Shown piece after piece: positions 1 to 64,000 of a DNA stretch of 64,000 nucleotides (position 1 is the first letter of the stretch; each line of letters starts with the position of its first letter). The notes below the pieces were generated by a model. That model saw only the letters and a list, made by a program, of their open reading frames with translations. It was not told the DNA's origin and did not search any database. This DNA comes from Coriolopsis trogii (lineage: Eukaryota; Basidiomycota; Agaricomycetes; Polyporales; Polyporaceae), in contig JAHYIO010000004.1 in NCBI GenBank assembly GCA_020543525.1, positions 1,364,001 through 1,428,000 on the forward strand, given 5' to 3'. The translations under genes and the position numbers were made by a program.

Positions 1-3000
1 AAGCAAGGAGGAGAGCAAGTCAAGCGAGCTAGGGATCTTGAGCGAACTGATGACTTCTGCTAGTACGGAAAGCGACGATAGATCCTCGCCGGTCGAAGGA
101 GCCGCCCTACTATATGGAGTCGGTATACTGAGCTCCTTAGGAAAACGGATGATGCTTACTTGTCCACCCTTGGACGCTTGGCAGCCGGCTGAGTCGGACC
201 GGCTTGTGGTTGCAGGGACACCACCAAACGGACAATGAGAGGGACGTCGTCAAGCAAGTTGACGAGTGCCTTCTTGCACACGGTACCCTACGAATACCAA
301 TGAATCGCCCATCATTGCGGAATAGGATAGGAGTACTGACCATAGATTCATCCTCAGCTCCAATATCCAGCAACATTCGGCAGACCTGAGACTTGCGTTC
401 AACAGAGAGCTTCGCGTACAGTCCATGCTGCAAACGATGAAGCAAGACATTGCGCGCACGGACCCACGAAGCTGAGAGTATGCAGATGAGCACTGTGAAT
501 TCCAATAGGCGGCCGCCACTGGGTAACTTACCATCTCGGAACGACGTACTGAACAAATTCTCATACAGACTCCAAGCCGACTTCTCCGCATTATTCAGCT
601 CCGCTGCCGACGAAGCGTCGAATGCTGAAGCGGCGGAGGCTGCCAGACCTTGGAAGTGAGGAAGGTTGACCGCGCCCTTGGCAAGGAGCTTCTCAACTGT
701 TGGCTGCATCACTTGCACCTTCGCCTCGTTCGAGACAGCTTCCACGCTCTTGAGCAATCCAGCCTTAACGTTGAACAATGGGCATCCGTTAACATGCGAC
801 ACCAAGTAGCAGAGTACGCGCTGCTTGTAGCTTGACGCTTGTCAGCGACAATGCTCCAGGGTGAATGATGAGGGACATACCCGGCGAGCTTTCTTGGTTC
901 ACCCTTGCTCTGCGAGAGATGATCACTATGGAAGGCTTGCAGGTAGTCCGGATCATGGACGAGGTGATCTATGATTTCCATAATCGCCTTGACATACTTC
1001 TGGAAATCGCTCCAATCGAGGTATTGGAGGTGATCTGGATGGTAAACACCCTTCGTAAGTTCCCATCACATGCAATCGAGACTCGAGACTGCTCACCTGA
1101 GTCAGCACCATAGACGGTATCAAAGGCATAGATAGCCTCGGCTTCCTTCGAGACGCTCAGGGTGGCGATTGCAGCAATGCACCGTCCTGCGGCCTCCCGG
1201 ACGGTCGCATCCGTGCTCTGCATCATGACGAGAATAGCGGGAAATACGGTTTGGAAGTCGAGAGTCCGCTGGGTGGCGACATGTGCTTCGAGGAACGCAC
1301 ACGCATGCCTGAGGGCGGCATACTGTATATGCGTGGAGCTCTCCCGCTCGTCCTGCGATGTGAGCCAAACGCCCGCGAGAAATGCGAGGGCATCATCACC
1401 GAGATTGATGAAAAGAGAGCGCAGGAGGTACGTAGATAATAGCGGAAGAGTTACAGAGGAGTTGCTGAGACGATAAACAGCGCGGAGCAGCTGGATATAG
1501 CGAGCACCGCGGACGTTGTCCGTTGCTGTGACCTCAGATGTCTGTGTTGCAAGCCGTCAACACGATACAAAGTCGGAAATACGCGACAACTTACCGGATC
1601 CGCGGAGTGCTCAGCTATCCATACCAACGACGCACCAGGTGGCCGTGGGAAACTTGGCAAGACGGAAAGCACGGCCAACTGAAGACGGTTTAACGTATTC
1701 TGGCTGCTTGGTTTGAGTACTACGGCGCTACCAACGCTCGCATCGTCCAGAGACTGTGGCATAAGCTAATCAGTCCCGAACAATCATTGAGAGATGCAGA
1801 CTACGCACGTTGCCGACAGCGTCTAGTCCACGCATAAAGTCGCCCATTCCTTCAAGTGTCTCCAGACTCATCGCCTGAAGTACGCGATGACCTGCGTCGA
1901 CACGTTGCTCGCCACTCAGACGATTTAAGAGGGCTCGGGTGACCAGATAGCTTATAGCGCGACCATGCGGATTCTCGTCTTGGAGCTTCTCAAGGAGGGC
2001 CTCGAAATCTGCCTTGAAGTAGTTGGAGGCGAGGATGTTGTCTACAATTTGACGTTTCATTATTCTGGGCTCGTGAGAAAGCGTACTACTATTTACGTAC
2101 CTGCAATTTTCGCAGCGACAGCTATGTTGATCTTCGTGAGCAGCTCGATGTCCATGCCTTCCTTGTCGCCATCCTGCTTTACCGGTCTAGCCTGTTCCCA
2201 TTTGACAGCGTCGACACATCCGCCTAGCAGTTCGAATGCCGTGCTGCCTTCTGTAGCTTCAAGAATCTCCCAAACAGCCTGTGCGGTCTTCATGCGCGGT
2301 TTCGAGTAGAGCAGGAAAGGAAGGAGAATGTCTACGAGCACTCGGCGCGACCGCTCCCGATTTTCCTCCGAGTCTTCTTTACGCTCTTGTTCATCGGCCG
2401 AGGGTGCAGACGATGAAGCGGCCAAGGGAAGAAAGTGGACGAGGAGGAACGACAGATGAGCACGGATGACCTCGCGAGAGGGCCTTGCCGCTGAGCTGTG
2501 GAGCGCCGTCTTCAGGCTGTGCAAATAGGCGAATGGGGAGGGCGACGCGGTAAGGAACGCTTGGGCCACCTTCTCTGGAGATGTCGTGTACAGGGCTTGA
2601 AGCACTGCAGCTGAAGTATCCTGCACCCGATGAAGAAGCGTTGTGGTGATAGATACCTGCAGAAGGACGGAAACGTCAGTTTAGCTTACAAGGAGCCCAA
2701 CTACGCCTTACGACTTCGCTTCCGGACACTGAGTCCTCGTCTAGACGCTTGACGAGATTCCGAACGGCTGATTCCCGTACGGTCGCCTCGGCGTTGGCAG
2801 AACCGACGAGGAGTGTCGCCACCTGAGCGTCTGCTCCTGATACGCTGGACACATGCTGTACTAGTATGAGATAAGGCGTGATTGAGTGAAACACAATGCA
2901 CGTACAACAGACAGAGACAAAACGAGCTGCTCTACAGCTGCGCGCTTGTCCTCTTCTTCCAGTATCAAAGCCTCTGCGGCCTCTCGTAACGCCTTGGGAT

Positions 3001-4565
3001 GACGCTGGTGAAGCTGCGAAATCAATACTCGCATGGTCGTGGCATGTTCGTTGGAAAGCTCTTGTTCGGTGAGACGGCGTAAAATAGTAGATGCCGAGGA
3101 ACGTGCAACAGCAGGGAGTAACTCTGCGGATATAAGGACGGTCTCCAAGATCTTCTGCGCGGTGCCATCGTCGGTGCTGATGAACAGTCAATTGCAATCG
3201 AGGAGATGTAGTGAGTCTTCATACCGGACAATGAGGCCGTCTATGAGAGGGCATAAAAACTTCTCCGCGCCTATCCAGCCCATGGCATCAACCAGCTGTA
3301 CCTCAATGCTCCTGAGGTAATAAATTAGTTCATCTTGAACGCTAGTGAAGGCATACGTACGAAGTAGCAAGAATACGCTTGACAACATTGCTAGGCATCT
3401 TCTCGAGCTGATCTTGGGGCGCACATAGGGACACGAACGTGCGGACCAGCTGCTTAGGAGACACACGCTCTGCACAGTCCACTACCGATGCCAGCAATGA
3501 CTTCAATGCTTTCGATGTGAGACGCGTCTTTTGGGAGATGGCTGCCAGTACGAGATAGCTTCCAAGCTGTGACGATGAGCGACGAGGAGTGACTGTGAAT
3601 CCAAATGACTTACGATCAACTCATGGAGAAACGCAGGCTTGACCAGGCTGTCGCTGGAACTCGCACTTTGCAAAGGCTCCACCGCCGCTGGGAGCAGGAC
3701 CACTATTGCGTTCTCATTCAGCGTCTTCAGTTTGCTGGTGTACTCGAAGATTACGCCTGCATGGAAAGCAATGAGAGCACGATGTACACCAAGGCTATGA
3801 TTCTTGAGGACGGAAGGGAGAATCTCGGCCACCAAACGGGCAACCTCAGGATGAGAGAGCATGTCATTGATGAGCATGGCGCGATGTAAAGGCTTCGTGG
3901 TGGTTTTATAAGGCTGCAGAAATCGGAGAGGAGAGTGATCCCTTCATGACAAGTGTCAGAGAGAGAGATAATGCAATGTGAAGAAAACTCACGGTATGTG
4001 GAGAATAGAAATCATCTTCGTGAAATGCGGAGTCTCGTGGTATGGCAGGAAGACTGAGACAACTGATGAAACGTTAAATTCGTGTATCCTGCAATCGACC
4101 GTTAGCTTGAGTGTATAGTACAACAAGGAAGGGCGGATGGGAGGGGCGGCGGGGAAGGGAGAAGGAAATGGCACTAAACTGTACTCACCTGAACCTCCGA
4201 ACAAGCCATTCCAGCACTTTCCCTGTGGGCGCATCGAGGAGAAAGGGTCCCAATAAAGAAAGAAATGCAGCAATGGTAGCGTCCAGACGAGCATTTTGTT
4301 CAGCACTTTGCAAGGTCCTGTCCAGGTTCCTAGCAGAGTCGGAGAAGAGAGCATGTTCGAAGCGAGCAAAGTCAGGCTGTAATGAACTCAGTTGAAGAAA
4401 GCCGTTCAGGCCCAGTGCGTGCAGAGAGTCAAGGTCATGCTGGGTGGCTTCTCTGGGAGAGAACAGGTACGATTCGGACGCAGCTTGTCTGCGTGACTTT
4501 TCGTTGAGCAGGTTCGCGTTGAGGGACGCTCCCCTAGCAAGCTGCTCTGCCAGGGACGAGACCAT
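1..4565 (-). CDS. UTP10: UTP10/HEATR1-type U3 snoRNP (SSU processome) protein, 5' part
   Basis: UTP10 is a nucleolar HEAT-repeat protein of the t-UTP subcomplex needed for rDNA transcription and early 18S pre-rRNA processing. The first exon (4565-4189) encodes the characteristic start MVSSLAEQL, the ESYLF and DLDSLHALGLNGF blocks and the GKVLEWLVRRFR motif that marks UTP10 amino termini. Exons I could phase are 4565-4189, 4088-3993, 3941-3614, 3567-3361, 3311-3225, 3176-2906, 2860-2712 and 2656-2101, all with GT-AG introns of about 45-100 bp. Further exons follow near 2061-1809, to 1595, about 1540-1097, and on to the window start. Family members are about 2000 residues, so roughly half to two thirds is present. 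The junction between the exon ending at 2101 and the next one does not resolve in frame with standard sites, so that boundary is uncertain. It transcribes away from the coiled-coil gene; the two starts are about 1 kb apart. Confidence 0.88.
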
Positions 4566-5579
4566 TTAGTCGCGGCCGTAAGTGCTGCTGAGGCGCAGCA
4601 ACACGCAATAATACGTGCTTCTTGGAGCTAGAAGAGAGGAGAGAGGAAGGAGATGGAGGAAACAAGCCGGAGGAAAGTCTGTGTTCGCGTCCAAAGTTTT
4701 GGGCGTCAGCACACAACCGGCTTCAGATAAGATTAGATTAGATTCCCTTCCGGTCCCAGCTCGCACTTCATCCTCATCCTCCCCACCATCGATGTGCTCC
4801 CAGAGATCTCTTGCTTGTCCGCTATACACTGTGCTGTAGTGGTTTCACCAAGCGCGAACACCACCAAGCGCGAACACAAATGCATGTTCATGATCATGTC
4901 TTGACGGACGACGTGCAGCCAACGCACGTTGATGTTGAACGGTCTGACCCGCCGTGCCGTTAGGGGCCTGGAACAGTGGAGTGGGCATAGTGCAGGTCTC
5001 CGGGTGCGTCTATGAATATGTGCCTCTCGAGTCTCGGAATATGGTGAGTAACGGCATCATACCGTACGTTCAGGTGAGTCTTCATCTGCGTCAAAGGTCT
5101 GCTTGCGCAGTGGGTGGACTCAACCAGTATGTCCTGGCTCCCCACTCATGTCTGCCCTTCATCCTTCGTGAGGGCACGTACCCATGCTCATAATACCTGC
5201 GCGAAGCATTTTATATAGCATTATGTCGCAAATGGCCCGAGTGTTGTGCGTCTGACTTCCACGTACGCTCGGCCGAAACAGATGGGGGTCGAATGTATGC
5301 AAACCATGGTCGAACTGGATGGGTGAGGTTCCCGATGATAAGAGTCACCATGACCTGCCAAAAGGCGGAACAACGTTGTTACTGCTGAGAAACCCTACAC
5401 AGGATCGATTCAGAGGACTCGAGATGTCAGCCCCCACGCGGCTGGGCGGTCAGCCTCCAAGTCAATAAGGCCCTCGCTGCGACTTCCTGACTGGTCTTCC
5501 TTGTTGCCTTCATACGCTCTCCAGCTGCTATCGAATCGCTCAACGTCGCCTCAACTCTTCAACGTGCTATTTACTCGTC
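4566..5579. other. Intergenic region between two divergent genes
   Basis: No coding sequence could be supported here. It separates the divergent starts of UTP10 and the coiled-coil gene and presumably holds both promoters, but no specific motif was recognised. A small direct repeat (CACCAAGCGCGAACAC, twice in tandem) lies at about 4846-4877. Confidence 0.5.
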
Positions 5580-8237
5580 ATGCTCTACAACATCCTCACC
5601 ATCCTCCACAACCTACCTATGGCCCCGAACATATCTCGCCATGTCGACTTGGGACTGCTCACACTCCGAGTCCCGCTCCTTATGGTCGCCTCTCTCGCCC
5701 TCGGTATCTCGCTCTCAGCTCTCCTCCGGTCCCTTCGCAAGTCTTTCGGTATACCCTTCAAGTCCTTCGTCTCTGCTGTCTACGTCCTCCTCACTGCCTC
5801 TCTCGTCTCGGCTTTGGCTTTCATATCCTCGCACACACACGGCACATCCTCACTGGACCTGTACTCGGCCTACATCACGCCAGGGCTTTGTATCCTCGCC
5901 CTCACCCTCTTGGTGGCGGTGATGGTCTTTGCAGCCAACAGGTCCGACGTCCGTATTGTAGGGGCGCCGCTCCGTCATCAAAGCCGGCGAGCACTTGTCC
6001 TCGCATCTCTGCGACCCTCTTCCTGTGCTGTCTCTGTCCCTGCCCATCGCCGTCAGCCTCACAAGCACCACGCGGCCGCTCATGCCGCGCGTATGGCTGC
6101 TGTCATCCGGGACTTCGAGGGTCGTCTCAAGGCGACTGAGGACGGGTCGGGCGACCTCTCGCGACGCCTTGAGGAGGCCGTTCGACTCAACGCGAACTTG
6201 TCTGCGACGGCCGACGACCTTCGTGCCGATGCGACTGGAATGGCTGACAAGATCAAAGCGCTCAACGCCGCTCTGGCTCAGGCGCGCTTGTCGGGTACGG
6301 AGATGGGCGGAGAACTGGAGACGAAACGCGGGACCATCGAGGAGAGGGACAGGACGATCGCTTCCCTCAACGATACGATCGCGGAGTTGCGCCATGTCCT
6401 CGCGCTCAAGGAGGCTTCTGCTGAGCAGACGGCCGCTCTTCTTGTTCGGGAAAAGGAGGCTCTGGTGAGTTGCAAGGCGGCACTGGATGCCGCACGTTCT
6501 TGGGAACATGAGCACAAGGTATGCTTCTCTCGTCCAATTGATGTTAGACACCGCTCTCTAACGACTGCGACAGAAGTTAGTTAAAGAGGCGTCGGCGGCG
6601 AAGACTGCTCTCGAGGCGGAACTCGCTACTGCGCGCTACAAAGCTGAGGATGATGCTGCACATATGAACGATCTGAACAACCAACTCGACCTTGCATGTG
6701 AAGACTTATACGAGAAAAACACAGAACTATCGGCGAAAGACGTCCTGATCGCCTCGAGGGACGCACACGTACTGGAGCTCAAGGCTGCTCAAGACGCCTT
6801 GCGAGCTTCGATCGAGGCGAAGGAGACGATGCTCGCCGAGAAGGAAGACACTATCCGAAACTTTGAATGCGCCCTGGAAGCACACCGATTGAATGAAAAT
6901 GTGTGTCCTTTTTATTCTCTTCTGGTTCAGCTTGCTCATTTTTCTTACCAGACGCAGGCCTGTGACATCGCCGAGAAGGAGGCGCTTGAGCGCGAGCTGC
7001 TAGAAAGTAACAACATCATCACGTCCAAAGACAAAACCATACAAGAATTACAAGCTGCACTTGACTCTCTACCCTCGACTGGCCAGGTGCGTCCTTCCAT
7101 TCTCTAGCCCTGTGACGTCGTTGACTTTGGGCGCAGGCAACGGACAAGGCCGAGAAGGAAGCGCTCGAACGCTCGGTGCTAGACAGCAAGCTCGAGGTGC
7201 ATCGGCTGAAGTTCGCACATCGGAAGGAGCTGGATGAGGCTGAAAGAGTCAGCGATGAGTACAAGGTGCGCCAGTCACTGCTTCGCATTCGCCCATGCTT
7301 ACACAAGGCTCAGGCCGCCGTCAAGCGACTGGAGGCGACAGTCTCGCGCCAGACGGGCGAGCTCGCTCAGAAGTCGCGCATGATCGAAGCTCGCGATGAC
7401 CAGATCGCGGAGCTCTTGCCGCATGCGAAGGAGAACGAGCGCCTTCAGGGCCTCGTCGCTAAATACGAGGATCTGTTGCAACATGCGGCGAAGAACTTCC
7501 AGATGTGCAAAGAGGACAACTCGGAGCTGGCGGCGAAGAACAAGGAGTACGCCCAGAAATCCGAGCAGCAGGCCCAGGCGCTCGAGCAGCGTGACGCGCG
7601 CATTCGCGAGCTGGAAGCACGACTTCAGGTCCAGTCAAGCACGGGCGCGGTCGAGAAGAGCCAAGTTGCGCGCATAGTGAAGCAGAACGACTGGCTGAGG
7701 AACACGGTTGACCAGTACGAGGAGGTGGTCGAACATGCTGCGAGGAACTTCCGGATGTGCAAGGAGGACAACGCGGAGCTGACTGCTAGGAACGAGATGC
7801 AGGTCAAGGAGCTCGAGGCGTGTGCAACGCGTATTCGTGAGCTCGAAGTAACACTCCAAGCTCGGTCGAGCCCCGCACACACCACTGCCGTCACGCCCCC
7901 CGCCAGCCAGCCTGCCACATCGGTTTCCGGCGCCCCGTCCATCCCACAGCTTTGCCCACTCTCTCGTGCGACCAGCCCTGGTACTGCGTCTGCTGCGCCA
8001 GCCGCCGTTTCTCGCCTCCCCAGCACCCTCAAAACGTCGCCTTCGGTACGCATGCGCCCCTCTTCCATCGCTTCGCTCGGCGCGCAGAAACCCAACTCCC
8101 GCATTGCACGAGGAAAGGAGAACGCCGTACCCAATCCCGCCGTTGTCAGGTCTGCCACAGCAGCGGTGAAGACGACGACTTCAAGAATCGCTCGCCCGAT
8201 GCCATCCCGCCGCCCTCTGGTGTCTTTACCAGCCTAG
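5580..8237 (+). CDS. Membrane-anchored long coiled-coil protein, function unknown
   Basis: Five exons join in frame, all in phase 0: 5580-6518, 6574-6900, 6952-7086, 7137-7265 and 7314-8237, giving about 817 residues. Residues about 26-49, 61-83 and 97-119 are hydrophobic and look like three membrane segments. After a basic, His-rich linker, residues about 170-695 are charged heptad-like coiled coil rich in Glu, Lys, Ala and Leu. Residues about 551-619 and 636-695 are an internal duplication sharing AKNFQMCKEDN/ARNFRMCKEDN and RIRELE motifs. The last 120 residues are Ser/Pro/Thr-rich and basic. I do not recognise a named family. The architecture suggests an organelle-membrane tether or scaffold, but that is inference. 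The start could instead be the in-frame ATG at codon 14, and one further small intron in the linker near 5950-6060 is possible. Confidence 0.72.
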
Positions 8238-11200
8238 ATCTAGTCCAGACGAAGCACAGCAGAACGACCATCGAGTCTTTTCATTCTCTTTTTCTTTCCT
8301 CATATCGATATCTTCCCCCCCCCCCCCCCTCCCATGGCCTCAACATAGAAATACATTCACCTCAACTCCTCGCGGGCCTCTAACGCAGCGCGAATCACCT
8401 ATAGCATCTATTACGTATCTGCGCATCCCTAGTACTACACATAGACACACGAACCGACGTACGGTTAATATCCGGGGTTCCTCTCTTGAACAGTAACTGT
8501 TCTCTTGTTCGCGGCTGTTGTATCCCTTTCCGTCTCTTCTTCCAGGATAATAGATAATCTGTAGGGTCTTTCGTTACATGCGAGCTTACGACAAAAATAC
8601 ATCTTTTTTTCGCTCTTTCTACTCTTCCCTGGTCTCTCCGGAAGCTCACCAGATTTACAATTGATAAGTAGCTCGCCGCTTGATTCTGTTCAGTATGTCT
8701 GCCTCTCGTCTGCTGGGTCTTATGTAGCCGTAGTCTCACTACCGTCCACGACGCCTGCACAATCCTGACCTGCATATCCTACCCTTCATCCGCATGCCAG
8801 GCCGCGGCGTCGCTACATCACTGATCCACATGGGAGTGCAAGTCGAAATACCGAGTCGGTCGATGATCAATGGCATCCCACAGCTTTGCATATGGAGCAA
8901 TGCTATATTCTTCCATAGTGTGTGTAGCATAGGCTTCTCGTCGCAGGCTCGGAGGGCAGGATTGGAGGCAGCGGAGGGGAGAGAGATAAGATTAGATCCG
9001 GCCAGCGCTTCTCAGGACTTCCCTTTCCGGCCTCGGAGTGCAGGCTGTGAAGACTCGAGACTCGACGGTCACCTCGACGCTCAGGTAAGTACCATCTATG
9101 TAGCCTGTTGAGCTCGTTCATGACCTCAATTGTAGCGACGGTTTGTTCTCCCCTGCCTGTCTCGTAAAGGAGCCCTTGTGACTATGATCGTTCACGTCCC
9201 GACGCACATCTGTGGGCGATTGTTCCCTAGCAAGGTTCTGCACGTTGGTGATGACGAGGCTCTATCGGGGCATCTCAATCCTCTCAAAATCCTGAGAGGC
9301 AGGTGCGCGATTACGAGAAGCGTCGTACATCGCGCAGCTTTCTGCATAAAGCTTCTCAGCTTCCCCTTCTCACGACATCAGGAAAACTCCCCCCTGCGAA
9401 TGAGTGCCAAATTAGCGCTACTTCCGCTCGCTGCCCGCTATTTTACGACTCAAGCCTGCTCATTTCTGAAATAGAGGATACGGGGAGTAAATCACAGACC
9501 ATATAATGTTTTTGGTCAAATCAGTCGGTACATGTGTATTACAGAAGTACTAAGACACATGTCTTTTCATTTACATGCGTCTTTAGTACACATTTGATAC
9601 TGTCACATGTTTGCTGTTACATGTTTGGCTGGTAGCACTCTCCAACTACAGTCTCCGCCGAATGGTGCATACCGGTGCTCACCTGCCAAAGATATTCTAC
9701 TCCTCGACGACGTGATGCACGTCCTGGCTATTGAGGTGTGTACGCCGCTGGGAGCAGGAGATAGCCGTGGAGAAGCAGACAGTGGGGATGCCGTAGGGTG
9801 AGGTCAGAGACAAAACCAGCCCAGTATTAGATTTTCGTGACCCAACAGAGAGAAGCCAAGGCAGGCTGCGAGTGAATCAGGTACCGTGAGCGAGAGAGCA
9901 AGTAGGAGGAGACAAGCCGACGATTCGAAGGTCACAGTGAGGCACTTGCGGATGCAGGCGCTGCTCCGTCCGGCAACACCCGGTGAATTGAGACTCTGCA
10001 CAGGTGATGACGCGTCCTTCCAACCCTCTCCTTGCTCCTTCTGCACTTCGTATCCTCTCTTTGAATGATAGCTCGGACCCTCGTACGCACTGCTCGCTGT
10101 CGTATCTGCTTGTCTCTCTTGGCCTTCTGACTATGCCTATCTCAAACCACTGCTATTGTGCGCCCCGCCTAGCCACCGCAACATCGCTACCTGAGCTGTC
10201 AACAGTCTAGCCTGTGAACGGTTGTGAGTCTGTCCCAGTCTATATGCCTGACATTGTCACCATACACTCATGACACTTTCACTGGTATCCACAGACACTC
10301 TGGCAGCTCCTGACACTGCCAGCCACACCCACATAGCAACAAGTTAGGTGAGTATACGCTGTCCATTGTACGAGACTCCTGCGGAGTGCAGAGACCACCA
10401 CGGCTATGACGGTTGGCGGTACTACTCCATCGACTAATGAGGCGACCACGACTGTTGCTGACGATGCGGCTAGGAGATGATCACCACTGCATATGCAACT
10501 GCTACGAGCGATGCTGCACCTACCCCCGATTCCACCATCGATACCATGACTACTGCTGCTGATGCCACGACTACTGCACGCAACTACAGTATCAGCCACG
10601 AACTCGGACAGTACAACAGTTGCCACCACGGCCCCAGCCGGTGATATTCAGATGGCTACTATGAATCTTTGGTACATCTATCCAGTTCTCATTTTGTCTC
10701 GCTGACCTTGTTGCAGTGGCATATACACCCAATGTGTACGCTGTACTGATGAAGCAAAGGGTGCGTTGCCCTCCTGCTCCTAGCCCAGATGATGACTGGT
10801 AGACTGTCAAATCATTGTATGTTTGGATGCGGCTTTCATTATCTCCTCTCATTGCTGATCCACTTGTTTGATATATGTTTGGTGCTATGTTGTTACCTCT
10901 TCACTGTCCATCCTCCCGAAGATCCCGTCCTCATCCGGATGCTCTACTAGTTGACTGTATATGTATCGTACTGTACACCATACCATCTATGAATATATTT
11001 TCTAGCCTCATTTCGTTCTGTTGCGACAAAGTCTACCCTTGTTTAGGTTGTGTTTAAGATAGGTCAATATCAGCTACTGTTGGATCTAATCCCAGCTAAT
11101 GTTGCGAATTAGCCAGGGACGTATCTAATTAGCACTAACTGGGTAATTCTGATTATTAGCGCGAATTAACGCTCATTTTTGAAAATTGGCAAGGGGAAGT

Positions 11201-11514
11201 TTCCCTGATGGAGTCGCCCATAGTCTTCCCTCATTGCCTTCTTGACCGCATGATTGCAATATTGAACCACCGATCGCGAGCTTCTCAGCAGCAGTAGAGG
11301 CGGCATGATCTCAACTCACAGATAAGCAGAGTTCCTTTCTCGACCACCGTGACCGAGGGCACGCACGCCGTCCGTCCGAGTCGTGTATCTCTGAGAATAC
11401 CGTCCAGGACGGAGCAATGTCATCCGGCCCCGAACTACAGTAATCTCCCGTGCGTCGCGTTCGTACCCCTACTTAACACCTTGAGAGTCCTGCAGACATT
11501 CTCACGCGCCCCTC
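8238..11514. other. Long intergenic region without supported genes
   Basis: It holds a C15-rich homopolymer at about 8316-8330 just downstream of the coiled-coil gene and an AT-rich stretch near 11040-11180. Around 10390-10610 is a degenerate Thr/Ala-codon-rich stretch (ACT/ACG/GCT runs) that may be decayed coding or simple sequence. The open frames seen are short, lack recognisable motifs and were not called. The promoter of the split MFS gene presumably lies in the last few hundred bases. Confidence 0.45.
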
Positions 11515-11756
11515 ATGTCGTCCACCTCCACCCCTCTGTCCATAGTGTCAGGGTCAGCCAAGACTGCGGACGACTGGTCTCAGGAGGCCGTTCAAGACCC
11601 GCCGTCTGCACAGAAGGCAACTCTCCGAGCAGATGGAGGGTATCAGGCTTGGGCGTCACTCGTAGGCGGGTGAGTGTGTGGGCACTCAATCCACGTCCAT
11701 GTCTCATGAGTACCGTGAACTTGCAGGTTCTTCGTCGCCACCGTCACCTTTGGCTA
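11515..11756 (+). pseudogene. MFS monocarboxylate-transporter-like gene, block 1 of 3 (5' end)
   Basis: Exon 1 (11515-11669) starts MSSTSTPLSIV and ends DGGYQAWASLVGG. A GTGAGT...TTGCAG intron follows, then exon 2 begins at 11727 with FFVATVTFG. At 11755 the sequence reads GGC TA and is interrupted by the CMC transposon; the frame resumes at 19474 to give GYVNAFGVYQ, the conserved first-helix motif of fungal monocarboxylate permease-like MFS proteins. Blocks 2 (19472-19662) and 3 (24696-26057) complete the gene. Fully spliced without insertions it would encode a plasma-membrane 12-helix carrier of about 430 residues. As it stands the exon is broken, so this allele should be null unless the transposon excises. 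The remaining exons show no stops or frameshifts, which implies recent insertion. Confidence 0.85.
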
Positions 11757-12078
11757 CACCGCCAGACACTGAACCAGCGGAAATCGGGGTGCTGAGTAGA
11801 CTAGCGGAAATCAGGGAGCACAATAAGTGGAAATTGACCTGATGAACAGCGGTTGGTGGATTTCTGCAGGTTGGATGACTCATAGAGGCGACACATTGGC
11901 CTAAGGGCGTTTAGCAGTGCACAAGCGCCTTGCAATATTGCCACTGTGCCGGGGGATGCTGCATGCACGCGTTTTGTGAACATACCTGAGCCTTCTCATT
12001 CAAAGACGCATCTCACACCAGTAAGGACATCAGAGACATGCTATTCATTCATCAATTACATACGCCAGGGGGGCACCA

Positions 12079-13729
12079 TTACAAGTAAACGTTCATGTTC
12101 TGAGCTACATCTCCGAGTACGGAGATCTCAACCTCACCGTTCATCGTCTCGGGGGGGAAGGTCACAGGTACTGCACTACTTTGATACATATTGAAGGTGG
12201 GGCCATGGACACCCAACCCTTCATTCTCCATGTCAGCAGCAAGCGGCATCATGCCAGACTCCTCCTGCCCGGTTGTGGCTTCAGCGGCGCCGCCGGCATT
12301 CACAGCAACAGGCTCGGCAGAAGGGGAGTTCACCGAGTTGGTGGCGGCATTGTACGCCTTTGCAGCATACTTGCTATTGTCCTTAGCAATGATGGTATCC
12401 TCCCAGCTAACCGCAACAATAGACAGTCAGTATGACGCAGATCAGACATAGAGTTCAAGTAAGCACACGCACGCAAGCCACGCGGCGCTAGTGCGGTGTT
12501 CGCCATTCGTTGTGTACAGCTCTGTGAGCTGTTCCTCAACCTTGCGCCAGTACTTATCGCTGCTTGCATTGGCCTTCTCATCGGCAGCCAGGAGCCGCTG
12601 CAAGCGCATATTATGAGATGGGAAAACTTCATGTCGGTCTGGGAGACTGACCAAAAATGCAAGAGCGGCCATCGTGTCCTTCGGTGTTTGGGTCGGCACA
12701 AGTGGGGCATGATACTTGACGAGCATTGCATGGGCAAAGTCTTCGAGGGGCCTGGCACCTGGGTGGGCTTTCGTTCCTGTAAGAGACTCAATGATCTATA
12801 GAGAGATAAGCAGGACAGCATGCGTGTGATTAGTATGGACATACCTTCTTGCGGAACTCGCCTTTGAGGCTGGCAATCTTGTCACGGAGATAGTCGTCGA
12901 TCAGAAGTCGGGCGATGGGGTCTGTAACATAGAGCCCGAGGTGCAGCCATTCAGCGCGGAGGTGAATGTAGCGCTGAGAGACGTCCATACTAAATATCAA
13001 CCAACGAAGACAAAGGAGTACAATTTGATGTCACTCACACCAACACGGGTATATATCTTATCGTATGACTTAAGAGGCTTGATGAGCCAGTGCTGAAGGA
13101 GCATATTGAGCAGTTTCTATGTGGCGGTCAGCGATTAGCGACAAGACTATGCGTAATGTTGACAACGCTCACGCACCCCTTGCATGTCCGTCATCTGCCA
13201 ATTGCCACGGACATACTCCTTCAGGTTGACCGTCTCCTCATGCATAGTCTCAACTTTCTTGTCGTACTTCTCAAGCGTTTCTTCAATCCGCAACATGGCC
13301 ATGTAAAGCTCAACCTGTTGATCAAGAGGTTCCATCTGCCGTTGCCGCCATGAGTAATAGGATCATCACAATAGTACGTATCACGGTTCTCACCTGGGCG
13401 AATTGGTATACCCTGTCCTTAGATGACCACTGTAACCCAGCCTTGTTGATAGCGTGGTCAAGAGATGCTTGCTTGGCCTGCACTGGCAGCACTGAAAAGT
13501 TGGTGGGGTCCTGAGTAAGCGAAGAGCACGAGGGCGAGCCTGAGGCGAACGGCGATGCGGATAGATCTGCAAAGTTCTCTTGCGAAGTTGTTGAGGAGAA
13601 GGGCGAGCGATTCTCGTTATTTAAGAGGCGCTGGTATCCCGCATCGCCGTAAGGGTGATATTCCGTGCGTGGGCGATGGATTCGGATGACACCTGGCGTG
13701 TTCGGCGGGCCCGCAGGTGGGTGCGACAT
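12079..13729 (-). CDS. Accessory ORF of the CMC transposon, function unknown
   Basis: A multi-exon gene on the transposase strand. It starts MSHPPAGPPNTPG at 13729 and has a disordered Ser/Pro/Asn-rich amino-terminal region. Predicted helical exons follow: 13335-13190 with MEPLDQQVELYMAML, about 12990-12860 with SQRYIHLRAEWLHLGLYV, and about 12790-12475. The last exon ends near 12079 after an acidic Glu/Met-rich stretch. Introns look like standard 50-60 bp GT-AG introns but I did not fix every junction. Position next to the transposase and inside the TIRs suggests a role comparable to the TnpA-like DNA-binding partner of CACTA elements; that is inference from layout only. Confidence 0.5.
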
Positions 13730-14755
13730 GTTGTTTCTGAGCGAGTTGTGGAGGATGCAGAGTGCGCCGAAAAAAAGGTGGGCTGCAGTTGCCAACAGCG
13801 ACCAAGGCATAAGCTTAGGGCAGGTCAGTGCAATGCCACAGCCGAAGGTGGCGGAAGCCTGGAGGTCACCCGTTCGATTCACTCCAATGTTCGGATACTT
13901 CTCTATAATCTTTTATGAACTCGCTGGGGGAGAGGTCATATTTGTAGAGAATATACAAGTGCTATCCATACATCTCGGGAACGGCAAAGTAAATATCACG
14001 TTCAAAAGCGAAGTAAACGTACTACATGTCAATAGCCGCTCCGAGACGATGCACCGTGTTGGCAGTATGGAAGACGTGAAGTCTCATATTGAGTAGATGT
14101 CGAGCAAGCTGGGAGCGCGTACGGAAAATCGCCTTTGAATGATAAAACCCTGCAAGCAGCGCGTTCAGTATTGCTAACGTCGTCCTCTGCGATCCATTTC
14201 ACCATGACTTACAAGACGTGGGACATCTGATTGAGCCAAGAGCGGAAGCTGTCTGGCTCTGTCAGTGCGCAACCCTGGCGAAAGGGAGTAATGTCTGCAT
14301 TGGCAGAATAGACGTCTGAGCTCATGGTGACATCTGTGTGGATGGATGGCATAGGGACAGGGACAGGTGCGAGTATCAGTATAATCGCCTATCATCTGGT
14401 CGACAGGATGGGACGAACTTCACATTAAGATGGCCGAGGCCTGGTGTTGAAGGGTTGACGACGCAGCGCCCTCTGTAGTTGCCTGAGCGACTGTTATAAC
14501 TGGGTGGAGTATGCGAATCAGTATGTGCACAATGTAAGCGCAAGCCATAGGCTGACCTTGCTGTGAAGAGGGGCAGGAAGTGAACGTAGGGAGATGGACA
14601 GCGCAGCGATGATGGTGGGAGGAAGAAACCAAAGCGCTACAGCGCCACGAAGGCGCGTGGATATGACAATTGGACAGTCACAATGGGCGCGTGAACTCAA
14701 TCCGTCCGGAACATGAGGCGTGCGTTCAAGTTCACACGGAGCGACTTGTTCTTCT

Positions 14756-17700
14756 TCATTCTCCTCCTGCTGTCCTCGGCCGCTTACCGCTTTGAACATC
14801 CGAACCTGGAGGCCTCGAGAGGAGCAGGTGAGAGGGAAGCATCGGAAGATGGGCAAAGGGCGCACCCGGGAGTGCCTCGAAGGCATCGGTCTGTTCTGTG
14901 AGTCTTCGCTTACCAGCTGCGCTCGTGGCCTTGCTGGCCGCCTTCGCTGCTCTTGCTATTTTGCGATTATCTTGTTCTGACTTCTTCTGGGCAGCAGCCT
15001 CATTCAACAGCCTCCTGTTCTCGATTGCTCGGTCTAGAACGACGTCGGGGCCCAGGTTGGGGTATCGATGGCTGGATCGGAAGTGTGCGAGCTGGGCAGC
15101 ATTGGTAAGCTGTCCTAAGTTCAGAAACAGGTCGCAAGGGTTAATGTGAACCAGTTCATCGACCAGATTGTTGGTCGTCTCCCGCTCCTGGACGACTCTT
15201 CGTGTCTTCGTACTCTCGCATGAGTTCCCTGCACAATCATGAAATACGTGCACAGTTCCCAAGATAACCTTCATAACATGGTGAGCTTCGACTTCTTAGA
15301 GCAGTAGATGATTACTAACCTTGCGAGCAAGCCATATATGTTGATTATCAGCGGTGAGTTGCACCTTTGGGAACCGATACGGAGCATGAACATCGTTGGA
15401 CACATGAGCGACAGCAACGAGAAGACCCAGCACTTCGGCGCGATCCGGAGTGGTGAGGATTTCTCGAACACGGCCACACTTGGTTACCTGTGTACGTGTG
15501 TCTTCGTATATAATCCAACCACCATCCCGGGCCAAGTCACCGTTCCGCAGGTACACTCCGTCACATCTTAGCACCCTTGTAGCTGGATTCACAATCTTGC
15601 TGAAACCTGCTGCTGAGGTGTGTGAAGCGGAGAATGGCAGTATGCCGTTCTTGTGCGGCATAGGCCTTCTCTCTGGACGTACATTATAGTAAGTATCCGT
15701 TCATTCCACAATGTTGACACTTACCAAGATCAGCCATATCTCGCAGGCTGTCCATCCCCATGAGGTGGCGGAAGATGTCATCGTCGACCAGCCTCCTCAC
15801 CCCATCTCCAGCCTGGCGCCACTCTTCTTGGTGAGTGAACGGGTTGGTGATTTTGACGTAGCCTCCACTGACAAGATGTCTGATTGCATGGAGGAAACTG
15901 AAGGCCTCCGCTATGTCTGTGCTAGGGGCATGCCGATTGGAATGTACACTTCGCAACCGGATGAGGAAGTTGTACGACTCGAAACCTTCGGTCGTGTAGA
16001 GGATGGCTGGCCCGAAGCGGCGTATGTAGAACAGTAAGTGTAGGAATAGATGAAACTTTGGCTTGTTGAACCATTGTGTTGACCATAGGGCTGTCGCAGC
16101 TAGAAAGTCCTCGACGGCCTCTTGCAACCGAATCTTCGTAGTTATGTAAGTCCATCTGACCGTTGCATGTACCAAGTGAAACTAACGCACCTCGTAGCTG
16201 TGACGATCAAATATGACAGGCTGGAATATAAGGGGAGCAAGGCGCGCCAATGCCAGCCAAGCTTCATACGCCTCGTCGGGAATCATTCCATGCAATACTA
16301 CTGGAGCAACCTGCAGGACTGCTCGGAAGTCCCGCCCGACCAGAGACCCAGCATATTGAACCAGTGTTTCACCTCGTAGCTGTGAGATCCCCAGTCCCCT
16401 CGTATCTACACTGTTCAGTCGTGTTATGAGCTTTTGCTTCCCTTCAGTGTTCTGCCGTGAGACGGCGTCGCGCCAGAAATACTTGACAGCGCCCAAGAGA
16501 ACGACATGCAAGGCCTCGAAAGGTGTATCCTGACTTGCGTCGAAGTCTTGAGGCACCATGTGAGTGTATAGTTATATTCTCGAATAGGAAGGGCTTACCT
16601 GGTATACGCAATACAGGGTTGAAGAGGTCATGTGGCATGTTAGCCCGAAGGTCTCGCAACGCGTTTTTGATCTCGATGTTCCGTGTTGTGCCTGGCTGAG
16701 CGTTGGTTCTGTACCGCTCACGAACTTCATTGGCCGCAGTCTGAAGCCGTGCCACGAAGTGTGCAAAGTACTTGTCCTTGATACCAGAGTCGGTTGCCAT
16801 GTCATCGACTGCACTCGGAGCACCGTCGAGAGCGCGCGCTAGTTGTTCCTCGAGTTCCTTGATGGTTTTGGTCTTACACCGGTCGTCCTGCGTGCCCTAG
16901 TATAGCATCAGCAACTGCACGTTCCGGGTAGTATTTAGCATATGCACCGTTAGGAAATCTTGTACTCGGGCCCTCTCTCCTGCGTCTCCAGGGGGTCGGT
17001 TCTTCGTGTCCGCTCCCTTAACCTTGCATTTTCTACAGAAGCACTTGCCCTGCATGCCGATATGTGAAGCAAACTCGCTCGACATCGGGTTATCGCCTAG
17101 GAAGGCCAAGATCCACGGCACAACCAAGACGTATTCTTGTGCGTGTACATCCCACACCCTCAAGCCTGCCCGTCGCGCCTGACTGCATATATGTGATCAG
17201 CTAGCCATCAACCCCAAGCCCTATGGCAAGATGCTTACCATAGCTGTTCAACGAGATCTTCCATCATCTCAAGCGGAGATGCCAGGTTTGACGTTGCAAG
17301 GTAATGTATGTTATACATCAAATGGACAAACGTGCGTGGTAGCCCGGCAAGTGTGAACAGAATTGAATTGTGCTTATTCCACTTTTTGCTCGTGTTGCCA
17401 GATGTGTCATCGCAGTACAACCACAGAGGCACACTCGCCACGCGGATACCTCCAGCTTTCTGGCGCCATGGATTGCGTACAGGATGGTCCCACGGTTTAG
17501 GTGGCAGCCCGTTGCGGGAGAGAATTCCTTCACACTAATGTGAGTACAATCCTGTGCTTGACAAGCACGATTCTCACTCACCAAGGACTGCATTGGGAGA
17601 GGGCATGTCATCCGGCGGACGTTGCCTACCGGAGTCGAGAAGATCCTCCACGCAATACTGAAACATGCTCAGAGGTATATCCTCCTCAGTGTTCTCTCGC

Positions 17701-19293
17701 TCATCGACCACAAAGTGCACGTTATCATCTGACAGCAGTAGAGGACTTGTCTTCGCCCAAATAGCGCCCTTGTATCGATACCAGCGCCGCACCATGACCG
17801 GCCGCGGATGGCCATTCACCCGGACCATTGCGACCTCATTGACGAAATAATCTCGCCCGTCAGGAGCGCGTACCATTGGACATGCGATGGAGGCGTCGAC
17901 CTCCTTCAACCACCGATCCGCTTGGCAGCACTCCCCGAGCTCATCGTCACACTTCTCAGGCAATGTCTGGATATGCGGCGCAACGAGAGGATTGGCGAAT
18001 TCCTGCCATATGTCAAGTAAGCAGAGTTGTCACATTGTAGTACATATACTGACTCACATGTTCTAGGATTGTAGCGAGAGAGGCCATCGCGTAATATGTC
18101 TGCATCGCCGATTGAAGGAGACGCGGTCTTGAACCTGCCACCTCAACAAGTCCCAGACGTCCTCGCTTAACAGCCTTCACGCTCGGTAGCCGGCCTACCC
18201 CGTTTGTACGAGCAAACCAACGTGTGGCCTCCATTTCCGTCTCCGAGAACAGCGACCGCGGAAATGCACCGAGCACGTCAAGAGTACAGTGCTGGATGTG
18301 CGTAATTCGGTCACAGCTCTAAAAGCGGAAGACTAGTCTGACTCACCGCCTTGTCTTTCCAGGGCCAAAAGTCTCCCTCATCCAGTTGCGTGCTGACATA
18401 ATGCGGGCCTTCCGCTGGTCAAAGTACGTGTATTCATAATTTACGCGAACGCTCATTCAATTTGCTGATGACTTACTCATAAGATCCTGTACCGCTGTTG
18501 CCCCAAGTCCGTCTATTCCCCACTGTGGTCCCTCGGCTTCCAACTCGATGGCCTCATCGACATTCACGCTGTCATCTGATGGTCCCGGCCCTGGGTTGAC
18601 ACACGCAGCTACGTCCGGCACAGTAGCAACCTCTGCCAAGTCATCTGTAAGCTCAGGCCGGTTGTACTGGAGTGCCCCGCTCCAATTGTCGTAGAGTTGG
18701 TCGAAGGGATCGTCGATTAGTGCCGGTCCGTGTACCGCATTTCCTGTCAGCCGAGGCGACCTGGAGCCGGATGGGGAACCACGCGGCCACGGGATGGAGC
18801 AAGCACTGGTGCGCTCACCCTCAGCGGTTGTGCCAAGGGATGCATTTGAGGTGAGCCATGGATCAGCGCGATACAAACTGTCGTTGTCCATGCCTTGACC
18901 AGTTTGCAGCGACAGGGGCTCGATATGGGGACCAATGCCGTTAGACACCGGGGTTTCTTGCACAAACATGGGTTCCGGCAGGAAGTCTTCGACTGTGTCG
19001 GCCATTCGGACATGGTAAGTATGCGAGCGAGAATCTTCATGTCGTCTGGCAAGCGCGGGTGTAAGCGGCCCCTGAGGTCTCGGACAGACATTGCACGTGT
19101 AGCTGTTCCGGAGAGCGTTGTATGTGAATACTACAAACAATTCAGCAAAGCCATTGATAAATATTGATATGACACACATTGCGGGTTGGTCAATTGATTT
19201 CGGGAGGTAGAAGCCATAGCAAGAGCATATAGAGTAGCGTACGCGATAGACAGTAGAGTTGACAATCGCAGAAAGTTCTAAGTCTAACATCAC
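14756..19293 (-). CDS. CMC-type transposase (multi-exon)
   Basis: A zinc-finger-like start (CNVCPRP...ALARRHEDSRSH) near 19110-19040 precedes a disordered stretch beginning MADTVEDF at 19005. Exons across 18276-17574 follow. The core includes LWLYCDDTSGNTSKKWNKHNS (about 17430) and the Cys-rich CFCRKCKV block (about 17035), then FDASQDTPFEALHVVLLGAV (about 16545) and LVQYAGSLVGRDFRAV (about 16350). Next come KFHLFLHLLFYIRRFGP (about 16065), GFESYNFLIRLRSVHSN (about 15985) and a C-terminal tail with HDCAGNSC near 15240. This order is typical of basidiomycete CMC-clade transposases, DDE enzymes that cut and paste the element. No stop was noticed in the exons I could frame, but splice sites were not all verified and both ends are approximate. 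Confidence 0.68.
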
Positions 19294-19471
19294 ATGACTT
19301 GATCTCTATTAGATCTCTCCCTAGCCGCCCAACCTCAGGAAATCCGCTGTCCACACCAGCGAGATTCCACCACGTTCTGCAAACCCCCCCGTATTCCTCC
19401 TGGATTGATCCACCGGATATCCACCATCTTCAAAATCCTGGTGGATTTCCGCTATCTCTTGTCTGGGGGTG

Positions 19472-19662
19472 TATGTGAACGCTTTTGGAGTTTACCAGGA
19501 TGTCTACACCCGTGAAGGTACTGCGTCTGCGTCTGCGATCAGCTGGATTGGTTCCACCCAGCTGTTTTGCGTCCTCGCTATGGGCCTTCCTGGAGGTATT
19601 CTCCTTGACAAGGGATACTATCGCATCACGTTGGCCATTGGATCCCTCCTCTACGTTTTCTC
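19472..19662 (+). pseudogene. MFS transporter-like gene, block 2 of 3
   Basis: The piece continues exon 2 after the CMC transposon. With the TA duplicate removed it reads VNAFGVYQDVYTREG, then ISWIGSTQLF and GLPGGILLDKGYYR and ends ...GSLLYVFS. The last codon is split: TC at 19661-19662 is followed by a splice donor G (19663) and then the Ngaro-type element. The missing A of the Ser codon is the first base of the exon at 24696, giving LYVFSLFMVSIADRSKYYQ. No stop or frameshift lies in this block. Confidence 0.85.
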
Positions 19663-19663
19663 G

Positions 19664-20281
19664 TCTATTCACGCGTGAGTCGGGCAGGGCAAAGGCGGAT
19701 GGGATTGACGCGCAGTACCACGCAGGAGGGGGCCATCCGGCTTGCGTCGCCACCACTCTCTCGCGCGACCCGGAGGGGCCGAGCTCAAGCCGGCGGAAGG
19801 CGAAGTACATGTGTAGCTAGATGTACGTAGATCGGCGCTGTATATATGAGAGTGGAATCCAAATATGGGGTTTCGAAACATGTACGTGAGAGAGAGAATG
19901 AACACAAGAGGGAAGCGGATGGGTGGGTGAAAAAGAAGCGAAATCTCGAAGTCCTCGGGACTTTTGAGCACGCGGGTGAGGAAGGAGGAGGAAGAGAGAG
20001 ATGAGCGAGGGACGAGACATATGAGGAGGAGAGAGACAAAGAGGCATACTACAAAGGAGAGAGAAAGAGGAAAGGGACACGACGCGTCGCGTTGCGTCTC
20101 GCACGTGCTCCTCACGCGACATAGACCTCGGTCTTGCGAGCAAGACTAATACATCTATTCACGCGTGAGTTGGGCAGGGCGAAGGCGGATGGGATTGACG
20201 CACAGTACCGCGCGGGAGGGGGCCATCCGGCTCGCGTCGCCACCGCTCTCTCGCGCGACCCGGAGGGGCCGAGCTCAAGCC
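19664..20281 (-). repeat. 3' split repeats B1-A2-B2 of the YR retrotransposon
   Basis: B2 (19664-19791) and B1 (20154-20281) are direct copies of about 128 bp differing by a few transitions, both starting TCTATTCACGCG. A2 (19928-20153) repeats A1 at 24235-24460. A 136-bp spacer (19792-19927) lies between A2 and B2. The tract is very rich in GAGA/GGAGGA purine runs. Confidence 0.85.
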
Positions 20282-21429
20282 ATGGGAGGAGCGAAGTGGA
20301 GGGCTGGAGGCTCGGGAAGCTGAGCGTGAGGCTCGGCCTCCGCCCAGTGGAGTCGTTGCGAGAGGTGAATAATGCGCTCGCGTGGAAGGTCAATGTACAA
20401 CTTGTAAGCATCGCTGCGCCAGCGCCCGAGCTGTTGGATCTCGTTATCAGAGTATCCTGCTGCCGCAGCTGAGGACGCAGTGCCGCGCCGGAAGCTGTGG
20501 CCCGAGTATTTAGAGGCGTCGAGACCCAGCTGGGTTAGAATGAGCCTAAGCCGCTCCAGGAAGTCGTCCCGCATGAGCGCAGAACCCGGAGTCAGGCCTG
20601 GCAGCAAGAGTTGGTGCGAATCGCCGGTAAGTCTATTATAAACGTCGTTCGAACGCAGCGCCCGAAGAGCTGCAACTGGGCAGGTCACTGTCCCTGGCAC
20701 TGCAGCCAGAGTGAGGGTGACTCCGCACCGGAAGGGGTCCGTCTTCGAGGCGTTGAGAGTGAGGAGTATGTGAGAGGCTTGGTGAACATCGGGGATGAAT
20801 TTGACCGTGTCGATTGTGAGGTGCACTGCCAGGTCGAACGATTCATTGTGCTTCAGTGTGAACTCACCGCAGCGCAGGAATCCGGCAAATGCGAGGCAAA
20901 TGGCCGCCCGAGCGACAAGGTCTGCACAGCCGTTGGCTTCGCCCAGCCGCTCACAGACTGCGCGTGCAATGTGGAGTGTGATGGGCAGCTTGGGGTTACG
21001 GGGACGCTCACCGTGAAAGCGTTTGATGCCGCACAGGAGTCGCTGCACAACGGGGGACTCACAAGCGGTGTAGGGGAGGTCACTGTCGACATGGAGCGAT
21101 CGGACACTGGCCAGGTAGGTTTTGATGGTTTTTGGTTGGACTCGACCGGCGAGGTGTGCAACCCATTCCATAATGGTGAGTTGTGATGCAGGGAGGAAGC
21201 TGCCGTCGGAGTTTTGGAGGCTGGGATGGAGGCGGATAAAGTTGACGAAGGAGGACTGGCCGGTGGTGTATATGCGGCGAGTACTGGCTGCCAGCCCGAA
21301 CCAGAGGTACCGCGCGACTGATCGAGAGTACTGAGGGTGCGTTTCAAACCAGACAGCAGGGGGTTCGTCCGCGAGGGCTTGGAGCAAAGGTCCAGTGCCA
21401 GCTGGAAAAGTCTGGTATACTGGAAACAA
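20275..21429 (-). CDS. Tyrosine recombinase of Ngaro-type element
   Basis: About 384 residues. The amino-terminal SAM-like core-binding region (ASTRRIYTTGQSSFVNF, IMEWVAHLA) precedes the catalytic domain. The catalytic residues are visible in order: Arg in FLRCGEF, His-x2-Arg in GHSFRRGTASS, Trp/His position in LGRWRS, and Tyr in AYKLYI. The tetrad appears intact. This enzyme would integrate the circular cDNA by recombination rather than by a DDE integrase. The last codons run into the B1 repeat, as is common for these elements. Confidence 0.85.
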   Translation of the reverse strand: MFPVYQTFPAGTGPLLQALADEPPAVWFETHPQYSRSVARYLWFGLAASTRRIYTTGQSSFVNFIRLHPSLQNSDGSFLPASQLTIMEWVAHLAGRVQPKTIKTYLASVRSLHVDSDLPYTACESPVVQRLLCGIKRFHGERPRNPKLPITLHIARAVCERLGEANGCADLVARAAICLAFAGFLRCGEFTLKHNESFDLAVHLTIDTVKFIPDVHQASHILLTLNASKTDPFRCGVTLTLAAVPGTVTCPVAALRALRSNDVYNRLTGDSHQLLLPGLTPGSALMRDDFLERLRLILTQLGLDASKYSGHSFRRGTASSAAAAGYSDNEIQQLGRWRSDAYKLYIDLPRERIIHLSQRLHWAEAEPHAQLPEPPALHFAPPMA

Positions 21430-23087
21430 GAGGCAGCGTCAGCGAGCGCGTTCGCAGCAGAAGGTAACCACTCTGAGGAGAATGAGAAACCGAGACACGC
21501 GGCAAGCATGAGAAGGATGCGAAGGAGCGACATTGTCTGACGCAAACGGTTGCGGTCCTGCTTGATTGCGTCCACAATGACTTTGTTGTCGATATGGAAG
21601 ACGACGTGCGAACCGGACCACTGGTCGCCCCAGCGAAGTGTCGCCTGCAGCACAGCATAGAGCTCCTTGAATTAGATGTTGCGCTGACGATGACACCGAG
21701 GCACACGGCTTGCGTACCATTTGCACCCAAAAATGCCGCCTATGCCCTTCTTCTCTGCTCCACTTGCGTCGGTATAGACGTGAATGGTTGGGAGAGAGGG
21801 AGCGATGAGGCAAACACCATTCCAGCGAGAATAGAACACCAACCACCAATGGAGGTCGGCACGCGCGTACCGGGGGATGTGGCGGACGGCATGTTCGGAG
21901 GAGAACGTGGTGGAGAAGTCGATGAGACGACGGATGAAAGCACGAGAGTGTGGGATAACCTGCGCAGCGAACTGCAGGAAACCAATGAGGGATTGAAGAT
22001 CGTGGAGCGTGCATGAGCGATGAACTCGCCAGGCCGCTAAGAGCTCCCCAAGCCAGACGAGCTTGTCAGCTGGCATGCGGGCCTCCATAGCGCCTGTGTC
22101 CAGCTCGAGGCCGAGGAACTCCAAGCACGTCGTCGGCCAGACAGTCTTCGTTGGCTGAAACTCGAGGCCGAGTTGCTGTCCGAGGTCCATGATCCACTCG
22201 ACCGCAGCGTGCGCAGTGGCGGCGGGCGTGTCAGGTGCGAAGATGGGGAGGAAGTCGTCGAGATAGTGGCGGAGTGACGCAGGAATATGGCGTTGAATGA
22301 TCCAGTGGAGAGCCTCAGCAAAGAGGTTGAAGATGTACGGTGCTGACTTGGCCCCGAAGACGAGGACGACACTGTAGTAGAAATGTCCGGCCCAGGTGCA
22401 GCCAAGCAAGTGCCAGTCGGCGGCGCATACAGGGATGTGCCGGAAGGCGTCCTTGAGGTCGAGTTTGGCTAGCAGAGAGCCTCGCCCGAGCCGGCGCACC
22501 TCCGCGACAGCGGAGTCAAATGACTTGTAGGATATTTGACCTTCGGAATCGGGGATGCCGTCGTTGACTGACGATCCGCGCGGCCACGAGAGGTGATTGA
22601 TGACACATAGTTTATTAGGGTTGTGAGGTCGCGAGACGATCCCGAGCGGCGATGCTCGGAAATGTGCGAGCGGAGGAGAGGGGAATGGGCCGTGCATGCG
22701 ATCGCGACTGCAGAGGGCGGATATGTCAGCGGCGATGGCGTCGGGATGAGCCTGTGCTGTAGAGAGATTGTTGCACGCTTGAGAGGAGACTGGACCAGCA
22801 TAACCGATAGATGCACCGAAATCTATTATATTGAGTAAAGATGATACAAATGTGCGGTCGGGGTAGTCTGTAAGGTGGAAGTCCCAGGCCGCGCGGCAGA
22901 GCGAAGAGCTTATGCGTGGTTCGGTGCCGGGGCGGGAGTGGATAGCGTTCGAGTGAGGGTCCGAGTTTGGATGTAGAGGTGGCGCGGGGCCAGCGGGAAA
23001 TTGCGCTGCATGGATGAGCGGTGGGAGAGGCGGCGGAGCTGATGGTGGTGTGACCGGTGTGGAGGGGGATGATGTGAGGTGTGCCAC
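21300..23087 (-). CDS. Reverse transcriptase-RNase H of Ngaro-type element (one internal stop)
   Basis: The RT fingers/palm are recognisable from KLDLKDAFRHIPV, through FGAKSAPYIFN, to the catalytic YLDDFLP (YxDD) motif and the LEFLGLELD thumb-proximal block. RNase H begins with VYTDASG (first catalytic Asp). An in-frame TAA follows at about 21672, after which the same frame continues FKELYAVLQATLRWGDQW and HIDNKVIVDAI (the distal RNase H Asp). The protein is therefore interrupted by one nonsense codon inside RNase H. The region beyond about 21450 overlaps the tyrosine recombinase in another frame. Confidence 0.8.
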
Positions 23088-23213
23088 AGGTGGTGCGACA
23101 GGGCCCAGGTGTGTGTCCGAGATGAGAGGCCGAGACGATGGAGGGACCAGGGAGAGCGCGAGTGGGCAAGGACGGGCGGCTGGGTGCCACCCGCTGCCCG
23201 TCCTGCCGCGCCT

Positions 23214-24137
23214 TCAGGCGGCACGTGCCTGGGGGCACGCGCCTTGGCCATGGTCGGTCGCTCCGCAGGTGAAGCACTTGTGCGTCCTGCCGCCCGGGCA
23301 CGGCGTGGTCGTACACTTGCCATGGTTGAATTTGCGGCAGATGAAGGGGTCGGCACCGGATGGGTTGCTACCACTGGTGGGCTTGGAAGCTTGGGCGCGG
23401 GAGCGCTCTTTCCCAACGAGGTGCCGGGCGAGGAGTTCGGTGTCGGTGAGGGCCCAGCCCATGTAGTCACCGTGGGTCATGTCGATGAGATGTTCCGCGT
23501 GGAACGCGAAGTGATACGCCACCATGGCATGCCACTGGTACGTGTCATTCAGCTCCACCAGCCGCGCGAGGTAGGTCGAGAAACACCGCGATACCTGGTT
23601 ATGTATCGCGATGTCTCCGCCAGTTACCGCGAAGGCCGAGAGTATCTGAAAGTATTTGTTGAGGGGGAGGAACAGGGAGGAGAACGTCGGGAAGTCGCGC
23701 GGGGAGACCTCACGCATCGAGAGGACTCCCGCGGCGTCCGCCTCCACAACCTTCCGCGCGCCGCGCTCACGCTTGCGTGGGTCGAGCTTCTGCAAGTCCC
23801 CCACATCGATCTCATGCCGCGCGATCTCGAGAAGGAACAAGGCCTTGATGCCGGGGAAGAGATCAGTGAGGGACGCACCGGGACGTGGGGGATTCGCGGG
23901 GGCCGCGACGAACTGCGGGAACGCGACCGGCGCTGCTGCCGGAGCGGGAGCCTGTGCGGCCGGTAGGGCTTGTGGTTGAGGTTGTGCCTGGAGGATGGCC
24001 TGAACCGTCGCAGCAATGGCTGCGAGAATCTCGGGACTGGGCCCAGCAGGCTGCACAGGTGCCGGGGCGTTGCCACCGGACGAGCCACCGGTGTTCGAGG
24101 TGCCTGCAGGGGAGGTGCGTCCGCTACCACTGGGCAT
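23214..24137 (-). CDS. Gag-like protein of Ngaro-type element
   Basis: About 307 residues from ATG at 24137 (MPSGSGRTSP). It has a Pro/Ala/Gln-rich disordered start, then an alpha-helical capsid-like region (DLFPGIKALFLLEIARHEID, FPTFSSLFLPLNKYFQIL, YQWHAMVAYHFAFHAEHL) and a carboxy-terminal Cys/His cluster with a zinc knuckle (CFTCGATDHGQGACP). The open frame extends further upstream across the A1 repeat, so the true start, or an upstream spliced exon, is uncertain. Confidence 0.72.
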   Translation of the reverse strand: MPSGSGRTSPAGTSNTGGSSGGNAPAPVQPAGPSPEILAAIAATVQAILQAQPQPQALPAAQAPAPAAAPVAFPQFVAAPANPPRPGASLTDLFPGIKALFLLEIARHEIDVGDLQKLDPRKRERGARKVVEADAAGVLSMREVSPRDFPTFSSLFLPLNKYFQILSAFAVTGGDIAIHNQVSRCFSTYLARLVELNDTYQWHAMVAYHFAFHAEHLIDMTHGDYMGWALTDTELLARHLVGKERSRAQASKPTSGSNPSGADPFICRKFNHGKCTTTPCPGGRTHKCFTCGATDHGQGACPQARAA

Positions 24138-24234
24138 GATGAGTTCGGGAGGAGTGGCGTGCCGAGTGGCAGAAGAAGGGGCTGCGGGGAGGAAGCGACC
24201 GTCGGGACCGCGAGGGCGTCTTGGAGCCGTGGTC

Positions 24235-24460
24235 TGAAAAAGAAGCGAAATCTCGAAGTCCTCGGGACTTTTGAGCACGCGGGTGAGGAAGGAGGAGGAA
24301 GAGAGAGATGAGCGAGGGACGAGACATATGAGGAGGAGAGAGACAAAGAGGCATACTACAAAGGAGAGAGAAAGAGGAAAGGGACACGACGCGTCACGTT
24401 GCGTCTCGCACGTGCTCCTCATGCGACATAGACCTCGGTCTTGCGAGCAAGACCGATACA
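24235..24460 (-). repeat. 5' split repeat A1 of the YR retrotransposon
   Basis: Direct copy of A2 (19928-20153) with only a few substitutions, ending GATACA at the host junction. Host intron sequence TACATATTC begins at 24461. Confidence 0.82.
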
Positions 24461-24695
24461 TACATATTCTATTTCTTTCCGCAATTACCTCTCTTGCCAC
24501 AATGTCGACGTCGACACCACCCTGTCGTTCTCGAGCATATGCAATTCTGCTTAGCAGATGTTGGGATTGGGGCATTCTCCATCTCCATCGCACACTGCTA
24601 TACTCACGAGCACGCGTAACGGAGACATTACATAGAGTCTCGCCTCGCCATGCTCACGTTGCAACAACAGCAGCCTCACACCGTCTGTGCCTTAG

Positions 24696-26057
24696 ATTGT
24701 TCATGGTCTCTATCGCCGATCGCTCAAAGTACTATCAGCTCTATCTCTCTCAAGGCCTTGGAATGGGTATTGGCGCTGGCTTGATCTACGTACCGACAAT
24801 GGCTCTACAAGGCCAGCACTGGCGTGCCCGACGCGCATTGGCTATGGGCGTCGTAGTCTGTGGTATGTTTGTACACTTAGTGGGACATGCAATCATGCCT
24901 ACACCACCTTACAGGTTCCTCTGTTGGCGGCATCATTTTTCCCATCATGCTCAACCAGCTCTTCCACGGCAGCACCAGTTTCAAGTGGGGCGTGCGAGCG
25001 AGCGCTTTCATCGTACTTGCCCTCCTACTGGCAAGCAACCTCCTTTTGTACCCTAGACCGGTTCGTGCTGGTCGACCGTCGGCTGATATCAAGGCTATCC
25101 TCTCTGATGTACCATACATGATGATCAACATTGCGTGAGTGGGCATGTCGTCGTGCTACACAAGTCGCTAATGGCCCATCCTAGGTCTCTCATCATCGAT
25201 TGGGGCCTGTTCTTCCCATGTAAGTGCGCCTCCTCCCGATACACGTCAATGTCGAGACGAAGCTCACATATTGAGGCAGATTTCTACTTACAGCTTTATG
25301 CTGTCCTCCACGGAGTGGATCCTGACGTGGCCTTCTACATCGTCAGTCTTTCCCTGCGTATATGACTCCAATTATACTCATTTCAATCCACCAGTTGGCC
25401 ATTATGAATACCGCTGCTATCCCTGGGCGAATTGTACCCAACTACCTCGCGGACAGGTTCGGTGCCTTTAACACAATGATTTCTGTGACGTTCAGATGTT
25501 CTGCGCTCCTGTTTGCTCTGTTTGGAATCAAGGATGTGGCCGGCACTGTCGTATTCGCTGTTCTGTTTGGCTTCTTTTCTGGAGCATGTCAGTCCATCGT
25601 CTTCATTTTCAGTCTCGCTCTGAATCTGATACCGTACTTCTCTCCTCCCCTGCAGTCCTCTCGCTGTGTGCTCCGTGCGTAGTCATTCTCACCACCAAGG
25701 AGAGCGAGATTGGGTGCGTGCAATATGTTCCACCACCACGCCCGCTGACTCTCTCGCATACTCCGGTTTCTGCAGAGCGCGATTTGGTATTGCCTATCTG
25801 ATAAGCTCCGTTGGTGCTCTGACCGGAAATCCAATCATTGGTGCGCTCCTCGGGGATACTTTTCCATGGTGGAAGCCTATCCTTCTTGCTGGGGTATGTC
25901 CTCGTCTTCAGTTTCAACCTTCATGATCAGTCATACGTACGACCTAGGGTTGACCACGACCATACTACTGTTGCAGATCGCCGCCACAGTAGGTTCCGTC
26001 ATCTTTGTCGTTGCGCGAAACGTGATTGCGGCGCGCAAGGGGACTCCATTTGTGTGA
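24696..26057 (+). pseudogene. MFS transporter-like gene, block 3 of 3 (3' half)
   Basis: After the residual intron (24461-24695, ending GTGCCTTAG) the exons join in frame: 24696-24862, 24915-25134, 25185-25219, 25280 to about 25341, and four more. They end FVVARNVIAARKGTPFV with TGA at 26055-26057. Visible transporter features include LYLSQGLGMGIGAGLIY, RRALAMGV and ADRFG. The membrane segments FYILAIMNTAAIPGRIVPN and AYLISSVGALTGNPIIGALLGD also match the carboxy half of fungal monocarboxylate-transporter-like MFS proteins. All introns are GT-AG and 45-70 bp, except the one that received the Ngaro element. No coding lesion is seen, so the gene was probably functional before the insertions. 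Confidence 0.85.
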
Positions 26058-26568
26058 GTGGTGGCATGGGTTCCGACCGCTCTTGCAAGGACGTCTGCTA
26101 TAGAGCGGGTCTGCCTCCTGATCACTTGGGTCGGTTCTTGTGTTTTTTTTTCTCATGGGTAGAGTTATGCACTCTAAATTTCTCGAAGCAAATAGCGCGC
26201 ACGAGCCTCATCCCATATGAACTAGGATGGACTCTGCAGCTCAACGACTCCCCAGTCGCAGTTAGCGCATCCTCAAAGCACTGCTACGCATAGAGCGTTG
26301 GACATCACAATTTTGTAGTATTTGCTCTGCGAGTGGATGCTGTCCAGACGGCCCAAGATATTTGGAAACGGTGGCAGCGACAAGTCGGTTTTACGGCATA
26401 TCTGAATCAGGGCTGGGCGTCTGCGCCCGGACCTGGCTTGATTTAAGAACTTGAATTCGAAGTCGCTTCTCCAGATCATCCTACCCCTGTCGACTTCGCC
26501 TTGGAGTTCGCCACTGCCGCTCTTTCCGACTTGCTTTGAAAGGTTGTATTTCAGCCCCTTCAGTAAAC
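26058..26568. other. Intergenic region downstream of the MFS gene
   Basis: No gene is supported. Presumed 3' UTR and spacer, ending where the GC-rich repeat family begins. Confidence 0.4.
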
Positions 26569-27067
26569 ATGTACTATTATTAGCTGCATGCGGACTGCAA
26601 ATGCATTGAGTGGCAATGCCACGTGGTGCCGTGCGGAGCGTCCGTCCGGCAGTGGGGCATGTTCCGCGCGGGAGTCCGGCCGGGGTACGACCTGGTGAGC
26701 CACGCAGAATGCTCTGTGGGTGAGATCTCGGGTGATCGTCCGGGGTGGAGGGGGCGTGTTATGGCGGTATTGGTGTATTCTGGGCCTTCGGACCGTTTGA
26801 TTTTGACTATATAGGGCTCTCATGTGACGAAAATGATGACGAACCTCTCGCAATGGGTTTAGAAGGCCGACGGGTGCAGGAATGGGGGGTTCGAATGGTC
26901 AGGGCAGGAGGACCGGGTGGTGACCTGTGGGCCGGGACGTACCTGGATGGCTCTGGATGGCCTGGACAGGTGGTGAGGGATGATGGCAAGCTGGTAAACA
27001 CATTTCATGAGGCCCAGTAGGTCGAAATGGAGGAATAGGTAGGTAGGGGGGCGCGGGGTCGGGGTCG

Positions 27068-27490
27068 GGGTACCTTACCTGGGCCGGCTCAGCTGGCGGT
27101 TTGGTTCACCAGGTGGGCTCGCAAGGTGGCTCTGGTAGCATGAATGGCTCGACCGACCCGTGCAAACAGGTTTTGAAGCCGGGACCCAATCTTGAATAAT
27201 GTTGGGATGGTGAACTGAGCGGCCTTTGTATGGTGCTGTCAGGTGTTCTGCGTGGCGTGGGCCGAGCTTGGGCAGCCGAGCTGCGCTGCCCAACAGATTG
27301 CCCTGGAAGGTGTCCCGCGCAGAGTGCTAAAAGTCCTTCATGAAAGGTGCCGCGCGGGCTATTTAGTGTAACTGTATTGCGAGCCGCGCGGTAAATCATG
27401 TTGCATTGGTAGGCGTTCCGCGTGGCATGAACACAATCCAAACCATCCGGACCATCTGAACCATCGGTTGGGCGACTGACCCGGATGATG
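27068..27490. repeat. E-family repeat unit 1
   Basis: Starts with CCTGGGCCGGCTC. It then contains TGGCTCGACCGACC, ATGTTGGGATGGTGAAC, GGTGCCGCGCGG and GGCGTTCCGCGTGGCATGA, in the same order as units 2 and 3. Confidence 0.5.
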
Positions 27491-27649
27491 ATGTATACGC
27501 ACCTTACGTGCTCCTGATTGTGGCCTGTCAGCGTGGCACTGAGTAAGTGGCTGTGGATGACCTCTAGATAACCACAATTACGGGCCGCATGTCTGGCCTA
27601 CAGTGCACCATACCACTCGGGAGCCTCACAACCCAGGGGATAGCTGGTA

Positions 27650-28070
27650 GGGGTCGGCTCACCTCTTCACAGCCAGTGTGTCTGGCGGTTCTGGCAGGCG
27701 GTTTGAATTGCACTCTGGCTCCGGTAACATAAGTGGCTCGACCAACCCATAAAAACAGTATTTAGGCTGGGATCAAACACCAAAAATGTTGGGATAGTGA
27801 GCCGAGCGGCCTCTGGATTGCACTGTCATATGTCCTGCGCGGAGCCGGCTGAGCTGGGAGACCCGACCCACGCGGGTGATCAAATGGCTCTGAACGCTGT
27901 CCCGCGCAGTGTGCCGAACGCACCAGGCCAATAGTGCCACGCGGCCCAACCGTAACGTCATGATGGTGGACCGCGCGGCACATTGCCCTGTAATGAGAGG
28001 CGTTCCGCGCGATATGAGCGTCATCTTCATCATCCTAGCGGTCGGCTGGCCGACCGACCCGGGCAACTGT
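27650..28070. repeat. E-family repeat unit 2
   Basis: Shares with unit 1 TGGCTCGACCAACCC, ATGTTGGGATAGTGAGC, GGACCGCGCGGCACA and GGCGTTCCGCGCGATATGA. It is diverged at many positions, mostly transitions. Confidence 0.5.
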
Positions 28071-28224
28071 AACAATACTCCTCGGTGCATGTGATTGCTG
28101 TTTAGTTGCGTCCAATAAGTTACTAGCTCTAGATGGCTTTTACATAGTGACAACTACGTTTCATATTGTTGTTCTCCGGGTCACCATACCTGTCATCACA
28201 TCCAGGGAGTCAGGGTGTGGGGCA

Positions 28225-28640
28225 GGGTACCTCTCTCGGGCTGTCTCGGCTGACGGTTCGGATGGGTGTATGGGACTGCAGCCTGGCTCTGACAGGAAAA
28301 ATGGCCTGACGGACCTGTGGAAGCGGGTTTTTTGCGCTGGAAGCAAATCCAAAAACGTGTTGGGATAGTGAACCGAGCAGAATCCACTGTCCTATGTCCT
28401 GCGCGGAGTGGGCTGACCCGGGGGACCCAAGCCGCGCAGACCAACAACATGACCTAAAAGCTGTCCTGTGTGGAGGGCAAGACGTCCCTCATCAACAGTG
28501 CCGCGCGGTACACAATGACCACCCACTTGGTGGACCGTGCAGTGCGTTGTCTTGCAATGGGCGGTGTTCCGCATGGCATGACCGTCATCCTTATCATTCA
28601 CACCATTGGCTGACAGACTGACCCGGTTAACTCAGATGCC
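28225..28640. repeat. E-family repeat unit 3
   Basis: Contains TGTTGGGATAGTGAACCGAGC, GTGCCGCGCGGTACACA and GCGGTGTTCCGCATGGCATGA in the same order as the other units. Confidence 0.5.
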
Positions 28641-28659
28641 CCTCACAAGCTCCTCACTG

Positions 28660-28985
28660 GTGCCTGGCTTCCCCGCTTGCTGGAATAACAACGGGTATAC
28701 TGAGCTGGAGTGCCTTCTGGTGTTCGACCCCAGGTCCAGTGACAATATGGTTGGTAACAGCAGCGGCGGTTGGTACAGAGGCAGGAGTGGTGCAGAAAGG
28801 ATGGGTGGTATCCGTCTGCATCTTGTCGCTCCATTTTGTCTCCATCTCACGGAGAGCCATCTTAGCATTCTCGAGAAGGACGTCGTCCTCAACGGTCCCG
28901 ATACAAACGGAGATACCAGAAGTGTCAGTGATGGTGTGGGTGCATACGTGGAAGAGATTGAAGGGATAGACACCGGTGGTGGTGC
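28660..28985 (-). pseudogene. Fragment of a hypothetical coding region
   Basis: On the minus strand one frame reads EDDVLLENAKMALREMETKW and SDKMQTDTTHPF before ending. The helical, charged block resembles the coiled part of gene Y (47165-47848), but the match is short. It may be a gene remnant carried by or next to the E-family repeats. I cannot assign a function and the limits are guesses. Confidence 0.25.
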
Positions 28986-29565
28986 GACATTCTGATATTC
29001 AGTTCTTGTATAGGTCGGGCTGAGTGAGCTGCACGGTACATCAGCCAGTGGGGCCCCGACCTCCCACGTGGTGTACTATGTAGTCCCTTGCAAACTGCTG
29101 CGCGGTTTGGGCTGGAGCTCGTGCTGACAGACCGCGTGGCATTCATTACAGGTGATAGTGACGGACCGCGCGGTTTGGTTGGCAGACCCTCGTGACAGAC
29201 CGCGCGGTTCATGGTGATCAGGGCAGTGTTTGATTACGCGGTCCGGCTAGGAGGTTAAGCCTACCGAACCGCGAGGTTCAGGTGGCAGTGCTGACTGACC
29301 TAGCGGTCAGTTCAGCTCTCCTGACTCTCAAGCACCCTGCAAGGGGCAAGGACATTTGTAGCTTGGCCGGGAGGGCCGGAACGTTGTCAAACGGACTCTT
29401 AGGTAGATGTCGCCCTCCAATTTGACAGTGACACAATATGGAACATGTGCAAAACTGTGTGAGGTTCCAATGTAGGCCACAACACCATGATTCAGGACAG
29501 TATGTACAATGGGTCCGCAATTCAGGTTGTGATATTCAGATTTTTGTACATCATTCCAGTGAGCC

Positions 29566-30561
29566 CTAGTTTTCCGCCTCCTCTGGCCCGAGTCTCCTCT
29601 GCACTTTTTCCAGGACATAATCCCAATGATCTCCATACCCATCGTTTACGTCCCTCATCAGTGCACGGGATTGAATCTGCTCGACCTGTTGTTGGATGTA
29701 GTGACAATGTTCGACCTCGGCATCAACATACCTCCTGACGAGCTCATCCACCAACATAGTAGGCCCCACGTTCACAGGGCTCTCAGTGCCCCGGTTGGAT
29801 TGCTCGTCCAAGCCGGTGTCGGCCCGGTCGTCGTCCGGCTCGGCCGAGAGCTCCTCCTCCCCTCCAAAAAACTCTGCCGCAAAAAAACGGGCCCACCAGG
29901 GAAGTCCCTGTAAGGCGACATCGGGGGGGTCCCTAGTGAAGAGGTGTTGTGACGTTGGGTCCGGTTCGTCATCCTCCCAGAACATCTCTTCTGCATGGAG
30001 GGGAGAGTGATGGTGCTCACGATAGGCGGCGGCTGGTTTCAGTTCCTCCTCACCAAACATCACGTCCGCACGGAGGGGCGATCCACTCCAGTCTTGATTG
30101 TCGGAGGACATTTTGGGGTTGTCGTCACCAAAGATCCCCTCCGCGCGGACGGGCGAGCGTGAACCGTGTTTACCAACTGGGGCGGGATCGTAGTTGTCCG
30201 TGCCAAAAACTGCATCGGCTCGGATGGGCGAGACGGACGCGTGTTCAGCAACCAGAGGCCAGTTGGTGTCGTCCTCGCCAAACAGTGCATCAGCACAGAT
30301 GGGCGAGCTGAACTCCTTGCCAGTCCCCAGGATGGAATCGGGAGCGTCCTCACCAAGAATTCTGTCGGCTTGGATGGGCGAGCCAGACTTCTCACCAACC
30401 CCTGTGTCGGGATTGGGACCGTCCTCACCAAAGATTACATCGGCTCGGACGGGTGAGCCGATTGAGTCTCCAGCAACCGGGCTCCGTTTAGAGACTGCCT
30501 GAAAAGAAAGGGCTCGGGCGGATGAGGGCTGTAGTTTTTTCGGTAACTTGGAGGGAGTTGC
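29566..30561 (-). pseudogene. Gene X, 3' part: SPxRADxxFGED tandem-repeat protein (severed)
   Basis: The frame is open from the Ty3 junction (30561) to the stop at 29566. Between about 30465 and 29975 it encodes seven imperfect repeats of 24-26 residues with consensus SPxRADxxFGED followed by an acidic/Asn/Pro linker (SPVRADVIFGED, SPIQADRILGED, SPIRADAVFGTD, SPLRADVMFGEE and others). An acidic region and a charged helical carboxy terminus (YVDAEVEHCHYIQQQVEQI) follow. The 5' part lies at 56001-58027 on the other strand; joining the two at the shared GCAAC keeps the frame and gives about 453 residues in total. The function is unknown; the family was not recognised. It cannot be expressed intact in the present arrangement. 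Confidence 0.7.
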
Positions 30562-31049
30562 TGTTAAGATCGGTCTAAGCGAGGGATGCTACGGCCTTCG
30601 AGCGCGCAGCGAGATGTCGCAAAGATGTGAAGAGTGAATAGAACACCGTTCTATTCGGAAGCTTGATGGTACAGATTAGGTAAACGAGGAGATCAAAGCT
30701 GGGGTTCCTTGATGGAAACCTTGGCTATTATATATAGTACAACGTAGCCTGCCATAAACAGTATAGTGTCGTGGCAGTACCATAGAAACGGAGTCATGAG
30801 GCTGCGGATGACTGAGCAGGGGTTATATATAGCTAAGCTGACAGATCTGGGTTTATATATAGATGGGCTGACTGAGCAAGGAGATATAGATAGCAAAGAT
30901 GATTAAGCATATGTAAAGGTGATGACGAAAAGACGAACGATGCATGCGGGAAGACAAAGAGTAAGCAGGATGACGACAAGGGACAGAGGACGCGACGAAA
31001 TGGTAAGGAACAAGACGATACTGGTCAGAAGTAAGGGTAGGTTGTAACA
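30562..31049 (-). repeat. 3' LTR of Ty3 copy 1
   Basis: 488 bp, TG...CA bounded on either strand. A TATATA-rich stretch (about 30725-30860) is the likely promoter region. It retains many CpG sites that are TpG/CpA in the 5' LTR. Confidence 0.9.
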
Positions 31050-31068
31050 TTACCCCCCTCTCAAGGCC
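31050..31068 (-). other. Polypurine tract of Ty3 copy 1
   Basis: On the minus strand GAGAGGGGGG followed by TAA directly abuts the 3' LTR, the expected position of the plus-strand primer. Confidence 0.7.
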
Positions 31069-31090
31069 GATGGTCCCCAGAGGCGTACTA

Positions 31091-32316
31091 GACCTGGTCG
31101 ACGTCGTCCATTGATGGCGCTGCATTGCCATTAAGAAACGTAGCGTTGGTTTGGGCGTCGTGTTGTTCTAGGAGGTTGTCATTGTTGACCTTGACGTCCA
31201 TCGCGTTGCTGTCCAACGACTCCCAAGTCGCATTGTTCGCGGCCGCCTCGTCCCACCTGCTCTCTGGAACGCCCCACCCCTCATCGCTCAGAGGGAGACG
31301 ACGAATGTTGATCCTCGTCACCCTGTCGACGACGTTTCCGTGGGCGATCCCCCCCCAGGGTCTCCTCGGCAGCAAGTCCCCCAACACTTGCATGATGTAG
31401 GGGTGCACTGCGAGGTGCCGCAGGGCGTCTTAGGCGACTCGGACGAGTCGCGCGTACGCGTCCTCCAGAGCCGCCAAGACGTGCCTCTGGTTCGCCCCCG
31501 AACTCTCGGCCAGCAGGATCCCTTGTTGGATCCCCGGCCCGATATGCACGTACTCTCGATAGGCTTGCACCCACCGGAGAGCCTCAGGGTACTCGGTCAA
31601 CCGCACCTCCACCGTTCCCTCCAAGTCCGGGTGCGCCAACACCCACCCCATGCGGTCATGGAGAGTCCCGTCGCTGTACAACCCAGTCTGGGGGCGGGGA
31701 AGGTGGTTGTAGGAGGGGAGCAGATTGCGACTGGAGCGAATAAATGAGGGTGTGGGTGGTTGCCGTAAGATGGACGAGTGCGTGTGTGAACCGGTAGAAC
31801 TCGGGGGAGGAAGAACAGGGGTAGTTGTTGTTGTGGCAGCGGTTGTTGCGGTTGCGGCGGCGGTTGCGGGAGTTCTGGGGTTGTTGCTGGTTCTGTTGGG
31901 GTTGCTGGTGGGGCATCGTGGTCGTGAGTGATGGTGAGGCTGGGGATATGTTCGAGGTTGGGGAGGTCGACAAATTCACCTGGAGACAGAGGAGGATTGT
32001 AGTGGGAATGGGGGTTCGGTTGGTGAGAGGTTGAAGCTGAAGAGAAAGGTGGAAAAGGGGGAGGAGGTATAAAATCAGATAAAAAAGAATGAATAGGAAT
32101 AGGTCGAGTGGGGAGGGGAGCCGTGATGAGACGAGAAGAGGAGGCTGTGGGAAGATGGGGAGCTGTAAAGGTTGAAGGTTCTGGGGAGGTAGGAAAATAT
32201 TGAGGGCTTGTTGGAGGGGGAAGAGGAGTAGGATTATAAGGAGGACTTGGGGGAGCATCGTAGTCGGGGTATTGGAGTTCACCCGGAATGGTAGGTGGAA
32301 AAGAAAAGTGGGACAT
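31091..32316 (-). CDS. Ty3 ORF3: conserved post-integrase protein of unknown function
   Basis: The frame starts MSHFSFPPTIPGELQ at 32316 with a long Pro/Ser/Gln-rich region. After a probable intron near 31700 it continues with GWVLAHPDLEGTVEVRLTEY, a block I recognise from ORF3 of other mushroom Ty3 elements. It ends ...NAAPSMDDVDQV at about 31091. An in-frame TAA occurs at about 31430. The function is unknown; its conserved position between integrase and 3' LTR suggests a selected role in the element. Confidence 0.5.
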
Positions 32317-32324
32317 GGTTTCGT

Positions 32325-33245
32325 TCAGGCCATTCTGTGTCGTTTTTTATAGGCTTTTAGGATTGTTTGTGCGTGTTTGAGGTCCCTTTCCCGTAGCCAT
32401 TGGTTCTCGTAAGAAGGCTGACCCTTCCATATGACTAAGTATTGGACTCCGCCTCTGGCCGGTTTCCAATGATTAATGATCGCTTCTATTTCCCATTCTT
32501 CTTCTCCGCCGATGATTTCCAGTGGTAGGGATTGGTAATTCGGCCCATGTTCCACTGTTTCGTGATATGGGGTGAGTAATGCCACATGGAACACCGGGTG
32601 GATCTTCCATGATTTAGGTAATTGAAGTCGCACTGTGACAGGTCCCATTACATTGTCAATTATAAAGGGTTCTTCTTGTTTTGGTGCTAGTTTCCAATTT
32701 GGGTATGGTAATTTGAGATTCGTGGATTCAAGGTAGACTTTGTCTCCTTTTTTGAACTCATAGTTCCCTCCTGCATACCGTTTGGCCATGGCCAGATTGG
32801 CTTTGTCATGGCTTGCCAAAGCTTGTTTACGTTGTTCCTGCAGGTCTGCTAATCTTTCCTCTGTGCTAGGGTGTTTCACCGCTGGCCTGGTTGTTGGTAG
32901 AGCCTTCAGTTGATATCCCATGAGTAATTCAAAGGGTGATCGGTTGGTGACTGAATGGGTGCGATGGTTGTGTGCGAATTCAAATTGCGCTAATTTGTCG
33001 CTCCATGTGTCCGGGTAGTTTCCGCAGTATATACGCAATGCAACTTCTATTTCTTGTATCGTTCTTTCCGACTGGCCATCAGTTTGTGGATGGTGTGATG
33101 TGCTCAATACTCCTTTTACTCCGATTAGGGTATTCAATTCCTGATATGCTTGTGAAATGAATTGAGGGCCTCTATTGGAGATAATTCGGTCTGATAAACC
33201 GAATTGTTTGTATACGTCTTGCTCCAGCATCTTGGCTGTGTCCAT
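32325..33245 (-). CDS. Ty3 integrase carboxy half with chromodomain (copy 1)
   Basis: This frame continues pol after a one-base frameshift near 33250. It holds the rest of the integrase core (SNRGPQFISQAYQEL, HHPQTDGQSERTIQEIE with the catalytic Glu), the GPY/F-like module (GDKVYLEST, GPVTVRLQLP, HPVFHVALL) and a carboxy-terminal chromodomain (VQYLVIWKGQPSYENQWLRE). The chromodomain would direct insertion to modified chromatin. The second catalytic Asp, normally in SDRGPQF, is Asn here, so integrase should be inactive. Copy 2 has the same substitution. Confidence 0.88.
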   Translation of the reverse strand: MDTAKMLEQDVYKQFGLSDRIISNRGPQFISQAYQELNTLIGVKGVLSTSHHPQTDGQSERTIQEIEVALRIYCGNYPDTWSDKLAQFEFAHNHRTHSVTNRSPFELLMGYQLKALPTTRPAVKHPSTEERLADLQEQRKQALASHDKANLAMAKRYAGGNYEFKKGDKVYLESTNLKLPYPNWKLAPKQEEPFIIDNVMGPVTVRLQLPKSWKIHPVFHVALLTPYHETVEHGPNYQSLPLEIIGGEEEWEIEAIINHWKPARGGVQYLVIWKGQPSYENQWLRERDLKHAQTILKAYKKRHRMA

Positions 33246-35967
33246 GGCACTGGTTGCATGCTGTCAACACAATAGCTTTAGTTACGTCATGATCAACTAC
33301 CACTTGTATTGCGTCAAAGCCATTGGATTCTGGTAGAGCTGTGACGTAATCCATGGTGATAGTACTGAATGGTCGAAGATTGTGTGCATGTGGAATCGGC
33401 ATTAATCCGGTTTTGGTAGGATGTGTGTTGACTTTTGCTGTTTGACAAGTCGCACATCCCTTGACATATTGGGTGACGAAGTGGCGCATATCCAGCCACC
33501 AGTATTCTCTTGATGCCAGTTCGTACGTTTTCTGGATGCCTGGATGTCCCATTACTGCGGGATTGTGATGCAGTCTGACCACTTCTTGTCGAAGATCAAG
33601 ATTTGGTGGTACGTATACCCTCCCCTTAAACATCACGATGCCGTTGTCCATTTTCCAATCTTCATTGTTGCCGATAAGTGGCTTTTTCTTGAGATGCCAC
33701 AGGTTGTTTGTAGATTCCATGACTATACGATCCCTTGATGTTGTATCCCGAATTCTTTCTTGTAGTTTGATGTTGATGCTGTTAACAAATAATTCGTTAG
33801 GTAGCAAGGTTACTTCTTCGTTGTCATGATTTCCTGGGTCATGGTCCGCTCTTCTTGACAGAGCGTCCGCTTGAGTTATTGTTTTGCCTGGTTGGTGTAT
33901 TAATTGGACGTTGAATTGTGACAAATATAGACTCCATCTTGCTTGTTGTCGGTTTAATTTCTGTGCTGATCTGAAGTAAGTCAAATTCTTATAGTCCGAT
34001 AGGATTTGCACTGGATGTTTTGCACCTTGAAGGTAATGTCTCCATGCTTCCAGTGCTCGGATGATTGCTAGTAATTCTCTGTCATAGATCTGGTAATTTC
34101 TTTCTGGTTCAGAAAATGTTTTAAAAAGATAGGCGCAAGGATGCCATAGCCCATCAGTCCCTAATTGTCGTAATACTGCCTCTGTTGCCACCTTGGAGGC
34201 ATCACATTCAATTTGGAATGGTCTTTCGACGTCGGGTATTTGTAGAATAGATGCTTCTTGGAACTTGGCCTTAAGTGTATCAAATGCTTTTTGACATTCT
34301 TGCGACCACTCAAACTTTTGCCCCTTTCTTGTTAGTTCGGTTAATGATTTTGCCAGATGAGAATAGTTCTGAATGAATCTTCTATAGAAATTTCCAAACC
34401 CTAGAAAACTTTGCACTTGTTTGATGGTAGTTGGTATCGGCCATTGGGCTAGACCTTCCAGTTTAACTGGGTCCATTGTGATTTGTCCTGGTTTGATGAT
34501 TGCTCCTAGAAATTCAACTTCTGTTACCTCAAATTCACATTTTTCTGCCTTGAGATAGAGATCATGTTCTCCGAGTCTTTTAATTACTAGTTCGGTTCTT
34601 TTCCGATATTCTGGAATAGTTTGAGAAAATATCAGTATATCGTCCATGTAGATTACTATCCATCCTTCAGATAGGTAGTCCCGGAAAATGTCGTTCATCA
34701 TGGCTTGGAATGTGGCTGGTGCGTTGCATAGCCCAAAGAACATAACGGTGGGCTCGAATAGTCCTCTCGGTGTTTTGAATGCTGCTTTCCACTGGTCCCC
34801 ATCTTTGATGCGAACATTATTGTATCCAGCTCGTACGTCTAGTTTGGAGAAAATCTTGGCTTCTGCCAGTTGGTCTGTTAAGTCTGAGATCAGTGGTAGT
34901 GGATATACATTTTTTATTGTCCCATCGTTTAGATAACAATAATCTTGAATTGGCCGCATGCTTCCATCCTTTTTCTGGACAAAGAAGAAAGGGGAAGCCA
35001 TGGGTGACTTGGATGGTCGGATATATCCCTTTGCTAGATTTTCGTCTATAAATTTGTCGAGTTCCTTTCTCTCCATTAGGGATAATGGATATATTTTGCA
35101 ATCCTTTGGTTTGAATTCCGGTTTTAGATCTATTGCATGGTCCCATGGTCTTGAGTCTGGGAACCGTTCCGCTGACTTCTTTTCGAATATGTATTTGTAT
35201 TGATGAAGGTATTCTGGCAGAAATTCTTTTGGATCTCGTGTATTTTTGTTCTGCATTGCTTGAATGGCCAGTTCCGTTGCTTTGGTGACTCGGTTAACAA
35301 ACAGGCTAGCCTGGTTTTGCTTCTTCCATAGTTTCCCGATAGTTGCACTTCCAGATTGACTCCATCGGTCTTCCTCTTCCCATGCCTCGATTTGGTTATA
35401 GGCAATTACTCCATCTTGTGATCCGGAAACGGAAGTTGTTTCCAATCCCCACATGAGTACTCCTGGGGGTGGTTCATGCCTTTTCTGATAATCGCGGATC
35501 ATCTGTTGCCTTTTGACCAATCTGGGATCGAATTGGAATATACCGGTAGTCCAGTCTATTTGGGGATTATACTTCTTGATCCATGGTACCCCTAATATGG
35601 CATTGTCTCTCCCGAGATTGGCAACATAGAAATTGGTAGGTAGACTGTGACCTCGAATAATGAAGTTGGTTTCCAGTCGATGAGTTACTGTTCCAATGGT
35701 GTTAATGCTATTGTCCGCATTCCGAAATCGAATTGGGTGGGGTAGCCGAGTTGTAGATAAATGATATTGATCAATGATTTGTTGATTGATGATTGTTGCA
35801 TCGGCTCCTGAGTCAAACAGAGCCTTGATTCCGACGACTTTGGGGCCATTTTCGATGTAACCAGTTAATAGATATGCTGATTTTTTTGATTCGCCAATTG
35901 TTACAAAGGAAATAGTGTAGTCCCAAATTTCAGACGATCCCGGCGTCGGGGCGAGTCGTCCTGTCAA
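33172..35967 (-). CDS. Ty3 pol: protease, RT, RNase H, integrase amino half (copy 1)
   Basis: About 930 residues in the -1 frame relative to gag. In order: protease (LFDSGADATIINQ), RT (FSKLDVRAGYNNVRI, FGLCNAPATFQ, catalytic YMDDILIFS), RNase H (PFQIECDASKVATEAVL, YDRELLAIIRALE), integrase zinc domain (HHNPAVMGHPG...CATCQ) and the start of the integrase core (first Asp in TMDYV). The usual RT motif DYRxLN reads DYCYLN here, an Arg to Cys change. The frame breaks near 33250 and the integrase resumes in the next frame. There is no ATG at the start; the first codon read is TTG, so it is probably a frameshift product. Confidence 0.92.
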   Translation of the reverse strand: MTGRLAPTPGSSEIWDYTISFVTIGESKKSAYLLTGYIENGPKVVGIKALFDSGADATIINQQIIDQYHLSTTRLPHPIRFRNADNSINTIGTVTHRLETNFIIRGHSLPTNFYVANLGRDNAILGVPWIKKYNPQIDWTTGIFQFDPRLVKRQQMIRDYQKRHEPPPGVLMWGLETTSVSGSQDGVIAYNQIEAWEEEDRWSQSGSATIGKLWKKQNQASLFVNRVTKATELAIQAMQNKNTRDPKEFLPEYLHQYKYIFEKKSAERFPDSRPWDHAIDLKPEFKPKDCKIYPLSLMERKELDKFIDENLAKGYIRPSKSPMASPFFFVQKKDGSMRPIQDYCYLNDGTIKNVYPLPLISDLTDQLAEAKIFSKLDVRAGYNNVRIKDGDQWKAAFKTPRGLFEPTVMFFGLCNAPATFQAMMNDIFRDYLSEGWIVIYMDDILIFSQTIPEYRKRTELVIKRLGEHDLYLKAEKCEFEVTEVEFLGAIIKPGQITMDPVKLEGLAQWPIPTTIKQVQSFLGFGNFYRRFIQNYSHLAKSLTELTRKGQKFEWSQECQKAFDTLKAKFQEASILQIPDVERPFQIECDASKVATEAVLRQLGTDGLWHPCAYLFKTFSEPERNYQIYDRELLAIIRALEAWRHYLQGAKHPVQILSDYKNLTYFRSAQKLNRQQARWSLYLSQFNVQLIHQPGKTITQADALSRRADHDPGNHDNEEVTLLPNELFVNSINIKLQERIRDTTSRDRIVMESTNNLWHLKKKPLIGNNEDWKMDNGIVMFKGRVYVPPNLDLRQEVVRLHHNPAVMGHPGIQKTYELASREYWWLDMRHFVTQYVKGCATCQTAKVNTHPTKTGLMPIPHAHNLRPFSTITMDYVTALPESNGFDAIQVVVDHDVTKAIVLTACNQCHGHSQDAGARRIQTIRFIRPNYLQ

Positions 35968-35972
35968 AAATC
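35964..35972 (-). other. Likely -1 frameshift site between gag and pol (copy 1)
   Basis: Gag ends GAT TTT TGA; slipping back one base on the five-T run gives GAT TTT TTG ACA, which is exactly the pol frame. The P-site Phe tRNA can re-pair perfectly. The same site is in copy 2. Reinitiation is the alternative explanation. Confidence 0.5.
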
Positions 35973-37457
35973 CTTCTCGTTATAGTCAGTTGACTCAGAA
36001 CCGATGGCCTCAATATAGGCTTCTTCCGTTGGTTCTCCTTCTTCTTCTTCCACGACCCTAGCTTTCTGATTGGGAACCCTCTTCTTCTTTGGACATTGTG
36101 CCACTTGATGTCCTTCTTCTCGGCAATAGAAGCACGCATTACGTTGCATGAGATCTTCACGCATCTTCTGGTCTAGCCGATTAGTAATAATTGCTCGGAC
36201 GGTGGGATTTCTCGTAAACCTTCCTCTAAAATTGGTGTTGCGTTCCATCCCTAGTCTTATTCTTCGGCTTCCCTGGACTTCGTCTATGGCCAGGTTCCGA
36301 GTATAGGAGTGTTGTAATTCCGTGACCCGATCAAACCAATCGGTTATGGTTTGAACTCTTGGATGGATGAGCGCCACTTGTTGTCGGAGATAATGTGGGA
36401 GTTTGAGTTGATAAATTGCTAGCAATGCCGTGTCTTTTTTGATGTCGGCTAGCTGGCTAAGTTGCACAAATTCCGCATGGAACTTATCAATGATCTTGTA
36501 GTTGTAGAATTTGAGATTCGTGAGTTGAACTGATGCTACCACTTTTTCCTTGATTGGTGCAAAAACCGCAAGGAATCGGTTTTCAAAAGCTTCCCATGTT
36601 CCTAGTCCTTTGGAGATTCCAATGGCCTTCTTTTCCTGGGCGACCCATACCAGGGTGTCGACCCACCATTCTGCTTTTCCGCCGATATATGAGAGTGCCG
36701 TGACAATTCTGGCACAATTAGTGACATAATCGCTTGGCCTTCCTTCGAATAGAAGGTACAGGTCTCGCAGGAATTGCCGCGCTTCTTCCCTTTTCCCTTC
36801 AAATAGTCTCAGTTCTTTGACCCGAGCTTTGCCGGCTATTTTGGGAATGACAAATTGGTCTTTGTTGCCGCCAATGCCATCATCTGATGGGTCTTCATCC
36901 GGTTCTTCTGGACCTCCTGGGCCTTGGGGCGCTTCAGGACCTTCTGGTCCGTGGGGTCCGCCAGGGCCTTCTGGGTCTCTGGGACCTCCTGGTCTGTGAG
37001 GTCCTTCTGGACCTCCAGGGCCTCCTGGTTCTTCTGGACGTCGTCGTCCTTCTCGCCATTCTCTAAGTTCTTCTTCGTCTTCTCGATCCAGTCTTGCCCT
37101 TGTTTGCCTTGCTTCTTCAGCAGCCATGGCCAGTAATCCGCGTGGTTCTACTTCCGGTTGGGATGATTCTTCTGATGCGTGCCGTACTAGTGATGAGATG
37201 GAATACGTTGCCGACATCTCGGGTACTAGCGTGGGATCCGTTGGTTGGATAATGATAGTTTCTGCTTCCCTGTCTGATTCTTCTGAAGAAGAGTTCCCTT
37301 TGGCTGGTCCTTCTGCCGTGGGAGGTTCTTCTGCTTGTGGTTCTGGTTCAGGTAGTGATGATCTTCTGATTTCCGGTGTATTAGCGATGGGAAGTGGTAT
37401 GTTTGATTTCCCTGGGGTTGGTGCTGGAGTTCGATTTCTGGATACTACCCTTGCCAT
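35964..37457 (-). CDS. Ty3 Gag polyprotein (copy 1)
   Basis: 497 residues from ATG at 37457 (MARVVSRNRTP). It has an acidic Pro-rich amino region and a collagen-like run of GPx/GGP triplets around 36880-37030 (about residues 143-195). The retrotransposon gag capsid domain follows (FLRDLYLLFEGRPSDYV, FENRFLAVFAPIKEK), then a zinc knuckle CFYCREEGHQVAQC near 36140-36100. It packages element RNA in virus-like particles. The frame is intact. Confidence 0.9.
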   Translation of the reverse strand: MARVVSRNRTPAPTPGKSNIPLPIANTPEIRRSSLPEPEPQAEEPPTAEGPAKGNSSSEESDREAETIIIQPTDPTLVPEMSATYSISSLVRHASEESSQPEVEPRGLLAMAAEEARQTRARLDREDEEELREWREGRRRPEEPGGPGGPEGPHRPGGPRDPEGPGGPHGPEGPEAPQGPGGPEEPDEDPSDDGIGGNKDQFVIPKIAGKARVKELRLFEGKREEARQFLRDLYLLFEGRPSDYVTNCARIVTALSYIGGKAEWWVDTLVWVAQEKKAIGISKGLGTWEAFENRFLAVFAPIKEKVVASVQLTNLKFYNYKIIDKFHAEFVQLSQLADIKKDTALLAIYQLKLPHYLRQQVALIHPRVQTITDWFDRVTELQHSYTRNLAIDEVQGSRRIRLGMERNTNFRGRFTRNPTVRAIITNRLDQKMREDLMQRNACFYCREEGHQVAQCPKKKRVPNQKARVVEEEEGEPTEEAYIEAIGSESTDYNEKDF

Positions 37458-37689
37458 AGGTTTTATGTATTTCGTTCCGCTTGGTTGGTCGTTCTTAGTT
37501 GGTTTGAAATAGGGTGCTCAAATTCCCTCAGGCAGTGGTGGTCCTTCTAGCAGCCTATTTGGACAAGGCTGGTATGTGCAAGTTCCCCACTCTGCGTTCA
37601 TGATGTGGTAATAGACGTCTTTGGATGTGTTTCTGTTGTACCGATGTAACTTCTGGCTGCACGTTAGGTTTGTTACCCAACTCATCCAC

Positions 37690-38300
37690 TAATGCTGATG
37701 GGGATAGATAGGAGTGTCGAGTTCCCACTCGATGATTAGGTTCCTTGCTGCAATGTGTTCCTGGTAGCAACGGAACAACGGATGGTCCTCTCTTCTGGGC
37801 AAATAAGTATCGGTTATGTCAATGATATTGAGAAGATCAGCGATCTGTGATTCAAGCCAAGCTTGGAACGTTGGATTGGGAAACAGAGATGGCAGATATT
37901 GGAAATGACCGTAAACGTATCGGTGTGCTTCCAAAGCGTGATAGGCCACGTATCGCAATTCTACTCCTGTTTGGCTGTCTATTTGCAGGTGTTATCGCAC
38001 GTAGTTTTCCAGAATCTGGGTGTTATGCTGGACAAGACGGATCTGGTTTTCCAACCACTCCCAATCATAGATAGTGGGTACTGAATTCCCGGAACTTGAA
38101 GTTCTGATGCTTCTTTTGGTAAAGATTCCCCATGTGGATTCTTCAGCTAAGATCCATTCTTCTTCTTCTATTGTTCGTGCCCTGATATCTGGGGTTCTTT
38201 TGTCTATGACCGTGCCTAAGAATCCTGACTGGCTTCCTGTTGATATGTTGAGCCTTCTGCTAATCCTGTATGTTGCGGATTGTAGCGTTTGAGCTACTCT
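37690..38300 (-). CDS. Ty3 ORF0 upstream of gag (copy 1)
   Basis: Between the 5' LTR and gag the minus strand has a mostly open frame of acidic helical character: IDKRTSDIRARTIEEEEW, then IYDWEWLENQIRLVQHNAQI, YVAYHALEAHRYVYGHFQYL and FQAWLESQIADLLNIIDITD. It ends near 37690. One in-frame stop (TAA) separates the two halves at about 37992. It resembles short helical proteins preceding gag in other mushroom Ty3 elements; the function is unknown. Confidence 0.45.
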
Positions 38301-38358
38301 CCTTCGGAGACTTGTCCTTGCACCGTCGGTGGGTGAGGAATCCAGAGCTTCGATCTAA

Positions 38359-38846
38359 TGTTAAGATCAGTCTAAGCGAGGGATGCTACGGCCTTCGAGC
38401 ACGCAGCGAGATGTCACAAAGATGTGAAGAGCGAATAGAATACTGTTCTATTCGGAAGCCTGATAGTACAGATTAGGTAAACGAGGAGATCAAAGCTGGG
38501 GTTCCTTGATGGAAACCTTGGCTATTATATATAGTACAACATAGCCTGCCATAAATGGTATAGTGTCATGGCAGTACCATAGAAACGGAGTCATGAGGCT
38601 GTGGATGACTGAGCAGGGGTTATATATAGCTGAGCTGACAGATCTGGGTTTATATATAGATGGGCTGACTGAGCAAGGAGATATAGATAGCAAAGATGAT
38701 TAAGCATATGTAAAGGTGATGACGAAAAGACGAACGATGCATGCAGGAAGACGAAGAGTAAGCAGGATGACGACAAGGGACAGAGGACGCAACAAAATGG
38801 TAAGGAACAAGACAATACTGGTCAGAAGTAAGGGTAGGTTGTAACA
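38359..38846 (-). repeat. 5' LTR of Ty3 copy 1
   Basis: 488 bp, closer to the LTR of copy 2 than to its own 3' LTR at several sites. The sequence following it internally (TTAGATCGAAGCTCTGG on the minus strand) shows no clear tRNA primer-binding site starting TGG at the LTR edge. Confidence 0.9.
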
Positions 38847-41323
38847 GGCTCCAGGAACAAAGTGAGGTGAGTACTGCGGGTAGCATTCCCTCTTATGACC
38901 ATGCACGTGAAACTGATCAATACCACCAGAGACAATCAGCCCGTCAGGAATGGATATTCCGGGGCTCTTCTCCATCCAGATGAGCAGATGAACACTGTAA
39001 AAGCACCATACGTCGTAAAACACGATGAGGTATGTCAGGCCGACCAGAAGAGACATGGTCTGGCTGAGGACGTAATCCATATGTCATTGACTGTAGACTC
39101 AATTAGTCAGGGTCTGCTGTGCTGGATGAGAACAATCGCACCCTTCGCCGGCGTCGAAATCAACACAAGAGTGGGGATAGAAGAATCCGTGACGGCTGCA
39201 AACCGCAGCCCCTATTTCTGTGACGGCCATCTTTGCACGGTCTGTGGACGCCCCAAGGACTGCGCGATGCTTATGGCACTCCAATTTCTGAGAAACATAA
39301 TCAGCACCCGCAGACCGACAGATAAGTTTCTTCGGGTTGGCCGCCTTGGGTCGGCTCGGACGAGCCCGGGTCGGCTCAACTCACCTGGCGAATCCGGAAG
39401 GCAGTCTTCAAATGTTCTTTGAAAGGGGCAACCCTAACTGTGCAGCCATGGCCTTCGACAAAATGTACGTCAAGCTGTGGATACTTCTGAAGTTGATGTT
39501 GAGCAGCGAAGTTGCCATCAAGCATACACGACGCGCAGTGCTTCCACCTGAAAGTCAGGAAGCAGGCTAAGATGTCAGATCGGATCGATGTGGAGCAAGC
39601 ATACCAGCTTTTGTTGTTCCACCAATCCTCCCTCATGTTGTAATCCGGCCAAGGACAAGCTGGGCATCGAAAGATAAATTGTCCCCGCCCGGGCTGGAGG
39701 AGATCCTCATAGCCGACACCGCTGGTTTTCCATAACTTGAGATTTTGCCACTGTCACGACACCCTGAGCAAATATTGGTATCGATCCTGGATCTGAGTTG
39801 TTAGCAAGGCAGAGACATATATTGCAGCCAACCGATAGCCGTACCGGGACCGAATGTGGGAAGAGATCGTCGGTGACACGTTGCAACTTGTTGTAGTAGT
39901 TCTGTATCGATGTCTTGCACTCTTTGGTTGTGAGCAACACGTCGTCCAACAGACCAAACGTGAAAACTGTCTTCATCCTTGTGGTCGTTGCAGGATACAG
40001 TCCGAGCCGTAACAGTTGAATGTTGAGGGGAGGGGCTTCCAGGCATGCACAGGAGACCATCAGAATCTCATGAACACCTGAAGTATGCACCACCACCATT
40101 ATCTTGGTGTAGGGTCCCTCCATGTCCCTCATAACACGATCTAACCCATCCGGCGGTGCCCCACCCGGGCCGGGCATGTGCACCACGTCGTCCTCATTTA
40201 CACTATAGGCATCGTCAGGATTTTCCTCCTCGGCCTCCAGTATATCCTGAATGTTCTCTTCCAGGACTTCCACATCGGGGCCTTCCAGGCGTCGTCTTGT
40301 CGCTCAGATGCTGGGATCATCGTCCGAGTCAGAATCCGAGTCATCCAGGAGTGGATGTTTCAGTCTGGATGGGCCCGGCCCAGGCAATGGGCCATCCTGC
40401 GACCGGGGAGCGGCACTTCTGCCCAGACGTCTCATGAGGTTCCACCCAGTAGGGGTCTGTGGAGCTGAACCGGACTGGGCTATGGAGGTTGATGGGCTGG
40501 CCGGTCTTGTTACTGGAGAAGATGGAGGTGGTGGGGTTCCCGATGCTGAGTGGGTGTCATCCGGGACTTCAGAGAGGGGGGATGATGCACGAGTTGCATT
40601 GTCCTGACGGTGCAACCTCATTATTATTTAATATCGTTATTAGAGCTTCAAGGTGCGTACCTCGGCATGTTCACTTGCGGCCGACGAGTGTGTTCCCCGC
40701 CACGTCATCGTCTCATCCGGCAGTCGGTGGCAAGGACAGACTTCGCCTCCATGACCCAGATAAATCTGTACTCCAACCAACTGCAAGCTGGACCTTTCGT
40801 AGTGTGTACCGGTCCATTGCTTCACACGATGATACAGCAGGAGACGGTGGGCCTCCTTGCAACATCTTCTACACAGTGGGCATTGTCCGGTGCAGTCCAG
40901 GCAACGCCAGAGGGCTGGGGCCCCACAACCACACATATTGTTTTCTTCCTGTCCCTCCCTCTCGTAAAGCTTCCGGAGGTAAGGTGCTTGGAACTCCCAC
41001 AACCATAGAAGCTGGTACTCGTTGGGCTTCTGCTCGAATCGGTCCAGCCTGTCAAGCTCCTGAATCAATGCTCGAGACGACTGACATATCTGTGGGCCTA
41101 CAAACGTAAACTCGCCTACCGATATCTCCAGATAATCCGGGTTGTTTGAGGTAGGAAGTACATCCTTCGGCTCCTTTGGCTTGCGAAGCTTGCGCTGGGC
41201 AACGGACGGCGTGTCAGCCTGACTCTTTGTCCATGTATGCTGGGTCCCTCATTTTGTGTTCTTGGTGCCAACCGTCAGAGTCTGATATGCAGGATGTGGG
41301 GTGCCCTTAGGATGACGCGTCAT
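38847..41323 (-). pseudogene. KDZ transposase with CxC domain, truncated and with stops
   Basis: It starts MTRHPKGTPHPAYQTL at 41323. The CxC-type cysteine cluster (MCGCGAPALWRCLDC...CRRCCKEAH) is at about 40940-40840, followed by VKQWTGTHYERSSLQLVG. After an intron beginning near 40652 and an acidic linker it has VVHTSGVHEILMVSCAC and IQLLRLGLYPATTTRMKTVF. Next are CPACPWPDYNMREDWW, an AAVCSRHGFFYPH-like block, and VFYDVW with the catalytic Asp. It ends FHVHGHKRECYPQ...FVPGA directly at the Ty3 LTR, so the DGE-containing remainder is missing. In-frame TGA codons occur near 41250 and 40310, plus further stops near 39100. It is a non-functional remnant of a cut-and-paste transposase. Confidence 0.78.
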
Positions 41324-41383
41324 GATGTGAACAAGCAATAGAGGTATAAGTACAGAGGAGGATGGACACCAAACTTCAGTTCG

Positions 41384-42708
41384 CTATAGACCGAATCTAT
41401 TGTCTCTCTTAGCCCAAGGTACATCCTCCGTGTCGAAATTCTTATGTAATGCTGCAGACATGTACCAAGTGTAGCATATATGATCCAGCTGAACCTTTGC
41501 AACTCCGTGGTGGATCAACCGGCTGGACATGAGCACGGCCATTCCGGGAAGGTATCTGACTTGTATACCAACATTCCGAAGTACAAGGGCCGCCTTGGGA
41601 CACGATCCAAGGCTCATGAGCAGCTCGAACCATGTATCTTTTCCTGAGGTGTCTCGGTGAAAAGGGGTCTCCCGGTTGGTAATTATCTAAACACTGTGCC
41701 ATATGGATGGCCAGAGCGTAAGATGTCTCTCTACTGTTGGAGCCGCGGACATGGCTCGGGCAAGCGCGGCCCAGCCCGCATGGTACAGAGCCGGATGGGT
41801 GATGAAAAGTAGAGCACTGCACAGCGCTCCCGATTCCTTCATGCGCTCGCACCACACACCTCTTGAGGGAGTGTTGAGTTGTTGAGATGGAGCAGGCATT
41901 TTGTTTTTACCCTGCAACAACGTGTATGGGTGATAATGCTCCTCCGGGGGATGGTTTGTGGTCTCACCTGGTGGCCGCACTGATACTGACCCGGACTACC
42001 CAGCCACTGGCCAGAGCGCCATTTGTCTCCCCCACCATGAAAGGTAGGTGCTGACCGCCACTTGACCGCGGGTGTATGTGTGACCGAGCCAATTTTGAAT
42101 TGAGCTGCAATCGCATCAGTAGCTTCAAGCATAGCCTCCTGGATTTTGCAATTAATCGCGTATTAGTGCTATCTCAAATCAGTGCGCTTCACCTGACGCT
42201 CAGGGCTTAACACCCCCAGGAGGTACCAAGTTAGGATCTGATTCTCCGGGTCCACAAGTACGGCCGGCCTTCGCAACAGTGGAAAGTCGTTCTGAAGTAT
42301 GGCTTCGACGCCACACATAGGTGGAAAGGTCTCCAGCAAAGTGTCCTCAAGTGCCATGCATAAGCCGCTGGGTTGCTTTGATAGTCGGTCAGCCAGAGCT
42401 TGAGCATTCCATGGGACGGGGATTATCGGGGAGATCATCAGCAATCAGTGCCCAGGTGCGGTCTGGATCATCAGCCTACCCGGATAGCTCCAAGCCGACG
42501 AAATCACATCAGCCGCGTGGTGGAGATCAGCCTCCAGGGCTGCTGTCCAATTTGAGTGCCCAACTCTAGTCTTTGCTGTTGTCCCAGACCCTGGAGACAG
42601 ACGTGCTAGCACAAGGTCTTGGAGATGAACAGAGACGTGATCCTGAAAGGCACAGGGATCATCCGTGTGTGCACTCATGGCAGAGCAGAAACAGGGGTTG
42701 CCCACCAA
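41384..42708 (-). pseudogene. TET/JBP-like 2-oxoglutarate/Fe(II) dioxygenase, decayed
   Basis: Minus-strand exons begin MVGNPCFCSAMSAHTDDPC at 42708. They continue through a region containing PPMCGVEAILQNDFPLLRRP and a helical block (LYHAGWAALARAMSAAPTVE), then the jelly-roll core. That core has ITNRETPFHRDTSGKDTWFE at about 41690-41625 (His and Asp of the HxD iron motif at 41659-41651) and YLPGMAVLMSSRLIHHGVA (distal His). It ends DICYTWYM-like sequence and stops at 41384. In mushrooms these enzymes resemble TET/JBP proteins that oxidise 5-methylcytosine. An in-frame TAG lies at about 41694, and the usual Arg after the distal His block appears as His. Probably inactive. Confidence 0.7.
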
Positions 42709-42991
42709 ATCTGTGGTGGGATGGCATCATTCTTACCAGGCATTCTGTTGTCGATTGATGGGCCATCAGTGTGCCTAGCTCGCACACAGCCGAAACTGGG
42801 CGCAAGATCGGTGAGCCGCCCGGATTGCTACCCAGGTCGGGGTCACCCAACCCAAAGCTTGAGTCTGGGTGACGGCTCGGTTGTAGACCCCCGGCCGGAC
42901 GACTGAGATTGAAACACAGCCCTGCCTGAGGCTTGTCTCTTAACTGCCTTACTGTGCCACCTACACCTATTATACTGCACATTGCACGACT
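42709..42991. promoter_or_regulatory. Bidirectional intergenic region between the dioxygenase and its divergent neighbour
   Basis: A 283-bp gap separates two divergent gene starts and must contain any shared promoter. No TATA-like or other specific site was recognised. Confidence 0.25.
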
Positions 42992-45900
42992 ATGCCTGCC
43001 GCATCCTCAGTCCTATCCCTCACGGAGGAGGAACAGAAGTACCTTCTGGAGTACGTCCCCCAGTGGCCCACCTCGTCCAAGAATGAGAAGACCGTAATCA
43101 AAAACGAGTTGATGGCCAAAATTCTGAAGGGGAGACAATGCGACCCGGAAGATCCATTCGCAAGTGACGTCATTGGAAGGGTGAGTGCTATTCGCAAGTA
43201 CTGGACTACACCCCCGGCCGACCCGACCCGGTAGAAAATCATGTCCTGGTTTGGCCAGCGATCAGACTCTATAGAAAACCGTCTGCCGAAGGAGCTCAAA
43301 GTCTCCTGGAGTGGATTGGAGGTACACCGGGAGGTCAACATGGACGCCATCATTGCCGGGCGGGATGGGGAGCTCGCGAATGACGCAGCCGAGAGCGACC
43401 CGGAGGAGGGCGTTGATGTTGCCAAGGAGTGAAGAAAGAAGTTGGCCACTTTTAACAAGGTCAGGAGCAACATGTGGGGAAGTTTGCCACCGGAGGAGCA
43501 AACTAGGTATGAAGAAATTGTGGCCATTTGGACTTACGAGGGTCCACCAGAAAACATTTGAATGCAGTGCGTGTACGAGTTCGGGTAGCAAGGATAGCTC
43601 TGAGCTTATCCGTAACGGCGCGCAGACTTATAGATAAACAGCTTCCGCAATGGTTGCATGGCTTCCTCAAGACTCTCTGGGACCAGACAAAGTGCTTTGG
43701 CACGATTGTTTTGGCGTACAATGACGAAAAGGGGGTCCCGCACACCATGCAGTGAGTTGATGTGTATCATTCTCAGCTCCCGAGAAATCTCAGCCGAGCC
43801 GGCCCGTAGATCGGACACTAGTCAAATCCTCAAGGACAACGACCTTGCGCCATTTGAGGCACAGTTCCCCGGCTGGTTTAAGCAGCCAGCCGACCATGTT
43901 GTTCAGTATCTGAGGAGACTGTACGAAGACGTCCCGATCAAAGGAGACGATCAACCCGAACTGGCTCTGGGTGAGAAGAACGAGTTCAAGATCTCATACA
44001 CCGACGACGGCTGGCCCATACTCCCCGAGAACTTCCCCAGCACGGGTTTGCCAATCACCAACCTGGAGCACAGAAAAAGCTATCTCCTGTTGTACATGAA
44101 GGCCTTGTATGGTGAGTGTAGAGTATCCTCAGCCGGTGACCCCACTGATGAGTGGAGATTACCACCAGGTTTGGCCAAAGGGTACCCTCCCGGCAAAGAG
44201 GCACAGGTACCGTGGAAGCTCATTGGCAAAAATCCGGACAAGTTCTTTGCGAAGGGTCTCGTGCCTACGGACCTCAACAAAAAGTTCACCAACCCTTTGC
44301 ACATGCCTCGTACGTCTCTCTGGTTGTGGAACAAGATTCACACTCGTCAGAGGCTCCCGGGCGCAGAGGCCAGGAGCTTCCGGTTCTTGCACTACGTCGT
44401 CGGCACCAACCCCAAGCTCATCACAGCCAAGTACGGCCAGAATGCGCAGCCTCCACCTGATGGGGCTGCAGCCCGCCGAGCAGCGAAGAAGGCCGATGCT
44501 CAGAAGAGCTTGGCCCCCAGAGCCGCAAGAGCAGCTGCAGCTGCGGCTGCCACCGCCGCGGGTGCCGTCCCACGGAATCCTGGTGGCGCTTCTTCAGCTG
44601 CGGCTGAGGAGGGTACCGAGGCAGCTGCTGGTGGGGTGCTACCAGCTCCTCATACCGGCTCAAAGCGTAAGAAAGGTAAGGGTGTCCAAGAAGGGTGGAG
44701 TCGCTCCGCCAAGCGACCGGCCAAGGAGGCCCCTGATCAGAGCACGACCGAAGACGATGGCCATTTCTCCACCTGCGAGTCCAGTAGCGACGAGGGGCTG
44801 GGAGAGAGCCAGCGCGGGTCGGCACCCGAGCCGACCCAACAACTCCTGGCTCGCGGTGCTTGAGCCGGGAAAGCCAAGCCTGGCGGTGCAAATGCGGACC
44901 CCTCGCTCACCACGACTGTTCGCTTTCCCCCGGATCCCAAGCTGGTTGAACAGGCTTATTCCGAGTTGACTTTCTGGGTGACCGACATGGACAATCTGTG
45001 CACATACCTCTACAGGCTCGGCCGCCTGCCCGAGTTTCAGAGTCTGCTGGAGTCCTGGCGCCATATGGTAAGCAACCCATATTTGCGTCAATGGTATGGG
45101 ATCAGCATTAACGTCCTCATGTCAGCTCACCAAGTGCGCAACCATCCTCCCGAATCCGCAGGACAGGATGCTCGGTTGGGTAACATGGTCAGATGACATC
45201 GAGGCGGTCCCCGCGACGTTTCACAAGAGTGCGGAGAACTGGCGGGGGCTAATGGAGCATCTCAGCAACACAATTTCGACATCTCGATCGTCAGCCGGTG
45301 AGCTCCAGCGTTGGCTTCTCGCCGTCACGCTATCTATCCGCGACCTGTGTCGAGTCAATGACACCGAGAATGACGAGGAGGAGCCGGTTGCTTATGGCGG
45401 GCCTGACTACATTCGCCGCAGTCACGCTGACTGGACCGACCTCCAAAGCATCTTGGCTCCAGCCTGCAAGCAGGCAATGTACCGCGGCCCGGGTGACGAG
45501 GACTTTGGGCCGGGACTTCAAATCCTGCCCACATCTGCCCGAGGGCGGGGTGCGACGTCCAAACCCACCACTGCAACATCTCTCACCCAGCCTCCGACCG
45601 ACCTTGTAATGGAGGATGTGGACTCCGAAGGCATCTCGGCCAGGTGGTAATAGGTGACGATGATGCTCAAGAGACCCCGACCGACCAGACTGGGCCGGAG
45701 GCAGGTAAAGGTGAGCTATGGAAGATTGCGACGAGTGCACCTTCCCCACTGACATCATCAATCAGGGGCATTGTTGGCGAAGTCTAAAGGCAAACGGCCT
45801 GCACAGATCCGGGCGTGCCTGAAGATCCTTGGGCAGCCAGCGGCTTGGGTGGGAATCTGTCTCGACCCGAGCCGACCTCATTGGCTGCTGCTGGAGATGG

Positions 45901-46120
45901 GTCTGGATCATCATCGCTAGGGCTTGGAGGCGCCGAGGCACCCGGCCCCGCAGTTTATGGCATGAATGCAGGGTCATCCTCTCGTGATGACATCACCCCG
46001 GTCACTGTCGATGGGAAGGAGAGCAAGGCGGGCAAGAAGAAGGCATGTTGCGGTGGGGCATCCGAGGGCGTGAGCAAACCTCCCCTCCGTCGGTCAACCC
46101 GGAAGGCGCAGCCCTCCTAG
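42992..46120 (+). pseudogene. Uncharacterised KDZ-neighbour gene (possible HMG-like segment), with stops
   Basis: It starts MPAASSVLSLTEEEQKYLLE. In the same frame are WFGQRSDSIENRLPKELKV and a helical block FNKVRSNMWGSLPPEEQTRY that resembles part of an HMG box. Then come LPQWLHGFLKTLWDQTKCFG and, after a splice near 43755-43800, WFKQPADHVVQYLRRLYEDV and LLLYMKALYGECRV. Long Ala/Lys/Ser/Glu-rich disorder follows, then ELTFWVTDMDNLCTYLYRLG, an intron 45067-45126 (GTAAGC...GTCAG) and a tail ending RRSTRKAQPS at 46120. In-frame stops: TAG at 43232, TGA at 43430, about 43559 and 44861. The layout is known from mushroom proteins next to TET/JBP and KDZ genes; I cannot state a function. Confidence 0.55.
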
Positions 46121-46371
46121 AAGGCAGGTGGCAGGCATATGGGCCGCTTTGTTAACAGCTGTAACATCGGTAGTCGTGTATTCGCATGTAACCTGCATCA
46201 CCCTTATGCTTCCATGAATCCATAACACAGGTGGGATAGGTCGGAGCAAGCCGACCCAAGCCGAACCGGGATGTGAGCCATCATGGTGAGTGTCGAGGAG
46301 GACCAGTGCGATGTATAGCTATGCAGACTGTTGCGTGGTACGGGGCGAGGGCATAACAGATGGTCCTGTGC

Positions 46372-46521
46372 CTGACCATTGCAAGCGACAATGTCAAGGC
46401 CAAGATTCAGAATACGGAGGGTATCCCTTCTGACCAGCAGCATCTGATCTTTGCAGGCAAGCAGCCAGAGGACGGACATATGCTCTTGGACTACAACATC
46501 CAGAGGCAAAGCCCCATGCGG
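46372..46521 (+). pseudogene. Ubiquitin pseudogene unit 1
   Basis: One frame reads [49 protein letters not shown], matching ubiquitin residues about 15-66 with scattered substitutions. The start and the LHLVLRLRGG tail are missing. It lies between the KDZ cargo gene and gene Y, with no promoter context. Confidence 0.85.
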
Positions 46522-46741
46522 TGAGGTGTACGTCCCATGGGGATCTCCAACGTGCAAGATGTTTTGGTCATACACATCGTGTTCAACGCTGAACAGCGCA
46601 TAATCGAGCATGGCTAAGCGGATCGGCCCGGGATGCGACCCATTGGGTTGAACGTCGAGCATCGACAGGGGTCTATTCGGGTACCGGTTGCACTTCAAGG
46701 AGCAACCCATGTGCCTTGCATAAAGAGCCATCAATGCTGTA

Positions 46742-46870
46742 GATGTTATCGACAATGTAAAGGTAGATATATAGGACAAGGAGGGCATCCCTCCTGACCA
46801 GCAGCGGCTGAAGTCTGCTGGCCAGCAGACGGAAACCAGACGTATGCTGTCAGACTACAACATCGATTGG
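46742..46870 (+). pseudogene. Ubiquitin pseudogene unit 2
   Basis: The frame reads DVIDNVKVDI, stop (TAG where ubiquitin has Gln), [12 protein letters not shown], then a degenerate stretch and MLSDYNID. It lies 220 bp after unit 1 in the same orientation, so the two are probably remnants of adjacent repeats of one polyubiquitin gene; the region between has decayed. Confidence 0.8.
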
Positions 46871-47164
46871 GCACAAGAATGTTTCACCCTGGATCGCCGG
46901 TAAATACAATAACAAGAGATACTACTAATATAATAACAAGAGATACTACTAATACAACAATGCGAATTCGTACGCGGGGTCAGCCAGCAGACACCAAGCC
47001 CAAGATTCTCCAAGAAGCAACCAACACGCATCTTCACCGTCCTCCCACTGAGCCTCACTGGTTCGGCCGTGACTTTAGGTTATATCAGACTCATGCTCCA
47101 CACTCGAAGGGGAAAAAAAAAGAAAAAAAAACAACTCACATTTCCTTGATGAAGACGTCGTCCC
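46871..47164. other. Spacer with small tandem repeat
   Basis: Contains ATAACAAGAGATACTACTAATA twice in tandem at about 46909-46955 and an A-rich tract (47113-47130). No coding sequence is supported. Confidence 0.4.
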
Positions 47165-47848
47165 CTAGTTTCCAAGCTCCGGATCATGATCCACCTGCAT
47201 CAGCTCCTTGTCATCCAAGCCGAAATCCCGTTGACTTGCCGGCACTCCGGTTGCATTGAACTTGTCGTCCACGCCCTCCTCCAGCTCAGGCGGCGGACTC
47301 TCGGGGCTATATGCCCGCTCCTTCCCCTTGCTCTTCGCCTTCTTCTTGTGGCGGCACGCCTTTTGCGAAAGGCCTGTGGACGACGACAAGGGAGTCGACT
47401 GAGTGGGAGGTGGTGTGGGCGTGGAAGGGAGGAAGAGAGGCCCCGAACCGTGACTGCGTCCGGCAGCAGATGTGGTGGGGAGGCCCTCCTCCAATGTGAA
47501 GATTTGGTCCATGAGGACATCCATCGCCCGCGCCTGCTGCTTTTGCTCCTCCACTACACGGCTCTCCATCTCCCTCTTCTCGGCCTCCATGTCCCTGACC
47601 TTAATGTTGAGCTGGAGGACGTGGTTGAGCAGGAGGATGGTCGTATCCTCGAGCCACACGATGTATTCACGCACGTCATCCATCTCAAGTGGCCTCTCCA
47701 TGTCTTCTACAGCCTTGATGAGGTCGTTGAGATTGTCGTCGCCTTCCGCAGACGTCGACAGGCCCGCTAGGGCCTCGTCGCGTGCCGGCTGACGTTCGGG
47801 CGGAGGGTGCATCGCTTCGACAGCCGGGATGCTATCCCAGCAGCCCAT
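47165..47848 (-). pseudogene. Gene Y, 3' part: coiled-coil carboxy-terminal region
   Basis: The open frame runs MGCWDSIPAVEAMHPPPERQ to ELMQVDHDPELGN. A long charged helix (NDLIKAVEDMERPLEMDDV, NIKVRDMEAEKREMESRVVE) is followed by a Ser/Pro-rich, Lys-rich tail. It lies on the same strand as the 5' part of gene Y (55738 to 53974) with the TIR element and palindrome in between, so I infer that it is the next exon of that gene. The first codons may be intron sequence. Confidence 0.5.
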
Positions 47849-47960
47849 TTAGTAAGAATATACTATATGCTGTACCCCTCGGCAGTGCTAATGCACTGTC
47901 TGGGCGTGGCACGCGGCACCGCGTGGTCGGGTCGTGGGAACCTGTGGGGTGTTCCGCGCG

Positions 47961-49171
47961 CACAGCGGGTGACTGTGCTCCAGTCCACCCCACCCAGTCG
48001 GTGTCTATCTGCGGTGCTCGAGTTGTCGAACAAGTCCGTCCGATTTGCACCCATGCCCGACCCGAACGCACCCCCACCTGCACCCCACGCACCCACCACC
48101 ACCGTTCCCCAGGGTGAACCGTCCAGCGAGGGTCAATGAAATTTGACCCTGAAGATTCCACCTCGTCCACCATCCATCCCCTCCTCCGCAGCGCCACCCA
48201 CGCCTACCCCATCCCGTCGACAATCCTTTGTCGCAATCTCGGCTGCTGCCCCTTCCCCAGCCATTCACCCGGCTCCGGACCCGGAGGCCCAACCTACGTC
48301 GTCCGGGATGATGACACGGTCTCAGAGGGGATTCACGTCCAACGCACTCCGTCATCGTCCCTAAGCCAAAAAAAATGTGCTCAACCACAATCACAAGGGA
48401 CCTCGCTAATCTATCGGGCCTTGGACTTGGATAATCCTTTGGTAGACGACTGGTTCTGACCGGTGCAATTTTTTATTTTTTTCATCTTTTTCTCCATCTC
48501 ACCAGAATACGCCAGCCAATCAAGTGCTCTCACTGCAAAACACGTGGACTGCTGTGTTTGGTCAACCTGGGGAACAGACCAACATGCAATGGATGCGCTG
48601 GGGGCAAGATCACCTGCTCCTTCAGCCCCTCGTTCCAGACCGGCCCCGACAAGGCGACGTACCGGCTTTATTGCTGGTTCAAAGACGCCTCCCTGCAAAA
48701 AAGGCACCCCAGGGAATATCATCAAAACAGCGACTTCGCCAAGATGCCCATTCCAGATTGGTGGGAGAACGGGTTTTTCGACGTGTACAAGAAAAAAAGG
48801 GAAGTCCCCAATAAGGATTTAGAGGGAGCCGAGCCGCGGGCCGGGCCGGCGCCCGAACTGGTGGCCGAGCCGGTGTCGCCATCCACCCACACGTTGGCCA
48901 AGAAACGCAAGAAGTCCCACTCAGTGTCAAGTGGCACTGATGTGGATAGCCCTCAGGTATATTGTGTTCTTTTTTTATGTATTGATTTGCTAACATCATG
49001 AATAATGTCTAGTCGAAGAAGAGTGGTCCGGGCCCTGCAAAACGTGCCCGGCCGACACATGGCATTCAGAGGGTGGAACCGGACGATTGTGAGTATCTAT
49101 CACGGTATTTTTTTTTTTCAATTTTACTTACCACCCGCTTGTCCTGGGGACTGGGATCACTCGATTCAATA
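47961..49171 (+). pseudogene. Inverted duplicate fragment of gene Y
   Basis: Mirror copy of 53974-55184 lacking the first exon. It includes the disordered segment FAPMPDPNAPPPAPHAP, an in-frame TGA at 48137, TRSQRGFTSNALRHRP, and the Zn2Cys6-like cluster (48525-48617: Cys spacing 2-6-9-2-6), then WENGFFDVYKKKREV. It is cut at 47961, where E-element terminal sequence begins, so it has no start. Confidence 0.7.
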
Positions 49172-49883
49172 GGAATATACTATATGCTGTGTCCCTCGGC
49201 GGTGCTAATGCACTGTCTGGGCGTGGCACGCGGCGCCGCGCGGTCGGGTCGTGGGAACCTGTGGGGTGTTCCGCGCGGGTGGTCGGCCGGGAGGCATAGT
49301 GGTGAGCCGCGCGGACCGGGTATGGGTGAGTGATCAGGTGGTGGTCCGGGGTAGGGGTACCAGGTTATCATTGATATAGACCTGTTCTGACGACTCGGAC
49401 TATCTGTAGATATCTGTACAGTGTATGTAGGTATTGTAAATAGTAATCAACCATTTATTGCACATTTTGAAGAGACACAAGGGCAGGAAAGGTGCGCCAG
49501 AGCGGTCCGGGTAGGAGGTCCGGGTGGCGGCTGGTGGTCCGGGTGACATAGGGATGCCTGCGGACACCTTGGGCAAGTTGTGAGGGCTGATTGTGTTCCG
49601 GGAAACCTGGTTTGAATGGCTTTTGTGGCCTGGGTAAGTAGTTCCAGCCAGCAGGGGGTGGGGGAAAGGGGTCAGTTTACCTTTGGCCAGCCGGCTTATT
49701 TGGCGGCTCGGATGGATAGCTGATATTTCTACAAGCTTATTGGATTTGGCATGGCATTCTGCAGCTGTAGAAGTGCATCTGCAAGCCAGAATGAAATATA
49801 GTGGTGTGCGGAATAGTGAACCGAGCGGTGTTGGACCAGTGCTGTCTGATGTTCCGCGCGGTGTTTGCCAGCCAGTATAAGCA

Positions 49884-50105
49884 GTGCAGCGCGGCTGGTT
49901 GATATATATGGTAGTGTGTACCGCGCGGGCAGTTAATGTATATAATAAGATGTACCGCGCGGCTGGCTGATATATATGATGAGGTGTACCGCGTGGCTGG
50001 CTAATGTATATGATGAGGTGTACCGCGCGGCTGGCTGATATATATAATACAGTGTACCGCACGGTTGGTTGAAGTACATGATCCGGTGTTCCGCGCGGCC
50101 AGTTG
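49884..50105. repeat. Tandem array of about 42-bp units in element E (mirrored at 53040-53261)
   Basis: Five to six units with core TGTACCGCGCGGCTGGCTGA followed by TATATATGATGAGG-like AT-rich sequence. Each unit alternates a GC palindrome and an AT-rich stretch. Confidence 0.75.
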
Positions 50106-50119
50106 GCATACAGACTGTG

Positions 50120-50470
50120 TAGATGGCTCAGTGGTAGTGGAACATGGCCGGTCTGCCCATAACTGATGCAATTCCTGACCTGACGGTCTGTAAGTTGGCA
50201 CACATACGTCCGAGTATGATCCGGACCGGTGTACAAATTTTGGCGGTGGACCGAGATGTTCTGGTCAAGATGCGGCTGCCGGACCGAGCGGGTGGCTCAG
50301 CGGTAGCAAGACATGGCCGGTCCACCCATAACTACTGCAATTCCTGACCGGATGGTCTGTAAGTTGGTATATATATGTCCAAGTATGATCCGAACTGGTG
50401 TACAAGTTTTGGTGGTGGACCGAAGTAGTTCGGTAGAGATGCGGCTGCCGGACCACGCGGTCGGCTCAGC
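50120..50470. repeat. Two direct units of about 175 bp in element E (mirrored at 52675-53025)
   Basis: Each begins near GGTGGCTCAG(C/T)GGTAG and contains ACATGGCCGGTC, CCATAACT, CAATTCCTGACC, GTATGATCCG and GATGCGGCTGCCGGACC. The units are diverged by roughly 15 percent by eye. Confidence 0.65.
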
Positions 50471-53400
50471 CTTGGCTAGACAACCTAATCTGGCAATCTG
50501 GCGCTTATCTGACAGTCTAGATGAGCGCTTTGTAGTCACTGTATATGGTATATGCCTGTATATGTAGTGATGTCATTACTTATGAGTGCTTTTTCAACAC
50601 CCAAATGCGGTAGGCCCCCAATTTGGGTGCATTCTTGGATACTTCATAACTTTCTTAGTTCTTGGCCGATTGCCATGGTTGTGAATGTATCAGGTGTGTA
50701 ATTGGATTCCCTTTTGTATGATATACCTTGCTAGCATGTAGTGCAAAAATCTGTGGTAGATATGTGCAAATAGTATGCCAAACCACTATAAGCAGGTACC
50801 TGCTTGCTTTACTACATGCAAGATGGGGCATAGAGCTCCATGAGCACAGTATCATTATATAGTATATTACTAGGGCTTTCTATTGCATGTTTTTGCATTG
50901 TGATACCTGTAGTATTGAGCAAGATATGGCTACTTCGCATTTGACAAGAAATGGGAGCTCTGTTTGGCTGATTATGGAAGGTAAACTAGATATTCTGCTG
51001 TTCCCCATACACAAACACACTTGCATAAGCCAGAGCTCTCAGATTATACACATTTTGTGGCAATCTATGAAGGTTCACACACCCTCTCCTCCTCCCTCCC
51101 TTCCCATCAAATACATCATGGTGTCCGAGTTTGGCAAGATATCCCAAAACTACTCGGCACATCTTTAGATATTATACACACCCATTACTGTACAAAATTG
51201 CAGAGCTCTAACATCTCTGCCCACAATGCTGTGTTGCATGCAATATTGTAAGAGACCAAATATTCTCAAGAGGATAGCATTACAACCAGTGCATATATTC
51301 ACATGGTTCTTTTTGCACTATTTCTATATACTATGCGGCTATGTGACTCCTGATTTTTGGAGGCTTATGTGCACCCGATCTCTTAGCCATCCCTTATCTG
51401 TGTTCGCAATAGATTGTACTATAGTATTAGATCGGGGTGGCCAATAGGTTCATATGTCTCAGATAGAGCACTCCTAGCATAGTACTACAAGATGCAAAAA
51501 CCCGCCAGGGAATAGGGGAAGTATTTGTGAAGGTGCGTCAAATTGGTGGTTTAGCAAGGGTAGGTTCGCCATTGTGCATGTCAAAGAGCATTCGAAGCAC
51601 CTTTTCTCATATCTCCATAACCACATCATCTATTCCCTGGCGGGTTTTTGCATCTTGTAGTACTATGCTAGGAGTGCTCTATCTGAGACATATGAACCTA
51701 TTGGCCACCCCGATCTAATACTATAGTACAATCTATTGCGAACACAGATAAGGGATGGCTAAGAGATCGGGTGCACATAAGCCTCCAAAAATCAGGAGTC
51801 ACATAGCCGCATAGTATATAGAAATAGTGCAAAAAGAACCATGTGAATATATGCACTGGTTGTAATGCTATCCTCTTGAGAATATTTGGTCTCTTACAAT
51901 ATTGCATGCAACACAGCATTGTGGGCAGAGATGTTAGAGCTCTGCAATTTTGTACAGTAATGGGTGTGTATAATATCTAAAGATGTGCCGAGTAGTTTTG
52001 GGATATCTTGCCAAACTCGGACACCATGATGTATTTGATGGGAAGGGAGGGAGGAGGAGGGGGTGTGTGAACCTTCATAGATTGCCACAAAATGTGTATA
52101 ATCTGAGAGCTCTGGCTTATGCAAGTGTGTTTGTGTATGGGGAACAGCAGAATATCTAGTTTACCTTCCATAATCAGCCAAACAGAGCTCCCATTTCTTG
52201 TCAAATGCGAAGTAGCCATATCTTGCTCAATACTACAGGTATCACAATGCAAAAACATGCAATAGAAAGCCCTAGTAATATACTATATAATGATACTGTG
52301 CTCATGGAGCTCTATGCCCCATCTTGCATGTAGTAAAGCAAGCAGGTACCTGCTTATAGTGGTTTGGCATACTATTTGCACATATCTACCACAGATTTTT
52401 GCACTACATGCTAGCAAGGTATATCATACAAAAGGGAATCCAATTACACACCTGATACATTCACAACCATGGCAATCGGCCAAGAACTAAGAAAGTTATG
52501 AAGTATCCAAGAATGCACCCAAATTGGGGGCCTACCGCATTTGGGTGTTGAAAAAGCACTCATAAGTAATGACATCACTACATATACAGGCATATACCAT
52601 ATACAGTGACTACAAAGCGCTCATCTAGACTGTCAGATAAGCGCCAGATTGCCAGATTAGGTTGTCTAGCCAAGGCTGAGCCGACCGCGTGGTCCGGCAG
52701 CCGCATCTCTACCGAACTACTTCGGTCCACCACCAAAACTTGTACACCAGTTCGGATCATACTTGGACATATATATACCAACTTACAGACCATCCGGTCA
52801 GGAATTGCAGTAGTTATGGGTGGACCGGCCATGTCTTGCTACCGCTGAGCCACCCGCTCGGTCCGGCAGCCGCATCTTGACCAGAACATCTCGGTCCACC
52901 GCCAAAATTTGTACACCGGTCCGGATCATACTCGGACGTATGTGTGCCAACTTACAGACCGTCAGGTCAGGAATTGCATCAGTTATGGGCAGACCGGCCA
53001 TGTTCCACTACCACTGAGCCATCTACACAGTCTGTATGCCAACTGGCCGCGCGGAACACCGGATCATGTACTTCAACCAACCGTGCGGTACACTGTATTA
53101 TATATATCAGCCAGCCGCGCGGTACACCTCATCATATACATTAGCCAGCCACGCGGTACACCTCATCATATATATCAGCCAGCCGCGCGGTACATCTTAT
53201 TATATACATTAACTGCCCGCGCGGTACACACTACCATATATATCAACCAGCCGCGCTGCACTGCTTATACTGGCTGGCAAACACCGCGCGGAACATCAGA
53301 CAGCACTGGTCCAACACCGCTCGGTTCACTATTCCGCACACCACTATATTTCATTCTGGCTTGCAGATGCACTTCTACAGCTGCAGAATGCCATGCCAAA

Positions 53401-53973
53401 TCCAATAAGCTTGTAGAAATATCAGCTATCCATCCGAGCCGCCAAATAAGCCGGCTGGCCAAAGGTAAACTGACCCCTTTCCCCCACCCCCTGCTGGCTG
53501 GAACTACTTACCCAGGCCACAAAAGCCATTCAAACCAGGTTTCCCGGAACACAATCAGCCCTCACAACTTGCCCAAGGTGTCCGCAGGCATCCCTATGTC
53601 ACCCGGACCACCAGCCGCCACCCGGACCTCCTACCCGGACCGCTCTGGCGCACCTTTCCTGCCCTTGTGTCTCTTCAAAATGTGCAATAAATGGTTGATT
53701 ACTATTTACAATACCTACATACACTGTACAGATATCTACAGATAGTCCGAGTCGTCAGAACAGGTCTATATCAATGATAACCTGGTACCCCTACCCCGGA
53801 CCACCACCTGATCACTCACCCATACCCGGTCCGCGCGGCTCACCACTATGCCTCCCGGCCGACCACCCGCGCGGAACACCCCACAGGTTCCCACGACCCG
53901 ACCGCGCGGCGCCGCGTGCCACGCCCAGACAGTGCATTAGCACCGCCGAGGGACACAGCATATAGTATATTCC

Positions 53974-55738
53974 TATTGAATCGAGTGATCCCAGTCCCCA
54001 GGACAAGCGGGTGGTAAGTAAAATTGAAAAAAAAAAATACCGTGATAGATACTCACAATCGTCCGGTTCCACCCTCTGAATGCCATGTGTCGGCCGGGCA
54101 CGTTTTGCAGGGCCCGGACCACTCTTCTTCGACTAGACATTATTCATGATGTTAGCAAATCAATACATAAAAAAAGAACACAATATACCTGAGGGCTATC
54201 CACATCAGTGCCACTTGACACTGAGTGGGACTTCTTGCGTTTCTTGGCCAACGTGTGGGTGGATGGCGACACCGGCTCGGCCACCAGTTCGGGCGCCGGC
54301 CCGGCCCGCGGCTCGGCTCCCTCTAAATCCTTATTGGGGACTTCCCTTTTTTTCTTGTACACGTCGAAAAACCCGTTCTCCCACCAATCTGGAATGGGCA
54401 TCTTGGCGAAGTCGCTGTTTTGATGATATTCCCTGGGGTGCCTTTTTTGCAGGGAGGCGTCTTTGAACCAGCAATAAAGCCGGTACGTCGCCTTGTCGGG
54501 GCCGGTCTGGAACGAGGGGCTGAAGGAGCAGGTGATCTTGCCCCCAGCGCATCCATTGCATGTTGGTCTGTTCCCCAGGTTGACCAAACACAGCAGTCCA
54601 CGTGTTTTGCAGTGAGAGCACTTGATTGGCTGGCGTATTCTGGTGAGATGGAGAAAAAGATGAAAAAAATAAAAAATTGCACCGGTCAGAACCAGTCGTC
54701 TACCAAAGGATTATCCAAGTCCAAGGCCCGATAGATTAGCGAGGTCCCTTGTGATTGTGGTTGAGCACATTTTTTTTGGCTTAGGGACGATGACGGAGTG
54801 CGTTGGACGTGAATCCCCTCTGAGACCGTGTCATCATCCCGGACGACGTAGGTTGGGCCTCCGGGTCCGGAGCCGGGTGAATGGCTGGGGAAGGGGCAGC
54901 AGCCGAGATTGCGACAAAGGATTGTCGACGGGATGGGGTAGGCGTGGGTGGCGCTGCGGAGGAGGGGATGGATGGTGGACGAGGTGGAATCTTCAGGGTC
55001 AAATTTCATTGACCCTCGCTGGACGGTTCACCCTGGGGAACGGTGGTGGTGGGTGCGTGGGGTGCAGGTGGGGGTGCGTTCGGGTCGGGCATGGGTGCAA
55101 ATCGGACGGACTTGTTCGACAACTCGAGCACCGCAGATAGACACCGACTGGGTGGGGTGGACTGGAGCACAGTCACCCGCTGTGGAGCATCGTCTGGGCA
55201 GGATAGGCTGGGGCCGACCGTCATTGTTGCCCAGGTGCCCGATGCCTAATGGGAACACAGGACTTGGGCCGATGAGGAGGCAGTCGGTGCAGAGACCGCC
55301 AGCCCACGAATACTACTTGCAGGATGAGCGACCGCTGGATAGTGCTCAAAAGAAAATTCTATCAACCCAATAAAATAGAAAATACTCACCTGGACGTGTC
55401 CACCATCCTTGCACAATAGGCGGCTCGTGGTATTCCTTGTCCAACATGAACAGACAGCTGATCCAGTCTGGCATGCCCTCGAGATCGATCGCATCCAAGT
55501 CTATCTCGCGGCCGGGTCGCTGAAAGGCCAGATTGTTCTGATGAAGTAGTGCGGTGACAAATGGAGGAACGAGCGTTGGAGACTGTATGCCTTTTGCGGT
55601 GGTGATGAGGGACTTGAGCATGGTGGAGAATTGTAACGCCCATGGCGCCCGGTCCGGATAGGCGACCGAAGGACGCTTGCGCCACGCGCAGAGGCATTGA
55701 AAAGCCAGCTCATTGAGTGCAGAGTTGCAGGCAGCCAT
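53974..55738 (-). pseudogene. Gene Y, 5' part: Zn2Cys6-like protein interrupted by element E
   Basis: Exon 1 (55738 to about 55391) encodes MAACNSALNELAFQCLCAW and ends DKEYHEPPIVQGWWTRP at a GTGAGT donor. Later exons encode a Pro-rich disordered region with an in-frame TGA at 55008-55010, then a cysteine cluster C-x2-C-x6-C-x9-C-x2-C-x6-C (54620-54528). That spacing fits the Zn(II)2Cys6 binuclear cluster of fungal DNA-binding proteins, although the basic residues between cysteines differ from classical members. The last exon before the insertion reads GPGPAKRARPTHGIQRVEPDD, with a donor after it; element E sits in that intron. The 3' part is at 47165-47848. Intron limits in the middle were not all fixed. 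Confidence 0.55.
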
Positions 55739-56000
55739 AGGAAGAATACAGGAGAGTATAGGTTGGCGAACAGAGGGGAAAAGTTGAGCGGAGGGGTCAA
55801 TGGGAGACCTCGAGTCTTAACAGTGGTCGCCGTCCAAAGTCCTCTATTCTAGACGCCCATATCCAGCCGGGCCGAAAAAGAAAGCGCACGCATGGACCAG
55901 GTATTCCACATTCATTGTTCGACTTCAATGGTTCTCTGAGGTCCAAAAAAAACGAGACTTGCTTTGACTCCTCACCCTTCCTCCCATACGTTCGCCAAAC
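55739..56000. other. Short spacer between divergent genes Y and X
   Basis: 262 bp between the minus-strand start of gene Y and the plus-strand start of gene X; presumably contains both promoters. No motif was recognised. Confidence 0.35.
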
Positions 56001-56164
56001 ATGACCAAGGTTTGTGTCCTCTCCCAACGACGTCTGGGCCGAGCCACAGAGACTTATCCTCATGCATTTCTAGCCACACTACCCCCGCAAAAAGGGAAAA
56101 TCAAGGTCTTAAGCCCCAAGGGATACTGCAAACACCAAAACTGGGGTGACGAGTGGCAGCAGTA

Positions 56165-57784
56165 CAGTGGCTTACATAACTGTTTCCAAGATTGTGACTT
56201 TCCGACGAAAATGTATATATCTCTGTATATACCTGGTATATAAATATGCAATAAATTGCGTTGGATAGACCTGCTTCCTAGCTATTCAGCAAACAAAGTT
56301 TCATGCAATTCTGCCCAGACCTTGCTTAGATATTGAGCACTCTTTGGTTGCTACTCTTGGAAACAGTTTTGGAAGTGGTGCTGCAAAAAGGCATAATACA
56401 TAACTTTAGTACTTAGTATACCCTCCCTTTGCCCTCAATACAGCCTGGATCCTATCAGGCATACTCTCAATCAACTTCTGACACTTCTGAACTGAAATTG
56501 CCTCCCATTCCACCTGCACCCGCTCCCACAACTCCTTGATCGAGGTTGGTGGCTTTTCATACCCTGCGAGCTTGCGTTTAAGGACATCCCAGAGATGCTC
56601 GATGGGGTTGAGGTCAGGAGATTGTGGGGGCCACTCCATGACTTGAATCTTGTTCTCTTTGAAGCACCGTTTGGCCTTTTTGCTAGTATGCTTGGGGTTG
56701 TTGTTCTGCTGGAAGGTGATGTCATCGAGGTTGTAGTCCCAGTTGTAAAGGGAATTGAGCAGTTCATCCTCCATAATGTTGACATAGAGCTCCGTATCCA
56801 TGGGTCCAATGATCCTGCATGAATGGCCTGTCCCCTTCCACCCAAAACAGCCCCAAAACATCAGGTTTCCTCCACCAAACTTGAGGGTGCCATCCACAAG
56901 GCGGTCACTGAGCCCCTCTCCCTTCTTCTTCCACACATATTTCCTCCCATCTGACCCCACCCTGTTGACCTTGGTCTCATCTGACCAAACCACCCCCTTC
57001 CAGTCCTCCACAGTCCAGTCCTTCTTTGAGAGAGCAAAGGCATACCGCTTAGCCCTATGGGTAGCCTTGAGCTGAGGCCGTTTCTTCTTCACTACTGCCC
57101 TCATGCCTGCAACCTTGAGTGCACGACGGATGGTCTGGACAGAGATGTTCCCAAGGAAGGTATCCTTGATGCTTCGGTGGACTTCAACAGCAGTATCGGC
57201 TTTCCCGGTCTCGATAAGTCGGGTAGCATGTCGGATAGTGGTAGGGGAGAGAAGGGATGGACGGCCACCCTGAGACTTGGGCACCTCAGGACAGTGTTCA
57301 GAGCAAAGTTTGCTGATCTGACTCCTACTAACACCAGTCTGAGTGTGGATATGAGTGATAGAATGGCCCTGGCGGGCAAGGGAGATGATGTTGTTGACAG
57401 TAGTGTTGGAGAGAGGAGGATGCATGATGAGGGCAGGAAAGAAAGGTCTGCTCTACTGGCAGATGACCTGGTATGATGCTATTAAACATTACCTAACATA
57501 TTCTCACAGTACCATGTGACCTTTGCTACAGGATTGGCAATCCATTGAATTTATATGGGGGAGCCCAGCACCACTTCCAAAACTGTTTCCAAGAGTAGCA
57601 ACCAAAGAGTGCTCAATATCTAAGCAAGGTCTGGGCAAAATTGCATGAAACTTTGTTTGCTGGATAGCTAGGAAGCAGGTCTATCCAACGCAATTTATTG
57701 CATATTTATATACCAGGTATATACAGAGATATACACATTTTCGTTGGAAAGTCACAATCTTGGAAACAGTTATGTAAGCCACTG
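56165..57784 (-). mobile_element. Tc1/mariner transposon, 1620 bp, with 219-bp TIRs
   Basis: TIRs 56165-56383 and 57566-57784 begin CAGTGGCTTACATAACTG and are nearly identical. The element is flanked by TA on both sides (56163-56164 and 57785-57786), the Tc1/mariner target. A single transposase gene lies inside on the minus strand. TIRs of 219 bp are long for the family. Confidence 0.93.
56406..57425 (-). CDS. Tc1-type DDE transposase with a substituted catalytic Asp
   Basis: 339 residues, uninterrupted. Amino-terminal helix-turn-helix motifs (TVNNIISLARQGHSITHIHT and a second around RRALKVAGM) form the paired-like DNA-binding region. Catalytic motifs are VVWSDETKVN (first Asp), FQQNNNPKHTS (second position) and QSPDLNPIEHLW (third, Glu, DD34E spacing). 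Family members have FQQDN at the second position; here the Asp is Asn (a GAC to AAC change), which should abolish cleavage. The open frame and near-identical TIRs indicate a young copy, perhaps mobilised in trans. Confidence 0.92.
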   Translation of the reverse strand: MHPPLSNTTVNNIISLARQGHSITHIHTQTGVSRSQISKLCSEHCPEVPKSQGGRPSLLSPTTIRHATRLIETGKADTAVEVHRSIKDTFLGNISVQTIRRALKVAGMRAVVKKKRPQLKATHRAKRYAFALSKKDWTVEDWKGVVWSDETKVNRVGSDGRKYVWKKKGEGLSDRLVDGTLKFGGGNLMFWGCFGWKGTGHSCRIIGPMDTELYVNIMEDELLNSLYNWDYNLDDITFQQNNNPKHTSKKAKRCFKENKIQVMEWPPQSPDLNPIEHLWDVLKRKLAGYEKPPTSIKELWERVQVEWEAISVQKCQKLIESMPDRIQAVLRAKGGYTKY

Positions 57785-58027
57785 TATGTCCCCTCTGCCG
57801 ATGGCACAATGGTTCAGCGATCTCCTCACTGAGCAAACAGAGCCGAACCGTCCCCAAACCCACTCCTGGTCCCCAGTGGGCCGGACGTTTCCAGCCTTGC
57901 CGATCTCAAACTGGCAGGAGAAACGTGTCGCTGAGGTGTGTAATGACCATAGCGCAGTTAACCTCTCACAATCTGACCACCCGATTCCCTCCAGTATACC
58001 GGCACGAACAAAGGCGACCAAGGCAAC

Positions 58028-58515
58028 TGTTACAACCTACCCTTACTTCTGACCAGTATCGTCTTGTTCCTTACCATTTCGTCGCGTCCTCTGTCCCTTG
58101 TCGTCATCCTGCTTACTCTTCGTCTTCCTGCATGCATTGTTCGTCTTTTCGTCATCACCTTTACATATGCTTAATCATCTTTGCTATCTATATCTCCTTG
58201 CTCAGTCAGCCCATCTATATATAAACCCAGATCTGTCAGCTCAGCTATATATAACCCCTGCTCAGTCATCCACAGCCTCATGACTCCATTTCTATGGTAC
58301 TGCCATGACACTATACCATTTATGGCAGGCTATGTTGTACTATATATAATAGCCGAGGTTTCCATCAAGGAACCCCAGCTTTGATCTTCTCGTTTACCTA
58401 ATCTGTACCATCAGGCTTCCGAATAGAACAGTATTCTATTCGCTCTTCACATCTTTGTGACATCTCGCTGCGTGCTCGAAGGCCGTAGCATCCCTCGCTT
58501 AGACTGATCTTAACA
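58028..58515 (+). repeat. 5' LTR of Ty3 copy 2
   Basis: 488 bp, mirror of 38359-38846 with few differences; starts TGTTACAACC and ends GATCTTAACA. Confidence 0.9.
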
Positions 58516-58573
58516 TTAGATCGAAGCTCTGGATTCCTCACCCACCGACGGTGCAAGGACAAGTCTCCGAAGG

Positions 58574-59184
58574 AGAGTAGCTCAAACGCTACAATCCGCA
58601 ACATACAGGATTAGCAGAAGGCTCAACATATCAACAGGAAGCCAGTCAGGATTCTTAGGCACGGTCATAGACAAAAGAACCTCAGATATCAGGGCACGAA
58701 CAATAGAAGAAGAAGAATGGATCTTAGCTGAAGAATCCACATGGGGAATCTTTACCAAAAGAAGCATCAGAACTTCAAGTTCCGGGAATTCAGTACCCAC
58801 TATCTATGATTGGGAGTGGTTGGAAAACCAGATCCGTCTTGTCCAGCATAACGCCCAGATTCTGGAAAACTACGTGCGATAACACCTGCAAATAGACAGC
58901 CAAACAGGAGTAGAATTGCGATACGTGGCCTATCACGCTTTGGAAGCACACCGATACGTTTACGGTCATTTCCAATATCTGCCATCTCTGTTTCCCAATC
59001 CAACGTTCCAAGCTTGGCTTGAATCACAGATCGCTGATCTTCTCAATATCATTGACATAACCGATACTTATTTGCCCAGAAGAGAGGACCATCCGTTGTT
59101 CCGTTGCTACCAGGAACACATTGCAGCAAGGAACCTAATCATCGAGTGGGAACTCGACACTCCTATCTATCCCCATCAGCATTA
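58574..59184 (+). CDS. Ty3 ORF0 upstream of gag (copy 2)
   Basis: Counterpart of the copy 1 ORF0: an acidic helical reading frame with WEWLENQIRLVQHNAQI and YVAYHALEAHRYVYGHF, interrupted by TAA at about 58880. The same stop in both copies suggests it predates their insertion, or that translation begins after it. Confidence 0.45.
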
Positions 59185-59416
59185 GTGGATGAGTTGGGTA
59201 ACAAACCTAACGTGCAGCCAGAAGTTACATCGGTACAACAGAAACACATCCAAAGACGTCTATTACCACATCATGAACGCAGAGTGGGGAACTTGCACAT
59301 ACCAGCCTTGTCCAAATAGGCTGCTAGAAGGACCACCACTGCCTGAGGGAATTTGAGCACCCTATTTCAAACCAACTAAGAACGACCAACCAAGCGGAAC
59401 GAAATACATAAAACCT

Positions 59417-60910
59417 GTGGCAAGGGTAGTATCCAGAAATCGAACTCCAGCACCAACCCCAGGGAAATCAAACATACCACTTCCCATCGCTAATATACCG
59501 GAAATCAGAAGATCATCACTACCTGAACCAGAACCACAAGCAGAAGAACCTCCCACGGCAGAAGGACCAGCCAAAGGGAACTCTTCTTCAGAAGAATCAG
59601 ACAGGGAAGCAGAAACTATCATTATCCAACCAACGGATCCCACGCTAGTACCCGAGATGTCGGCAACGTATTCCATCTCATCACTAGTACGGCACGCATC
59701 AGAAGAATCATCCCAACCGGAAGTAGAACCATGCGGATTACTGGCCATGGCTGCTGAAGAAGCAAGGCAAACAAGGGCAAGACTGGATCGAGAAGACGAA
59801 GAAGAACTTAGAGAATGGCGAGAAGGACGACGACGTCCAGAAGAACCAGGAGGCCCTGGAGGTCCAGAAGGACCTCACAGACCAGGAGGTCCCAGAGACC
59901 CAGAAGGCCCTGGCGGACCCCACGGACCAGGAGGTCCTGGAGCGCCCCAAGGCCCAGGAGGTCCAGGAGAACCGGATGAAGACCCATCAGATGATGGCAT
60001 TGGCGGCAACAAAGACCAATTTGTCATTCCCAAAATAGCCGGCAAAGCTCGGGTCAAAGAACCGAGACTATTTGAAGGGAAAAGGGAAGAAGCGCGGCAA
60101 TTCCTGCGAGACCTGTACCTTCTATTCGAAGGAAGGCCAAGCGATTATGTCACTAATTGTGCCAGAATTGTCACGGCACTCTCATATATCGGCGGAAAAG
60201 CAGAATGGTGGGTCGACACCCTGGTATGGGTCGCCCAGGAAAAGAAGGCCATTGGAATCTCCAAAGGACTAGGAACATGGGAAGCTTTTGAAAACCGATT
60301 CCTTGCGGTTTTTGCACCAATCAAGGAAAAAGTGGTAGCATCAGTTCAACTCACAAATCTCAAATTCTACAACTACAAGATCATTGATGAGTTCCATGCG
60401 GAATTTGTGCAACTTAGCCAGCTAGCCGACATCAAAAAAGACACGGCATTGCTAGCAATTTATCAACTCAAACTCCCACATTATCTCCGACAACAAGTGG
60501 CGCTCATCCATCCAAGAGTTCAAACCATAACCGATTGGTTTGATCGGGTCACGGAATTACAACACTCCTATACTCGGAACCTGGCCATAGACGAAGTCCA
60601 GGGAAGCCGAAGAATAAGACTAGGGATGGAACGCAACACCAATTTTAGAGGAAGGTTTACGAGAAATCCCACCGTCCGAGCAATTATTACTAATCGGCTA
60701 GACCAGAAGATGCGTGAAGATCTCATGCAACGTAATGCGTGCTTCTATTGCCGAGAAGAAGGACATCAAGTGGCACAATGTCCAAAGAAGAAGAGGGTTC
60801 CCAATCAGAAAGCTAGGGTCGTGGAAGAAGAAGAAGGAGAACCAACGGAAGAAGCCTATATTGAGGCCATCGGTTCTGAGTCAACTGACTATAACGAGAA
60901 GGATTTTTGA
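59417..60910 (+). CDS. Ty3 Gag polyprotein (copy 2)
   Basis: 497 codons colinear with copy 1, including the collagen-like Gly/Pro run and zinc knuckle CFYCREEGHQVAQC. The codon at 59417 is GTG where copy 1 has ATG, so the start is altered in this copy; no other lesion was seen. It ends GAT TTT TGA at 60910, with the T5 slippery run at 60904-60908. Confidence 0.88.
   Translation: MARVVSRNRTPAPTPGKSNIPLPIANIPEIRRSSLPEPEPQAEEPPTAEGPAKGNSSSEESDREAETIIIQPTDPTLVPEMSATYSISSLVRHASEESSQPEVEPCGLLAMAAEEARQTRARLDREDEEELREWREGRRRPEEPGGPGGPEGPHRPGGPRDPEGPGGPHGPGGPGAPQGPGGPGEPDEDPSDDGIGGNKDQFVIPKIAGKARVKEPRLFEGKREEARQFLRDLYLLFEGRPSDYVTNCARIVTALSYIGGKAEWWVDTLVWVAQEKKAIGISKGLGTWEAFENRFLAVFAPIKEKVVASVQLTNLKFYNYKIIDEFHAEFVQLSQLADIKKDTALLAIYQLKLPHYLRQQVALIHPRVQTITDWFDRVTELQHSYTRNLAIDEVQGSRRIRLGMERNTNFRGRFTRNPTVRAIITNRLDQKMREDLMQRNACFYCREEGHQVAQCPKKKRVPNQKARVVEEEEGEPTEEAYIEAIGSESTDYNEKDF
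60901..60910 (+). other. Likely -1 frameshift site between gag and pol (copy 2)
   Basis: Same GGATTTTTGA sequence as in copy 1; slipping back one base gives TTG ACA GGA in the pol frame. Confidence 0.5.
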
Positions 60911-63702
60911 CAGGACGACTCGCCCCGACGCCGGGATCGTCTGAAATTTGGGACTACACTATTTCCTTTGTAACAATTGGCGAATCAAAAAAATCAGCAT
61001 ATCTATTAACTGGTTACATCGAAAATGGCCCCAAAGTCGTCGGAATCAAGGCTCTGTTTGACTCAGGAGCCGATGCAACAATCATCAATCAACAAATCAT
61101 TGATCAATATCATTTATCTACAACTCGGCTACCCCACCCAATTCGATTTCGGAATGCGGACAATAGCATTAACACCATTGGAACAGTAACTCATCGACTG
61201 GAAACCAACTTCATTATTCGAGGTCACAGTCTACCTACCAATTTCTATGTTGCCAATCTCGGGAGAGACAATGCCATATTAGGGGTACCATGGATCAAGA
61301 AGTATAATCCCCAAATAGACTGGACTACCGGTATATTCCAATTCGATCCCAGATTGGTCAAAAGGCAACAGATGATCCGCGATTATCAGAAAAGGCATGA
61401 ACCACCCCCAGGAGTACTCATGTGGGGATTGGAAACAACTTCCGTTTCCGGATCACAAGATGGAGTAATTGCCTATAACCAAATCGAGGCATGGGAAGAG
61501 GAAGACCGATGGAGTCAATCTGGAAGTGCAACTATCGGGAAACTATGGAAGAAGCAAAACCAGGCTAGCCTGTTTGTTAACCGAGTCACCAAAGCAACGG
61601 AACTGGCCATTCAAGCAATGCAGAACAAAAATACACGAGATCCAAAAGAATTTCTGCCAGAATACCTTCATCAATACAAATACATATTCGAAAAGAAGTC
61701 AGCGGAACGGTTCCCAGACTCAAGACCATGGGACCATGCAATAGATCTAAAACCGGAATTCAAACCAAAGGATTGCAAAATATATCCATTATCCCTAATG
61801 GAGAGAAAGGAACTCGACAAATTTATAGACGAAAATCTAGCAAAGGGATATATCCGACCATCCAAGTCACCCATGGCTTCCCCTTTCTTCTTTGTCCAGA
61901 AAAAGGATGGAAGCATGCGGCCAATTCAAGATTATTGTTATCTAAACGATGGGACAATAAAAAATGTATATCCACTACCACTGATCTCAGACTTAACAGA
62001 CCAACTGGCAGAAGCCAAGATTTTCTCCAAACTAGACGTACGAGCTGGATACAATAATGTTCGCATCAAAGATGGGGACCAGTGGAAAGCAGCATTCAAA
62101 ACACCGAGAGGACTATTCGAGCCCACCGTTATGTTCTTTGGGCTATGCAACGCACCAGCCACATTCCAAGCCATGATGAACGACATTTTCCGGGACTACC
62201 TATCTGAAGGATGGATAGTAATCTACATGGACGATATACTGATATTTTCTCAAACTATTCCAGAATATCGGAAAAGAACCGAACTAGTAATTAAAAGACT
62301 CGGAGAACATGATCTCTATCTCAAGGCAGAAAAATGTGAATTTGAGGTAACAGAAGTTGAATTTCTAGGAGCAATCATCAAACCAGGACAAATCACAATG
62401 GACCCAGTTAAACTGGAAGGTCTAGCCCAATGGCCGATACCAACTACCATCAAACAAGTGCAAAGTTTTCTAGGGTTTGGAAATTTCTATAGAAGATTCA
62501 TTCAGAACTATTCTCATCTGGCAAAACCATTAACCGAACTAACAAGAAAGGGGCAAAAGTTTGAGTGGTCGCAAGAATGTCAAAAAGCATTTGATACACT
62601 CAAGGCCAAGTTCCAAGAAGCATCTATTCTACAAATACCCGACGTCGAAAGACCATTCCAAATTGAATGTGATGCCTCCAAGGTGGCAACAGGGGCAGTA
62701 TTACGACAATTAGGGACTGATGGGCTATGGCATCCTTGCGCCTATCTTTTTAAAACATTTTCTGAACCAGAAAGAAATTACCAGATCTATGACAGAGAAT
62801 TACTAGCAATCATCCGAGCACTGGAAGCATGGAGACATTACCTTCAAGGTGCAAAACATCCAGTGCAAATCCTATCGGACTATAAGAATTTGACTTACTT
62901 CAGATCAGCACAGAAATTAAACCGACAACAAGCAAGATGGAGTCTATATTTGTCACAATTCAACGTCCAATTAATATACCAACCAGGCAAAACAATAACT
63001 CAAGCGGACGCTCTGTCAAGAAGAGCGGACCATGACCCAGGAAATCATGACAACGAAGAAGTAACCTTGCTACCTAACGAATTATTTGTTAACAGCATCA
63101 ACATCAAACTACAAGAAAGAATTCGGGATACAACATCAAGGGATCGTATAGTCATGGAATCTACAAACAACCTGTGGCATCTCAAGAAAAAGCCACTTAT
63201 CGGCAACAATGAAGATTGGAAAATGGACAACGGCATCGTGATGTTTAAGGGGAGGGTATACGTACCACCAAATCTTGATCTTCGACAAGAAGTGGTCAGA
63301 CTGCATCACAATCCCGCAGTAATGGGACATCCAGGCATCCAGAAAATGTACGAACTGGCATCAAGAGAATACTGGTGGCCGGATATGCGCCACTTCGTCA
63401 CCCAATATGTCAAGGGATGTGCGACTTGTCAAACAGCAAAAGTCAACACACATCCTACCAAAACCGGATTAATGCCGATTCCACATGCACACAATCTTCG
63501 ACCATTCAGTACTATCACTATGGATTACGTCACAGCTCTACCAGAATCCAATGGCTTTGACGCAATACAAGTGGTAGTTGATCATGACGTAACTAAAGCT
63601 ATTGTGTTGACAGCATGCAACCAGTGCCATGGACACAGCCAAGATGCTGGAGCAAGACGTATACAAACAATTCGGTTTATCAGACCGAATTATCTCCAAT
63701 AG
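60907..63702 (+). CDS. Ty3 pol: protease, RT, RNase H, integrase amino half (copy 2)
   Basis: Domain order and motifs as in copy 1: DSGA protease, DYCYLN (Arg to Cys), YMDDIL, CDASKVATGAVL in RNase H, HHCC integrase zinc domain. RNase H here has the usual Gly where copy 1 has Glu (KVATEAVL). The frame breaks at the same place near 63625. Confidence 0.92.
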   Translation: MTGRLAPTPGSSEIWDYTISFVTIGESKKSAYLLTGYIENGPKVVGIKALFDSGADATIINQQIIDQYHLSTTRLPHPIRFRNADNSINTIGTVTHRLETNFIIRGHSLPTNFYVANLGRDNAILGVPWIKKYNPQIDWTTGIFQFDPRLVKRQQMIRDYQKRHEPPPGVLMWGLETTSVSGSQDGVIAYNQIEAWEEEDRWSQSGSATIGKLWKKQNQASLFVNRVTKATELAIQAMQNKNTRDPKEFLPEYLHQYKYIFEKKSAERFPDSRPWDHAIDLKPEFKPKDCKIYPLSLMERKELDKFIDENLAKGYIRPSKSPMASPFFFVQKKDGSMRPIQDYCYLNDGTIKNVYPLPLISDLTDQLAEAKIFSKLDVRAGYNNVRIKDGDQWKAAFKTPRGLFEPTVMFFGLCNAPATFQAMMNDIFRDYLSEGWIVIYMDDILIFSQTIPEYRKRTELVIKRLGEHDLYLKAEKCEFEVTEVEFLGAIIKPGQITMDPVKLEGLAQWPIPTTIKQVQSFLGFGNFYRRFIQNYSHLAKPLTELTRKGQKFEWSQECQKAFDTLKAKFQEASILQIPDVERPFQIECDASKVATGAVLRQLGTDGLWHPCAYLFKTFSEPERNYQIYDRELLAIIRALEAWRHYLQGAKHPVQILSDYKNLTYFRSAQKLNRQQARWSLYLSQFNVQLIYQPGKTITQADALSRRADHDPGNHDNEEVTLLPNELFVNSINIKLQERIRDTTSRDRIVMESTNNLWHLKKKPLIGNNEDWKMDNGIVMFKGRVYVPPNLDLRQEVVRLHHNPAVMGHPGIQKMYELASREYWWPDMRHFVTQYVKGCATCQTAKVNTHPTKTGLMPIPHAHNLRPFSTITMDYVTALPESNGFDAIQVVVDHDVTKAIVLTACNQCHGHSQDAGARRIQTIRFIRPNYLQ

Positions 63703-64000
63703 AGGCCCTCAATTCATTTCACAAGCATATCAGGAATTGAATACCCTAATCGGAGTAAAAGGAGTATTGAGCACATCACACCATCCACAAACTGATGGCC
63801 AGTCGGAAAGAACGATACAAGAAATAGAAGTTGCATTGCGTATATACTGCAGAAACTACCCGGACACATGGAGCGACAAATTAGCGCAATTTGAATTCGC
63901 ACACAACCATCGCACCCATTCAGTCACCAACCGATCACCCTTTGAATTACTCATGGGATATCAACTGAAGGCTCTACCAACAACCAGGCCAGCGGTGAAA
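63629..64000 (+). CDS. Ty3 integrase continuation (copy 2, cut by window end)
   Basis: Resumes with MDTAKMLEQDVYKQFGL in the next frame and carries SNRGPQF (Asp to Asn) and HHPQTDGQSERTIQEIE. The remaining integrase, chromodomain, ORF3 and 3' LTR lie beyond the window. Confidence 0.85.
   Translation, partial: MDTAKMLEQDVYKQFGLSDRIISNRGPQFISQAYQELNTLIGVKGVLSTSHHPQTDGQSERTIQEIEVALRIYCRNYPDTWSDKLAQFEFAHNHRTHSVTNRSPFELLMGYQLKALPTTRPAVK

Follow-up and report, generated by a model that had tools for sequence, protein, structure and literature searches.

Inversions by ectopic recombination between transposable elements are already known, as are the exchanged target duplications by which they are recognized (PMC3355041, PMC2775673), and the account in PMC3355041 gives the expected signature in general form. 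In the descriptions at hand, Galileo inversions of Drosophila buzzatii such as 2z3 have opposed element copies at the breakpoints (PMC2775673), and exchanged duplications around BuT5 were read as proof of ectopic recombination for inversion 2s of Drosophila mojavensis (PMC3355041). A different kind of system is formed by the TET+ Kyakuja transposons of Agaricomycotina, described in PMC12730594 as carrying a KDZ transposase and a TET/JBP-like gene. The locus presented here has features of both. It lies in a window of 64,000 nucleotides (the whole stretch of DNA that was analysed) and continues beyond it on the same contig, C4, where window position 58028 corresponds to position 1422028. Thirty-nine hydrophobin matches suggest that the source is a mushroom-forming fungus.

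Results

The locus is contained in a large, old DNA transposon (Table 1). This host transposon has the termini CAGCCC...GAGTG, thus CA..TG ends, and is flanked by an identical 7-bp target duplication, TGTATTT, at 26545-26551 and C4:1438828-1438834. Each of the five sister copies examined also has a 7-bp duplication, four of them exact and one with a single mismatch. The KDZ transposase domain is represented by PF18758 in two pieces, together with the CxC2 cluster PF18803. The TET/JBP-like exon matches PF12851 with an E-value of 1.8e-4 (21.3 bits, under the curated cut-off of 34.9). The two Laccaria Kyakuja families are described in PMC12730594 as lacking terminal inverted repeats, whereas long imperfect inverted ends are found here, and we therefore refer to the host transposon as 'Kyakuja-like'.

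Table 1. Features of the locus. Positions refer to the window, those preceded by C4 to the contig.
Feature	Position	Strand	Details
KDZ (Kyakuja-like) DNA transposon with TET/JBP-like gene	26552..64000, on to C4:1438827	.	48,276 bp total
Long imperfect terminal repeat of host transposon	26582..28011	+	inverted partner C4:1433513-1434926, 78% identical
Gene X 3' part, accessory gene	29566..30561	-	open frame; acidic SPxRAD repeats; 6 other genome copies
GTTGC, half of Ty3 target duplication A	30557..30561	+	read in sequence
Ty3 copy 1	30562..38846	-	LTRs 30562-31049, 38359-38846; gag with CCHC, RT, RNase H, integrase zinc domain, chromodomain
GGCTC, half of Ty3 target duplication B	38847..38851	+	partner GAGCC at C4:1430313-1430317
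KDZ transposase piece	38847..39083	-	PF18758 positions 101-174, 41.0 bits
Inverted segment	38847..58027	.	19,181 bp; basis: swapped duplications, continuous Pfam KDZ profile, sister copies with collinear blocks and unbroken flanks
KDZ-transposase-associated CxC2 cysteine cluster	39710..40303	-	PF18803, E 7.8e-22
TET/JBP-like 2OG-Fe(II) oxygenase exon	41387..41686	-	HxD and distal H visible
Palindrome	47961..55184	.	arms ~3,555 bp, 1 mismatch, ~114-bp centre
Non-autonomous element ending like the host transposon	about 49157-53988		inside palindrome
Tc1/mariner-type element	56163..57786	-	beside gene X 5' part; 221-bp inverted ends
Gene X 5' part	57801..58027	+	exon 1 to ~57935, likely intron 57936-57994, exon 2 start
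GCAAC, other half of target duplication A	58023..58027	+	read in sequence
Ty3 copy 2	58028..64000, on to C4:1430312	+	5' LTR 58028-58515
KDZ transposase next piece	C4:1430318-1430500		beyond copy 2; PF18758 positions 176-217, 21.1 bits, below curated cut-off 26.6

Two Ty3 copies in opposite orientation interrupt the host transposon. Both are 8,285 bp long (copy 2 spans 58028-66312, that is C4:1422028-1430312, on the plus strand) and align without a single indel; they differ at 64 positions, 63 of them transitions, and are thus 99.2% identical. Pfam matches and 5-bp flanking duplications place them among the Ty3/Metaviridae chromoviruses: a gag with CCHC (23.3 bits, slightly under the cut-off of 24.1), RT, RNase H, an integrase recognized through its zinc domain alone, and a chromodomain.

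Read in element orientation, copy 1 is preceded by GAGCC and followed by GCAAC, while copy 2 is preceded by GCAAC and followed by GAGCC: the copies have exchanged halves of their target duplications. A preliminary description of the window had given its three flanks exactly as they read in Table 1 and had predicted, blind, that GAGCC should follow copy 2 outside the window, where it is indeed present. For two fixed 5-bp sites, exact matches at both would arise by chance with a probability of about (1/1024)^2, roughly 1e-6, if equal base frequencies are assumed. For a base rate, flanks were also judged in other members of the family. They are identical in six of nine other two-LTR copies (one-base mismatch in one, unmatched in two), in five of seven solo LTRs (one-base mismatch in the other two) and in one of two older solo LTRs, the second being unmatched. 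At least 42 LTR matches were found, and those outside this survey were truncated or fragmentary and hence left out; for three diverged LTRs (L030, L062, L064), the start was placed 2–4 bases outside the match.

Each insertion splits a gene. At site A this is an accessory gene, here called gene X, whose 5' part was delimited by matches to four of six sister copies and by splice signals. The two parts adjoin each other in four of the six other copies. When the flanks are joined, the frame is open (...ARTKATKA-T-PSKLPKKLQPSS...), as had been noted before; however, the sister genes and GT...AG signals at ~57936-57994 suggest that the open stretch ahead of the Ty3 element is partly intron, which makes the restored frame alone weaker evidence than it looked. 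We keep it as support, not as chief proof, the sister copies being the stronger evidence. Each flank of site A has one full-length match in the assembly, and no second allele was found there. No homologue of gene X elsewhere was detected at E <= 0.001 with a 331-residue piece (2827 candidates) or with residues 330–424 of a sister copy (46 candidates), in a protein set that may be poor in fungi.

Site B, a breakpoint not analysed in the preliminary description, lies in the KDZ transposase gene, and its separated flanks carry successive positions of the KDZ profile. In all six close KDZ copies these flanks are contiguous and overlap by exactly 5 bp, as expected of an uninterrupted target; a copy on contig C8 (42% identical), which was not reached when the right flank served as DNA query, is excluded from this count. 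Among the matches scored there was no second copy of the site B flanks above 85% amino acid or 77% DNA identity, just diverged sisters. Copy numbers from DNA searches are lower bounds, with only the best candidates scored, and the list of sister-block comparisons is incomplete, the query's own place being absent from it.

Both interrupted genes become collinear solely when the segment between the Ty3 copies is turned back, and we therefore regard 38847-58027 as inverted. The blocks along this segment are collinear with, but inverted relative to, those of sister copies of the same TET/JBP-bearing transposon, which served as the uninverted reference within the same genome. The flip proposed in the preliminary description is thus supported by both exchanged duplications, both split genes and the six close sister KDZ genes; as far as the sequence goes, the segment appears to be inverted relative to its state when both Ty3 copies inserted. 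The 7-bp duplication that flanks the host transposon is intact, so the flip is internal to this transposon.

The inverted segment has further insertions. The Tc1/mariner-type element has an open transposase frame (56406-57425) with DDE_3 and HTH_Tnp_Tc3_2 matches. The large palindrome was considered as a cause of the flip and rejected, because the breakpoints lie exactly at the Ty3 ends. That the palindrome is purely an assembly artefact is doubtful, as related elements occur at no fewer than four other places (C5, C4:658k, C25, C9); those at C5 and C4:659k match across its centre as one block.

The two Ty3 copies are unusually alike inside. Their internal divergence is 0.55%, yet the LTRs within each copy differ by 3.9%. 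The ratio of internal to intra-element LTR divergence is 0.14 for this pair and at least 1.51 for the other 54 of the 55 pairs compared (from an alignment of 11 Ty3 copies, one of which, on C39, is shorter at 6,921 bp), and copies 1 and 2 thus look recombined or homogenized, the only such pair. Divergence falls to 0.05% in the middle, with a core of 2,137 bp (element positions 2363-4499) that is identical, and rises to 1.6% in the 5' LTR and 3.3% in the 3' LTR. Such a gradient is expected from gene conversion, and equally from consensus blending of an unresolved repeat.

It can therefore also be claimed by an assembly error, an alternative that the preliminary description had left open, in which the true order would be ancestral and the assembler would have misoriented the 19.2-kb loop between near-identical inverted repeats. 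The length and identity of the repeats, with their identical core, would favour such an error, and a misorientation would yield exactly the same swapped duplications. Against this stand the contigs, for which the ten lengths at hand, out of 39, are 0.8–4.6 Mb and suggest long reads, and the fine structure of the differences. Of the 64 differences, 58 are C>T or G>A in the derived direction (polarized by the majority of nine other copies) and 39 lie in CpG/TpG context, CpG accounting for 17% of G+C positions, a pattern that resembles genuine mutation in both copies. At eight LTR sites the two 5' LTRs agree with each other and differ from the two 3' LTRs, and in seven of these cases the base of the 5' LTRs is the less common one in other copies (in one case by only 7 versus 11). 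Private mutations interleave with these shared 5'-LTR-specific bases over tens of bases, which blending would hardly produce. Homogenization and the bases common to both 5' LTRs argue for recombination of the copies in vivo, although exchange by itself is no proof of a crossover. Overall we consider an assembly error rather unlikely, if a serious competitor.

The zones of differing divergence suggest more than one round of exchange, and they could reflect a segment that flips back and forth, with the other orientation present in the culture or in the partner nucleus. The second arrangement was not assembled and no observation requires a reversal, which leaves this an improbable account. A broader proposal, that copies 1 and 2 are a long-lived recombination pair which repeatedly flips the TET/JBP-bearing core, both orientations segregating in the species, is speculative and in our view unlikely.

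Chimerism of the copies, used as a criterion for Galileo, was not detected, although homogenization may mask it. LTR differences number 19 and 21 in the ancestral pairs and 19 and 19 in the present pairs; one LTR site (328) unites the present pairs, none the ancestral ones. A lack of chimerism is what would be expected if identical copies had gone through aberrant transposition as a hybrid element. Such a transposition conflicts with the way in which Ty3 elements move, which is via cDNA and integrase and not by cut and paste of a hybrid. Breaks within the copies rejoined by end joining would have needed matching positions, both copies being full length and indel-free. Either way of inverting the segment without a crossover is extremely improbable.

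Discussion

The best reading, and in our judgement a probable one, is that homologous recombination between the opposed Ty3 copies inverted the segment. Two chromoviruses inserted independently and in opposite orientation into the TET/JBP-bearing transposon, one (insertion A, GCAAC/GTTGC) into the accessory gene and the other (insertion B, GAGCC/GGCTC) into the transposase gene. Recombination between the two 8.3-kb copies would then have inverted the intervening 19.2 kb, so that each target duplication traded one half for a half of the other. We infer that the segment was turned by a single crossover in the living fungus and not by the assembler; the most plausible place of that crossover is the identical core.

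The locus is a well-controlled new example of a known mechanism. Its controls are unusually good: one genome provides two target duplications independent of each other, a pair of broken genes and sister transposons in uninverted order. It shows how a large TET/JBP transposon can be rearranged by the retrotransposons nested in it, and that LTR dating can fail where copies convert each other, as the contrast of internal and LTR divergence illustrates. It is also a warning that such loci need checking against reads.

With the Galileo inversions, as described in PMC2775673, the locus shares opposed copies at the breakpoints and exchanged target duplications. It differs from them in that the elements are LTR retrotransposons, in a fungus, and the inversion spans 19 kb inside one host transposon; the chimerism reported for Galileo is not seen here, perhaps because the copies have been homogenized. 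With BuT5 and inversion 2s it also shares the exchanged duplications; there the reference was another species, D. virilis, according to the account in PMC3355041, and here it is sister transposons of the same genome. The host resembles the TET+ Kyakuja transposons, as portrayed in PMC12730594, in its gene content, 7-bp duplications and CA..TG ends. It differs from the two Laccaria families reported there in the long imperfect terminal inverted repeats of its family, and from the Kyakuja elements of that account in the several insertions that interrupt this copy and in its internal inversion.

Exchanged target duplications

The preliminary description had taken the segment between the two opposed Ty3 copies to be inverted, and had predicted GAGCC after copy 2, a site outside the window. 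In the assembly searched (38.8 Mb, 39 contigs), GAGCC is present at this position. In element orientation, copy 1 is preceded by GAGCC and followed by GCAAC, and copy 2 is preceded by GCAAC and followed by GAGCC. The LTRs of both copies are 488 bp each, with the ends TGTTACAACC...GATCTTAACA. Matched 5-bp duplications are normal for this family: flanks are exact in six of the nine other two-LTR copies (one has a single mismatch, two are unmatched) and in five of seven solo LTRs (two with one mismatch). One of two older solo LTRs has exact flanks, the other unmatched ones.

Coordinates of the features discussed (bare positions refer to the window, C4:1364001-1428000; C4 is contig JAHYIO010000004.1, C34 and C36 are further contigs of the assembly)
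Feature	Position	Strand	Length	Locus
Ty3 copy 1	30562-38846	minus	8,285 bp	
Ty3 copy 2 (last 2.3 kb beyond window)	58028-66312	plus	8,285 bp	
Segment between the copies	38847-58027		19,181 bp	
Gene X, two parts	29566-30561; 57801-58027			
7-bp duplications of host element	26545-26551; C4:1438828-1438834			
Host element, right end	C4:1434927 to ~C4:1438800			L003, L004
Palindrome in segment	47961-55184			
Non-autonomous element in palindrome	~49157-53988			
Second palindrome	C34:2262944-2281846			L051-L053
Ty3 copy with unmatched flanks	C4:669407-677741			L050
Ty3 3' LTR on C36	C36:9202-9689	plus		L054, L055
Ty3 5' LTR on C36	C36:11432-11919	minus		L054, L055

Genes at the two insertion sites

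Both flanks of the GCAAC/GTTGC target (site A) are parts of one gene, gene X, an accessory gene of the host transposon. It has acidic repeats of SPxRAD type, and its C-terminus is conserved. Its 3' part (331 aa) gave no Pfam match, and no homologue of gene X was found in the protein collection searched. A genome search revealed six other copies of the 3' part. The 5' part matches upstream of it in four of them (L037-L040; 52-57% identity over 46-47 residues) and gave no match upstream of it in the other two searched (L036 and L041). The joined flanks had been described as an uninterrupted reading frame. They are open across the site, but an intron probably accounts for some of that open sequence, because sister copies of gene X have a short intron at the corresponding place and the same signals occur here at about 57936-57994; site A would then lie near the start of exon 2.

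The GAGCC/GGCTC target (site B) lies in a KDZ transposase gene. Its left flank (38847-39083, minus strand) matches positions 101-174 of the Pfam KDZ transposase profile (E 2.3e-10). Positions 176-217 are matched by the flanking sequence on the far side of copy 2 (E 2.9e-4), at a score of 21.1 bits, which falls short of the curated cut-off (26.6). A separate genome search with the left flank yielded six close copies (84-85% amino-acid identity) and a distant one on contig C8 (42%). DNA matches of the right flank adjoin the same six close copies (76-77% identical); the C8 copy did not come up in this DNA search. In all six, left and right flank matches overlap by exactly 5 bp, which has the look of an unoccupied 5-bp target.

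Order of the segment in sister elements

The segment was run as a single query against the genome. Its first 7,261 bp form one block in five sister copies of the host element and two pieces (1-5927 and 6890-7261) in the sixth, on C36, at 68-70% identity. Next, in five sister copies, comes a block within 8,338-8,817 of the segment, and four copies have one within 16,537-17,102; neither strand nor order varies among the copies. Gene X and the KDZ gene are both present at five places, 11 to 26 kb apart and in divergent orientation. The present order here differs; only turning the segment back restores that of the sister copies. This order and the exchanged duplications bear out the proposed inversion: relative to the ancestral order, the segment is almost certainly inverted in this assembly.

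The segment also contains a palindrome, in which two arms of about 3,555 bp, with a single mismatch between them, surround a centre of about 114 bp. Inside it lies a non-autonomous element with the ends of the host transposon, relatives of which occur on C5, at C4:658k, on C25 and on C9. About 1.2 kb of flank outside this element is likewise inverted and duplicated.

Probable exchange between the two copies

In copy 1 as in copy 2, the two LTRs show 19 differences over 488 sites, whereas the internal regions of copies 1 and 2 differ at only 40 of 7,309 (0.55%). Among the 55 pairs formed by 11 copies, this is the only one with internal divergence below mean LTR divergence (ratio 0.14; next pair 1.51). 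Eight LTR sites set both 5' LTRs apart from both 3' LTRs; at seven of these, fewer of the other copies have the 5' state than the alternative, the margin at one of the seven being only 7 to 11. Since the LTRs of one element are identical at insertion, sharing of 5'-LTR states between independent insertions requires later exchange. When the 64 differences were placed at random 20,000 times, no identical run came up to the longest one observed (2,137 bp, positions 2363-4499). Derived C>T or G>A changes make up 58 of the 64, and 39 are in CpG/TpG context, CpG representing 17% of G+C positions; such a bias is the signature of decay at methylated cytosines. For plants, PMC7251063 describes gene conversion upsetting LTR dating.

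A crossover between the opposed copies in the living fungus would have turned the segment, and we regard this origin as the best reading and a probable one. Against it, the copies would be homogenised in the same way if they exchanged sequence with no crossover. Divergence between the copies has its minimum in their middle, a pattern which could also arise from consensus blending; that the assembler gave the segment a wrong orientation is rather unlikely.

Other Ty3 loci of this family were also noted. L050, with fully unmatched flanks (CAGGC/GGATG), diverges from an opposed copy 12 kb off (C4:648-657k) by 1.2% at element positions 4501-6300 and by 4.5-21% in the remaining segments; the pair is a candidate second case of exchange between inverted neighbours. 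In the C34 palindrome (arms 8,721 bp, 6 mismatches, spacer 1,461 bp), a same-family copy with mismatched flanks (TGTTT/CATGG) adjoins one arm, which stops precisely at its 5' LTR end. The two LTRs at C36:9202-11919 are 1.7 kb apart, and no full-length partner LTR was seen for them among the LTR matches in the genome.

Host transposon

Ends were checked in five sister copies, three of which are about 20-21 kb and two 27 and 34 kb long. They have CA..TG ends and 7-bp target duplications (four exact, one with one mismatch). With TGTATTT duplicated at its two ends, the host element has kept its outer boundaries, which places the flip inside it. The element contains a CxC2 cluster, and one exon matches TET/JBP weakly (21.3 bits, curated cut-off 34.9), with HxD and a distal H visible. 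Its right end is broken up by further repeats; stretches directly past the terminal repeat recur at many genomic places, and 2.4 kb are 98% identical to C20:2063455-2065892.

Comparison with known systems

TET/JBP-bearing Kyakuja transposons are known in Agaricomycotina from a 2025 study, which describes two Laccaria families with 7-bp duplications, CA..TG ends and no TIRs (PMC12730594). The host family resembles these in duplications and ends but has long imperfect inverted ends (sister transposons L068-L077), and for this reason we call it Kyakuja-like.

As outlined in PMC3355041, ectopic recombination between opposed copies leaves an inverted segment between chimeric copies with exchanged duplications, and an actual case appears within PMC2775673. 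Compared with that signature, the duplications are exchanged here too, whereas an LTR test of copies 1 and 2 for chimerism, the third criterion used for Galileo of Drosophila buzzatii, could not show it. The inversion is a new, well-controlled example of an already known kind of event, and we do not claim it as the first in fungi.
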